Origin: Ilex aquifolium
Taxonomy: Eukaryota > Streptophyta > Magnoliopsida > Aquifoliales > Aquifoliaceae
Length of the DNA stretch: 64,000 bases
NCBI GenBank assembly: GCA_951799425.1
Contig: OX637393.1
Location: forward strand, 21,927,744-21,991,743
Reading direction: 5' to 3'
Shown: positions 1-64,000 of the stretch, piece by piece
Layout: each line of letters starts with the position of its first letter
Position numbering within the stretch: position 1 is the stretch's first letter
Made by a program: the position numbers and the translations under genes
Notes under the pieces: model-generated
Database searches by the model: none
What the model was told of the DNA's origin: nothing
What the model saw: the letters and a program-made list of their open reading frames with translations, nothing else

Positions 1-219
1 ACACCCTGAACCATCCCGTTCATTCTTCTTCCGACCCCCAAGGTTATGTTCTCTAACCCTAGTGTCTCTTTTCCATACACATTCACTCATGCATATTGTT
101 CACATAACACATAACATGTAGCATTTAAATCACATAACATGTAATGCACAATGAATGAAATGGTCTAAACCCATGTCCCACAAGCCCTAGGTAAATTGTG
201 AACCTAAGCTCTGATACCA
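1..219 (-). mobile_element. 5' leader of an LTR retrotransposon leaving the window on the left
   Basis: On the minus strand this stretch follows directly after an LTR end and a primer binding site, so it should be the untranslated leader of an element whose coding part lies beyond base 1. No open frame is visible in these bases. A Ty3/Gypsy chromovirus of Tekay/Del type would fit the tRNA-Met primer and the LTR style, but that is inference, because no protein domain is inside the window. Confidence 0.6.
208..219 (-). other. primer binding site, initiator tRNA-Met type
   Basis: Read on the minus strand the 12 bases are TGGTATCAGAGC, the standard primer binding site complementary to the 3' end of plant initiator tRNA-Met. 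It lies 3 bases from the LTR edge (TGTGACGC on the plus strand from 223). This fixes the LTR at 223-1990 as a 5' LTR read on the minus strand. Confidence 0.85.
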
Positions 220-545
220 AGTTGTGACGCCCCTAAAACCGAGGGTCCTTTCTCAACCTGTTGACCAACCTTCAACCTGCGAAAACACCTGTGAATGCCA
301 CGTAACCCGTCATCACGACACAACATCTCCTTCACCGGGATCACAATAACTCAAAGTTTGGGCAGAGTCTCTCTTGTACCGAGCACTCCCAAATACATAT
401 CTTGTATACATTTAATCACATGACTCATCCAAGGTCCAATATACCACAATTTATACTTCATTATTGTCCATTTATATCATTTAAATAAAAGGACACAAAG
501 CCCGAAAGCATGACAAATCATTCTTAAAATTTCAGATTTTTGGAA

Positions 546-750
546 AACCTACATGTAGGTTTGTCATCGTCCTACCGGTAGGTTTTGCCCATTGAAAAAG
601 TTCTACTTGTAGGTTTTACATCTTTCTACCGATAAGTTTTGCCTACTGGAAAAGTTCTACCGGTAGGTTTTACATCGTTCTACCAATATGTTTTGCCTGC
701 TCGAAAAGTTCTACCGGTAGGTTTATCATCATTCTACCAGTAGGTTTTGC
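546..750. repeat. palindrome cluster, CTACCGGTAG type
   Basis: About eight copies of an 11-bp motif built on CTACCGGTAGG, several perfect (near 572, 656 and 710), others with one or two changes (CTACATGTAGG, CTACCAGTAGG). Copies are spaced about 25-30 bp apart with repeated linkers such as TTTTGCCTACTGGAAAAG. They lie inside LTR1, downstream of its TATA box. The same motif and linker appear in the unrelated E2 LTR. Confidence 0.85.
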
Positions 751-1597
751 CTATTTTCGCTCATTTTCATCCTTTTTCAATTCCAATTCATTCCAACCAC
801 TCCATATCAAATCAGCACATGTATAATGAAGTTTTTTATGTAAAACATGGTCCATACAAGTTCTATTACAATCATTTCCATAGATTTACATGCCCAAAAT
901 CAAATTTCATAATGTTTTACAAAATAGGTTTTAAAAACCACAAGTTGGCTTTTCTTCATCCTTGAGGCCCCGAATGAGAGCCATCCACCAGTGTGTAATC
1001 CGCACCTGAAATATTTTCCCAAATAGGGTGAGCCACGCTCAATAGGGTATCTTCTAAAGGGGCTACTTCTCAGCCTAGATGCATATGAAATGTTCACATG
1101 CACAATTTCACAAGCAACAAACCTTCCAATCAAGGATATGCAATTCAATGATAGGAATTACCATGTCATGCCATGAAATGAGATGAGACTCACTCATGCA
1201 ACTCAACCCGGGCCGTTACCGGCTCCCTCACACATGCAATGCCATGAGTATAAAAAAATCGGGTATTCCAAGCCCTCGCCATTTATGTTGCACATCCAAT
1301 GACCTTTTAAAAATAAACCATGTGTCTGTTGTTGGGTATTCGGATATTGGAATCTCACTGGCAGTTTCGTACACCGTTAAACTTTTTTAGGCTTGCACTG
1401 ACGAAAGTGTATAAAATAGTAACCGAGTCTTGCACCCGAGGGAGTATCTAGCCCTTCTTGCTATACCCAACACAAGTTTTTCTTTTTCAAGCAACCGTTC
1501 GACTCTGTTGAACCTTGGTCCAACTATACCGAGCCCACTCTTCTTCTTCCAACATTAAACCCAGCTGAGAATGGGGAGAAAATCTGATTTTCTCCCC

Positions 1598-1605
1598 TAT
1601 TTATA
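1598..1605 (-). promoter_or_regulatory. LTR1 TATA box
   Basis: TATAAATA on the minus strand in GC-containing surroundings, about 390 bp from the presumed LTR start, the usual place for the U3 promoter of a plant LTR. Transcription would start near 1570 and run left. Confidence 0.5.
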
Positions 1606-2004
1606 CTCCTAGGATGTTTGGCCCACGTTACGCCACACGTCCTACTTTTTCGGGTCCGATTTCGTCCTGAAACGGTTAAATTTAATCTTGATTCAAGTTC
1701 AAAATATTTATATATGAACTTCCTTGAAATTATTTTCCAAATTACGAAATTTATTCCATATTTTGTTTTTAGGTCACCTGACACTAGATCGTCTCGTAAA
1801 ACGTGAAAAATCTGACTGTCTCGAAATTCGACAAAAATTGACTGGATAATTAGATTTCGCGAGACGAATCCAACGGTGAGGTCCGTTTCTTCATCCGAGC
1901 TCTAGAAAAATTCAGGTTTTCAACCCGTATCGTAGTGAAAAATTACCGTTTTGCCTTTTTTCATAAAAATTTAAATTTACTCGGGTTTTATAGCTTCTCT
2001 TTTG

Positions 2005-4130
2005 TATCATAATTTAGCCTTGACATATGATTGGTCACCACATTCTCAACTCCTTTTTTTTCTTTGATAAGGCTACATGATTAATGAACACAATAATTTA
2101 GAATCTAACTAAATATGATCTGAATTTATCCAAAACAAACACTACAGCAATAAATTCCTTTTCTGTTATGGAATAATTTATCTATGCATCATTCAAAGTT
2201 TTACTTGCATAATAAATCACATAAGGTCTCTTATCTTTCCTTTGTCCTAAGACATCTCCTATAGCATAATCACTAGCATCACACATAAGTTCAAAAGGCA
2301 AAGACCAGTCAAGAGGTTACATAATTGGTGCAAAAATAAGCATGTCTTTAAGTGTATCAAAATTTTTTTGACATGGATCATTCCAATCAAATAATACATC
2401 CTGACACAGAAGATTACATATTAGTCTAGATATTGAACTAAAATCTTTTATGAATCTCCTATAGAACCCTACATGACCTAGGAATGATCGAATATCTTTT
2501 ACAATATTTGGTAGAGGGAGATTTCCTATCAAATTAATTTTTGATTTATCCACTTGAATTCCCTCCGCATAAACAACATGACCTAAGACAATGTCTTGTG
2601 TTACCATGAAATGACATTTTTTCCAATTTAAAACAAGATTTGTTTCCTCACACCAAGTAAGGACTTTTTAAAGTATTTCTCAACACAATTCAAATAAATC
2701 ACTATAGACAGAAAAATCATCCAATAAAACTTATAAAAATTGCTCCACCATGTCACTGAAAATACTCAACATACAACGCTAAAATGTGGCTAGAGCATTA
2801 CACAATTCAAAGGGCATTTTTTTATAAGCAAAAGTGTCAAAAGGACATGTAAAAGTTATTTTTTTCATGATCATCAATTGCTAGTTAAATTTGGTTGTAA
2901 CCACAGTATCCATCCAAAAAATAATAAAATGCATGTCCACCTATCCTCTCAAGAACTTGATCCAGAAAGGGTAGAAGAAAATAGTCTTTCTTGATAAGAG
3001 AATCTAACTTTTAATAGTCAATACACATACGTCAACCGGTGATTGTACGCATAGGAACCAATTCATTTTCTTGATTTCTCACTACTGTAACACCAGAATT
3101 TTTGGGTACTACTTGTATAGGATTGACCCATTTACTATCAAAGATGGGATATATGATATTTACATCTAATAGTTTAAGTACTTCAATCCTAACAACTTCT
3201 TTAAGATGTGGGTTTTACCTACGTTGTGGCTGTCGAGAAGGTTTAAAGTCTTCTTCCAAGTAAATGCTATGAGTAGAGAGAAGAGGACTTATTCTCTTAA
3301 TATCGGCTACTGTCCAATCAATTGTACATTGATAATTTTTTATGACCCTTATCAATTGACTTTCTTGTGACTCTAACAACTTTAAAGATATCACCACTGG
3401 GTAAGTTTCATCCTCCCCCAAGAAAGACATATCTCAAGTCAGCTGGAAGAGGTTTTAACTCTGACTTGGGAGTCATAACACTAGATTCAACAAACTTTGT
3501 TCCATTAGATGATAACTCTTCAAATTTTGGAACCCATGTTCCAACAGTGGACATATCTACAACAGACTCAAAATTATTTACAAACTCAAAAAATGCATGT
3601 GACTCACTTTCTCTCTTACTACAGGCATTTTCAAACAGACTCTGAGTCAATGACTCAATGCAATTCATTTCTTGAAAATCTTCCTCCTCCTTGGGCTATT
3701 TAGCAATATCAAACACATTTAATTCCAATGTCATGTTACCAAATGAAAGTTTAATGATTTCATTCCTACAATTAATAAGGGCATTAGATGTAACAAGGAA
3801 CGGACGATCCAAAATGACAAGAATTTGTGTAATGACATGAAAAACTGGTTGTATATCTAAAACAATAAAATTCACTGGAAAGTAGAATTTATCAACTTGA
3901 ACAAGAACATCCTCAACAACTCCTCATGGAATTTTCATAGACCGATCAACCAACGACAATGTGACATTTATGGGTTTCAATTCACCCAACCCTAACTGCT
4001 AATAGACCGTGTATGGGAGTAAATTGACTCTCCAAGATCAAGCTAAGCTTGCTCAATTTTGAAGTTTTCAATTATGCATGAGACTGTAGGAATTCCAAGA
4101 TCTTTGTACTTTAGAGGAGCCTTATGTTGA
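2005..4130 (-). pseudogene. E1 protease, reverse transcriptase and RNase H remnant
   Basis: From right to left on the minus strand: a protease site near 4040 in which DLGAS has become DLGES next to a stop; the conserved pre-RT segment (3215-3668, with PVVIS and YLEED); RT with the FMDD box changed to LLDD near 2725; the RT-RNase H connection at 2317-2607 (VTQDIVLGH, SFLGHVGFYRRF); and RNase H text down to 2005. A short deletion joins the RNase H core to the VENVV segment at about 2040-2060. Inactive by stops, frameshifts and lost active-site residues. Confidence 0.75.
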
Positions 4131-4149
4131 ATGATAGCCCTAGCTTGGT

Positions 4150-5550
4150 CAGTCAAAAATGTTTATTTTTGTACATTGATCCTTCTTTTCACTATGCAAA
4201 GTTCTTTTAAAAACTTGCATAAGATAGCACTTGTTTGATTGCATCCAATAGGGGGTGTTAATCTTTAATTGCTTAAACAACTCAAATATTTTCGCATGAT
4301 TGTTTAGTGGTTGAGATTTCTTGACTCGTTGAGAAAAAGGTAAAGGAATAGGATTTGATTTGTCTTTATTGTCGGACAACTCTATTTCCTTTTGAACAGT
4401 AGGTTCAGACTCAACTGGTTGATTCACAGGGATTGACGCAGCTACTAGTTCAATGATTTTGGCTTTGATGGTCTTGTCAATCACTTTATCACTTCTCAAT
4501 GTGGTAACTACTTAGCTTTGGCCTTGAAAAGATTCAAATGATGAAACATTAGTATAAGTGTGACTCTGTGGAGGTTTAGGTTAAGATGAAAATTTTTCCT
4601 TCTCCATTATACTTAAAGACTGAGTCAATGTTCTGTGATGTTTGGGCCTTAAAGTCATTGAATGCATGAGTAGATTGAGTTTTGAAACTCATCCGACTTT
4701 GAATGAACTGATTTATAATATCTTACAGACTTCTTTGGTGTGGGGGCTAGTAAGGTGGATATGGTTGTTGGGCCTGAGGTTGTGGTTGAGGTGGACTTTG
4801 TTGCTGATTCACTGGCTGTGTGTTCCTCCAACTGAAGTTCGGGTGATTCTGCCACCCTAGATTTTAAGTCTCAAAATATGACTTGGAATAAAGCTTGTTA
4901 AAGTTGGAAATGACATTGAACTGTTCCATTAAGACTTCCTTAAATGCTGGGATGATCGGACACTCCCGTAGGATGTCATGACAAAGCACTAATTTCACAT
5001 AACTGGTCAATAAGAGACAACAGAAACTTCATTAACCTTTTTCATTTCTAGCGCATCTAGCTTTCGAGACAAAGTATTCACTCTGACCCTCAGGTCATCA
5101 TCCTCTTTCAACACATATTTCCCTCCCTTGGATGTGGATGGTCTAGTTTCAACAATGTTTGGCGAGGCCGAGTCTCACATTTGGGAACTCTCAGAAATGG
5201 TGTCAAAAAACTCAAATGCCTCTTCGGGATTCTTTCCCATGAACTCTCCCTGGGTCATCATTTTTACAAACTAACGCAATGCAGAGGGAAGAGCGTTATA
5301 AAAGAAACCAACTAGGTTCAATTTTCTAATGCATGATGTGGGCAAGCTTGGAGAAAATCCTTAAATCTCTCCAAACGCTGGTAAAAAGTTTCTCCCTCTT
5401 TCATAGAAAAATTCATGATTTGGCGTCTCAATGTATTGGTTATGTGGACAGGAAAAAATTTCTTAAAAAATTCAATTTGTTAGACCTACCAACTTGGGAT
5501 GGATTGAGCTTTCAAAGAATTTAGTCGATTTGAGTTCTACCAGAGCTATT
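4150..5550 (-). pseudogene. E1 gag remnant
   Basis: Broken frames on the minus strand match the gag of E4. They include the part that reads QIMNF..EGETFYQ near 5400, the region read as GEFM..PEEAF..FDTISE near 5200, a K/R-rich coiled-coil-like stretch near 5060, a VTTLRS motif near 4500 and the gag-protease linker (4149-4499). Gag would form the particle core in the cytoplasm. Several frameshifts and stops separate the pieces and the zinc knuckle is no longer clear. Confidence 0.65.
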
Positions 5551-5591
5551 AGCGCCAATTAAAATTTGTTTTGAAATGATTAAAATTTATA

Positions 5592-5890
5592 TTTTTCCTT
5601 ATTAAAATTCGTGTCAGTTAAAATTCGATTTACTTTGATTAAAATTTATTTTTTATGTATTAAAATTTGAGTCAAATAAAATTTATATTTTTTTATGTAT
5701 CAAAATTCGAATCGATTAAAATTCAATGCTAATTGATTAAAATTTGATTTAAGCTTTTAATCTGCTCGAATAGAATTTTAATACATAAAAAAATATAATT
5801 TTTAACCAATTCAAATTTTAATACATAAAAATTAAATTTTAATTAACTTAAATCGAGTTTTAATCGACCCGAATTTTAATACGTAAAAAA
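5592..5890. repeat. 300-bp AT-rich inverted repeat (MITE-like hairpin)
   Basis: The left arm (5592-5712), rich in ATTAAAATT and TTTTTATGTATTAAAA, is matched in reverse complement by the right arm (5768-5890) with scattered mismatches, around a loop of about 55 bp. No coding sequence is present. It could be a foldback transposon or MITE. I could not identify a target duplication, so the class is open. Confidence 0.6.
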
Positions 5891-6099
5891 TTTTGAAAAA
5901 TTAGAGAAAATTTCATTAAAGATATACCTATCTAAAAGGGATGTAGATGAAATTTTTCTTAAAATATTTTAACATTTTTAATCTAATAGTAGGTGTCCAC
6001 AAAATTTCAGAAAATAAAAAAAAAAGTCCTTGCAGATATGATCACTATAAGAGATGAGACTAAAATTTTCTCAAATTTTAATTATTTTACGAATTAATG

Positions 6100-6222
6100 A
6101 ATTTAGCCCAACTCATTATACCATTATACCCCATTTATTAAATGGATTAAAAATAAATTAAATTTATTTTACATTCAACCCATCTTGAACCAACCCAACC
6201 CGTTCAATTGCGACCTCTAAAT
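6100..6222. repeat. hAT-like element end
   Basis: Read on the minus strand from 6222 it starts TAGAGGTCGCAATTGAACGG and continues with GGGTTGG-type text, the style of subterminal sequence common in plant non-autonomous hAT elements. A matching partner end was not found. The surrounding 5891-6611 shows no gene other than the 3' flank of the P3 gene. Confidence 0.35.
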
Positions 6223-6611
6223 TTACGTCAGTGGCATCAACAAACTTGTGGCTCATGACACTAATTATCTCTAAATTACCCATTAGGTTACACAATCTGC
6301 ATACTAAACAGGAATTTTGTTAACTAGCAGAAGGTATAATGCTCAATTAGAGAACGAAATCAGAGCATCGATGAGAAAATAAAACATGCAGAAACCAGCT
6401 CATTGTAATCCGGAAAGTGCAAGTTTCCTGTACGTTTTCAACATAGATGACCAAAACCAAAAACCACAAGGAAGTGCCCAATGAAGTTCATTCCTAAAAA
6501 TCCAAACCGTCCCTAAACTGCTAAATCCCTGTGATCCAACACCATCAAAACTTCTGAAAATAAACAAAAACTAAAAACTTCGCAGAAACAAACATAGTAA
6601 ATAAAGATGCT

Positions 6612-9600
6612 TCAGTCAAAGAGTGAGAATCCCATATCCTCGTCACTCTCCTCTTTCTCTTCCTTTTTCTCCTCAGCCGGAGGTGCTTCAGCAGCTGCTG
6701 CCCCACCTGCAGGAGCTGCAGCAGCAGCAGCTCCACCACCTCCAATGAAACCACCACCACCGCCGCCGCCTCCAATAATCACCTAAATTGAACAGACAAT
6801 TAAATTAGGTTCAAATAATACATAGCTGCCATCTTGAGTCACATGCCTAAGTTCAACAAGAACTGACAAACACCAGCAAGCAAACTCGACATCCATATTA
6901 TAGGAGCCTTGGCCACATACTGCAGGTTCACCAAAAACAGTGTTGTCAACAAGAAGCCAAGACATTCAACACATACAACACAATTTTAGCCAGATCATCA
7001 TGTTGGTTTCTCGTTCCAGGATACTGTAATACATTTCCTTAATTCTAGATCACCTGTGAATGGCGACAAGCCACCTAAATAGAGTACAATTACACTATTT
7101 TTTTGATAGAAAACAGAACAACTTTATTGATTTAAATTGATAAAAAAAAAAAGAGAGAGACATATCAAAAAACACTATGGATGGACAAGATGCTCAACCA
7201 AGAATTGAAAAAAATACAAATCTCAACTAATCAAATTATGTATCACATGAGGCCTTCCAATCCGCTAAAATATAAAAAAGCCTTCATAACGGAAGCCCAT
7301 AACAATGTCAAAAAATAGGTGTGATCCCATAAAAACCTTCCTTCCATTCTCTTCTACTCTCAAAAATCTTAAAGAGTTCTTTTCCAACCATATTTTACCC
7401 ATATGATGGCAAGAAAAACATAATACCAAAGGGTCATTGCTTTATTATGTCTTCCTAACCCTCAAAACCCTCCATCATCATTGTTGACAATGTCCTAGGA
7501 ATCACCCAATTCAAACCAACTACTTGATATAGTTTGGACCATAAGAATGAAGCAATAGGGCAATGTAAGAACAAATGATCAATAGTCTCACTAGCACATG
7601 CACACATGACACCCCACAGTGGAGAAATGCAAAGAAATGATCTTCTCTAAAGTACATCATTTGTGTATTTATCTTATACCATGAGCTATAGTCCATGCAT
7701 AAACTTGCACCTTGGTAAGGGCACCTTAATTTTCCAAATCATCACACATAGGGATAAAACATAGAGTGTGAAGAATTATCAATTAATAACCCCAAAGACT
7801 CAAGACACCACTTTATTTTATCACTTAACTCATGACAACCTAACCTCATTAATCAAATATAGTAATGACCCCAATTCCGTAGAATCTCTATCATTAAGAT
7901 TTGTACGAAATCCAAAATCCAAAATCCCAAAAAATTGATTGATTAGAATAATGAAACATCAAAGCAATAGAACACCATGAAAACAAAATAAATGATAAAG
8001 ACGGGAAACATACATGAAAAAGACGAGGATCTCACCCAAATATCCTCCCAAAAGCGAATTCTCTCCCCATTGCCCACCATGAATATAACATATTGAGAAA
8101 GCTTCGAAAGTCCCTGAGAAATAAACTTCCATGGGCATCGATAATTTCCCTTGTCAATCCTTTTAGCATCTCATCTATTGGCCTTTAATCCATATTTAGT
8201 CTTAATAACCGAATACCATAGAGAATTTTACTCCAATGGGAATCTCCATAATCATTTACCAAGGCTACATTTCTTGTCTTCAAATTTCACACTGCAAGGT
8301 TGCCTTCAACTTTTGTTCTTGAGACAACCTCCCAATTCACTAAATGATCTTTTTTTCTCTCACCACTTACTTCCCACAAAAAATCCCTCATCATTTTCTC
8401 AATTATAATTGCAATCTTTCTTGACATTTTAAAGAGAGATAAAAAATAAGTAGGTGTACTAGCCAAAATCAATTGTGCCAATGTTAATCTACCCCGTCTA
8501 GAAATATAAGCTCTCTTGCATCCATCCAATCTTTTTTCCACCCTCTTCACAATAGGGTCCCAAAATGCTAAACATAAAAGATTCCCCCACAAAGGAGACC
8601 TAAGTACTTTAAAGGCCACTCCCCCAATCCACACCCCAACATTTGTGTCGATCTATCAACTTTATCCTGTGAAGAATTAATGCCCACACTCAACTTTTCT
8701 CTATGTTTACCTTTAATCCAGACACCATTCCAAATACCTTCACAATCTTTTTAAAATTATCAACTTTTTTTTCATCTCCCCCTAAAAAAAATCGTATCAT
8801 CGGCAAATTGTAAATATAATACCTTAATTTCACCCCTCCCAATAATGAAACCCTCCACCAAATCCAATATTTTTGGTCTCCTTACTAACCTACCTAATCC
8901 ATCAGACACTAAAATAAAGAGAAAAGGGGATAAAGGACCACCCTGTCTAAACCTCTAGTTACTTTGAATCTCCCCTAGGTTGTTTGTTAATCATAACAAA
9001 AAAATTCATTGATTGAAGCATCCATTAATCCACCATCTCCATCGCCTACCAAATCCCTTCATCTCCGACACGTGATTCAAGAAACTCCAATCCACATAAT
9101 CATATGCTTTTTCAAAGTCAATTATGAAGGCAATACCCTCTTGGCCCTTCAACCTACAATCCTTCACCACCTCATTAGCCACCAATGCTACATCTAAAAT
9201 TTGTCTTCTGTTAATAAAAGCACCCTAACTATTTGAAATTGTCTCACTAAGGACCTCCCTCAATCTCAATGAGAACACGTTTGCAATGATCTTATAAAGG
9301 CTAGACACAAGGCTAATTGGTCTAAAATCCTTTATTCGCATGGACTTGTCCTTTTTCAAAATAAGGCAAATAAATGTTGTAGCTTCAAAGCAAGCTATTT
9401 GATTTATATTAAATGGCTCCTAAAACAAACCATTGGCCCAGAACATTCAATAGTCATCAACCATAACCAAAACAGAGTCAATCAATCAATCAAATTACAT
9501 GTTTTTCAAATGTAAAGATACCATTTTTCTAAAATTGGGTTTCAATCTAATGACATAGTGAGTCACTTGCTTTATTTACCATTTTTCTACCCAATCCACC

Positions 9601-10292
9601 CCTCCTACAGCCAGCTATCCAAATGGGTACCAATCAAATTGACCTCTTCCTAACAATAGTAACTTTATTTTTGCCTATATTTACAGAGCTAAAAGGTTGA
9701 ATTCCAGCAATACAATAGCAATTATTCCCGTACAGTCATAGACACATATGGACTAAGTCATAAATAAAAAGCATTAACAACACCAAAAAATTTCCAGGCG
9801 CCATTAGCCATAAACAAAAGAAACACAAATCCAAAGAATCACAACCTCTGTACCTACATCACAGATCATCATGAGTTGATAATCAGAGCAAAAAATAACC
9901 CACTCCAAAAAAAAAATTCTCCTTACTTTTTCCAGACGCTATTCCCCAGAAACAAAAGAAAACACAACCCAAAGAATAACAGCCCCTATAAACTTACATC
10001 ATAGATCACAAATCAGGACAATTAATTAGTAGACCAAACTAATTAAACCCATAAAACAATAAATCATTGCTGGAATTTGATTAGAGATAGAGACCTGGAA
10101 AAGCGCGGAGGAAGGGGTGACAAATGAGAAAGAAGACTGAACCCCACCAGAGGAGTCGCAAGAAAGGGCAGCCTGAACGAGCTTCCTCTGCAACTCGAAG
10201 GTGGACCCCGCCGAGGCCTCAAGGTCACCCTTCAACTGCTTCGCATTCCAGTCGTCTCCAGAACCCCTGCACACAAACGTGAACACTCCCAT
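6612..10292 (-). CDS. RPP3: 60S acidic ribosomal protein P3 (two exons: 10095-10292 and 6612-6782)
   Basis: Plant-specific acidic stalk protein of the large ribosomal subunit. With P0, P1 and P2 it forms the stalk that recruits translation factors in the cytoplasm. Exon 1 (10095-10292) encodes 66 residues from MGVFTFVCR to SALFQ and ends at a GT donor (10094-10093). Exon 2 (6612-6782) follows an AG acceptor (6784-6783) in phase 0 and encodes 56 residues: a Gly-rich hinge with eight consecutive Gly, an Ala/Pro-rich stretch, a Glu/Lys-rich segment, and the diagnostic C-terminus ending [11 protein letters not shown]. The total of 122 residues fits the family's usual length of about 120. The frame is intact. 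The 3312-bp intron contains a LINE fragment in the same orientation. It is the only intact host gene I see here. The symbol is by family, not by a named locus. Confidence 0.95.
7099..9390 (-). mobile_element. 5'-truncated L1-type LINE in the P3 intron
   Basis: A minus-strand non-LTR retrotransposon. Its 3' end is marked by a short A tail (T run at about 7099-7105 on plus) 20-odd bases after an AATAAA-like signal (7123-7132), and its 5' end stops inside the reverse transcriptase at about 9390. Only about 2.3 kb of an expected 6-7 kb remains, the usual outcome of incomplete target-primed reverse transcription. I found no convincing target duplication. Confidence 0.8.
7450..9388 (-). pseudogene. 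LINE ORF2 remnant (reverse transcriptase and 3' zinc-finger region)
   Basis: Minus-strand text reads in order: ATTFICLI and DFRPISLV (about 9300-9380), a DFEKAYD block near 9100, the catalytic FADDT box (codons at 8796-8804), the thumb region with [11 protein letters not shown] and TYFLSLF (8287-8634), and the zf-RVT-like [15 protein letters not shown] stretch near 7600. Stops and frameshifts break it, so it is inactive. The family is the plant L1 clade, judged by motif wording. Confidence 0.8.
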
Positions 10293-10352
10293 TCTCTCTC
10301 TCTTTTCTTGTGTGTGTATGTGTGCGTATGAGAAGGAGGAGCGGCTTTGGAG

Positions 10353-10362
10353 CTTTTTATAG
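10353..10362 (-). promoter_or_regulatory. TATA box of the P3 gene
   Basis: CTATAAAAAG on the minus strand, about 60 bp upstream of the P3 ATG at 10292. A start site about 30 bp downstream would give a 5' UTR of roughly 30 bp that is CT/CA-rich, typical of plant ribosomal protein mRNAs. Confidence 0.75.
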
Positions 10363-10396
10363 GGGTTATTTTAGTTGGATTTGTAAGGGACTAGGA

Positions 10397-10409
10397 AAAC
10401 CCTAGGGTT
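10397..10409. promoter_or_regulatory. telo-box in the P3 promoter
   Basis: AAACCCTAGGGTT, a head-to-head telo-box (AAACCCTA on both strands), lies about 40 bp upstream of the TATA box. Telo-boxes are a known hallmark of plant ribosomal protein and translation-factor promoters, so its presence fits growth-linked control. Confidence 0.7.
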
Positions 10410-10439
10410 GCTTGGGTTGGGGGAGTGGAAGTACCAGTT

Positions 10440-11279
10440 TGTCCCTTTACAAATTTCATAATTCATGTGTTGTCCTCCATACTAAATTTATACTTATTTA
10501 TAAATTAAGAAGAAAATTACCAAGGTTCCCAGTTCCCTAATTCTGATGATGGATCTAGTCTAGGAAAGGGTATGAGAATCGACGGGTGAGCCCTGACTTA
10601 AGTCGGGTTGGAGTAGATACCTACATAAACATTCGGTGAAACCTATTATTTACTATGTTTAATTTTGTTCTCATCAGTGATTTTTTTTTTTTTCTATGGG
10701 GTGTCTGAGTTTATATCGACTACTCCTTCGAATTCAACGATTATTATCGTGACTTGAGCTAAAGCTCTTAAGGAGTGTGTGAACGAATTGAACATGAAAC
10801 CTCCTAAATTACCAAAACTTAGATTCAACCAATAAACCACTTTTAAGGGTTTCTCATCGGTGATTCATTTGTGGTTGCAGGGTTTTGCTTTGTAGGGGTA
10901 AGTCTAATTTTGTCCTACCTTAGAGAGGTTACTCACCATAAAATAAAAAATAAAAAATAAAAAAAATATCATGATTGTGTGACTTCATATGCAAAATGTT
11001 ACGCTTTCTCCCAGTATAATAGAGTCATTACAAGTTTTTTCTTTAGGCTTAGAATAGACAATATAGAAATTTTGATTGGAAAGACTACATAGACAAAGTT
11101 GTAGATGAACTAATTATTGTTCATGCCTAAAGGTATTACGTTACTCATAAAAAATTATAAATATTTGTTCATAAATAAAGACAATGTATAATACATTTTC
11201 AACAATACAAAGTATAAAATTGACATTGTTCAACCTGTATGCAGAACATATATAATCAAACATTTATATAACAAAAGAT
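10440..11279. other. AT-rich intergenic DNA upstream of P3
   Basis: No coding frame with family character and no clear transposon end. Poly-T and AAAATAA runs occur near 10680 and 10945. Confidence 0.5.
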
Positions 11280-11287
11280 GCTACAAC

Positions 11288-12065
11288 TAGGGATGGTAAT
11301 GAACCGAAGCGGGGGGTGTAGTCTCCATCCCCCGTACCAGCTTAAAAAAACTTTGTCCATCCCCGTTAACAAGTATAGTTTTCATCTCCATCTCCGTTCA
11401 GGAGTCAATTTGTAATCCCCCCCCCCCCCCCTGTCCCCTGCCTTCACCCCCGCCCCCGTCCACCTTATCCACCCCAGCCCAAGCCCAAGCCCAAGTCTAA
11501 GTCAATATAATCCAAAATTCTAAATAAATCTAACATTTTAAATAATTCAACATAATTATTTAATATCATAACATAACTAAAGCTTATCATATACAACATA
11601 ATCCAACATAATATAATAAAATCTTGTCTACAATATAATCCAACATAATATAATTAAAAGCTTGTCTCCCATGTAAATCTAACACAATATCATGCAACAC
11701 AACATAATGTAACATAACATAATCCAACATAAAAAAAAAAAAACACAAAAACACAAAGATCTACACTTTTACAAGCCAAAAACATGCAAAAAAATCAAAA
11801 AAACAAAAAACAAAAAACAATCTTCAAAAGAAAAAATCATTTAATAATATGTAGATTTGTATTCATAATAAAATAATAATAATAATAACGGGTAAGGCGG
11901 GGCGGTGCGGGGGTAAGTGTCAGTCTATCCCTGTCTTCATCCCCGCACGGGTTTATACAGGTATCCTCTTATACGTCCACTGACCAATACGTATGGTCCA
12001 TCCCCGGTCCAAACTGGGCGGATTTGGACGAATACCCATTTTTACCCAGTCCACTTCCATCCCTA
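11288..12065. mobile_element. non-autonomous hAT element with 8-bp target duplication
   Basis: Terminal inverted repeats TAGGGATGG (11288) and CCATCCCTA (to 12065) are flanked by GCTACAAC (11280-11287) and ACTACAAC (12066-12073), an 8-bp target duplication with one change. Subterminal regions are rich in GGGGCGG/CCCCGCC text while the middle is AT-rich with ACATAATCCAACATAAT-type repeats and a 15-bp C run near 11417. There is no transposase, so it must have moved with help from an autonomous hAT element. Confidence 0.85.
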
Positions 12066-12346
12066 ACTACAACTATTGCAACATATTAATTCAAACATCT
12101 AAGAATATATAATTATTATTGAGTGAACATCCACGATTTCAACATTTTTAATAACCCTTATCTCAAATTTCAAAAAAATATAACTATTTATTTTTCTACA
12201 GGTTTCTATTTAAAGTTCATAACATTACCTCTGCACCATTTTTCCAATGTAAGTTCGTGTAACTTTTGTACGGAAATCATCCAAAAGTTTCACGCAAATT
12301 CTCATAAATGTAAAAAATTTTGTTGAGAAATTAAGATCAGTTTCCA

Positions 12347-12740
12347 TTTGAGTTCAACTTGAATATTCGTAAAATTCAATCGAATTTAAGTTTAAGCAAA
12401 AATTTATACTTTATATACTCGACAGTCAAATTCAGCTCAATTCGAGTCTTAATCATAGTCATGTCAAATCAAGAACTGAATTTAAGTTCGACTCAATTAA
12501 AACTTCTATCTTAAACCTACAAACTAATTCTTATTTATTCCCGCTCACAGGGACACCATAATTTTTTTTGAATTTAATTATTCTTTATTATTTTTACAAT
12601 CAATATCACTTTGACTTTAATTTGAATACTCGTAACATTCAAGCAAAGTTAAGTTTAAGCAACAATATATCATTTATATAGTAACAATCAAATTCAGCTC
12701 AATTTGAATCCTAATTATAATCACTTCAAACCGATAATTG
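12347..12740. repeat. direct duplication of about 125 bp
   Basis: The stretch starting near 12355 (GAATATTCGTAAAATTCAA) recurs near 12624 with about 80 percent similarity by eye, including GTTTAAGCAA and CAAATTCAGCTCAATT. The two copies are about 265 bp apart. Function and origin are unknown. Confidence 0.55.
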
Positions 12741-13004
12741 AGTAAAATGAAAGGATTCTTGCAATTTTTTGGTGAAAAAAAAATTTGGAGAAGAAGTTTC
12801 AATCGTTTCAACAATAATTTTAAAATAATCTAATTCGTAAAAAGTTCAAAATAAACAATACCAGTTTTCAACTTACTATTTTTTAAAATTGTATTTTGGA
12901 ATTAAAAGTAAAGTCAAAATGCACAAAAAGTAAATAATGAATAATTTTATTTCAAGAAAGTAGAGTCATATATTATCACCAAACTTTCAATAGTTAAGTT
13001 TTTT

Positions 13005-13262
13005 TCAAACAATTGGGTGGAAGGGCAGACGGGCTAGGTGGGTGGGCTTGGCTAGGCTGACGAACGGGCTCATGGGCCGGGTTTTTGCAGGCAGGCTCAT
13101 GGGCAGGGGGGTAATGGGTTTGAGGGCAAGCCCAAACCCTTTCTTGAAGGATATTGGACTCGGGCTCTGGCGGGCCAACTGCTGGGTCTATCGGGTTTTG
13201 GGCCTATTTTTTTCTGGCGGGGTAACGGGACTCGTGGGCAATCCAGCCCATGGACACCCCTA
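13005..13262. repeat. GC-rich hAT-like element end
   Basis: Sharp GC-rich island in AT-rich DNA. Read on the minus strand from 13262 it starts TAGGGGTGTCCATGGGCTGG, and runs with GGGCC/GGGTT text to about 13005. This is the style of subterminal hAT sequence. The predicted open frame here is an artefact of composition. The partner end and target duplication were not found. Confidence 0.45.
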
Positions 13263-13629
13263 AACACAACATAATTATAAACTCAACCACCATATTTTCA
13301 ATCCACACTATCCCCATGTAATAAATACCTCGAGCAAAAAAAATAAAAATATTAATAGAACACAATTAAATTGACAATCTTTAAGTGATAAATAAAATCA
13401 ACCATGAATTTAGCACCACTATCACCATTTTACCCCAAATGACACAACATAATTATAAATTTAATCACCAAATGTCCAATCCTCCACATATAAATATGTA
13501 TAGAAACACACCCACACACATTTCTTTTTTAGTTACCAACAAATCCTCCTGACCAATAACTACTTTTATTAGAAATACAATGATTCAAGTATTTAAGATA
13601 AAATAATAATAAATTAATGTCTAATTAAA

Positions 13630-13800
13630 AAAGGGTAAAAAGCACGGATATCCCTTGAGTTTTGACAATATTACACGGATACCCCCTGATATTTTATAAA
13701 AAACATGGAGACTCCTGAGGTTTGAAATTTATTGCATGGGGACCCGCTCTGTCTCCCTTCTGTCAATGTTGCTAACGAAAATTGGTGATTTCATCCCAAC
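13630..13800. repeat. dispersed-repeat-like segment
   Basis: Contains a series of similar phrases (CACGGATATCCC, CACGGATACCCC, CATGGAGACTCC, CATGGGGACCC) about 30-35 bp apart, a pattern I associate with the edges of plant dispersed repeats. No protein is encoded and I cannot name the family. Confidence 0.4.
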
Positions 13801-14264
13801 AAATTTTATTATTTTTACAATTTTTCTTCTCAAAATTTATTACAAAAAAAAATTAAAAATTTAATAAAATCAAATAAATTTGATTTAGTACCCAAAAAAT
13901 TGATTAAATGAATTTCAATATTAATTTGATAATAGTAAAAAATAATTTGATATTAATTCGATAAAGTTGAATATAAATTGGATAAAATTAAATGTCAATT
14001 TTTTATAAAATTATATATTAATTTACAATCTAACGTTCATTTCGTGTTGAATATTATTTGGTATTTATAGTCAATGTACTATTTTTTATTTACATTAAGT
14101 GTTATTTACAAATTAAAAAGGTAGTGGCAAAATATATGCCGTCAGATATATAAAAACTTTGAATTAGTTTCATACAATAAATAATTGCATAATATGTAGT
14201 TTCATCTGTTTTACAGAGTAAATAATAATAAAAACAACACAGGGGAAACAAAAAAAAAAGTATG

Positions 14265-14825
14265 AGAGAGAGTAAGATAGATAGAGAGAGTTATATGAGA
14301 TATGTGAGTCTTAGAGTTGTAAAAGAAATGAAAGTCTAATTAGGACCATCAGATTAAAATGATCTGAACCGCGAAAAGTTCAAGACAAACAATCTAACTA
14401 CTTTATTATATAGATAAATCACAAATTACATATATATTATTCGCCTATTTTTAAGGTCCATTTGTTTATTTAAAATTTCTAAAAATAGTCCTTAATTATA
14501 TAGAATTATAATTAAAGATCTAAACAATGTGTTAGCGATTAATTTTTATACTGGTCATCACAGTATGTGAGAGGGAGAGAAAGCTGACTGAGAGAGACAT
14601 GTGAGCTATATGAGCATCAGATAGTATGAGATAGAGATAGAGAGAGAGAATTATAGTAGAGATAGGAGTCTTAGAATTGTGAAAGGAATGAAAGTCTTGT
14701 TCAAAAAATTTGGGGGAGGGGAAAATTTTGCATTAGGACCGTCGGATCAATAATATCCTCAAATGATCTGAGCCACGAAAAACTCAAGACAAATAATTTA
14801 GCTACTTTATTATAGATTTTAGATT
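14265..14825. repeat. two diverged copies of a GAGA-rich segment
   Basis: Copy one (14265-14415) and copy two (14600-14825) share GAGAGAG runs, GAGTCTTAGA, GTGAAAGGAATGAAAGTCT-like text, a GGACCRTCRGATCAA motif, and CTACTTTATTATA at the end. The second copy carries an extra 30-40 bp. No gene is visible. Confidence 0.55.
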
Positions 14826-14829
14826 AATC

Positions 14830-15630
14830 TCCAAAATATTATTAACAGGAGTGATTAGATAACAATATTCTTATAGAAAAAGTCAATTATACCCCAACCC
14901 AAACCCTAACTTGGTAAAATTGCATTGTATGACAATGAAATTTTAAAATGCACCCATGGTTCCCTTTTTATATACTAGCAAAGTAACATGTGCGTTGCAC
15001 GTGAATAGTTTTTGTATATAAAAATTAATATAATTAGTATATGTGTATTTGAATTACATATAATCTTAAATTTATCATACTTAATTTTTTATTGCTTATA
15101 TTCTATTATAGGATTATGAAAACTTTGTATATTCCCAAAATTCATTGTTCTAACTATAAGAACAAAAATATAAAAAAAGTTAAATTTCTATTTTTTTTAG
15201 AATTTTGTGATTGAGAGTTATTTTTTTAGTGATGTTTGAGAAATTAAATTTTTTGAAATTCATTCGATTAAGATTCCACTTATAATTCCTTGAATAAAAT
15301 AAAAGTAATTGTCAATATACTACTTATATTGGAACTTTACTATAATTAAGAACTAGTTAAGTTAATTAGAATAAGATTCAATATACTAATGTATAATATA
15401 TTTTTAAAACATATCAAAATTTTTAAAAATTCAAGTTTTACTTAAGAATACACTACAAACTATTTTCACGTAAAATTTTAGTACAACTTAAAAAGTTTGT
15501 TGTGACTAGAAAATTATATTGATGTAATATAAATTAATTTTAAAAAACTATATGTATATATAATTATTTTTATCTTAGAAATGAAAGGGTTAAACTTTTT
15601 AATGAAAAATAAAATAAACATATGTGCAGA
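14830..15630. other. AT-rich stretch without a gene
   Basis: Very AT-rich with no coding frame. A segment at about 14970-15010 reads CTAGCAAAGTAACATGTGCG followed by TTGCACGTG, wording that also occurs at ends of some plant dispersed repeats, but I see nothing decisive. Confidence 0.4.
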
Positions 15631-15877
15631 TTGATGAGTATAGAATATTGCATATCATGTACCTATTTTGCACCCATATTGCTTGTTTTTGTGGTGGAAA
15701 TTAGGGGAAATGCTTTCAAACTCACATTTAATGGAGATTCGTGTGAATGTAGGTAAATAACAGGTAAGGTCGTGTATAAAGCCTCCCATCAAGTGCTCAA
15801 AGGCAATAGTGAATAGGGGAAGGCTTAAAGGATGGCTCGGGACATCAAGGAACCAAGGAAATTCCAAAAGCAGGACA

Positions 15878-16050
15878 AAACCTACCGGTAGAAGTCAGTT
15901 AAAACCTACCGATAGAAGATCCAAAACCTACCGGTAGGAAAAGTGCACTAGAATTCTTCTACTGCAGCCATGCCAAAAACCTACTGGTAGAAAATGCTTA
16001 TTGGAAAAAACCTACTGGTAGGTTTTTGACGTTCTACTGGTAGGTTTTGC
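15878..16050. repeat. palindrome cluster, CTACCGGTAG type (E2 LTR)
   Basis: Six or seven copies of ACCTACCGGTAG or one-base variants (ACCTACTGGTAG), ending with the phrase GTTCTACTGGTAGGTTTTGC. It begins 246 nt from the LTR start, the same offset as the clusters of different sequence in E3 and the solo LTRs. Confidence 0.85.
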
Positions 16051-17126
16051 CTAGAATTGCAGATGTCTGCTCACACTACTCCACCTACTCCGGGGGCCCA
16101 CCTCTTGTCATTCAAGCCATACTTCTGACATATTTTACACACCATGATACTCTTTTACACCCTAAATTTAGATTTGAAAGAGAAAAGCATGGGAGAAGCA
16201 AGAGAGAGAAGGGGTGGTTAAGAAAGCATGGGAGGAGCATGTTTGGCCTGTTTTTTCTTGTTGAAGTGTCCAACCTCTCCCCACTCATTGCAACTGAGTT
16301 CTCATAGGCTAAGGAGAGGGTATGGCCGTAATTCAAAGAGGTCTTACACCGTTTTTCAGTTTTTGCAAGCTTTTAGAGAGAAAAGCTCCAAGGAAGAAGA
16401 TGAAGTTTTAGAGAGAGAAAGTTGGGTTTTTACATTTCCTTCACCATTTTCATTGTAGTAAGCTTTATTTTAATTGCAATCCTTCCCTCTTTCACTCTAA
16501 AACTCATTTATTTAAGTTGTAATCAAGCTTAGTTAAGTGTTCTAGCATTTCCATTTCTACATTTGGGTATTTTGTCTTAAATCTTTGTATTTTGGGTATG
16601 AATGAATTAGCTCTTGTAGTCTAAACCTTTTATTGCATCAATACACATTTCATGCTTCGTTTCAATACCATGTCTCTTCACATTATGTTAGTTTTCTCTT
16701 TTATTATGAGTAGCTAGACTTTTAGTTGGCTAATCCAAGGGGAATTTCCTCTTGGGTATGTGAAATCTACTCTTGTTCATTCTTCCTCGTAGTGTAAAGT
16801 GTTTGGTTTTACTAGGTTGAGTGCGGACGTGGTTGTGGGCTCTTGATACACCGTAGACTTGTCACAGGGAATGCTTGTGCCTAACACATCCACATTAGTC
16901 TCTGACTTCTTACAAATCAATCAACACTGAGACACAATTAGTTGAATGAATTGAGTCGATTTTGCATTCCCAATGGAATGACCTCTATGGATTAGCCAAC
17001 CTTGCTTTCTTGCATTATCACCAAAACACAACTTACCAAAACAAAATTCACAAGATTTTCCAATTTTCATTTCTTTGCAAATCACCCTTCAAAGCAATTT
17101 TATCTTTCTTTCCCTGAGGAGACGAC

Positions 17127-17146
17127 CTTGGAATACCCATTCCAAG
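17127..17146 (+). other. conserved U5 stem-loop
   Basis: CTTGGAAT and ATTCCAAG pair around a short loop, followed at once by TAAAACACGAC. The same hairpin with different loop and stem length is at 25081-25097, 32727-32746 and about 46045-46064, so pairing is kept while sequence changes. A structural RNA role near the primer site is inferred. Confidence 0.5.
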
Positions 17147-17320
17147 TAAAACACGACATTGAAAGTCTCTCTATGCTTGGGGAACACTTTTGCACACACA
17201 CGTTTTTGTTCACACACACGATTTTCCCCATTTCTTGCATTTGACCCCGAGGGAGAGTGACAATCACCAACTCGTATACGGGCTCCTGTTTGGAGATTAG
17301 GGAAAACGATCAAGAATTTT

Positions 17321-17338
17321 TGGCGCCACTGTCGGGGA
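17321..17338 (+). other. E2 primer binding site (tRNA-Asp type)
   Basis: TGGCGCCACTGTCGGGGA matches the complement of the plant tRNA-Asp 3' end (TGGCGCCGTTGCCGGGGA) at all but two or three positions and lies 4 bases from the LTR. tRNA-Asp priming is known for Athila elements. Confidence 0.75.
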
Positions 17339-17867
17339 AGGCTAAGCGTTGAATTCGAAGGCGATTTTGGGACAATGGAGGTATGTCCCGTCATTCTCAT
17401 CACGGGCCGAGGTACGTTGCTCCTTTGTACATATGTGTGTATACTCTTTCAATTGTAAGTAGTATTTTGCATCTGGGGACGTGACAATCAAAATATACTA
17501 GTGAGACGTGCCCTAGGACCAAACATGAATATAGACCAAGACCCACCCAAGGATGCCGGAGACAATTTTGAGGATAATGGTGCCAATATTCCAAGGGGCG
17601 GGAGAGTGCAAAACCCTTGAGCTCCAAACCCCTGAATACAATTCCCCCCTCCGAGAAATGAAGGAAATACTCTCCCAATTGATCCTCTGGCGAGGTCAAT
17701 GAGAGATTATCTTCAACCAACTCGAATGTAAACCCCCACATGTAATAGAACTTGTACCAACTATGTTTGATATACAAATGTATGTTGTATAAGTTTGGGT
17801 TGGTTTTGGAAGGGTTTGAAATGGATTGGAAAAGAAAAACAGGTGAAAAAAGCAAATCTGGACAAAC

Positions 17868-17926
17868 CGTACCGGTACGGCGTACCGGTACCCCCGATGT
17901 CCCGAGAGCCAACTGTACCGGTACAG
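17868..17926. repeat. palindrome cluster, CGTACCGGTACG type (solo LTR)
   Basis: Three palindromes: CGTACCGGTACG, CGTACCGGTACC and CTGTACCGGTACAG. The last ends about 50 bp upstream of the TATA box at 17976, a promoter-proximal position. Confidence 0.85.
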
Positions 17927-17975
17927 TCGGTAAAAATAAAAAATTTTAAACAGTAAAAGTCGGGATTTGGCTGAG

Positions 17976-17982
17976 TATAAAA
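17976..17982 (+). promoter_or_regulatory. TATA box of the solo LTR
   Basis: TATAAAA preceded by palindromes and followed by a T/C-rich stretch, about 250 bp into the LTR. Plausible U3 promoter. Confidence 0.5.
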
Positions 17983-20900
17983 CATCCTATTTTCTTCTAT
18001 TCTTTCACACCACTCTCACCCCAAATCTCTTAGAACCCAAAGGGAAGATAAAAAGGAGAAAGAAAAGGGAGGAAGGAGGTCTCTAGGGATTGTGTCTTTG
18101 CTTGGAACTCTTGATCTAAGGTAGGGGTTTCTTCATATTCTCTTACATTGAGGCTAGGACTTATATATATGTATTATTTTGACTCTAAATCTTATATGTA
18201 TGCTATGAAATCCTTGATTCTTGATATTCTAGCAAATATTACCATGTTTTGAACAATGCTATGGTGGAATAGCTATCAAATCTCTTTTCTTGACTTTAAA
18301 CCCTAGTTTTCAAGAGAAATAGATTTTTCCTTTGCTCTTGATTTCAAAACTCTAGTGCTTTGTATTAAACAATAAAATGGTATTTGTGATAATCTCTTGC
18401 ATATTTTCTTAAATGGTTCTATTGGAAAAATACATGTGAAATTTGGGGATTTTTGGATTTGCTCGTGATTTGAGAAATTGTTGGGTATTGTATCTCATGT
18501 GGATGTTTTTGATGATCATGGGTGGCCGTTGACCGGATATCGTAGAGTGGGTTAGATGCGTTTCTTACTCCGTGTGGGTTTGAAGGTTCCCTATCACTCG
18601 TAGTGGGGTTGGTGCCTCGCTAGGACCAAACCACTAATCGCTCACGTGTTATCGAGGCTGAGGGTTAGTATACTACTCCTGGGTTGGATCGTCCCTGCCA
18701 ATGCGTCGGTATACGCCCTTCCTAAAGTTGTGTATCGAGGATTGGATGTGTGTGTGTGGACTAGGATATTCTCAATGTGTTTATTCATGCGATATCATGC
18801 ATCATACTTGAGATACATAATATGGTTACAGATATAAGTTGTGGTTTGAGATACATTGTGGGTTATTGTATATCGTTTTGGATATGGTTTATTATACGAA
18901 CTTTTTGGAATTGGTTTTATTACTTCATTTAAATCATTATTATTGTGTAAACTTGAGATCCATTGAAATGTCCATGTTTTCCTTCAAAATTTATATATGG
19001 TATTTGCAAAATGAGACCGACTTGTTTTATATGTTTTCTAAACCTTGTTCGAGTTTGGGAGAATGTTGCTACAGAGCTTAGTGCTCACCCCCTACAAATA
19101 ATATATTTTCAGATTATGGTTTGGAGGAAGAGCTCGGAGTTGACGAGTAGATGCTTTGGGAAGCTCAAGTTGATGGGCATGTAGATCCGGAAGGAACTGT
19201 ATAGGATTATCCCTTTTTCGTTCTAGACTAGGAGATTCCTTTTGAGAATATTGTTTACATTAATATTTTGGTTATTCCGCTGCAAATTAATAGTTAATTT
19301 TTGGGATGTAATTGCCCTAATTGGGCATATTTCTTTTGGATGTAATGGCCATGGTTTGGCTTATTCTTTTGGGATGATGATGTAGATATTATGGTTGATG
19401 AATGAAATTTTCTTGGTTTATGGATCTTATTAATTGCTCTCATGATGTGAATGATTTTAAATAGTAATGCCGACCAAGGGGGATTTTGGGGCATTACATC
19501 GAAGCACCACCCCCTCGTTCATACTTCTACCCGTGCAATCCCATACCGGGAATGTTGTAACTACTTCCTCAATTCCATGGAGTGGAAAGAGAAAATCCTT
19601 ATCTATAAATCAAGGAATTTGAGAAAATTGTTGGAACATTCATCACAAATCATGCCATGGAAGACATGGCACGCATGAAATTATTTTCCTTCTCCCTCAA
19701 AGACAAAGCTAAAACTTGTTTGAACTCGTTGAAACCCCAATCGATAAGTTCTTGGGCACAAATTCTTTCCGAAATTTTAAACAAATTTTTTCCGGTGCCT
19801 GAGACCACTACTATTAAGAAACAAATTCAAAAATTTTCAGAAAAATCAAATGAGCAGTTCTATCAATGTTGGGATAGATACAAGGATTTGTTACACTCCA
19901 TTCCACATCATGGATTCGAACCATGACAATTGGTGAGTTTCTTCTATGAAGGAATTACACCGGGCCATCGACAATTCATCGATATGATATGCAAATGAGA
20001 GTTTCTAAGTAAGGATCCTGATGAGGTCCTTGATTACTTTAACACATTGGCGGAAAATGCCCAATCTTGGGATATAACGGATCCCACCAATGTGCCAAGG
20101 TCCTCTCCGGGTAGTCAACCAAGTGGGGGGGGGGGATGTATAACTTGCGTGACCAAGAAGAATTGCTTGCTAGAATCACAAAATTGTCCCCCAAGGTGGA
20201 GAGTCTAGAGGTGAATAGGAGGCATGAGGTGTCTAACATCACAAAGGCCGAGGAGCTTTGCTCTATATGTGAGAGTGTTGAGCATTCTATTTCGGAGTGC
20301 CCAAACATTCCGGCACTCAAAGAGGTATATCATGAGCAAGTGAATGCTTTCAACCAAAGTAGGCTATCATTCTCTCCATACTCCAACACATATAATTCGG
20401 GATGGAGCAACCACCCGAACTTTAGTTGGAAGAATGACAACCCTACATTGTCACCTCCTATTCCACCCAAGCAAAACCAATCATACTTTGGTCATGTCCA
20501 TCTTCTAGCTCTCAATACCCACAGTCCAATCCACAAGGGTTTTCTCAAAACCCACCTCAACAAGGGTTTGGTCAACAAGGATCACCCAACCCACCCACCT
20601 ACCAACCTCCTCATAAGAGAATTTGGAGGATGTCGTGCACCAATTCATTCAAAGCCAAACCACAGTCAAAAATCAAACCGCCGTCATTTTTAATGACATC
20701 CGGACTCAAATCACTAAGTTGACAAATGCTATAGGGTCGTCCCAACAAGAGAAAGGAAAATTTTCCACTCAACCCCAAGAAAACCCAAGGGGTCAACATG
20801 TGATTGAGTCATCCAAGGGTACCAAAGAGAGTTGTGAGCAACTCAAGGCGGCCACCACCCTTAGGAGTGACAAGCAAATAGATAAGACCATTTTGCCTAA

Positions 20901-21059
20901 AGCCTCAACAAAAGCCACTTTGGAAAATGAAAAAAAAAGACTAACGGTAACTCCGAGGAGGGTGAAACACTTGAAAAGAAAAAAATTGTTGATTTGAATG
21001 TGCATGATTGTCCTATCCCGACCCATTTTCCCCAATGTTTGAAGCCACCGGCTAAAATT

Positions 21060-22121
21060 GCTAATTATTCGAATATTATTGAAATGTTTAAGCAGGTGAA
21101 GATAAACATTCCTCTCCTTGATGTCATAAAGCAAATACCTTCATGAGTGAAGATATTGAAAGACTTGTGCACCGTGAAGAGGAAGTTGAATGTGCATAAG
21201 AACACATTTCTTACGGAGCAAGTGAGTTCCATTTTTAGGACCAACACACCACCCAAGTTCAAGGACCCCAGCTGCCCGACCATTGCCATAACCATAGGGA
21301 ATTGCTGTGTGGAGCAGGTGCTACTAGACTTGTGAGCAAGTGTTAACCTCCTACCCTTTTCAGTGTATCAACAACTACAACTTGAGAAGTTGAAGCCAAC
21401 CTCAATCACTCTTCAATTGGCGGATCGAATCGTGAGAATACCAAGGGGAGTAGTTGAGGATGTTTTAGTCCAAGTGGACAATTTCTATTTTCCCATTGAC
21501 TTTATTGTACTTGACACTCACCCCGTTGCTAAACCTCGTTCACAGATTCCTGTCATATTAGGTAGGCCTTTTCTTGCTACTTCTAATGCTGTGATAAATT
21601 GCAAGAATGATCCAATGAAGCTTGCCTTTGGAAACATGATGATGGATCTCAATGTGTTCAATTTGTGCAAGCAACCGAGTGATGATGAGGAAGTTCATGA
21701 GGTCAATCTGATTGACACTTTGTTGGAGGATCACATGGAGTTACTTTGCAATTCCAAGTTAGAGGAAGAAGAGTTTATTGAAGATAAGGAGTCGGAAAGT
21801 GTGCAAGGGGGAGGGAATTGGGCCCCAACATTTCAAAAACTTCCACAACAAGAGAAGAAGATTTTTCCATCAACTGTGCAAACACCCATCTTGGAGTTGA
21901 AGCCATTGCCATCTACACTCAAGTATGCATTTTTAGGGGAGCACAAGACATTCCCAGTGGTGATAAGCTCTTCTTTGGAGCCAAGGCAAGAAGAGGAGTT
22001 GTTGCAAGTTTTGAGGAGGCATAAAGGAGCCATCGGTTGGACCATAGCCGACATCAAAGGAATTAGTCCCCTCATTTGCACTCATATAATCTATTTAGAA
22101 GAAGACTCCAAACTGTCCTGA
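21060..22121 (+). pseudogene. E2 protease region
   Basis: The upstream segment reads LKDLCTVKRKLNVHK, followed by the retropepsin active-site block. The catalytic Asp (codon 21327-21329) is present, but the Gly of DLGAS is a TGA stop (21333-21335). After it the frame runs 21363-22121 through the ILGRPFLATSNA block (the second conserved protease motif) and the pre-RT segment with PVVIS and GWTIADIKGISPL. It would cleave the polyprotein; it is dead here. Confidence 0.8.
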
Positions 22122-22135
22122 CAACTGTAGCAAAG

Positions 22136-23655
22136 GTTAAATCCTATCATGAAGGATGTAGTGAGAGATGAAGTGCTCAAGCTACTTGACGTGGGCATTA
22201 TTTTTATAATTGCCGACAGTAAATGGGTTAGTCCCACACAAGTAGTACCAAAGAAGTCGGGAATCACTGTAGTAGCAAATGAGGAAAATGAGTTGATTCC
22301 AACAAGGGTGGTCACCGGTTGGAGAGTTTGCATCGATTATCGGAAACTCAACTCATGCACAAGAAAGGATCACTTTACCTTACCATTCCTCAATCAAGTG
22401 TTGGAGAGAGTAGCTGGACATCTTTTCTATTGCTTCTTAGATGGCTACTCCGGTTACAACTAGATAGAGATTGCCTTGGAGGATCAAAAGAAGACCACAT
22501 TCACGCGCCACTTTGGTACCTTTGCCTATCGTCGAATGTCATTTGAGTTGTGCAATGCCCCGAGAACTTTTCTAAGATGCATGATGAGGATTTTCAGCGA
22601 CGTGGTGGAGAAGATTGTGGAGGTGTTCATAGATGAATTTTCAGTATTTGGGGACTCATTTGATGGTTGCTTGAAAAATTTGGAGAGAGTTTTTGAGAGA
22701 TGTGAAGAGAAGAACTTGGTGCTAAATTGGGAGAAGTGCCACTTCATGGTAACCCAAGTGATTGTGCTTAGACACATTGTGTCCGCAAAGGGGATTGAAG
22801 TAGACAAATCCAAGGTGGAAGCAATTTCCAACCTGCCCACTCCAAAGGTCGTTAAGGATATCAGTCGTTTCTTGGCCATACAGATTTTTATTGTCGATTC
22901 ATAAAGGATTTTAGTGCATTGGCAAGACCCTTGACTAATTTACTAGCAAAGTATGTTTCCTTTGTGTGGTCGGATGATTGTGAGACATCTTTTAAAAAAC
23001 TCAAAAACATGCTTACTTCACCTCCAATCATGTGACCACCCAAGTGGGAACTACCATTCGAGCTCATGTGCGACGCGAGTGATTACGCGGTCGGTGCAGT
23101 GCTAGGTCAAAGTGAAGAAAACAGGTCATATGTAATATACTATACTAGCAAAACTCTAAATGAAGCACAAATGAATTACACTACCACTAAAAAAAAGTTG
23201 TTAGCTGTAGTGTTTGCATTGGACAAATTTAGGTCATACATCATTGGTTCACCTATTGTAGTCTACACTGATCACTCTACTTTGAAGTATTTGTTGTCTA
23301 AGAAGGACGCGAAACCGAGACTCATTAGGTGGATCCTTTTCCTTCAAGAATTCAACTTGATCATCAAAGACAAGAAAGGAGTCGAGAATATGGTGGCGGA
23401 TCATTTGTCACTACTTGTCATCCAAGATGCCGAAGAACACATCCCTATCCCTGATTCCTTTCTCGATGAGCATTTATTTTCTATTCATTTGATTTGTTCG
23501 TGGTATGTTGATATTTGCAATTTTCTTGTCACAGGACAAATACCACCGCATTGGAGCCCGGAAGATAAACGAAGATTCATGGTGGATGTGAAGTACTTCT
23601 ACTTCGACAGCCCATACCTGTTCAAATATTGTCCCGATCAAGTCATGAGGAGATG
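22136..23655 (+). pseudogene. E2 reverse transcriptase and RNase H
   Basis: RT fingers and palm are readable (DSKWVSPTQVVPKKSG, WRVCIDYRKLN, CFLDGYSGY), then a stop at 22461 and a second open run 22476-22904. The catalytic FMDD box reads FIDE (22626-22637), which removes one of the paired Asp residues. A frameshift at about 22878 precedes RNase H (23066 on: [43 protein letters not shown]). The reading is cut at 23660 by a solo LTR and continues at 25330. Confidence 0.85.
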
Positions 23656-23660
23656 CATAC

Positions 23661-25324
23661 TGATTAGCACAAAACTTTGTATATTTTGATGTACTAATCA
23701 TCTCTTTTTAATTATTTTTGGAGATTTAAATGACGGGAGTTAGGTTAATTGAACTCTTAACGATGATATTTGGTGTTTGCAGTTGAATGGTGCCAAATGA
23801 GACCTCTTAAGGCCTTCCCCAATCATATGAGGCAAATGAAGATGAGAAGACAGCTTGTGGATAGCTCAGTGGAGGAGGAAACCAGAAAATCAAGAAACCA
23901 GCCAAACCGTACCGGTATGCTAAGGCTACTGGAGTAAATCGTACCGGTACGCTCAAGCCACTGGAGTTCGCCGTACTGGTATGCCTTGCCTGATCTGTCA
24001 AACTTCCCTGTTGCTCATGATTGCTGATTTAAGGGACCCACTAGCAGACATCCCCTGCTCCCTTGACGCATCTACAATGCTAGTGACCCCTTTCTACACC
24101 TATGATTGCAAGTTGGAGTCTTGGTGATAAATGAGGAGAGAGAAGAGAGAAGAGAAGAAGAGCTAGGTGTGCAGACAAACTCTGTAACCCTTCTTCCAGC
24201 CCAGTACTACTCTGCACCCTACTGATGGAGGTCATTTCTGGAGACTAGGGGATCTCTCCATGCACGTTTTTGGAAGCCAAGTCCAGGGTAGAGAGACATT
24301 CAGCTGGTAGCAGAAAATAGATAGATATAGAGAGAGAAAAGTCTGGAGAAGATGATAAATAGTGTTCTAGAGAGATAAATTTCAGATTTCTGCATTTTCT
24401 TCACTGCATTATCTTGTAATCTGCTGTAAGAACATTTCAAGCTTCATTTGAATACCATTAATGTTGTTTTTCTTCAAGTTCATTGTTAGTTTAATGCTCT
24501 CTTGACTTCTCACCATTAATGCAACAAGGTTCATCATTTTCTTAGCTGTAAATGGGTCTTAAATGCATCATTCTCTAATCTCTGTCTACTTGCATTTTAG
24601 TTATTCAAGAACTTACTCTCTTGCATTGCATTTTTCTTACACAGTCAACTTCATTACAAGCATGAGTAGCTAAATCCTTTAGTTGGTAAAACCAAGGGGA
24701 ATCTCCTCTTGGGTATGCCATATCAACTCATTCTCCTCTCTTTCTAGAGATCAATGGTTTGGTTTGACTGGGTTGTGGGTGGATAAATTGGCGAGTCTTT
24801 GATATTCTGTAGGCCTAGTCACGGTTTATGCTTAGATACTCACCCTTAGTATCCTCAACTTCCCATGAATCAATTGTTCATTCATGCTCTACCGTAGGAG
24901 GGATTCGAGTTGAGATGGCATTCCTATTAGAGTGACCTCTTGGCTTTACCAACATTTGTTTTTCATTTGATTTTCATCAACATACACTACCAAACAACTC
25001 TCAACAACCAAAAGATTTTACATTTTCTCTTACCCGAAATCACTTTCCCCTTGGTTTACTTCCTTCCCCGTAGAAACGACCTTGGAATACCACCAAGTAA
25101 AACACGACCCGCGAAAGTCTCCTTGCGCTTGGGGAGCACTTTTGTACACACACACATAATTTTGTGCATCCACATTTCATATTTCCACCATCCCATTTTC
25201 CTTTCCTCTTGCCCTTTCTTTTCACACTATCCCAAGGGAGAGTGACACTCCCCTTATCCATACATTACACATTTTGAGGGATAGATTTTAGAGGTTAGTA
25301 AATAACAAGGTTTTTCATCAAGCA
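23661..25324 (+). mobile_element. solo LTR, TGATTAG family, inserted in E2 pol
   Basis: Starts TGATTAGCACAAAA and ends TTTTTCATCAAGCA. Flanks are CATAC (23656-23660) and CGTAC (25325-25329), a 5-bp duplication with one CG-to-CA change of the kind produced by methyl-C deamination. Length is 1664 bp and there is no internal region. It is nearly the twin of 40053-41734. U5 carries the CTTGG..CCAAG hairpin (25081-25097) and the GGGAGAGTGACACTCCC block. Confidence 0.9.
23908..23983. repeat. palindrome cluster, CGTACCGGTACG type (solo LTR)
   Basis: Three copies (CGTACCGGTATG, CGTACCGGTACG, CGTACTGGTATG) joined by GCTACTGGAGT-like linkers, starting 247 nt from the LTR start. Confidence 0.85.
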
Positions 25325-25329
25325 CGTAC

Positions 25330-26475
25330 CAGAAAATGAAAAACGTGATGTCCTTTCTTTCTGCCATTCCGAGGCGTGTGGTGGGCACTTCTCTTCCAAG
25401 AAAACTTCAGCTAAGGTTTTATAATGTGGTTTTTATTGGCCTTCATTGATTAAAGACTGTGTTTTATTTTGCAAAGAATGTAATAAGTGTCAAAGTTTGG
25501 GAAGTGTGACTCGTAGAAACATGATGTCCCTCTCCCTCGTGCTTGTCATTGAAATATTTGATTGTTGGGGCATCGATTTCATGGGTCCTTTCCCCATGTC
25601 ATTTGGCTACCCTTATATCATATTAGTAGTGGACTACGTGTCCAAGTGGGTAGAGGCAATCCCAACCAAGACCAACGACCATCGAGTCATGGTCAAGTTT
25701 TTAAAAGAAAATATTTTTTCATGATTTGGGATACCTCGTGCAATGATAAGTGATGGTGGGTCTCATTTTTACAATAGACCATTTGCTTCTTTGATGCATA
25801 AATATGACGTAACACACAAGGTGTCCACCGCTTATCACCCACAGACTAATGGCCAAGCCGAGTTGGCCAATAGGGAGATAAAGAACATACTAGAGAAAAT
25901 GGTTAACCCAAATCGAAAAGATTGGTCACTTAGATTGATCGATGCCTTGTGGGCTTACCACGCTACTTACCAGACCATCCTAGGTATGTCTCCCTATCGG
26001 CTAGTCTGCGGCAAGGCTTGTCATTTGTCAGTAGAGATGGAGCACAAGGCGTATTGGGCCATAAAAACCTTGAACTTCAATTTGAGAATAGCCGGAGAAC
26101 ATAGGAAGTTATAGTTGAATGAATTGGAGGAAATTCGTAGAGATGCATACAAGAGCTCAAAAATTCACAAAGAAAGGGCAAAATATTTTTCATGAAAAAT
26201 ACATTTTGAGAAAGACATTTGAGCCCAACCAAAAAGTGCTCTTGTATAATTCTCGCATCTCCATTTTTCAAGAAAAACTCCGATCACATTGGGGTGGCCT
26301 CTATCTTGTGAAGGTGGCCTACCCTAACAGAGCCGTGGACATAGGAAACCCCGAAGATGGTAAAACATTTAAGGTCAATGGTGAAAGACTTAAACCATTC
26401 TTCGAGGGTTTTGAAATTCAAACTGTGGAAGAGGAATTGGTGGATCCGGTCTATCCAGACCTTGTTGAGGAATAA
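25330..26475 (+). pseudogene. E2 integrase
   Basis: Begins in the HHCC zinc-binding domain (CHSEAC.GHFSSKK, then CKECNKC), with a stop near 25420. The catalytic core keeps the DDE triad: Asp in GIDFMGP, Asp in ISDGGSHF, Glu in [14 protein letters not shown] stands between the first two parts (25722) and a TAG at 26112. The C-terminal part (26119-26475) runs in another frame and ends DPVYPDLVEE. There is no chromodomain, as expected for the Athila/Tat branch. The product would insert cDNA in the nucleus; this copy is inactive. Confidence 0.85.
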
Positions 26476-28751
26476 GTGTTCAAGTATATTTAGTGTACAA
26501 TCACTTTCCTTTATTCTTTACTTTGCAAGCTAATTTGTTTACTTACTTTCATCTATGCATAGTATTCTTTCTATAGTGGTGTTTTTGTCAAAGCTCAGTG
26601 TGAGGTCTTCTCTAACCCTTCTTAACTTTTTAAGTCCATAATTGCATTCCATATCTTTTCGTTGTATTGAGGACAATGCATAGCAAATATGTGAAAAATT
26701 TTAATTTTTTTGTGAAAAATATATGAATGTTGAACCACATTCCCATATTCAAAGTGTTATGGGTTTAGTGATAGTCAGATATTCGCTTTAAACTTTGAAT
26801 GTATGAGCACATGATAGAAGTTTATCCTATGCCAGAGTATCACATGTGTTTTCTTTCGAACTCAACCATAGTGCACCTTGAATGTGTAATTTCGGCAATA
26901 TACGGATTGGATTCACATTTTAGAGATTGACATGCATAGTAGAGGTGAAATAAGTACCCGTGTGAGCTTTATTGTCAATCCTTGTTGGAGGGAACTTACA
27001 TTTACTCAAAGGAATAATTTTTCAAATTCAAAATCTGTTCAATGATCTCATTATGCTTGCTTTGGTTAGAGTGCATGTGGATAGTTGAGTGACTTTGTCT
27101 TGAAATGCCAATATGCCTCCCCATGCTTATCTAGAAATGATCTTAGACCGTCTTTGAATTACTTTGATCCTTAGCCTTTTTCTTGTAAAAAATTTATCCC
27201 TAGTGTCGTGATTGAGCCGTAATTGAAAATTCGTTTCCATGCTAAATGATTGACCAAGCCAGTGTAAAATGATTAAATTTACCACACGTTGGTTGTTCCG
27301 AGACTAACTATGATTAATCATAAAAGAAAGGAAATGTGGTGAGGAAACCCAAAAAAGGATAATTGGTGCCGAATCCAAATTTTGAATGAAAAAGAAGAGA
27401 AAAGCCCAAGAAAAAGGAGAAAAAGGGGGTTGAAAAAAGAAAAGAAAAGAGAAGAAAAATGTTGAGGAAAGAAGAAAAAAAAAAGTGAAGTGAAGGTGTA
27501 AAGCTGAAAATTTTGCAAAAAGGAAATTTTGATAATAAATGTCAATGCCCTCGGAATAACCCTTTTTGTCTCCTTCAACCCTTCATTTCACTCAACCCAA
27601 GTATCACCCCAATGCCTCATTATAACCTTTGAAAGCCCTAAATTATCTAGAGAAAGCATGGTGAGAGCATACTTCCAATGAAAAAGAAAAGTTGATTTTG
27701 CTATTGAGTGCCCTAACATTCCATTCACGAGATTATGCTAAATTCGTTTCAACTGTTATGCATGCACATCATTTTTGGATTATATGTGAGCATTTTAGTT
27801 TGTGCACAAGATTCTATCTCACATATACACATGGAGAGCATGCCAGGATAATCATAGAGTTATTCATTTTTTAGAGAAACCCTTGGTGAGTTTTGCATCG
27901 AAGTTGAATTTGGATAGCTAAGTGAATGTGAATTTCGTTGAGTAAATGCTTAAATTACATGTGCATTTCACACACACACACACAAGTTTGAAAACAAATG
28001 TGCAGGTGTATACTCTAGAATAACATTTAAAGCCATGATGAAACTCATGTGTGCGTAGTTCGGGTGTTTGAAATTTTGTCAGGCAACCCTCTGCTTGAAG
28101 GATAGGGGAATATTGCTCAAATTTTGGATGTGAGAAAGGAATAGGAATGCCTTTTGTATTTCATTTTGTGCTTTATATATATTAGGTGTTCATTTTGGTT
28201 GTTGAATTTAGAACTCCATGTCATGTGTTTTGAAAGCATCAAAAACTCAAATCACATTGCAATTTCGTAAATGAATTTGGGCATGGTCACACATTTGCGG
28301 TTCACTAGCATAGGTCAGGTTTTTTGTAGAGTTGAGGTTATAAATAGGTCAGTAGAATGTGTGGGAGTTGAATAAACTCGGAGTGGAGGTGAGGAAGTGA
28401 GCATCGAAAATTTTTTGAAAAAAGTTGAAACATACTGGTAGAAGTTTGCAGAAACCTACCGGTAGAAATTTTCTAGTGCACTAAAACTACCTGTAAGTTT
28501 TGGTCGTTCTACCGATAGATTTTGCCCAGAAATTCCAAAACGAGGGTTTTAAGTCAGAATTTTCGGTGAAACCCTTCACTTTCTTCACTCCTTTCATCCT
28601 TAAAAATCTTCTCTCTCTCTCAAAATGCTCCAAATACTCAAAGAACCTCTAGCCACTCATCAAATCTCCCGATTATCCTCCCTTTCTCCACAAAATTTCC
28701 CAAATCCATCAAAGACCTAGATTCTCACCCAAAGGCTTGGAATTCAAAGAA
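26476..28751 (+). other. E2 non-coding spacer between integrase and env-like ORF
   Basis: About 2.3 kb without a supported gene. It aligns by eye with 38707-42923 of E3 minus its solo LTR, for example ATTGAGGACAATGCAT and GGAGGGAACTTACATTTACT. An A/G-rich stretch lies at 27360-27500. Long spacers at this place are typical of Athila. The polypurine-like tract present in E3 at 38925 is lost here. Confidence 0.6.
28427..28529. repeat. palindrome cluster, CTACCGGTAG type (E2 pre-env)
   Basis: Four variants (ATACTGGTAG, CTACCGGTAG, CTACCTGTAAG, CTACCGATAG), ending GTTCTACCGATAGATTTTGCC, followed by CCAGAAA and AACGAGGGTTTTAAG. The type matches the E2 LTR, not the E3 pre-env cluster at the homologous place. 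Confidence 0.8.
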
Positions 28752-30076
28752 ATGGCTCGATTGGATAAGTCTTCTCTTGCTTCTTTTGATCCTTTTGATG
28801 AGCTATGGAGTTGGTTGTTTTCATTTGTTGCCCTAGGGGCATTTTTTATTTTCATTGCACGGACCAAGCAAACGGGCCAAGTTCTCCACCACCCGCGGGA
28901 ACAGGATCCCGCAAGAGGATGGTGGCAAGCCCCAGTGGTTGGGAAGGACAGAAAAAACAAAAGAACGACGCTCGCACGAAGCGCATAGAGGAGAAAAATG
29001 TGACGTGTGAGCAACATGTTGATAAGCCCACCCTCGGGCCAAACGACGAAGTGGTTCGAGTGATAGAGGGCCATGGCATTGATATTTGGTTCGAGCCCGT
29101 GGGGGGTTATTTCCTTACCATGTGTAGGGAGTTCTATCAAAGGCTGAAGGTGGTGGATGAGGATGTGTTTTTGTTAAAGACGAACGTGAGAGGGAAGGGA
29201 ATGGATATCACATCGGGGGTGATTGCGGATGCTTTTCATTACCAGAGACCACCTCCTAACTCCCCGGTTTATCCTAACAACACCCAAGGGAGGAAATCAC
29301 TTCCGGAATATGTAAGCTTGATGTATGAGGACCTGACTTAATTTAAGGGAAAAATCCAAGTTGGGGCACTCAAGCACTCGTATAGGGTAATGAACAAGGT
29401 TTTACATTACAATTTACTACCTCGGGGTGCAGAGAAGACTCCTAGGGAAGAGAAGCTGGCCCTTCTCCATGCCTTCATGATGGGGAAGAGGATGGATATA
29501 GCTTTCATGACATGGGAGGTGATGAAGGAGTACGCCTAGGCTAGTTAGCCGAAGGTGAATCTCCCTTATGCCCACCTTGTCACGAAGATATGCCTCCACA
29601 ACAAAGTCAAGGGCAGCCCCACCGATATGACCTTCCCTCTGGAGTTTGGAGCTATAGGCAAGTCTAGCAGTATAAAGAGGTCTGCGATGACAGGAGGGGA
29701 GGCCCAGAGGGAGGAGAGAGCGAGGCCACCGAGAGCCGAGCCATCTACAGCGGGACCTTCCACCGCTGGGCCATCCACTACTGCCCCGTCTGGCACGGTC
29801 CCTCAGTGCCTTGATGCGATCGAGGGGAGGCTGGATGACTTCAGTGGGACCATGCAGGGGCTCTCACTGATGGTCACCAGAATGTTCGAGCAGACTTTCC
29901 CAAGAGAGCCTCTCCCCGATGTGCCTCCACCTTCCACCTCCAGGGCATCCACATCTGCCCCCACGGCCTCTACTATTTTAGAGGTGGAGGATTGTGATGA
30001 TGAGGAGACTGGTGACGAGGAGGGTGATGACGATGAGGGCGATTATGAGGAGTCGGGAGATGACTCAGAGGAGTAG
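28752..30076 (+). pseudogene. E2 env-like ORF (ORF3 of Athila elements)
   Basis: Start at ATG 28752 agrees with the E3 copy. Features in order: a hydrophobic helix at about residues 17-37 (LWSWLFSFVALGAFFIFIA), a basic Lys/Arg-rich stretch, a central conserved block also seen in E3 (PNDEVV, TNVRGKG, YVSLMYEDLT, MNKVLHYNL), a Pro/Ser/Thr-rich linker (about 29690-29800), a short conserved helix (PQCLDAIE..LSLMVTRMF), and a strongly acidic Asp/Glu tail. It is broken by one frameshift (about 28870) and three stops (29339, 29537, 29546). The env-like label is positional; a viral envelope function is not shown. Confidence 0.7.
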
Positions 30077-30376
30077 AGAGACCACTCTTATTTTGTTGTT
30101 TTTGGTAGTTTCCACATAGGGTTTAGTGATAGTCGGCCTAGTAGAAGAGTCTCTAGGATCATAGGCCCTTTTTGTTTCAGAATCCTTGTACTGAACCTCA
30201 CGAAGCTATGAATGAAAGAACCATAGTTTATTTGTTTCATTTTGCCCCAAGTTCATTTACATAATTTCATTATGATTTGAGTATTTTGTCGATTGGTGAA
30301 TTGTTTAACATGAATGGAATTGTTGTGTTTATGTAGTGTAGTTGAAAATAAAGTTTGCTAGGGACTAGCAAAACTC

Positions 30377-30388
30377 AAGTTGGGGGTG
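30377..30388 (+). other. E2 polypurine tract
   Basis: AAGTTGGGGGTG directly before TGATGAG, the LTR start sequence. Primer for plus-strand DNA synthesis. The same tract with one more G precedes the E3 3' LTR. Confidence 0.75.
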
Positions 30389-30395
30389 TGATGAG

Positions 30396-32254
30396 TGCTT
30401 GATCGGCCACTAGAATAGTGTCGTCCACCCAAGTGCAAGTGTTCAAATTGCAATATAATTCTCGGTCTAAGTCCGAGATCGAACCCACAGGGAGATAAAT
30501 ATTGGAAATCAAAACGGAAACGATGAAGTAGTTACAGATACAAAATGTAATGAAATAGCTTGTGGTGTGAGCTTAGAGCAATGAAAATAAACACTAAATT
30601 AAACTGTGGAAATACAATAATAAAAAGGTACCTTTCAATTCGGGGATTCGCCATGCATTATATTGTTTCGGTTATTGGAAATGCCACCTTACAACAATTA
30701 ACCCCCATTTTACTAAAAAGTCAATCGGTAGATATGATGTATATTAAACCGTATCCAGTAACTGATTAGGTTAGCAGGCAGGTATATTTCCATGTAACAA
30801 TCAAATAATCTGAGTAAACCAGATGGCAAGCTATTCATGAGGAATACTTGAATTATTCAATGACATCTCTGTATCATGTACCAGTTAAACAACTATAGTA
30901 AACCAGAAAGCAAGCCATTCAGAAGGAATGCTACAGTTATTCAACCGGTAGGTTGATGATTCAGTGATGACGAGATTCTGGTTTATGCATTGAATCAAAA
31001 GCATTGGCTATGCCGAGACTTAACATGTTTATAACCAATCTATCGACTGTTACATAAAGCCCAACCGCGTACATCACTGTATCATGCATGAAGTACATAA
31101 TTAGTAAAGATAGTATGGTATATAGCATTAGGTACCGCTCAGTGTTCATAACCATGAGCATATTATAAATGTAACCATCCATCAATAAGGGAGGTATATA
31201 TAACATTAAAACATAGTTAAAATATCAGCATTCCCATAACTTAAACAATATCGTACATGTGTTCACCCTTTCGCCGAAGGGTATAAGCGGATTACCCACG
31301 CCTCATTGCTATAGATGAGCAAAAGGTGCGATAGAGTTTCATTGCAAACAAAACAAAATACAAAACAATCCTTCCCCAAGGAATAGTTGAAACACCACCA
31401 CTCTTATTACCGGTTAAGGCACAGAAGTGAGAGAGGTTCAACCCTCTAAGTAAAAAGGAATAACATAAATGTAGAAGTAAGAAATTCTCGCAAGAAAGCT
31501 AGTTGGAAGTGGTTCGGCAGGGCTCTGATTTGTTGTTCTCTTTCTCACTGACTCTCTGGTGAAGCTCTGACTCTCTGGACTTCCCTCCACTCTCTCTGGC
31601 TAAGCACTGACTGAATCCCCTTGGAAATTAAGCTGGACTTGCCTATTTATTGGCTTTGAAAACTAGCTTGAGGCGGCAAAACTAGGACTGACCATTTAGG
31701 GTGAAGCTGCTGCATTAATGGACTAATGGGAAGAAAGGAGAAAGTGAGGCGGTTTAGTCACCGTCCGGATGCCGCCGCCACCACCGTCCAAACAGTGCTA
31801 AACCTCTGGATTCCTTGGTTGCTTGATTGATGTAATTGGGTAGTAATTGCATTTGCCTCCCCTTGCTAATTAAGCTTGCACACTTTGCTCCCCTAGACTT
31901 TGTGGTATTTACGCACAAAACCCTGAAAAACAACAAGCTTCACGCATTAACCCTAATTTACGCACTAACCCTAATTTCACATATCTTAACTATTTTAACT
32001 CATTTCACTTACACAATTAACCTAATAATCTAACTTATTAATTCATTATTTAGGGTTAATCACTCCTCCCAACCTAAACATTATTAATCCCTATTAATAA
32101 AACCAATTAAAAACATAAAATTACTTTTCGTAGATTTCACGATTGCATTTAGCATATGCAACAAGCTGTTAAGCCCCTAGGTGGTCCCTAGTGGACAAGT
32201 TTTGTCTCGTGAAGGTTTTCAGTGAAACTACCTACAAAATTCAAAGTCTAGGAT
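30396..32254 (-). mobile_element. E5: 3' LTR and stub of a minus-strand Athila-like element
   Basis: The left edge (plus TGCTTGATCGG, minus end GATCAAGCA) cuts the E2 3' LTR after seven bases. Near it the minus strand reads GTGGGTTCGATCTCGG and CACTTGGGTG, the style of the E4 LTR end. The other LTR edge is at 32062: on the minus strand a purine tract GGTTGGGAGGAG precedes TGATTAACCC. So 30396-32062 is a 3' LTR and 32063-32254 a piece of its internal region, cut off where E3 LTR homology starts. No target duplication remains. Confidence 0.6.
32063..32074 (-). other. polypurine tract of E5
   Basis: GGTTGGGAGGAG on the minus strand immediately upstream of an LTR-like TGATTAAC start. It supports a minus-strand element truncated just beyond this point. 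Confidence 0.5.
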
Positions 32255-32955
32255 ATATACAATTTCTCTCCATTACTTTTATATTCTTGCTTTAAATATG
32301 AGTAGCTAGACTTTAAGTTGGCTAATCCAAGGGAGAACTTCTCTTGGGTATGCCATTTCAACTCATTTTCATTCTTTCTCGTAGTGTACGATGACTCGGT
32401 TTGACTAGGTTGAGTGTGTACATGGTTGTGAGTTCTTTATATATCGTAAGCATTGTCACGGGGTATGCTTGAATCCTCACCTCCATTTTGGTCCCGCGCT
32501 TCCTACGAATCAATCGAACATCTACGCACCATTGGAGGAAGATCTCGAGTTGAGTTGGCATTCCCATCGGAATGACCCCTTCGGATTAGCCAACTCTTGT
32601 TCCCATTTCAATTTCATCAAGATACAACCTCAACCCAAACTAAAACAACAAAATTTTTTTACACTTTTCTTTTTGTTCACCAAAATCACCTTCAACACGA
32701 TTCACCTCCTTCCCTGAAGAGACGACCTTGGAATACGATTTCCAAGTAAAACACGACATTCGAAAGTCTCCCTGCGCTTGGGGAGCACTTTTGTTCACAC
32801 ACACACACACATTTCATTCACCCACCATTATTCCGTTTTCCCCCATTTCTTGCATCATTCCGAGGGAGAGTGACACTCCCCTATCCCTATAAGCTATATA
32901 CACATTGAGGGATGATGTCCAGAGATTAGGGAATACAACGAAAACCATCAAGCAT
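32254..32955 (+). mobile_element. E3 5' LTR, 3' part only
   Basis: Matches the last 700 bp of the 3' LTR almost base for base and ends AACCATCAAGCA. The first kilobase, including the palindrome cluster, is replaced by E5 sequence. The U5 stem-loop (32727-32746) and GGGAGAGTGACACTCCC are present. Confidence 0.8.
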
Positions 32956-32959
32956 TTTT

Positions 32960-32977
32960 TGTGCCGTTGCCAGGGAA
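32960..32977 (+). other. E3 primer binding site (tRNA-Asp type, decayed)
   Basis: TTGTGCCGTTGCCAGGGA against the tRNA-Asp complement TGGCGCCGTTGCCGGGGA: a few substitutions, most of them C-to-T or G-to-A. Confidence 0.7.
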
Positions 32978-33111
32978 GGCCAGCGTTGAATTGAGAAGGT
33001 GATTTTCGAAAAATGGAGGTAAGTCCCGTGATGTTCATCATGGGCTAAGGTACGTTGCTCCTTGTATATACTTTTGTTTGTTTACATTTTCATTTGTAGA
33101 TAGGTTGTTGT

Positions 33112-35594
33112 ATGTGGGGATGGGACGAACAAAACCGATTGGTTAGACAACCCTTAGGCCCAAACATGAACATTGACCAAGACCCACCCGAGGATGCGGG
33201 TGATAATTTTGAGAATGTAGGTGCCAATCCGAACATTCAAAGGGGTGGGGCAGTGCAAGAATCGAGAATACCCAATCCACGAGTGCCATTCCCCCCTCCT
33301 AGGAATGAAGGGAACAATATCCCAATTGATCCTCCGGCGAGGTCAAAGCGGGATTTTCTCCAACCCACACGTAGCACCACTCCCTCATGCATTCTCTTAC
33401 CAGTCCAAGCTCATCTCTCCCCAGTTAAGCCAGGAATGTTGCAACTACTTCTCCAACATTCCACAAAATTGAAGAGGAAAATCCTTATTTACACATTAAG
33501 GAATTCGAGGACATAGTTGCAAACTTCAACGCTAACTATGCTATGGAAGACATAGCTCGTTTGAAATTGTTTCCCTTTTCCCTCAAGGACAAAGTGAAAA
33601 CGTGGTTAAATTCCTTGCATCCTCGATCCATAACCTCTTGGGCTCAAATACTTTCTGAGTTTTTGAATAAATTTTCCCCGGTGCCAAGAACCACCGCTTT
33701 AAAGAAGCAAATTCAAAACTTTTCTGAAAAGCCCAATGAGCAATTTTACAATTGTTGGGATCACTACAAGGAATTACTACAGTCCATTCCACATCATGGC
33801 TTTGAATCATGGCAACTAGTAAGTTTCTTCTATGAAGGAAACACACCGGGCCATAGACAATTCATTGACATGATGTGTAACGGCGAGTTTTTGAACAAGG
33901 ACCCTGATGAGGCCCTAGACTATTTTAGTACATTGGCGCAAAATGCCCAATCTTGGGATATCACGGATCCCACCGATGTACCTAGGTCGTCTCTGGGTAG
34001 TAGTCAACCACAAGGAGGAGGGATGTATGATTTGAGAGACCGGGAAGACTTGTTTTCCAAAATTGCCAAGTTATCTAGGAAAGTGAAGAGTCTTGAGGTC
34101 AATAGGAGACACGAGGTGTCTAATCTTTCAAAGTCCGAGGAGTTTTGCTCAATTTGTGAGAGTGTGGAGCATTCCATATCGGATTGCCCTAACATTCTGA
34201 CACTTAAGGAAGTGTACCACGAGCAAGTGCATGCCTTTAACCAAACGAGACAATCATTCTCTCTGTATTCAAATACTTACAATTCGGTTTGTAGTAATCA
34301 CCTGAACTTTAGTTGGAGAAATGAGAATCCCACTCCTCATGGTTCTAATGCATTTTCACCTCTCGTGCCTCCTAAGCAAATTCAATACCAAGGCCAAGGT
34401 CAAGCGTCTAGCTCACAATACCTCCGGTCCAATCCGCAAGGGAATTCACAAAATCCACCCCCACATAATTTTTCCCAAAATCCATCTCCACAAAGTTTTT
34501 CTCAACAAACACCATCCAATCCTCCCTCCTACCAACCTCCCCATAAGAGGAACTTAGAGGATGTACTTTACAATTTCATCCAAAGCCAGACCACCTTTAA
34601 CAACAACATTTCAGCTCAACTCACAAAAATCACCAATGCCATAGGGATATCACAACAAGAGAAGAGGAAATTCCCCGCTCAACCCCAAGAGAACCCTAAG
34701 GGCCAACATGTGATTGAGTCGTCTGAACCCGTAAAGGAGAGTTGTGAGCAACTCAAGGCGGTCACCACCCTTCGAAGTGGCAAACAAATTGATAAGACCA
34801 TTGTGCCAAAGGTCTCACCCAAGGCCACATTGCCAATAGAAAAGGAAATCGAGGGTGACACCGAGGTGAGTGAGGTGAGTGATGAGGTGGGTGAGAAAGA
34901 AAATTTGATTGAAGAAAGTGTGCATGTTTTCCCCATTCCTACCCCTTTTCCTAATCGTTTGAAGCCGCCTGCCAAGGTGGCTAATTATTCTGACATAATT
35001 GAGTTGTTCAAGCAGGTAAAAATCAACATTCTAGTCCTCGATGCGATAAAGCGAATTTCATCTTGTGCAAAGATCTTGAAGGACTTGTGCACAGTAAAGA
35101 GGAAACTCAATGTCCACAAGAAGACATTCCTCACCGGGCAAGTGAGCTCAATCCTAAGGACGAACACCCCACCAAAGTTTAAAGACCCCAGCTGCCCTAC
35201 CATTGCTATCACAATAGGGAATTGTCGGGTGGAGCAAGCATTGCTTGATTTGGGGGCTAGTGTCAACCTCCTACCTTACTTAGTGTACAAACAACTCCAA
35301 CTTGAAGAGTTGAAGCCAACTTCGATCACTCTTCAGTTGGCGGATCGGAGCATTCGAACACCGAAAGGAATGGTTGAGGATGTTTTGGTTCAAGTGGATA
35401 ACTTTTATTTTCCTGTCAATTTTATTGTGCTTGAGACTCACCCTATTGCTAACCCTTGTTCCCAAATCTTTGTTATATTAGGTAGACTGTTCCTTGCGCC
35501 ATCTAATGCTATTATTAATTGTAGGAATGGTCTCATGAAGCTTACTTTCGGGAGCATGACTATGGACTTCAATGTGTTCAATTTGAACAAATAA
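33112..35594 (+). pseudogene. E3 gag-protease
   Basis: The N-terminal piece (33112-33516, with MNIDQDPPEDAG and FLQPTRS) and the main piece (33543-35594) are joined by one frameshift near 33465. In the main piece: gag core (residues 1-150), CCHC zinc knuckle at about residues 202-215 (Cys202, Cys205, His210, Cys215), Gln/Ser/Pro-rich region (270-340), TTLRSGK linker, and retropepsin with catalytic Asp at residue 569 in DLGASVN and the ILGR motif later. It ends at a TAA at 35592, where E2 also has its gag-PR to RT transition. Gag packages RNA; the protease matures the polyprotein. Confidence 0.85.
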
Positions 35595-36835
35595 CCTGGG
35601 AATGATGAGGAAGTGCAAGAGGTCAATAGGATTGACACCTTGGTAGAGGAGCATTTGGAGTTGTTGAGCATGTTAAAATTGGGGGAGGAAGAGGTTGATG
35701 AGCAAGAGGAGTCAGAGAGCTTGAAGGGGGTAGAAAAGTGGACCCCTACATTTGAGAAGCTTCCGCACCAAGACAAGAATATTTTCCATCAAATGAGCAA
35801 AAACCCGTATTGAAATTGAAACCATTACCATCCCATCTTAAGTATGCATATCTGGGGGATGACAAGACCTTTCCGGTGGTGATTAGCTCAACTCTGGAGG
35901 AAAAGGAAGAAGAGGATCTCTTGGAAGTATTGAGGAGGCATAAGGGAGCGATTGGTTGAACAATTGCCGATATCAAAGGGATAAGCCCCCTCATTTGCAC
36001 AGACCGCGTTTAGCTTGAGGATGATTCCAAGCCTTCCCGACAACCACAAAGAAGATTGAATCCAATTATGAAGGATGTAGTGAGGGACGAGGTACTTAAA
36101 TTACTTGATGTGGGCATCATTTTCCCGATTGCCGACAGTAAATGGGTGAGTCCCACTCAAGTGTTACCAAAGAAATCAGGGGTCACTATGGTAGCAAATG
36201 AGGAGAATGAGTTGATTCCGACTAGGGTGATAACCAGATGGAGAGTATGTATTGACTATCGGAAGCTCAACTTGTGCACAAGAAAGGATCACTTCCCTTT
36301 GCCATTCCTCGACCAAGTGTTAGAAAGGGTAGCCGGACACTTATTCTATTGTTTCTTGGATGGGTACTTCGGCTGCAATCAAATCAAAATTGCTTTGGAA
36401 GATCAAGAGAAGACCATCTTCACTTGTCCCTACGATACCTTTGCCTACCGTCGCATGCCTTTTGGGTTGTGCAATGCCCATGAAACTTTTCAACATTGCA
36501 TGATGAGAATTTTCAGTGATATGGTGGAGAAGATTGTAGAGGTGTTTATGGATGACTTCTCGGTGTTTGGGGATTCCTTGAGTGGATGTTTGGAGAATTT
36601 GGAGAGAGTTCTCGAGAGATGCGAGAAGAAGAACTTAGTCTTGAATTGGGAGAAGTGTCACTTCATGGTGACACAAGGAATTGTTCTAGGGCATATCGTC
36701 TCGGCGAAGGGAATAGAAGTGGAAAAATCAAAGGTTGAGGCCATTTCCAATCTCCCTACACCGAAGTTCATATAGGATATCAAGTCATTTCTAGGCCATG
36801 CCGACTTTTATCGTTGTTTTATTAAAGACTTTAGT
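35595..36835 (+). pseudogene. E3 reverse transcriptase
   Basis: The pre-RT acidic linker (35613-35813) is followed by frameshifts and a stop at 35959. The RT run 36056-36775 contains KKSGVT, WRVCIDYRKLN, CFLDGY, RRMPFGLCNA and the intact catalytic FMDD box (near 36548). It ends at TAG 36773, a disruption inside the connection to RNase H ([10 protein letters not shown] follows). Copies the RNA genome to DNA in the particle. The catalytic residues are intact, but the frame is not. Confidence 0.85.
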
Positions 36836-38706
36836 GCATTGGCCCGACCTTTGACCAATTTACTGTCTAAGGATGTCCCATTCGAGTGGTCGGATAATTG
36901 TGAGGCATATTTTACAAAACTCAAAAGCATGCTTACTACACCTCCAATTATGCAACCACCCAAGTGGGATTTACCTTTTGAGCTTATGTGCGATGCGAGT
37001 GATTCCGCGGTCGGCACTGTTCTCGGTCAAAGGGAGGATAAGAGATCCTATGTAATATACTATGCTAGAAAAACCCTTAATACCACCACCGAAAAGGAAT
37101 TGCTAGTGGTAGTATTTGCATTGGATAAATTTCAGTCCTACATTATTGGTTCACCTATAGTAGTCTATACTGATCACTCTGTGTTGAAGTATCTGTTGTC
37201 TAAGCAGGATGCCAAACCGAGACTTATTAGGTGGATACTCCTCCTACAAGAATTCAATTTGATGATTAAAGACAAGAAAGGAGTTGAGAACGTGGTGGTG
37301 GACCATTTATCCCAACTGGTGGTGCAAGAGGCCGATGAGCACATTCCTATCCCTAATTTTTTCCCTGATGAGCAATTACTTTCGATTCATCCTGTTTGTC
37401 CCTGGTATGCTGACATATGTAATTATCTTGCAATAGGACAACTATCACCGCACTGGAGCCCGAAGGATCGAAGAAGATTTATGGCGGATGTGAAGTACTT
37501 CTACTTCGACAACCCATACCTGTTCAAGTACTGCCCTGACCAAGTCATGCAGAGATGCGTACCGGAGATTGAGCAGCGGGATGTCCTTGCATTTTGCCAC
37601 TCGGAAGCATGCGATGGTCACTTCTCTTCCAAGAAGACTTCGGCAAAAATTCTACAATCAGGTTTTTACTGGCCCTCACTTAACAAAGACTGTGTTTTAT
37701 TTTGCAAAGAATGCGATAGATGTCAAAGACTGGGTAGTGTGACCCAAAGGAATATGATGCCCCTCTCCCCTATACTTGTCATTGAAATATTTGATTGTTG
37801 GGGCATTGACTTTATGGGTCCCTTTCCCGTGTCGTTTGGTTTCCTATACATTCTACTGGTAGTGGACTACGTGTCCAAATGGGTGGAGGCTATCCCAACC
37901 AAGACCAATGACCACCGAGTCGTAGTCAAGTTCTTAAAAGAGAACATCTTTTCGAGGTTTGGGATGCCTCGTGCAATGATAAACGATGGCGGGTCACATT
38001 TGTGCAATAGGCCATTTGCGTCTTTGATGCATAAATATGACGTCACACATAAGGTATCCACCGCATATCACCCACAAACCAATGGCCAAGCCGAGTTGGC
38101 CAATAGGGAGATCAAAACATTTTAGAGAAAACGGTGAACCCAAATAGGAAAGATTGGTCAGTTAGACTAATTGATGCCCTACGGGCTTACAGCACTGCCT
38201 ACAAAACTGTCTTAGGCATGTCTCCCTACCGGCTCGTCTATGGAAAGACTTGTCATTTTTCAGTCGAAATGGAACACAAGGCCTATTGGGCCATAAAGAC
38301 TCTAAACTTCAATTTGAGAATGGCCAGTGAGCATAGGCAGCTAGAAATGAATGAATTGGAAGAGATCCGAAGAGATGCGTATGAGAGCTCTAAAATTTCA
38401 AAAGATCGGGCTAAGATCTTTCATGACAAATCCATTATGAGGAAGTCATTTGAGCCCGGGCAAAAAGTGCTCTTAAACAACTCTCGTCTTTCAATCTTTC
38501 CAGGGAAACTCCGATCTCGTTGGGATGGCCCCTATCTTGTCAAGGTGACCTACCCCAATGGAGCCATGGAAGTCACAAACCCCGAGGATAGCAAGACATT
38601 CAAGGTCAATGGCCAAAGACTTAAGCCATTTTTCAAGGGTTTTGAAGGGCAAGGAGTGGAGGAGGATTTGATGGATCCGATTTACCCAGACTTGTTGGAG
38701 GATTGA
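36836..38706 (+). pseudogene. E3 RNase H and integrase
   Basis: The 428-codon run 36839-38125 holds RNase H ([42 protein letters not shown]) with a short deletion near 37080, then integrase: HHCC domain ([21 protein letters not shown]) and the core with Asp in GIDFMGP, Asp in INDGGSHL and Glu in [11 protein letters not shown] small deletion near 38118 shifts the frame. The C-terminal domain continues 38134-38706 and ends [10 protein letters not shown]. No chromodomain is seen. The DDE triad is intact, so this is the best integrase sequence in the window. Confidence 0.85.
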
Positions 38707-38924
38707 CTTTTCTTAATTTTTTTTAGTGTACAGTTATTTTTACTTACTTTAGCTATTTATGTTTACTTACTTTAAATTCGTGTATAATGTTTTTTTCTTA
38801 GTTGCAGATATAGGTGTTTTTGTCAAAAGCTCAATTGCGAGGTGTTCTCTAACCCTACTCATCTTTTTACAGTCCTTATTGCATACCATATCTTTTTTGT
38901 TGCATTGAGGACAATGCATGAATC

Positions 38925-38938
38925 AAGTTGGGGGGTGA
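38925..38938 (+). other. second, internal polypurine tract of E3
   Basis: AAGTTGGGGGGTGA, nearly identical to the terminal tract AAGTTGGGGGGTG at 44524-44536, lies 220 bp after the integrase stop and 5.6 kb before the 3' LTR. It could prime plus-strand synthesis internally or mark an ancestral element end. The E2 homologue (about 26690) has lost it. Confidence 0.55.
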
Positions 38939-40052
38939 GGTGCACCATTTGTATGATACACCAATGTTTGTGGAAATTTTTGTTGATAATACAAATTTTT
39001 GTGGTGAAAAAATTCGCCTTTCACATATCATACAGATTTTTGTTCACAATAGTTGCAAATTATGTGATAATTTTGAAATTTTTTTAGAAAATATCTTAAT
39101 GTTGATCTGTATTCCCTTAGTAAGAGTGTTATGGGTTGTTGACATGTTGATCTTTGTGTTGAATTGTGAATATATGAGCACATTATGGAAGTTCATCCTA
39201 TGCTTGAGTATCACTTATGTGTTTGTTTTTGAACTCACCAATATGTACACCTTGAATTTGTAATTTTGTCAATTTACGGATTGAGTTCACATTTTAGTGC
39301 TTGACATGAATAGTAGAGATGAGTAAGGACCCATGAGAGCTTTAGTGCCAATCTTTGTTGGAGGGAACTTACATTTACTCCAGGAACAATTTTTCAAATT
39401 CCAAATGTGTTCAATAATCTCATTATTCTTGTTTCGGTTAGGTGCATTTGTGTAGTTGATTCACTTGTCTTGAAATGCATAATGCTCCCCCATGCTTATC
39501 TAGAGGTGATCTTAGGCCATCGTTGATTTATGTTGAGCCTTAGCCATTTTTCATGTGAAAGTTTATCCCTAGTGCCGTGATTGAGCCTTAAGTGAAATTC
39601 GTTTCTATGCCATGCAATTGACCAAGCCAATGTAAAATGAATCTACCTCACCTTGGTTGTTCCTAGAGCTGAATATGAGTAATCATAAAAGAGAAGGAAG
39701 TATGGTGTGGAAACTCAAACAAAAAGGGATGAATGAAGTTGAAACTCAAAGAGTTGAAGGGAAAAGAATGAAAATCCAAGAAAAGGAGAAAAAAGGGTGA
39801 GAAGAAGAATGAATGATCAAAAGAAAAGGAAAATGTTAAGGAAAAGAAAGAAAAGAAACAAAGAGTGTGGTGATGGTGTTGGACTGAAAATCCCATGAAA
39901 AGGGAGATGTCTTTGAAATAAAAGTCACTCACTCATAACAACCCTCTTTTTTATCCTTTATCCTTCATTTCATTTGCCTCAATATCACCCCAAGGCCTCA
40001 TTATAACTCATGAAATTCCTAAAGGATCTAGAGAAGCATGGGAGATGCATAC

Positions 40053-41734
40053 TGATTAGCACAAAACTTTGTATATTTTTATGTGCTAATCATTTTGTTT
40101 TAATTGCTTTTGGAGATTAAATGATGGGAGTTAGGTTAATTGAGTCCTTAACGATGATATTTGGCGTTTGCAGTTAACAGGTGCTAAATGAGGCTTCTTA
40201 AGGCCTTCCCAAACCATTTGAGACAAATGAGGACAAAAAGGTAGCTTGGGGATAGCTCAGGAGAGGAGGAAATCAGAAAATCAAGAAGTCAGCCAAACCG
40301 TACCGGTACGCTAAGGCTACTAGAGTTAATCATACCGGTATGCGTACCAGTACGTAGAAACCACTGGAGTTCACCGTACCGGTACGCGTACCGGTATGCT
40401 TTGCCTGATCTGCCGAAATGCTCTGCAACTCATGTCTGTTGCTTTGAGGGTCCCACCAACAGACCTCCTATGCTCCCCTGACACGCCCACAACACTATTC
40501 ATCCCTTTCACACATTTGATTGCAAGTTTGGAGTCTAGGTGATCAATGAGGAGAGAGAAGAGAAGAGGAGCTGGGTGTGCAGACAAGCTCGGTAACCCCT
40601 CTGTCCAGCCATCCCTCTTGCACCCCTACAGATGGAGGTCACTTCTGAAGACTAGGGCACCTCTCCAAGCACGTTTTTGGAGGGAAAGGGATCTCCAGCA
40701 TTGGCATTCAGCCATGAGACAGGGATAGATAGATATAGAGAGAGATAGTCTAGAGAAGATGATGAATAGTGTTCTAGAGAGATAAAGTGAGATTTTTGCA
40801 TTTCTTTCAATACATTGTCTTGTAATCCCTTGTATGAATCTTTAGAACTTCATTTAATAGCATTAATGTTATTCTCCATGAAGTTCATTGCTAGTTTAAT
40901 GCTCTTGTAAACTTCTACCATTAATGCAACAAAGTTCTTCATTTTCTTAGCTGTAAAATGGTTTTTAAATGCATTCTCTTCTAGCTTATGTTTTCTTGCA
41001 TTTATGTACTCAAGAACTTCATCTCTTTGAAATGCATTCTCATTATCTTGTTGATTTCATTTCAAGCATGAGTAGCTAAATCTTCTAGTTGGCAAAACCA
41101 AGGGGAACCTCCACTTGGGTATGCCATTTCAACTCATTCTCCTCCCTTTTTTCAGAGATCAATGGTTTGGTTTGACTGGGTTGAGGGTGGATAAATTGGT
41201 GAGTCTTTGATATTCCGTAGGCCTAGTCACGGTTTATGCTTAGATACTCACCCTTCTTATCCCTAGCTTCCCACGAATCAATCGTTTATTCATGCTCTAT
41301 TTGAGGAGGGATTCGAGTTGAGATGGCATTCCTAGTGGAGTAACCTCTTGGGTTTGCCAACATTTATTTCCCACTTCATTTTCATCAACACACACTCACC
41401 AAACAAATTTTCAACCACAAAGATTTTACACTTTCTTTTACTCAAAATCACCTTCCCCTTGGTTTAGTTCCTTCCCCGTGGAAACGACCTTGGAATATCA
41501 CCAAGTAAAACACGACCCGCGAAAGTCTCCTTGCGCTTGGGGATCACTTTTGTACACACACACACAATTTTTGTGCATTCATATTTCACATTTCCACCAT
41601 CTCATTTTCCTTTCCTCTTGCCCTTTCTTTTGACACTATCCTAAGGGAGAGTGACACTCCCCTTTATCCATGCAATACACATTCTGAGGGATAGTTTTTA
41701 GAGGTTAGGAAACAACAACGTTTTTCACCAAGCA
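40053..41734 (+). mobile_element. solo LTR, TGATTAG family, inserted in the E3 spacer
   Basis: Starts TGATTAGCACAAAA and ends TTTTTCACCAAGCA, with a perfect 5-bp duplication CATAC (40048-40052 and 41735-41739). Length is 1682 bp. It is close to 23661-25324. The E2 spacer at about 27657 shows the empty site (GAGAGCATACTTCC). Confidence 0.95.
40299..40399. repeat. palindrome cluster, CGTACCGGTACG type (solo LTR)
   Basis: Five palindromes including two perfect CGTACCGGTACG-like units, with CTACTAGAGTT and CCACTGGAGTT linkers. Offset from the LTR start is 246 nt. Confidence 0.85.
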
Positions 41735-42488
41735 CATACCTTTGAAGAAAAAGAGTAGTTGATTCGCTATATAGTGCCCTAGCATTCCTTTCATAAGATT
41801 ATGCCAAGGTTGTTTCATTTTTCATGCATGAACTTCATTTTTGGATTATATGTGAACATAATTCATTTCGTGCACAAGATTCTATCTCACATATACACAT
41901 GGAGTGCATGCCAGGATAACTAGAGTGTGATTCATTGTTGAGAGACACCTTTGGTGAGGTTGCATCGAAGCTTAATTTGGATAGCCAAAGTGAATGTGAA
42001 TTCCATTGTGTAAATGCTTAAATTATATGTCCATTTCACACACACAAAATTTTGAAAATGAATGTGTAGGCGTTTACTCTAGACTTGCATTTAAAGTCAT
42101 GGTGTTACTCATGTGTGATTGGTTCGGGCATTTGAACGACATGTTAGGTAACCTTATGCTTAAAGGATGGGGGAATATTGCTAAACTTACGATATTTGAT
42201 AAGATTTAGGAATGTCCTTGTTGTTTGAATTCATGTTTTACATTTTGGGTATTCATTTTGGTAGTTTAAATTAGAAATCCATATCTTGTACTTTGAAAAC
42301 ATCAAAATCTTAAATCATGTTGCAATTTCGGAAATGACTTTGGGCATGATCATTCAATTGTGGTTCATATGTGTGGTTCAAGTTTTTGGTAGGTAGATGT
42401 CATACATAGGGTATTAGGATGTTTTGGAGTTGAGGAAAATGGGAGTGGATGTGAATTTTTTAACAAAGGAATAGTTTTGCAGCAAAGG

Positions 42489-42640
42489 CAAAACCTTCCG
42501 GAAGGTTTTCCTTACTGGACAAAGGTGTTCTAGCAGTAAGCAAAACCTTCCTAAAGGTTTTGATCGACCTTCCGGAAGGTTTTTCCTATTAGATTTTTTT
42601 TACCTCAGGCAATAAGCAAAACCTTCTGGAAGGTTTTGCC
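42489..42640. repeat. palindrome cluster, CCTTCCGGAAGG type (E3 pre-env)
   Basis: Four palindromes, the first and third perfect within AAAACCTTCCGGAAGGTTTT (20 bp), and a closing ACCTTCTGGAAGGTTTTGCCC. The following CCAGAAA and AACGAGGGTTTTAAG match E2 at 28529, so the flanks are homologous while the palindromes differ in type. Confidence 0.85.
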
Positions 42641-42923
42641 CAGAAACCTAAAAACGAGGGTTTTAAGTTCAAAATTTTCGAAAAACCCTTCACATTTCCA
42701 ATCCATCTCAAGCTCCTAAGCTCTCTCCTCTCCCTCAAACCTCTTCAAATCTTCAAAACCCTCCACCAAAGCTAAAATTTCCCATTTCTTTCCTTGATTC
42801 AAGTTAATTTTGAAGCCTTTTAGTCGAAAATTTCAAGTTTCTCCACAAAACCCTAAAGTTCCATTTTCCCCTAATTTCACTCACCCTTTTTGATCTTTCC
42901 TAAACCTACTTGATTTCATTGTA

Positions 42924-44223
42924 ATGGCAAGGATGAATGGTATGTCCATGAGTATGTTTGAGCCGGTGGAGACGCTATGGTGGGTTGTTATGACTCTTCT
43001 AGGTCTTGGGGCACTGTTGTCCCTCATGGCCCGTACGAAGAGGACGGGCCCGGACTCTCCTCCACCTACGGGCTCTAGCTCCTAAAAGAGAGTCGGGGAG
43101 GGCCCAAGTGGCCAAGAGAGGGAAGAGAGAAGGATCAAGGCCAAGCATGATGCCCGGAGGTAACAAATTGAAGAGAAGGGTGTCACGTGTGAGAGGTACG
43201 TTGACAAGGCTTCCCTTCGTCCCAATGATGAAGTTGTGGAATACTCGAGGCTCTGGGGTCACATATTTGATTTAAAGAAATGAAGGGGTATAACTTGGGA
43301 ATGTGCTGTGAGTTTTACACTAAGTTATCGATGTTTGGTGATGACGGGGCAAGACTAAGGACTAATGTGAAGGGAAAAACATTCGAGGTGACCCTCGCTA
43401 CAATCGCCACGGTTATGGAGTATGAGAGACCACCCCCGTCTACCCACACAACATGGATGGGGGTAGGACTCTCTCGGACTATGTGGCCCTCACCTATGAG
43501 GACCCGACCACGTTCAAGGGAACAACGTTGGTCGGGAGCCTCAAATATTCATACGGGGTAATGAATAAAGTCCTTCATTACAACCTGATGCCCCGGGGTT
43601 TAGAGAAGAACCCGAACATTGAGAAGCTGGCCTTACTCCATGCTTTCATAACGGAGGTGGCTATTGATGTGGCACTTTTGATTTTTGAGGAGATGCGGGA
43701 GTTTGCCCTGGCTGCAAAGCCAAAGGCAAATCTCCCTTTTGGCAACCTCATCACCCGTCTCTGCGACCTGGCTAAGGTGAAACACTATGCCCATGACACA
43801 CTGCTCCCCCCAGAGACTGGAGTCATAGGGAAGTCCAGCAGTCAAAAGAGGGCTTCTAGGACTGGGGGTGAGAGACCTGGGGCTAGGGGGACAGAGCCGT
43901 TAGCAGCCGGGCCATCTTCACCAGCACCTCCACCAGCTACTTCTGCTCTTGCACCTACACCTGCCCCGGCTCACACCATACCCCAGTGTCTAGATGCTCT
44001 GGAGTCCACGATGCATGGGCTCTCATTGATGGTGACGAGACTTTTCCAGCATACATTCCTGGGTGAGCCTATCCCCGGTGGACCCCCACAGCCTCTAGCT
44101 GGACCGTCGACCTCTGCTCCAATACCCTCCATGACTGTCGAGGTGGATGACGACGAGGAGTCAAAGTCTGAGTCTGAGTCCGAGACCGAGGAGGAGGATG
44201 CGTTCGATGAGGAGGATGATTGA
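42924..44223 (+). pseudogene. E3 env-like ORF (ORF3 of Athila elements)
   Basis: Start at ATG 42924. The N-terminus has a hydrophobic helix (residues about 19-37, LWWVVMTLLGLGALLSLMA) followed by ARTKRTG, as in E2. There is a TAA at 43083 and at least two frameshifts before the long C-terminal run 43453-44223. That run has the conserved central block (LSDYVALTYEDPTTFKG, MNKVLHYNLMPRG, LALLHAF), a Pro/Ala/Ser/Thr-rich linker, the PQCLDALE..LSLMVTRLF helix, and an acidic tail. Conservation with E2 across the whole ORF shows it was once a selected gene of these elements. Its function is not known from sequence. Confidence 0.7.
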
Positions 44224-44523
44224 GGATTTTTGTAGTTTCTTTTGGTTTTTGGTTGTACATAGCAGTTTACTTTTGTCGGCCAGTATAAGTATCTTTAGGT
44301 TTTGGCCGTTTTGTTTTGGAACTTGAACCCATTGTAAAGAACTTTTTGGAAATGATCAATGAAATACCACAGATGTTTTGTTTTATCATGTGCCAAAGCT
44401 ATTTATTAAATTGCAATATGATTTTTGGATTCTGAGTGTTTGGATATTTATGTGTATGAATGGATTTTATTTTAGTTATAGCTTGTTGCTAAAATGAATG
44501 TTTGCTAGGGACTAGCAAAGCTC

Positions 44524-44536
44524 AAGTTGGGGGGTG
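44524..44536 (+). other. E3 polypurine tract
   Basis: AAGTTGGGGGGTG abuts the 3' LTR start TGATTAGCAC. It primes plus-strand DNA. Confidence 0.8.
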
Positions 44537-46278
44537 TGATTAGCACAAAACATTGCATATATTGTATGCTTTTATGCCCTTTTATACTTGCTTGTGTTGT
44601 GATTTTGGGGAGAAATGCGTTTAATCTTCGTTTTAATGGACTTTTGTGTAAATGCGGGTAAAAAGATGTAAATGGTTTGAGTTAAGCCCCCATTGAAGTG
44701 TTTGAAGTCAATGATGATGAGGGGATAGCTTAAAGGAAGGCTTGGAGGGTGAAAAAACCAAGAAAAATGAAAGTTGGATGAAAACATTCCGAAAGGTTTG
44801 GCTAAAAACCTTCCGGAACGTTTTGCCTTGATCTGCATTTTTACTGCCAAAACCTTCCAGAAGGTTTTGTCTACTGGAATGAACCTTTCGGAAGGTTTTA
44901 CCTACTAGTTTCTTCATTTAACTGTTCCTGCACAAACCTTCCGGAAGGTTTTTGTCGACCTTCCGGAAGGTTTTGCCCAGATTTTCCAGACAGCCTGCAA
45001 CTCAAGCTCTGCCATTTGGGGGTCCCACCTACACTTCTCCAACAAGTCCCCTAACATCCCTTACACAAGTACATGCCTCCCATCACCATAGCCTGGACTT
45101 TGAAGGCTTTAGCATTAATGTGGAGGAGAGAGAAGAGGCAATGCAGTGGAGATGCAGGTTAGGCCTGTCCTAGCCTACCAAATGCATCCAATCCTCGCCT
45201 TTTTGGTGTAAGGCCTGCCACACACCTATGAGAGCTCTCTATGGACGAAATTCAGGAGGCATTATGTATTATTCAGTTTGTATTACGTTGTAGAGAGAGA
45301 AGCTCTAGGTAGAAGACAGTTAGAGAGAGAAAGCTTGGATTTTACATGTTCTTACATCCATTTCACTTGTATTCCTCTGTAAGACTTTGTGTAATCTTCA
45401 TTTAATGCTTTTAATGCCATTTATTACAAGCACATTTCAAGTTTAGTCTTACATTTTGGATTTCACCATTAATGCATTGAAGTTCTTCCTTTTCTAAGTT
45501 TAAAATGGGTTTTGAATATTTTTCTTCATAGTTTAAGATTTCTTGCATTAAGTTAAGTTCTAATCTTCATTTCTTTACAATGTCTCTCCATTACTTTTAT
45601 ATTCTTGATTTAAATATGAGTAGCTAGACTTTAAGTTGGCTAATCCAAGGGAGAACTTCTCTTGGGTATGCCATTTCAACTCATTTTCATTCCTTCTCGT
45701 AATGTACAATGACTCGATTTGACTAGATTGAGTGTGTACATGGTTGTGAGTTCTTGATACACCGTAGGCATTGTCATGGGGTATGCTTGAATCCTCACCT
45801 CCATTTTGGTCCCGCGCTTCCTACGAATCAATCGAACATCTACGCACCATTGGAGAAAGATCTCGAGTTGAGTTGGCATTCCCATTGGAATAACCCCTTC
45901 GGATTAACCAACACTTGTTCCCATTTCAATTTCATCAAGATACAACCTCAACCCAAACTCAAACAACAAAATATTTTTACACTTTTCTTTTTGTTCACCA
46001 AAATCACCTTCAACACGATTCACCTCTTTCCCTAAGGAGACAACCTTGGAATATGATTTCCAAGTAAAACATGACATTCGAAAGTCTCTCTGTGCTTGGG
46101 GAGCACTTTTGTTTACACACACACACACACACACATTTCATTCACCCACCATTATTCCGTTTTCCCCCATTTCTTGCATCATTCCGAGGGAGAGTGACAC
46201 TCCCCTATCCCTATAAGCTATATACACATTGAGGGATGATGTCTGGAGATTAGGGAATACAACGGAAACCATCAAGCA
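44537..46278 (+). mobile_element. E3 3' LTR
   Basis: Complete, 1742 bp, TGATTAGCAC to CATCAAGCA. It contains the palindrome cluster at 44781-44978, the GAGTAGCTAGAC block near 45618, the U5 stem-loop near 46045-46064, a CA microsatellite near 46115 and GGGAGAGTGACACTCCC near 46190. No target duplication can be tested because the 5' LTR start is missing. Confidence 0.85.
44781..44978. repeat. palindrome cluster, CCTTCCGGAAGG type (E3 LTR)
   Basis: Six palindromes, perfect or one-off (ACCTTCCGGAAGG, CCTTCCAGAAGG, CTTTCGGAAGG), ending TTTTGCCCAG. It begins 244 nt from the LTR start. Confidence 0.85.
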
Positions 46279-46880
46279 TCGGATGACCTAGGTAACGGTA
46301 CCTAAACCTATAGGCACCAGTACCTGGATTTCAGTGGGATCAGGTACCGGTACCTAGCACCAGGTACCGGTACTCTGATGGACAGTGGGCACAGGTACTG
46401 GTTCCAAGTCACATAGGTATTGGTACCTAAAAAAAAGTGGGATCAGTTACCGGTACCAATGTATATAGGTACCGGTACCTAGAAAATAGAAGGCCTAGGT
46501 ACCGGTACCTCTTCTCAGAATTTAAAATTTTAAAATATAACATAGGAGGGCTTTCACTTCTTGAACAATCCTCTTGGGATGTTGTTAATGGAGGATAATA
46601 AGTCCTAACCATGGGATTTGGACCTTGGAATGGTCATATCATTAATATGTGAACAGGTTACGTGTTGGATAGTGCTCCAATACAAAGGAGACTTTGCATA
46701 GATTTCATTTTGGTTATGACCCTAGTGAATGGGGTATAATAACATGGTATCGGGTTATACGGTACTCACGGGTATACTTACGTGGGTTGATAGGTGATCA
46801 ACGGGTTGAGAAAGGACCCCCAGATTTTCGGGCGTTGCTTGATTTATTCCGTCGTTCCTAATTTTCGACCATGATTCCGG
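46279..46880 (+). mobile_element. LTR1 family fragment
   Basis: Reverse-complement relative of 53553-54200 and 223-760: it contains AACGGGTTGAGAAAGGACCC and GGTATCGGGTTATACGG. It is sandwiched between the E3 3' LTR and an inverted LTR of the E3 family and ends raggedly at both sides. Confidence 0.6.
46289..46510. repeat. palindrome cluster, GGTACCGGTACC type (LTR1 copy)
   Basis: About eight GGTACCGGTACC units or variants, several preceded by TA or CA (TAGGTACCGGTACCT). Confidence 0.85.
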
Positions 46881-48491
46881 TAATGTGTATGTGGCTTATA
46901 CGGTTAGGTGAGTGTCACTCTCCCTCGGATATCATGCAAGAAATGAAAAAACGGGTGTGTGAATGAAATGTGTGTGTGTACAAAAGTGCTCCCCAAGCGT
47001 AGAGAGACTTTCGAGTGTCGTGTTTTACTTGGAATTGGTATTCCAAGGTCGTCTTCTCAGGGAAGGAAGTTGAATTATGTTGAAGGTGATTTTGGTGAAA
47101 AATGAAAAGTGTAAAATCTTTTGAGTTTGAGTTTTGATGACTGAAGTTTGTGATAGAAAATGCAATGGAAACAAGTGTCGGCTAATACAAAGAGGTCATT
47201 CCAATGGGAATGCCAAATCAACTCAAGACATTCTTCCAATGGTGATTAGACGTTCGATTGATTCGTAGGAAGCAAGAGACTAAAACGGAGGTGAGGATTC
47301 AAGCATATCCCGTGACAAGTCTATGGTGTATCAAGAACTCACAACAACATCTACACTCAACCTAATCAAACCAAACCTTCTTACACTACGAGGAGGAATG
47401 AAAAAAAGTTGATTTAGCATACCCAATAGGAATTCTCCCTTGGATTAGTCAACTTAAAGCTTAGCTACCCATATTTAATGCAAGAACATACAATGTGTAA
47501 ATAGACATGGTATTGAAATGGACGTTAAACTTGTATTAAAGTGAAGAGAAGTGAAACTACAAAAATAAGTGCATTTAATACCCAACTAAAAAGCTTGAAA
47601 TGTAAAACTTGAATGTAACAATCGTAGATTGAAAGATACTTGACTAAAATTGAAATACACTTGAAATAAATGACATTAAGTGCAATAAATGAAGCTTACA
47701 AGAGTCTTCTAGAAGATTACAAGTGAAATGGGTAGAAGAAATGCAAAAATCTAACTTCTCTCTCTAAAACTATGTCTTCCTCCTTGAAATTCTCTCTCTA
47801 CGATGCTGAATAATGAAGTCTACTCTTGCATTTTCGTCCATGGAGGTCCTCTAGCATGTGTGACAAGCTTTCCATCCATAGGAGGTTGAGTTGATGGCTT
47901 GGGCAGGCTATGACAAGCCTAGCCTGTAACTTCCCTGGCTTCCCTCTTCTCTCTCTTCCTCATTAATGCTTGGGCCTCCAAAGTCCAACCTTAGGCAAGG
48001 AGAGGCATGTATGTGTGTAAGAGATGTCATGGGACAAGTGGAAGAATCATAGGTGGGACCCCCAAATGGCAGAGCTTGAGTTGCAGGTTGTTTAGCATTT
48101 CTGAGCAAAACCTTCCGGAAGGTCGATGCAAACATTCCAGAATGTTTATTCCAGTAGACAAAACCTTCCGGAAGGTTTAGGCAGTGCATAGGCAGACCAA
48201 CTGCAAACCTTCCTGAAGGTTTATGGCCAAACCTTCCAGAACGTTTTCATCCAATTTGTCTTTTTCTTGGTTTCTTCACCTTCCAATCCTTCCTTTAAGC
48301 TATTCCCTCATCTTTATTGAATTTAAACACTACGATGGGAGCTTAACTCAAGCCATTTACAATTCTTCACCTACATTCACACAAAACTTCATTAAAAGGT
48401 AGATTAAATGCATTTCTTTCCAAATTCTCAACAAAGCAAGTATAAAAAGGGTATAACAACATCCAATATATGCAATATTTTGTGCTAATCA
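46881..48491 (-). mobile_element. minus-strand LTR, E3 family, 3' end truncated
   Basis: Starts at 48491 on the minus strand with TGATTAGCACA and runs through the same blocks as the E3 3' LTR in reverse, including the GGGGGTCCCACCTA block (about 48048-48061 region) and the CCTTCCGG palindromes. The final 60-70 bp of the LTR, with CAAGCA, are missing. It faces the E3 3' LTR, so the two form a large inverted repeat. Confidence 0.75.
48106..48250. repeat. palindrome cluster, CCTTCCGGAAGG type (inverted LTR)
   Basis: Five palindromes including AAACCTTCCGGAAGG twice. The distance to the LTR start at 48491 is 241 nt, as in the other family members. Confidence 0.85.
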
Positions 48492-48826
48492 AGTGTCACA
48501 CACAATCTGTCAGTTAATCTGTTGCTGACGCAGTGATTAAACTGAGTTATAATTTGCACGGTACAATATCTGCCATATATAAGCATATCTGAATCCCGAT
48601 ATTAAAGAGTATTTTTCTTTATCATTTTCATCTCTAGATTTCTTGTTTAATTTTATTTCATATTCACAACACCCCTCTCTCCAAAATCCCATTTTTAGAT
48701 TAGGCCTCTTCTTTTACCTTTCCATCCAAGACCAAGATATTTTTCCCTATGGATTCGACCCCGGACTTAACTGGGTTATTACTACGACTTGACTGCTTAC
48801 ACTTGGGCATACATTTTTAGGATCAA
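48492..48826 (+). mobile_element. fragment of an E4-type LTR end
   Basis: Shares order and wording with the last 340 bp of the E4 5' LTR: GACGCAGTGATTAAACTGAG, a CTATGGATTCGACCCCGGAC block, TTACTAC and CACTTGGGCATACA, ending GATCAAGT. The upstream LTR part is absent. Confidence 0.55.
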
Positions 48827-50866
48827 GTTAGCCTCCAAACGAAACAAAGAGCCATTAACGGCCTTAAGTTTGGTCGCATTAGAATTGCTTGTTCGAGAGA
48901 ATCATCAAAATATGGGCCGCAAGTTGCGAGTGGCAACCTCCAGGTGTGCAAAGCATTCCTCAAAGGAAACGGTCTCCTCCAACAAGGCTGCACGGCGAAT
49001 CTCAAGCTCTTCGATTTGGCGATTCACCGAGGTAAGTTATTCATGGCATAACTTGTGTTGAGTGGAGAGCTTGTTAAACTAGCCCACTTTAAATTTCAGG
49101 CCAACTAGCATGTCCCGTCAACTATTAACAATAGTGATGCAGTCTTGCCATTTCTAATACAAGGGCTCGACCTCTTCATCCACAAGCAAAGAGGATTCAG
49201 AAAGAACTTGGACAACGTGAAGTCGAGAGTCAATGAGATTCGGCTCTTCTAGCAACTCGTCTAGGCAATTGTCCACAACAAACTTCTATTCACTACTAGC
49301 CTCCTCAAAGTCGAGGTCTAAAATCCATTTTGAATTTCAAAAAAAACTAGACCAGTAGAAAGTTGGGCTCTTAGAGAAGCCAACAAAGAACTAAGGCTAG
49401 CTTCTGGAAAAGAGGTTGAGGATTGAAAAGGTGTGGAATCTTGAGCCTGCACAATGTTTTGAGTTAGGTCCATGGCTTGATTCTGCTCTGTAGCTTGGGT
49501 CGGTGCAGCGGCCTGATTAGCCTCTAAGCCTGCTAGAGTAACACTAGAAGTTGGTTGAGTGTTTATGCTTGTATGGTTTTCCCTAATCTCCAAACACGAA
49601 CCCAGATTGTATGTATATGGCTTATATGAGTTGGTGAGTGTCATTCTCCCTTGGGTTCAAATGCAAGAAAATAAATTGTGTGTGTGAACAAAAACGTGTG
49701 TGTGTGCAAAAGTGCTCCCCAAGCATAGAGAGACTTGCAATGTCGTGTTTTATTTGGAATGGGTATTCCAAGGTTGTCTCCTTAGGGTAGGGAAGGAAAG
49801 GTCAAGTGTTTTCAAAAGTGATTTGTGAAAAGGAAAAATGGAAAATATTGAGATTTGAAGTTTGGAGGTTTGTGTTTTGAGAAATATGCAAGTAAAAAGA
49901 GGGTTGGCTAATCCATAGAGTTCATTCCAATGGGTATGCCAAATTGACTCATTTCATTCAACTAATGGTGTCTCGGTGTTTGATTGATTTGTAGGAAGTG
50001 AGGAACTAATATGGTTGTGTTAGGCAAAAGCATACCCCGTGACAAGCCTACGGTGTATCAAGAGCCCACAACCACGTCCGCACTCAACCTAGTCAACCAA
50101 ACAATTTACACTACGAGGAAGAATGAAAGAGAGTCAATTTCACATACCAAAGAGAAAATCCCTCTTGGATTAGCCAACTAAAGGTTTAGCTATGCATGGT
50201 AAAGGCAAGAACAAATATGAAAGAGAAAAACATGGTAATGAAATCAAACATGAACTTGCATTAATGGAAAGAGAAGTTTAAACTACAAAAGAAATAGCAT
50301 TCATACACAAAATGTAAAGCTTAAAGAGAAAATACCCAAATACAAGCAATAGAACTAGTAAACCCTTGCTAAACTCAATACAACTTGAAATAAATGAGAT
50401 TAAAGTGCTAGAAAGAAAGATTACATGTGGATTGAAGCTTACAATAATGAAAATGGTGAAGGAAAAGCAAGAACCCTAGCTTTCTCTCTCTACACTACTC
50501 CTATGCTTAGGTAGCTTCCCCCTCTTTCTAAAAGCTTGATTGAAATTTGAATATATGTGTAGAAGAGCTCTTTATTTTCGTCTATCCCCCTCTCTCTACC
50601 CTTGAGTGTGCTGAGATAGGTTGCTTGTGGACAGAGGTTGTCCAAAAAAGCTTCCAAAGTCAATCAAAGCATGGTCCTCCCATGCTCTTCCAACCACCCC
50701 TCTTCTCTCTCTTTCTTCTCCCATTTCTCCTACTTCAAATCTGAATTTAGGGGTTAGGAGAGCATCATGGGGGTCAAACATGTCAGGGTATGGCTTAGAG
50801 GACAAGAGGTGGACCCTCGGAGTAGGTGGAGTCGTGTGAAGAAGTGTCTGGCATATTTGGGCATGT

Positions 50867-50980
50867 TCTACCAGTAGAACGTATAAAACATACCGGTAGG
50901 TTTTTTCCTGTAAGATTTTCTACCGGTACGTTTTGCATGTCTTCTACCGGTTGGTCTTGCATGTCTTCTACCGGTAGGTC
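50867..50980. repeat. palindrome cluster, CTACCGGTAG type (E2-like LTR)
   Basis: Five units (CTACCAGTAG, ATACCGGTAGG, CTACCGGTACG, CTACCGGTTGG, CTACCGGTAGG) with GCATGTCTT linkers. Confidence 0.8.
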
Positions 50981-51135
50981 TTTTTCAGCTTTCATAAATT
51001 TATCATAACTTTGATCCCACTGTACGATTGAGCTAAAATTGTGACACAAGACAGAGGACACTCAGATCTACAACTTTCATGTTTTGAACTTTTTCATATT
51101 CGAAGTGGATCATGATAAAAAATGGAGAATACTGA

Positions 51136-51192
51136 GGTACCGATATCGAATGGTGTGGATACCGGTACCTATGATACCAGGTACCGATACCT
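51136..51192. repeat. palindrome cluster, GGTACCGGTACC type (same LTR)
   Basis: Three units (GGTACCGATATC, ATACCGGTACC, GGTACCGATACC) about 230 nt from the LTR start. This single LTR therefore carries two palindrome types. Confidence 0.7.
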
Positions 51193-53281
51193 CCTTGATT
51201 TCTTTTACTTTAAGCCTCCAAATTCTCATGTAATATGTCCATGTCTTCACCACTCATCCACACTTAGTTGTAGGTTTTGGAAAGCCATCATTTACCCTAT
51301 GATTACCTGCAACATCAAAATTTCCACATTATTCACAAATTCGACTAACTCTAAGTAATTAAATGCAAAGTTGAGTCAAAATGCATGTAATGAGGCCATT
51401 AGATATGCAATATTACGCGGTCATCAACGGAGCCACAGATGCAGCAGCCATAGCAAAAACGGTCGAAATAGATTCAAAGGTCAGCCCCAAGGGCTCAAGA
51501 CCGTCAAAGATGCTATCTTACAAAGGGTCTACAGGAACAGGAATGGAAGTGGAAGATGAGGTCCCATTGCACTGACAAACGCGGCGAACAAGAGAAGCAC
51601 TATCAACTACTTGGTCACTAGCATGTTGGGTCACCACCTTCGGGTCAATCATGATGATGGTCGACCTTCCAAATTTTTCTCTAGACCTTGACTCGAGAAG
51701 ATAAAGTGAGCTAGTAGAAGATGAAAGATGAACTTCCACCAGAGGATTCGCTCTAAAGTTTGATTGACGAGCCAAGGGCGAATGAGAGTTGTGTGGAGAA
51801 CTAACCTTCAGAGAAGGAGGAAAATAGGCTGGAAAATTCACTATGGAGCATAGTAGGCAAGTCATTTCCAAACTACTTGGAAACATGTTAGGTCCCACCC
51901 TGTTTTGAATAGGTTAGTGATATCAGGCATGGCCTTGAAGGGGACCATGTGGAAAGGTCGACGACTTGTAGAGTAGCATCGAGAGATTTCCTAAATCATG
52001 GAAGAATCAATTAGAGTAGGCCAATTGGCAAGATCAATATTAAAGGTGGTGGCAAAAGGATAAAAATGTGCTAAACCAAGCCAAATTGGCACACAAACTG
52101 TTAAGGTATGTAAACCTCCACGCCACAAAGAGCATTGGGACTAGTTAAGGCCCAAGACCATAACGCAAGTCTCTGGGAAAGAGGTAGGAGAACCAGGCAT
52201 CCGCATGCTAAGCGGATTGATCAAAAGGGGCCTCCCTAGGGTGATAGAGAAGCCATTCCGGACCACGGTTCTGAGCAAATGGCATCTAGACAGACCGTGA
52301 ATTGGTTTGTTGATAAAAGAAGCCGAATCACTCGGCAAAGAATTGTTCCTTACATGTGGCAACAAAGAAAAGATGGCCATAAGGGATGCCAGGATCACTA
52401 GAGGAAGCAATAAAAAGCTCTTGAAAGTAGGCACGAAGCCACAACTGAAAGACCCAGAGGGGTCCAACACCCTTGAGCATGTTGGTCTCGATTGTCTCGG
52501 ACATCCCACAATAAAGATGGCCTAGCATAACAGGGGTCGAGGCATAAGAAGCTCTTATGGCCAGGTTAACGTCCAGCAAGACGTACTCCTTAGTGATTTT
52601 GCAAGAAGACGCATAGAAGAAGTGATTGAGCTAGTAAAGAAGAAAAGAAATGTGCTCAGCGTCTGTGACTTCTAATAGGCCAGGATAGGTTTGTTCTTGG
52701 TGAATGGAAAACCTTGTATGTATAAGACAAAAGAGAGGAAGGCCGAGGAGGGCATAGATATCATAAATCGTTGGACCCATCAAGCCACAGCGAAAATGGA
52801 ATGTGTTATTCGGTGTGGACCAAAATAGGAGAGCCAAACAAAACAAGGGTCTATCGATGGGCATGTTGATGGTACTAACGTTTATGACATCGTAAATACC
52901 CAAATGTTGCCACAAACGGCCTTTGGCCACTTTAACACGTGCAACCCACAAAATCTATTCTGGAGAAGGAGCCTTCCAAGAACGAACAGGGGTTCTAGAA
53001 CTCCAGTTGGACCACTAAAAACATTCTCTAAACATAAGAGGTTCATGGGATACATGATAGAGCCGGTAAACGTTGGCCAGAGGATATGCAGAAAAAGCAA
53101 GACCAAGGCCCATTACCAATGAAGAAGTGTTGGATTCAGGTATAAAGGTATGATAGTCGATTTTGCGAGAAGGAACCTCTGCAAGTGCTTCTTGAAGAGT
53201 GGTAGTGCAAGGGTTCACCATTGTAAGAAGAAGAAAGGTTATAGAGTTGAATGATGACAATAATCAAGTCAGAAGGAAGAG

Positions 53282-53289
53282 TTTATATA
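53282..53289 (-). promoter_or_regulatory. TATA box of the mobile-domain pseudogene
   Basis: TATATAAA on the minus strand, about 60 bp upstream of the ATG at 53221, which is why I prefer that start over the in-frame ATG at 53260. Confidence 0.5.
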
Positions 53290-53532
53290 GGCATAGTCAA
53301 TGAATCGTTGTAATGATGAAAAGATATAAATGGATCGCGTGATAGCCATTTCCTGCATATTTGAAAAGATGGAAGAAGACTGAGAGTCTACATGTAGAAA
53401 CTAAGTTGGGTCACTAAACACGGTGTACAATCCCAAGGTGTCAAGAAAGTAGAGAGATTAAGGTTGCATCGGTTCAAATTCAAAGAACAACAATGATGCT
53501 CCAAAGGAGAAGCACATCATCGAGTCATCTTT

Positions 53533-53550
53533 GGGGGGGGGGGGGGGGGG
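53533..53550. repeat. 18-base G run
   Basis: An uninterrupted run of 18 G lies at the border between the upstream flank of the mobile-domain pseudogene and an LTR1 copy. It could be an element edge with polypurine character or replication slippage, and its length may be a sequencing artefact. Confidence 0.8.
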
Positions 53551-53552
53551 AA

Positions 53553-54960
53553 TGTTTATGGGATGCCCCAAAATTTGGGGATCTTTTCTCAATCCGTTGA
53601 TCACCTATTAACCCGCGGAATACCCGTGGATACCGTATAACCCGATACCACGTCGTTACACCTCATTCACCGAGATTGTAACAAAATGGAATTCAGGCAG
53701 AGTCTCCTTTGTACTGGAGTACTACCCAACACATAACCTGTTCCCTTATTATTCATATGACCATTCCAAGGTCCAAACCCTAAAGTTTAGGACTTAATAT
53801 TTATCTATTTACATCATCCAAGGGAAAGAGCTCAAGAAGTGAAGGCTCAACCATGTTACAGTTCAATTTTCAGTTTTTGGGAAGAGGTACCAGTACCTGT
53901 GATAAGTGGTACTGGTACTTAAGCCCTCTGGTTGATAGGTACCGGGACGTGGTACCGGTACTTGGGCCCCCGAAAGCGAGATACCTTTACCTATGAGCTT
54001 AGGTACTAGTACCTGAACCTGAGCCCACTGTCAGTGGGGTACCAGTACCTATGAGCCTAGGTACTAGTACCTGAGCTCTCTAGATGTCAAGTATCTATGA
54101 GGTACCAATACCTAGAGCCCAGATTTTCCCCAAACTCTCAAAAATCTAACTTTTAACCCAATAACTCATACAACACCCATTCTATTCATTTGTTTTATAA
54201 AAGAATAATGTCTCATTACATGCCTTTGTCAATAGTACAAGTTTTGTACAAAATTTGTACAAAGCCAAAACATAATATGCAAGAGATTATAACATGTAAT
54301 TCAAGAGCCACAAACTGGCTCTTTCTTCAACACAGGCCCAAATGAGGGTCGTCCCCTGAAGCTTGTCCAATACCTGAAATGTATCCCCATAAATGGTAAG
54401 CCACGCTCAATAGGGTATCTCCTAAGGAGGCTACTCTCCAACCCATATGCATACGAAATGTCACATGCAATTCATCACCTCAAGCATCCATTCAAATACA
54501 TATGTGTCATAAATGAATGCTACAATTTCATGTCATGTCATGAGGTGGAACTCACACATGCAATGCTAACCCAAGCCCTCCACCGGCTCCCATAACACAT
54601 GTCATGTCATGCGTATGCATTTGGGTATTCCAAGCCCCCGCCATTGATGTTAGACATCCAATGATAAAAAAAACCTCTTGTCTTTCTTGGGGTAGGTATT
54701 TATGGACTTCCACCAACAGTCACCTAACCGACACGGCATCTATGGACTTCCACCAACGGTTTCGTGTACACTGACACACTTTATGGACTCAATACCAATA
54801 GGAGTTCATATCCGAAATTGTCGGGTCTTGCACCCGAGGGAGAATCTAGCTCTTCTTGCTAACCCCGACACTTGTTTTCAATACAACCCGTGCGACTTAG
54901 TCGAACCTAAGTCCAACTTTCCCGAGTCCACGTATCAACCTACCAAGGATAGTGTTTGAT
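53553..54960 (-). mobile_element. LTR1 family copy
   Basis: Same orientation as 223-1990, sharing TCTTTTCTCAATCCGTTGA-like text, the AGAGTCTCCTTTGTAC block and CACCCGAGGGAGAATCTAGC near the far end. No primer site or second LTR is visible, so it is a solo or partial LTR. Edges are approximate. Confidence 0.65.
53886..54113. repeat. palindrome cluster, GGTACCAGTACC type (LTR1 copy)
   Basis: About nine units, mostly with A or T in the centre (GGTACCAGTACC, GGTACTAGTACC), as if the central CG had decayed to CA or TG. One unit keeps GGTACCGGTAC. Confidence 0.8.
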
Positions 54961-55283
54961 CAAAAACATGCATACACTCACTCATCTCGAATGCCCACGA
55001 ATGCAATGCTACCCCTGCATATACAAATGTAATGTACAATTACATTTCATATCATCATGCAATCAATTTATATAATTGCAATTTATGTTACATGCTCATT
55101 GATTAGCACTTAAAGTTAGCATGTTACTATGCCATTTTAAGACTAATTGTACTTTGATGGAGTTTAAGTGATGCCATTTCAAACCCTAAACTGAACAAGG
55201 ACTCAAGAACAACAAGTACCACACTTGGATGCAACACCAGCACATTAGAGCCCAAAATTGGAGAAGCTTGGAGCACAGCCAGA

Positions 55284-55647
55284 ACGTTTGAACGCCAACT
55301 CACGTTCGAACGTCCACATTGCACTGTAGCAGACTCAACTGCAAAGAGAAGGCGTGTTGCAGTTAGGAAAGAAGACTGAAGCTCTGAGGCACTTGAGTGT
55401 CACGTTCGAATGCCAACTCACGTTCGAACGTGCACTTGAGTTGATTGAAGACCAGACTACTGCGTAGAGTTGGAACTGAACTTCACAGAAGACCAACAGA
55501 TCACTCGAGTGAAAGAGACAGAACACATCTGGCGTTCGAACGCCCTTAGTGCAAAAACGGAAGAAAAGTTCGAACGACAGTCAACGTTCGAACGACCATA
55601 AAGCAAAAACAAAAACAACGTTTGAACGCCAACTCACGTTCGAACGT
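55284..55647. repeat. palindrome cluster, ACGTTCGAACGT type (E4 LTR)
   Basis: About nine units of ACGTTCGAACG(T) or variants, often in pairs such as ACGTTTGAACG plus CCAACTCACGTTCGAACG. The last ends about 95 bp upstream of the TATA box. Unlike the other clusters the core is TTCGAA, but the palindrome and central CG are kept. Confidence 0.85.
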
Positions 55648-55740
55648 TCTCCACAGACTGGCAGCAGAGTGGTTGGCTTTTCACTTGGACTTGGGCGGCA
55701 TACACTATTCCTTTACCTCCTCTTGTCTCCTCCTCTTGCC

Positions 55741-55748
55741 TATAAATA
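55741..55748 (+). promoter_or_regulatory. E4 LTR TATA box
   Basis: TATAAATA followed by CTCCCC, with palindromes just upstream, a credible U3 promoter. Confidence 0.65.
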
Positions 55749-57042
55749 CTCCCCTTGTTGGAGAGCTAAGGGAGCCAAGTAGAAGGGTTGATGGAGGCTT
55801 AGACTCCCACTCACATTGTAGATTTAAGCTTATGTTTTCCTTGTATGAAGTCTTTATTTTAGAGATTAGTTTGGCTTTAGTCCAACATCTACTTGTTTGT
55901 TATAAGAGTAGTTTTATGTTTATGCTTTCATTTACATGCATAGAAGGGAGTTAGTTCATCTTTTGGTTGAGGAAGCAACCCTCCATTTCTTGGTTGAGGA
56001 AGCCACCCTCCAAATGTGAATAGCTTTCTTCTACTTTTATTGTTTATGTACTTCATTTCCATTGCTTGAGCTTCTTTCTTTCTTAGAGGAGTGAAACTCT
56101 TCCACTTTTCTAGAGCTTTACCAAAGCCGTGAAGGGTGGAACGTGATTCACTCAATCTTTGTTAAAGATTGGCTCCTTGTTCATTGTTATTTTATCTTTT
56201 AAGTCTTCTACTTGGAGGGATGAGCATCACTCACTTTTCTAGTTTTACCAAAGCCATGAGAGTGAGTAGTTTCTCATTCACTCTTCAGTAAGAAGAGAAG
56301 GACATGTATAAGTTATCCGGGAATTATATTTGTGCTCTGTTCTAATGCTTAACGTTTATTTCTCTTTGTTTATTGGATGATTGATTGCATCTAGCAAAGC
56401 TAAGGTACTTTGTATAATCGTGGGTTCTTTCTATGACATGGATGACTCTTGCATAGCAAGACTCATCGGTTCAAGGCAAGCACCCCGGCTAGATCTTCAG
56501 GACTACCCTTCAATCCTCCCCCTTATTGTGCTTCATTTAAAGAAATGAATATTAATGTCATGATTGGATGTCTTGTAGAAACACTTGCTTGTTTGTAGAC
56601 GGGTTAAGTCTCGGTACAGATAAGTCTTGTAAACTTCTAGAAAGACATCGGAATCATGTTCTTAATTCTCACAGTCCATCTTTATCTTCCGATTAACTTG
56701 CTGTTGACACGGGGGTTAATTGAGTTATCAAACACAAGTGTAATAAACTGGATAATTAACTACATGTCCAGATCCTTGAACTAAAGAGTGACCCTTTTTC
56801 ATTAGCATTTATCTCCTGTTTTGTTAAGAAAATTCTCTTGGAAAGAATCTTATATTCTGTCCAGGAAATCTCACATCTCTCAACAAATCTCAAAGGTCAC
56901 AAACGATAGGTCTCCACCACTATTTATCTCAAAAACACCAACATAAGTTCCCTGTGGATTCGACTCCGGACTCAAACTGGATTATTACTACAGCTTCACC
57001 GTCTGCACTTAGGTGTACACATTTAGAATCAAGTCAAGTTTT

Positions 57043-57060
57043 TGGCGCCGTTGTCGGGGA
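57043..57060 (+). other. E4 primer binding site (tRNA-Asp)
   Basis: TGGCGCCGTTGTCGGGGA differs from the tRNA-Asp complement by one base (T for C). Confidence 0.85.
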
Positions 57061-57154
57061 ACTTTGAAATGTGTTTTAAGGTAAAAGGTAAAAAGACCTT
57101 CATCTTTGTATAAATTCTTTGGTTTACTGTAAATAACTTTGTTTTATTTTCTTT

Positions 57155-59033
57155 ATGACTGAGGACACTCCTCACTATCAAAATTTGCCGGCAGAATCTT
57201 GTGAGTCTGTGAACCAGCCTGAACCAAATTCACCTAGATCAGTAGCAAACTCTTGTGAGAGTAATATGGAAAATAATGAAAGAAATGGAGAAGTCCCTAT
57301 AAGAGAGGAGGAAGTGCCTAACAATCGAACTTTGCAGGATTACTTAAATCCCACAAGAAACAGTGTCCCCTCTTGTTTTATATTTCCTGAAAATGTTCCC
57401 CCCTTTACTGTAAAGCCGGGGACAGTGCAGTTACTACCCGTGTTTCATGGATTAGATGCAGAGAATCTATATCTGCATATAAAAGATTTTGAGGAAGTGT
57501 GTGGAACTTTTCAAGATAATTCTGAACTAGCCAAAATGAAACTGTTTTCTTTCTCTTTAAGAGATAGAGCCAAACAATGGCTAAATTCTTTGAAAGCTTT
57601 TTCAATACCTAACTAGCAGGCATTGCAAAATGAATTTTTTAGAAAGTTTTTTCCTTTGCACCGCACGAATGCATTAAAAAGGCAAATCATGAATTTTGCG
57701 GTTAAAGACGGAGAAACTTTTTATCAAAGTTGGGAGAGATTCAAAGATTTGCTCCAATCCTGTCCGCATCACGCTTTTGAGAATTGGACTTTGGTAGGAT
57801 TTTTCTATGACTCCTTACCCTCTAGACTACGTCAGTTTGTCGAAATGATGGCCCAAGGAGAATTTATGGAAAAAATTCCGGAGGAGGCATTCAATTTCTT
57901 TGACACCATATCTGACAGTTCTCAGATGTGGGACTCAGCCTCTCCTACCACTGCAGAAGCCAGACTACCTACTTCCCAAGGAGGTAAATATGTCTTGAGA
58001 GAGCATGATGACTTGAGAGAAAAAATGTCTACGTTGTCTCGAAAGCTTGAAGCTTTAGAGATGAAGAAAGTCCATCAAGTTGATGTTAGCTCTTCCACAT
58101 AACAAGTGTGTGGAATCTGTGCGCTAACAGGACACCTTATTGGGGAGTGTCCCACCATCCCAACGTTCAAAGAGGTCTTGTTGGAACAGACACATGCAGT
58201 TTCCAACTTCAACAAACCTTACTCCAACCCATATTCTGAAACATACAATCCAGGGTGGCGAAACCACCCTAACTTCAGTTGGAAGAACACACAACCAATA
58301 CCCATGAACCAACAACAAGGCTCATACCCACCACCTCAAGGACCCCCCCGTATATCAACCATACCAACCACCACAAAAGAGGAGTCTTGAGGACTTCTTG
58401 AATCAGTTCATGCAAAGCCAAATGAACTATAACAATAATTCCACACAGGCTTTCACTGATTTCAAAACACACACCACTCAATCTTTCGAGGATCTTAAAA
58501 GCCACATCCAAAAGTTGAACCAATACATGGTTACACACGAAAAGGGCAAGTTTCCTGCCCAACCAAAGCAACCACAAGGCCAATTCCATGTAGGGAACCC
58601 TTCAACAACAGGAAACACACAAGACCAAGCCCAAGTTGTCACTACACTAAGAAGTGGCAAGGTGATTGGCAAGACCATCAGAGACAAGCTCATTCCAAAG
58701 TCAAAGCCTGAGTCAATCCCAGTCAACCCATCATCTGAACCTGAACCAATTGAGACTGAACTTGAATAAGAACCTGAGCCTATGATTGAACAAGAGCCAG
58801 AACCTTTTGAGGAAAAAGAACCTTCTTGTTCCATTCCCGCTCCTTTTCCTCATAGACTCAAAACCAAACATAAGTTGAAAAATCATGCTGAAATTTACGA
58901 GCTTTTTAAGCAAGTAAATATCAACATCCCACTTCTGGACGCAATCAAACAAGTCCCGTCTTATGCCAAGTTTCTAAAAGACTTGTGCACAGTCAAGAGA
59001 GGTCAGAATGTTCAAAAAAGAGGCTTCCTAACA
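57155..59033 (+). pseudogene. E4 gag
   Basis: Starts at ATG 57155 (MTEDTPHYQNLPAES), about 100 bp after the primer site. Gag core: DYLNPTRNS, FHGLDAENLYLHIKDFEE, a TAG at 57614 in place of Trp, then FYQSWERFKDLLQ and GEFMEKIPEEAF. The CCHC knuckle CGICALTGHLIGEC (about 58109-58150) follows a TAA at 58100. There is a frameshift at the C run near 58345, and TAA stops at 58767 and 59034. The Glu/Pro-rich linker (58730-58830) and the FLKDLCTVKRG segment precede protease. Confidence 0.85.
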
Positions 59034-59039
59034 TAACAA

Positions 59040-59536
59040 GCCAGTGCCTTTCTTCAACATAAAACTCTTCCAAAATACAAAGACCCAGGTGTCCGACTGT
59101 GTCATGTATCATTGGAAACTTCAGGATTGAACAAGCACTGTTAAACCTTGGAGCCAGTGTTAATTTGCTACCCTACTCTGTCTATCAGCAGTTGGGTCTG
59201 GGTGAACTCAAACCCACTTGTGTCACACTCCAGTTGGCCGATAGATTTGTCAAAATCCCTCGAGGCATTGTTGAAGATGTGCTTGTCCAAGTGGACAATT
59301 TTGTCTTCCCTGTTGACTTCATTGTTCTGGATACTTAGCCAGCAATACATTCGGAGAACCAAATTCCCGTCATTCTTGGTCGACCTTTCCTAGCAACTTC
59401 CAATGCACTAATCAATTGCAAGAATGGAGTCATGAAATTAACTTTTGGGAATATGACTCTCGAATTGAACATTTTCAATATTGCTAAGCATCCAGAAGAA
59501 GAAAAGGAAGAAAGGTAAATAAACTCCATTGAATCT
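59040..59536 (+). pseudogene. E4 protease, catalytic Asp replaced by Asn
   Basis: Frame 59099-59338 has the family's active-site block, but the catalytic Asp of DLGAS is Asn (codon AAC, 59144-59146), which would abolish retropepsin activity. It is followed by a TAG at 59336, the VILGRPFLATSNA block and a TAA near 59516. Confidence 0.8.
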
Positions 59537-61150
59537 TTGATACAAGAACATCTGAATGACACATTCTGTGAGGACCCTACTGAATCCTCTCTGTTAGAGC
59601 TCATCTCATCTGAAACAACAGACGATGACCCAAATCCACCAAGTTGCCCTACTCATGCTGTTGAGACATGGGCCCCCAAATTCGAAGAGATTTCACCAAG
59701 TGGCACAAAGCCAATCTCATCAAGTGCTAGGCCACCAAAGCCTGAATTGAAACCTCTCCCATCTGACCTCAAATATGCATTCCTAGGAAATGACGAATCA
59801 TACCCAGTGGTAATTTCATCTAAGCTCACAGACTTTCAAGAGTCTAAATTGATTGGAGTTCTTCAAAGCCATAAAAGTACCATTGGATGGACCATCGCTG
59901 ACTTGAAAGGTATAAGTCCGTTAATCTATAATCATGCTATATACCTTGAAGAGGATTCAAAACCCTCTCGTCAAATGCAGCGACGACTAAACCCTCACAT
60001 AAAGGAAGTAGTGAGAACTGAGGTACTCAAGCTTTTAGATGCGGGGATAATTTTCCCCATCTCTGATAGCAAGTGGGTTAGTCCAACCCAAGTTGTGCCA
60101 AAAAAATCTGGGGTCACAGTGGTCAACAATGATGCAAATGAACTAGTACTAACTCGAGTCGTCATAGGATGGCGAATGTGCATTGATTATCGAAAACTCA
60201 ATTTGGTCACTAGAAAATATCATTTTCCTCTTCCATTTCTTGACCAAGTCCTAGAAAGAATTGCAGGCCATGCATTTTACTGTTTCCTAGATGGGTATTC
60301 AGGGTATAACCAAATTGAGATAGCACTAGATGATCAGGAGAAAACAACCTTCACATGCCCCTTTGGCACCTTTGCATTCAAAAGGATGCCATTTGGACTT
60401 TGTAACGCTCCTGCAACATTCCAAAGATATATGCTAAGCTTGTTCAACGATATGGTTGAAAATTTTTTGGAAGTATTCATGGATGATTTCTCTGTATATG
60501 GTGATTCCTTTGATTTGTGTCTGACCAATCTAGAGAAAGTGCTAACCAGATGTAAGGAAGTCAATCTAGTGCTCAATTGAGAAAAATGTCATTTTATGGT
60601 AACACAAGGCATTGTCCTTGGTCACATTGTGTCGTCTGAAGGCATGAAAGTTGACAAGACAAAAATAGATCTGATTGAAAATTTGCCTGCCCCTAAGACT
60701 GTAAAGGATGTCCGATCATTCTTAGGGCATGCAGGTTTTTACAGGAGATTCATAAAAGATTTCAGCACCATAGCAAAACCCATGTGTCACCTTCTAAGTC
60801 AGGATGTAATCTTTGATTGGAATGAAGCATGCCAGAAAGCCTTTGATAAGCTAAAAGACATGTTAATTTCTGCCCCAATAATGCAACCCCCTGACTGGAA
60901 TCTACCCTTTGAACTAATGTGTGACACAAGTGACTATGTTGTAGGTGCTGTATTGGGACAAAGAAAAGATAAGAGACCCCATGTGATTTACTATGTAAGC
61001 AAAACTTTGAATGATGCCCAAATGAATTATTCAACAACTGAAAAAGAATTGCTTGATGTAGTTTTTGCACTGGAAAAATTCCGTTCTTATCTTGTTGGTT
61101 CTTCTGTTACTGTATTCACTGACCATGCAGCCTTAAAATTCTTGCTCACA
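59537..61150 (+). pseudogene. E4 reverse transcriptase and RNase H
   Basis: The 347-codon run 59537-60580 covers the pre-RT segment, KKSGVTVV, WRMCIDYRKLN, CFLDGYSGYNQ, KRMPFGLCNAPATFQ and an intact FMDD box (about 60478), ending at a TGA in place of Trp. The run 60596-61150 continues with SFLGHAGFYRRF and RNase H (LMCDTSDYVVGAVLGQ, TEKELLDVVFALEKF, FTDHAALKFLLTK), where the solo LTR cuts it. The continuation is at 63313. Confidence 0.85.
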
Positions 61151-61780
61151 AAGAATGTAACACCCCAAAACACACCCTGGACGACATTACATACTAAAAC
61201 CATTTTCATCATGAGAGCACTAATATCATCCATAAATAAATTAAACTTCATTCATCATCCATAAAATATTTACATCATTATCCAAAAGAATATGCCCAAC
61301 CATGGCATTTACATCTCAAAAATTAACTAATGTAGCGCAGCGGAAATAATAAAATAAAACTAGACTTTACAAGGTTCAAAATGAATATCCTAGTCTAGAA
61401 AAAAAGGAAGTGTCGCTCTAGGCGTCCACCTCGGGATCCACACTCCCGTCAAGTGGAGTCTCCCAAGTAGCGGGCTCTTCAACCCTTAAGTCCTCCTCCA
61501 GCGGGAAATCTGAAAAATGGTTAGCAGTAGGGGGTGAGCACGAAGTTCTGTAGAAAAATTCTCTCAAACCCATACAAGGTTTAGAAAAGCATTTAAAACG
61601 GCCGGTCTCATTTCACAAATAGCATACATAATCTTTGTAGTAAAACAATGACATTTTACAACTGATCTCAAGTTTAATTAGCCATAGTACTAGAAATGAA
61701 CAATAATAACCAATTCTAATAAACATTCATTTTCAAAATATAAACCATTTCCCACACATTATATAATATTGTGCTCTTTT

Positions 61781-62130
61781 GGCATGAGCATCCTTATAAG
61801 GAACCTCTCACCCTCAAGGCTTGGTTACTCAAGCATCCTTATAAGGAACCTCTTGAGGAAAATCACATACTGTCCTCTTTTGGCATGAGCATCCTTATAA
61901 GGAACCTCTCACCCTCAAGGCTTGGTTTCTTAAGCATCCTTATAAGGAACCTCTTAAGGAAAATCACATACTCTCCTCTCTTGGCATAAGCATCCTTATA
62001 AGGAACCTCTCACCCTCAAGGCATCACAAACTCAAGCATCCTTATAAGGAACCTCTTGAGGGAAATCACATACTCTTCTCTCTTGGCATGAGCATCCTTA
62101 TAAGGAACCTCTCACCCTCAAGGCATCACA
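61781..62130. repeat. 101-bp tandem repeat, about 3.5 copies, inside the solo LTR
   Basis: Units start at 61781, 61882, 61983 and 62085 with GGCATGAGCATCC. Each unit contains GCATCCTTATAAGGAACCTC twice, so a half-unit repeat of about 50 bp is nested in it (seven copies). CCTTATAAGG is itself a 10-bp palindrome, like a CArG box. The repeat lies on the transcribed side of the TATA box. Confidence 0.9.
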
Positions 62131-62679
62131 AACAACCCAACCAAGCATACCATTCCAATATTTATATCATTTTACAAGCATCTCTCCAAAATCCCCAAGA
62201 TATATTATGTAACAATTCCCCAACCAACAAGGAAAATACATGAGATCACAATAACATCATTTTTCTACCCCACACAAACAACTACGGTTTTCGAAGTTCA
62301 TAATAAAGAAGCATTTAAGAAGAAATACATCATTCTCCCAAAAACTAGGGTTTTAAAGCTAGAAAAGAGATTTAATGGGTATTAAACCCTAGCAATGTAA
62401 TCTTTGCAAAAAGCCTAAGAGATGATGATTCTATAGCATATATATACCATTGATAGCAAAAACATACATATATAAATACCCTAGCCTCAATGTAAGTGAG
62501 TGAGAGAAAACCCCTACCTTGATGTTCTTGAAAAAATTAGGGCTTTGATCTTGAATCAACCCTTCAATCTCTTGTTTTCTCTTGATCTTGTGTTTCTCTC
62601 TTTCTCTCTTTCTCTCTTCCTCTCTTATGTTTTCTAGGGTTTGGAGTGGTGTAATGAAGGCTAAGGAGGTGACAAAATG

Positions 62680-62687
62680 TATTTATA
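62680..62687 (-). promoter_or_regulatory. TATA box of the solo LTR
   Basis: TATAAATA on the minus strand, with the palindrome cluster ending about 50 bp upstream, mirroring 17976. Confidence 0.55.
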
Positions 62688-62738
62688 GTGGAGGAAATGG
62701 AGAAAGACCTGCAGTCGGATCGGGCTGGATTTATCGGG

Positions 62739-62795
62739 CGTACCAGTACGCGTACTGGTACGGTTGAGCTACTGGAGTTCGGCGTACCGGTACGG
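62739..62795. repeat. palindrome cluster, CGTACCGGTACG type (solo LTR)
   Basis: CGTACCAGTACG, CGTACTGGTACG and CGTACCGGTACG, with the linker GCTACTGGAGTTCGG that also occurs in the unrelated solo LTRs at 23908 and 40299. Confidence 0.85.
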
Positions 62796-63312
62796 TTTGA
62801 CTGCCAGATTTTTGTTTCAACTTCCAATACAGTTTTGACCCATTTAGAGGTCGAATTGAAAAAATTTCATGAGACATACTTTTGTAGCCCTAGATGTCTA
62901 CTATCTACTGTAAAAATTTCAGATCAATTGGACTTAAGGATAAAAAGTTATCGCCAAAACACTAAGTAGTGTTCAATACCCATTTTTACCCAAATTCTCG
63001 CTAAAGTGTATTTTAACTCCGGGACACTTCCTAACTTCCAATACATCCATATTACCACTCCCAATGTTTTTCGACCTTCCGGATTCAATGTAAATCAATA
63101 TTTTGACCTACAAACTTTTAGAAACTTGTCTAATCACCCTTTCCAAGTTTAAACATCTTCGACACGTAACTTCCCAATCAAATTGTCTCCATAGCATTTA
63201 TTCCTACGGTTTATTCTTATGTCACTACATATATCTACATCTTTACAAATATTATTTACTATATATATATCTCTATAAATATATAAAAGAAAATTCGTGG
63301 GGTTACAAAGAA

Positions 63313-64000
63313 GGACGCCAAGCCCAGACTCTTGAGATGGATACTCTTGCTCCAAGAGTTTATCTTGTCATCAAGGACAAGAAAGGTGTGGAGAATGTGG
63401 TGGCAGATTATCTGTCCAGATTAACATATGAATTTTGTGAGGATGGACTGCCAATCAATGAGAAATTCCCCGATGAACAACTGTTCATGATTGATAAGAC
63501 ATCATGGTACGCAGATATTGCTAACTATCTTGCTACTGGTACCTTCCCTCCATCCTTTATCATGATGGACAAAAAGAAATTTCTGAGGGAGGTTCGTAAC
63601 TTCTTTTGGGAGGATCCCTACGTATTCAAGTACTGTAAGGATCAAATCATAAGACGTTGCATCCCCGCTCATGAAAGCAACCAGGTAATAAAATTTTGTC
63701 ATTCTGAAGCATGTGGTGGCCATTTTTCATCAAGAAAAACCGCTGCAAAAATATTGCAGTGTGGATTTTACTGGCCCACACTTTTCAAAGATGTCCATGC
63801 CTTTTGTTTAACTTGTGATAGATGCCAAAGGTTGGGAAGCATTTCTAAAAGAAATATGATGCCCTTAAACCCCATTCTGATAATTGAAATTTTTGACTGT
63901 TGGGGCATCGATTTTATGGGACCATTTCCTCCTTCCTTTGGCTATCTGTACATTTTAGTGGCTGTAAACTATGTATCCAAATGGGTTGAAACAATTCCAT
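63313..64000 (+). pseudogene. E4 RNase H tail and integrase (runs off the window)
   Basis: Continues the frame cut at 61150: [14 protein letters not shown], a one-base deletion near 63368, KGVENVVADYLSRL, then the HHCC domain (CHSEACGGHFSSRK..CLTCDRC) and the first catalytic Asp in [11 protein letters not shown]. The usual Asp of VDYVSKWVE is Asn here (VNYVSKWVE). The rest of integrase is beyond base 64000. Confidence 0.85.

What the first reader, a model, noticed from the sequence alone, without database searches (positions are those of the whole stretch)
546..62795. Fifteen clusters of short CG-centred palindromes across the retroelements
Clusters at 546, 15878, 17868, 23908, 28427, 40299, 42489, 44781, 46289, 48106, 50867, 51136, 53886, 55284 and 62739 each hold three to nine perfect or one-off palindromes of 10-20 bp. 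Five types occur: CTACCGGTAG, CCTTCCGGAAGG, CGTACCGGTACG, GGTACCGGTACC and ACGTTCGAACGT. All have CG in the centre and none encodes protein. Each cluster uses mainly one type. Chance cannot give so many long palindromes in AT-rich DNA. They could be binding sites for dimeric regulators, symmetric methylation targets, or RNA hairpins. I do not know of a described system of this kind.
Basis: partly seen in the sequence, partly recalled or inferred. Interest (0 to 1): 0.88.

Follow-up and report, generated by a model that had tools for sequence, protein, structure and literature searches.

The report
Switchable palindrome arrays in plant retrotransposons
Plant retrotransposons in this genome carry arrays of short DNA palindromes beside their control regions, each lineage with its own palindrome, in a pattern that suggests docking sites for a paired DNA-binding protein whose preference keeps changing.

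Summary
CG-centred perfect palindromes of 10 bp or more number 35 against 6.1 in shuffles. In the whole 800-Mb genome the five 12-mers occur 52,906 times against 319 for the same words read backwards. The arrays sit about 250 bp into Athila-like LTRs, in Tekay-like LTRs, and just upstream of a Transposase_32 (PF20167) ORF that follows pol. Within an element the LTR and internal arrays use the same palindrome. Between related elements the palindrome switches in place: 8 of 8 in-register site pairs of elements A and B differ by the same swap on both arms. A second LTR family switches in place too, and the same types recur in LTR families without detectable similarity. The architecture is not new: Sirevirus "repeated motifs" (PMC2829016) are palindromic arrays in LTRs and 5' of an env-like gene. 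What goes beyond that here is the Ty3/gypsy setting, the coordinated switching and the cross-family sharing. Best reading: binding arrays for a dimeric factor that activates or un-silences the elements, comparable to VANC/VANDAL. Whether host or element encodes the factor is open.

The parts
548..744 (-). T1 array (CCTACCGGTAGG) in a Tekay-like LTR that ends at 223 on the minus strand beside a TTGGTATCAGAGC primer site
15881..16044 (+). T1 array in 5' LTR of element B (LTR about 15632-17312)
17867..17927 (+). T3 array (CGTACCGGTACG) in a Tekay-like solo LTR 17727-19498 with target duplication TCGAA on both sides; TATAAAA at 17976
23908..23983 (+). T3 array in Athila-like solo LTR 23661-25324 (target duplication CATAC/CGTAC) inside element B pol
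28431..28519 (+). T1 internal array of element B, upstream of the Transposase_32-type ORF; mostly decayed sites
28802..29341 (+). element B Transposase_32-type ORF, open piece (PF20167 at E 5.7e-05, 23.5 bits, below the cut-off of 45)
29549..30076 (+). element B ORF, second open piece in the same frame; no Pfam match of its own
40299..40398 (+). T3 array in Athila-like solo LTR 40053-41734 (target duplication CATAC on both sides) inside element A
42490..42633 (+). T2 (CCTTCCGGAAGG) internal array of element A, upstream of its Transposase_32 ORF
43426..44223 (+). element A Transposase_32 (PF20167) ORF, open piece
44785..44971 (+). T2 array in 3' LTR of element A (LTR 44537-46278)
46291..46510 (+). 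T4 array (GGTACCGGTACC) in a Tekay-like LTR fragment 46279-46835
48110..48243 (-). T2 array in reversed Athila-like solo LTR 46836-48491 (no matching target duplication seen)
50867..50978 (-). T1 array in reversed Athila-like LTR (49565 to about 51000)
51136..51191 (+). T4 array, three sites, in unassigned sequence
53886..54112 (-). T4 array in Tekay-like LTR whose end lies about 53555
55284..55647 (+). T5 array (ACGTTCGAACGT), upstream of TATAAATA at 55741, probably in an LTR beginning TGATTAGCAC near 55100 (LTR not verified)
62739..62794 (-). T3 array in reversed Tekay-like LTR (ends 61158 on minus strand); TATAAAT on minus strand at 62683-62689

Best explanation
The clusters are modular arrays of binding sites for dimeric, sequence-specific DNA-binding factors that switch the retrotransposons on or keep silencing off. 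SHOWN: the arrays lie in LTRs and directly 5' of the Transposase_32 ORF; elements A, B, L080 and most sampled relatives use one palindrome in both places; the palindrome is kept in all sampled relatives of element A; related elements carry a different palindrome at the same sites, changed on both arms; the same palindromes occur in LTR families without detectable similarity. MOST LIKELY READER, still a guess: a protein made by the elements themselves, with the Transposase_32 ORF as first candidate (about 30%), otherwise a set of host factors.
For: Enrichment 35 against 6.1 in the window and 52,906 against 319 genome-wide. 30 loci were given of 145 matches to the element A ORF, one of them the window itself: all 30 have T2 as main type in at least one flank; where both flanks have sites, 24 of 26 agree on T2, and the 2 others have one single site of another type in the second flank. 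All 233 sites with up to 2 mismatches lie in the flanks, none in the middle part 1100-2600 of the loci. The 8 matches printed with 67-69% identity all keep T2 upstream, 7 of 8 with an exact palindrome. T1 and T2 arrays of A and B are in register: 5 of 5 LTR pairs and 3 of 3 internal pairs differ by T/A at position 4 and A/T at position 9. L080, an independent T1 element, has T1 in both places around the ORF. LTR-head identities place T1 elements L080 and B outside the T2 group, so T2 looks derived. A Tekay-like LTR family has T1, T2, T4 or T6 at one place with the same flank (5 LTRs); its T2 array matches the Athila-like T2 array, spacers included (82% over 99 bp, E 5e-21). TATA-like boxes follow three arrays by 49-94 bp.
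Against: No binding, expression or methylation data. Half-T1 half-T2 hybrid sites exist: 3,259 genome-wide against 692 for the reversed word; three of nine exact sites in the Tekay-like L001 LTR are such hybrids and L080 has two hybrid-like ones. In T2 arrays palindrome-restoring double changes are not clearly in excess: 7 of 32 double-mismatch sites against 4.7 expected. An aligner tends to lay motif on motif, so part of the register may be imposed. In one Tekay-like LTR the array lies about 850 bp downstream of the TATA-like box. The Transposase_32 model matches no solved fold (best E 1.0). Tandem duplication explains part of the copy number (8 of 15 clusters).
Confidence: 0.6

Rival explanations
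1. Host transcription factors read the palindromes. Element lineages adapted to different host dimers; LTR and internal arrays match because one factor must drive both transcripts.
For: The same types occur in LTR families without detectable similarity, as expected if a common host factor is used. For Sirevirus motifs the authors mainly recovered stress-related factor sites in PLACE (PMC2829016, section 9).
Against: Six types, five of them linked by single symmetric steps, and switching in place within one LTR family would need a host family of many closely related specificities; none was searched for here.
Confidence: 0.3
2. The arrays act as RNA: copies of a self-complementary unit pair with each other in the transcript, giving double-stranded RNA that is cut into siRNA, or a packaging or dimerisation signal.
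For: Six of six arrays folded score better than shuffles (z -2.96 to -6.63; at most 1 of 200 shuffles as good). Palindromes with small RNAs in maize elements are a recalled topic; only listed papers.
Against: Strong folding follows automatically from repeated self-complementary units. Pairing between copies does not need each copy to be a loop-free perfect palindrome. Three arrays lie upstream of TATA-like boxes, hence outside the 5' part of the transcript.
Confidence: 0.15
3. Neutral amplification: palindromes arose by chance and spread by tandem duplication, gene conversion and copying of successful elements, without function.
For: 8 of 15 clusters overlap TRF arrays; high-copy families dominate the counts; hybrids occur. 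Motif and spacer divergence rates were not measured.
Against: T2 is kept in relatives from 89 down to 67% ORF identity; two separate places per element agree; in-register sites switched on both arms in 8 of 8 pairs; at least three LTR scaffolds show the same design.
Confidence: 0.08

Closest known systems
Palindromic repeated motifs (RM) of Sireviruses, Ty1/copia (Bousios et al. 2010, PMC2829016; section 9 and passages read)
   Same: Multi-copy palindromes, element-specific sequence, in the upper half of the LTR starting 200-400 bp in, before a TATA box, and again 5' of an env-like gene.
   Different: Here in Ty3/gypsy elements (pol order RT, RNaseH, integrase); core is a loop-free ACCGGT, TCCGGA or TTCGAA rather than a CGG-CCG signature (the OPIE/PREM motif does contain CCGG); type switching in place and sharing between LTR families within one genome is documented here. 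The paper calls the RM Sirevirus-specific, being absent from classic copia elements.
VANC/VANDAL anti-silencing system (Hosaka et al. 2017, PMC5735166, abstract and results read; Sasaki et al. 2023, PMC10398659, abstract read)
   Same: Element-specific short motifs arrayed in non-coding regions, tandem-repeat turnover, motif change between related elements, and motif present in an unrelated element (AT9TSD1 with the VANC6 motif).
   Different: VANDALs encode VANC proteins with DUF1985; their motifs (YAGTATTAY, AGTTGTCC/AGTTGTAC) are not palindromes. No DUF1985 match in the window ORFs scanned. No protein or methylation effect shown here.
Athila additional ORF with Transposase_32, predicted nuclear (sunflower, PMC11728184, passages read)
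   Same: Same ORF family, in a 3' additional ORF.
   Different: The passages seen do not link it to palindrome arrays; function unknown there.

Membership tests
Sirevirus repeated motif (RM) | Multi-copy palindrome clusters in the LTR, starting 200-400 bp in | tested here: met
   First sites lie 246-249 bp into five Athila-like LTRs; Tekay-like LTR starts were not fixed
Sirevirus repeated motif (RM) | Further copies upstream of the env-like ORF | tested here: met
   Elements A and B, L080, and 24 of 30 related loci with the type in both flanks; that the ORF is an envelope gene is not shown
Sirevirus repeated motif (RM) | TATA box shortly after the array | tested here: inconclusive
   TATA-like boxes 49-94 bp after three arrays; in one Tekay-like LTR it lies about 850 bp before the array; Athila-like LTRs not assigned
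Sirevirus repeated motif (RM) | CGG-CCG core signature | tested here: not met
   Cores are CCGG or TCGA
Sirevirus repeated motif (RM) | Host element is a Ty1/copia Sirevirus | tested here: not met
   RT, RNaseH, then integrase in element A; gag PF03732
Sirevirus repeated motif (RM) | Arrays form CpG islands | not tested
   no CpG-island computation was made
VANC/VANDAL anti-silencing | Element-specific motif arrays in non-coding regions | tested here: met
VANC/VANDAL anti-silencing | Encodes a VANC protein with DUF1985 | tested here: not met
   18 open frames of 150 aa or more scanned at E 0.001; PF20167 in two, DUF1985 in none; the genome was not searched for DUF1985
VANC/VANDAL anti-silencing | Protein binds the motif and causes loss of DNA methylation | not testable with these tools
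   needs plants and bisulfite data

The most novel reading that the evidence does not exclude
LTR retrotransposons own a sequence-specific self-recognition system: the Transposase_32 ORF (basic N-terminus, globular domain, 59-residue helix that may be a coiled coil, acidic tail) binds the palindromes as a dimer and un-silences only its own lineage; specificity switches founded new bursts, and Tekay-like elements hijack the system by carrying the same arrays.
Probability: 0.22. Interest if true: 0.87.

Novelty: new variant of a known kind. Interest (0 to 1): 0.62.

Why it matters
How plant retrotransposons escape silencing is largely open; VANC in DNA transposons is the clear precedent. Arrays whose recognition word changes symmetrically and in concert at two places of an element, and recurs in other element families of the same genome, make a directly testable case of coevolving DNA words and readers. 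They also give a simple sequence label for sorting element lineages.

Tried and rejected
Plain chance: rejected by shuffles and by reversed-word controls. One satellite spreading by slippage: rejected, as types and LTR scaffolds differ, though tandem duplication adds copies. Restoring double mutations as proof of dyad selection: not clearly supported (7 of 32 against 4.7). Fold of the Transposase_32 protein: model of homologue P0005 from 14 sequences (mean pLDDT 74.9), no PDB match at E 0.001 or better. Relatives outside this genome: the T2 pattern hit one viral contig, L005, with scattered sites and no array; the T1 pattern none. Protein search with the element A ORF gave 3 hits, one named, from Vaccinium darrowii; with L007 11 hits. 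Relatives of the element B ORF could not be searched: ten of ten tries unanswered. The T6 count was unanswered. The genome sample stayed at six 8-kb stretches at round-number positions, 3 of which hold such palindromes. Prior-art searches; no title or abstract start in the listings described such arrays in Ty3/gypsy elements, but I opened only five papers (PMC5735166, PMC10398659, PMC2829016, PMC11963269, PMC11728184), the library lacks most subscription papers, and a recalled Genome Research 2016 paper on Sirevirus palindromes was not held. PMC11963269 (Retand, passages): the shown places for 'palindrom' were a reference title; it reports antisense additional ORFs and tandem repeats.
Full report
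WHAT WAS CHECKED. The window is a stretch of nested plant LTR retrotransposons (gag, RT, RNaseH, integrase and Transposase_32 matches; self-comparison). All 15 reported clusters exist. CG-centred perfect palindromes of 10 bp or more: 35 against 6.1 +/- 2.5 in 100 shuffles; other centres near expectation. I call the types T1 CCTACCGGTAGG, T2 CCTTCCGGAAGG, T3 CGTACCGGTACG, T4 GGTACCGGTACC, T5 ACGTTCGAACGT, and T6 GCTACCGGTAGC, found five times in one of six 8-kb stretches taken at round-number positions. Exact counts in the genome with the reversed word in second place: T1 3,175/10, T2 17,078/175, T3 14,692/14, T4 5,913/76, T5 12,048/44. The reversed words have no central CpG, so CpG loss should make this control conservative (inference).

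ANATOMY. Element A: gag-pol 33429-38706, internal T2 array 42490-42633, Transposase_32 ORF (open piece 43426-44223), 3' LTR 44537-46278 with T2 array 44785-44971. Of its 5' LTR only 32258-32955 matches the 3' LTR, so the array part is missing. Element B: 5' LTR about 15632-17312 with T1 array, internal T1 array 28431-28519, the same kind of ORF from about 28752 (its PF20167 match is weak, 23.5 bits, but it is 50% identical to L054). Two Athila-like solo LTRs, 23661-25324 and 40053-41734, with target duplications CATAC/CGTAC and CATAC/CATAC, carry T3. A reversed LTR 46836-48491 carries T2, without a matching target duplication, and a reversed LTR from 49565 carries T1. In five Athila-like LTRs the first site lies 246-249 bp from the LTR start. 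Tekay-like LTRs (name recalled from LTR ends and primer site, not tested by a chromodomain search) fall in two groups that show no match to each other and carry T1, T3 or T4. T5 lies 94 bp before a TATAAATA in what is probably a further LTR. The name Athila-like rests on the Transposase_32 ORF after pol, as in PMC11728184 (passages).

CONCORDANCE AND CONSTRAINT. A protein search with the element A ORF scored 145 matches; loci were given for 30, the window's own among them. All 30 have T2 as main type in at least one flank; in 24 both flanks do; 4 have sites in one flank only; 2 have a single site of another type in the second flank. For matches on the minus strand upstream and downstream are exchanged in these counts, which does not affect agreement. 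Of 233 sites with up to two mismatches none lies in the middle part 1100-2600 of the loci (8 sites with three mismatches do). Of 86 single-mismatch sites, 37 are C-to-T or G-to-A at the central CpG and 19 are C5-to-T or G8-to-A, the pattern of decay of methylated C; none is a T1/T2 hybrid. For the 8 matches printed with 67-69% identity I fetched 460 bp upstream: all 8 keep T2, exact in 7, decayed in L079. Spacers look more diverged than motifs, but rates were not measured.

SWITCHING. In the alignment of LTR heads the arrays of A (T2) and B (T1) are in register at five sites; all five differ by T versus A at position 4 and A versus T at position 9. The internal arrays are in register at three sites with the same double difference in all three. 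Three further sites have no partner (42494, 44884, 15927). The pairing was read from the alignments by eye; an aligner tends to lay motif on motif, though matching spacer words (for example GTTTTTGTCGACC against GTTTTTGACGTTC) support it. L080, fetched because two T1 words lie 2.15 kb apart, is a third element: T1 internal array, Transposase_32-type ORF, purine tract, LTR with T1 array, and two hybrid-like sites. LTR-head identity: 77-89% within T2 copies, 64-69% L080 to T2, 59-64% B to T2, 62% B to L080, 51-56% T3 solo LTRs to T2; ORF identity L080 to T2 57-62%, L080 to B 60%, B to T2 46-50% (and 52% over 27 residues with A). So T1 is spread outside the T2 group, and T2 looks derived; this is a reading of identities, no tree was built. 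In a Tekay-like LTR family, five LTRs with one scaffold carry T2 (L001), T1 (window 546), T4 (46.3 and 53.9 kb) or T6 (L067) before the same right flank. With motifs masked, spacers of the Tekay-like T1 array still resemble Athila-like arrays (33 against a shuffle maximum of 27 for the B LTR; 39 against 28 for the reversed T2 LTR), and a Tekay-like T3 array resembles one T3 solo LTR (25 against 20) but the other less (20 against 21). This test is not specific: of 105 pairs, 25 were listed with at most 4 of 200 shuffles as good, among them pairs of different type such as the reversed T2 LTR with T5 (29 against 25). The L001 T2 array matches that of element A over 99 bp at 82%. Arrays thus seem to be passed between LTR families.

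RESULTS AGAINST. Hybrid CCTACCGGAAGG sites number 3,259, reversed word 692. Free mixing of T1 and T2 half-sites would give about 7,600 by my arithmetic from these counts, but lineage structure confounds this. Most of the 100 listed hybrid places fall, by eye, in groups spaced as in L001. Palindrome-restoring doubles are not in clear excess. RNA folding is strong. The array position relative to TATA differs between families.

THE ORF. The PF20167 protein of an outside homologue models with a globular domain, a 59-residue helix and disordered ends; the alignment shows a basic MAxKRQR start in five members and an acidic end in several. No solved fold matches. PF20167 copies of another lineage (L006-L035, 30 of 150 scored matches) carry CGCCTAGGCG within one mismatch in 21 of 30 loci, 47 sites, all outside the middle part; in the four loci with three or more perfect copies they lie on the upstream side of the ORF. 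CG-centred palindromes of 10 bp are nearly absent there (one each in 2 of 30 loci). The ORF family therefore travels with palindrome arrays of lineage-specific sequence, which makes it the first candidate reader; this is association only.

COMPARISON. The closest known case is the Sirevirus repeated motif: 13 copia elements with palindromic motifs in the LTR and, in the nine with ENV, upstream of ENV (PMC2829016). The architecture is the same; element class and core differ, and membership fails on both. The closest mechanism is VANC (PMC5735166). I therefore file the finding as a new variant of a known kind.

Noticed in passing
L006-L035 (for example L008 404-601, L035 474-606): Another Transposase_32 lineage carries CGCCTAGGCG arrays, TA-centred, spaced about 62 bp, upstream of the ORF; L021 and L023 have CGCTG...CAGCG dyads instead.
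   Followed up: partly
window 42924-43080; window 28752-28900; L038, L054, L058, L080: After a hydrophobic N-terminal stretch the ORF reads MARTKRT (window A, L038), LARTKRT (L054) or MAHTKRT (L058, and L080 by my reading of its DNA); element B reads IARTKQTG. This resembles the histone H3 tail ARTKQT (recalled). It could be chance or mimicry.
   Followed up: no
window 23651-23660 and 40043-40052: Both T3 solo LTRs inserted after the same word AGATGCATAC, at different places of related elements, suggesting a preferred target.
   Followed up: no
L001 and L080 arrays; window 44870, 40360, 62770: Spacers share a non-palindromic word near CTACTGGA in Athila-like and Tekay-like arrays; it may be a decayed half-site or a second motif.
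   Followed up: no
window 61774-62124: 3.5 copies of a 101-bp tandem repeat inside the Tekay-like LTR with the T3 array.
   Followed up: no
window 5592-5889: Inverted repeat of 124-bp arms, 85% complementary, 50 bp apart.
   Followed up: no
window 53533-53550: A run of 18 G beside the end of a Tekay-like LTR.
   Followed up: no
L005 (IMGVR_UViG_3300009788_000302) 472-7977: A viral contig with several scattered CTTCCGGAAG sites; relation to the arrays not examined.
   Followed up: no
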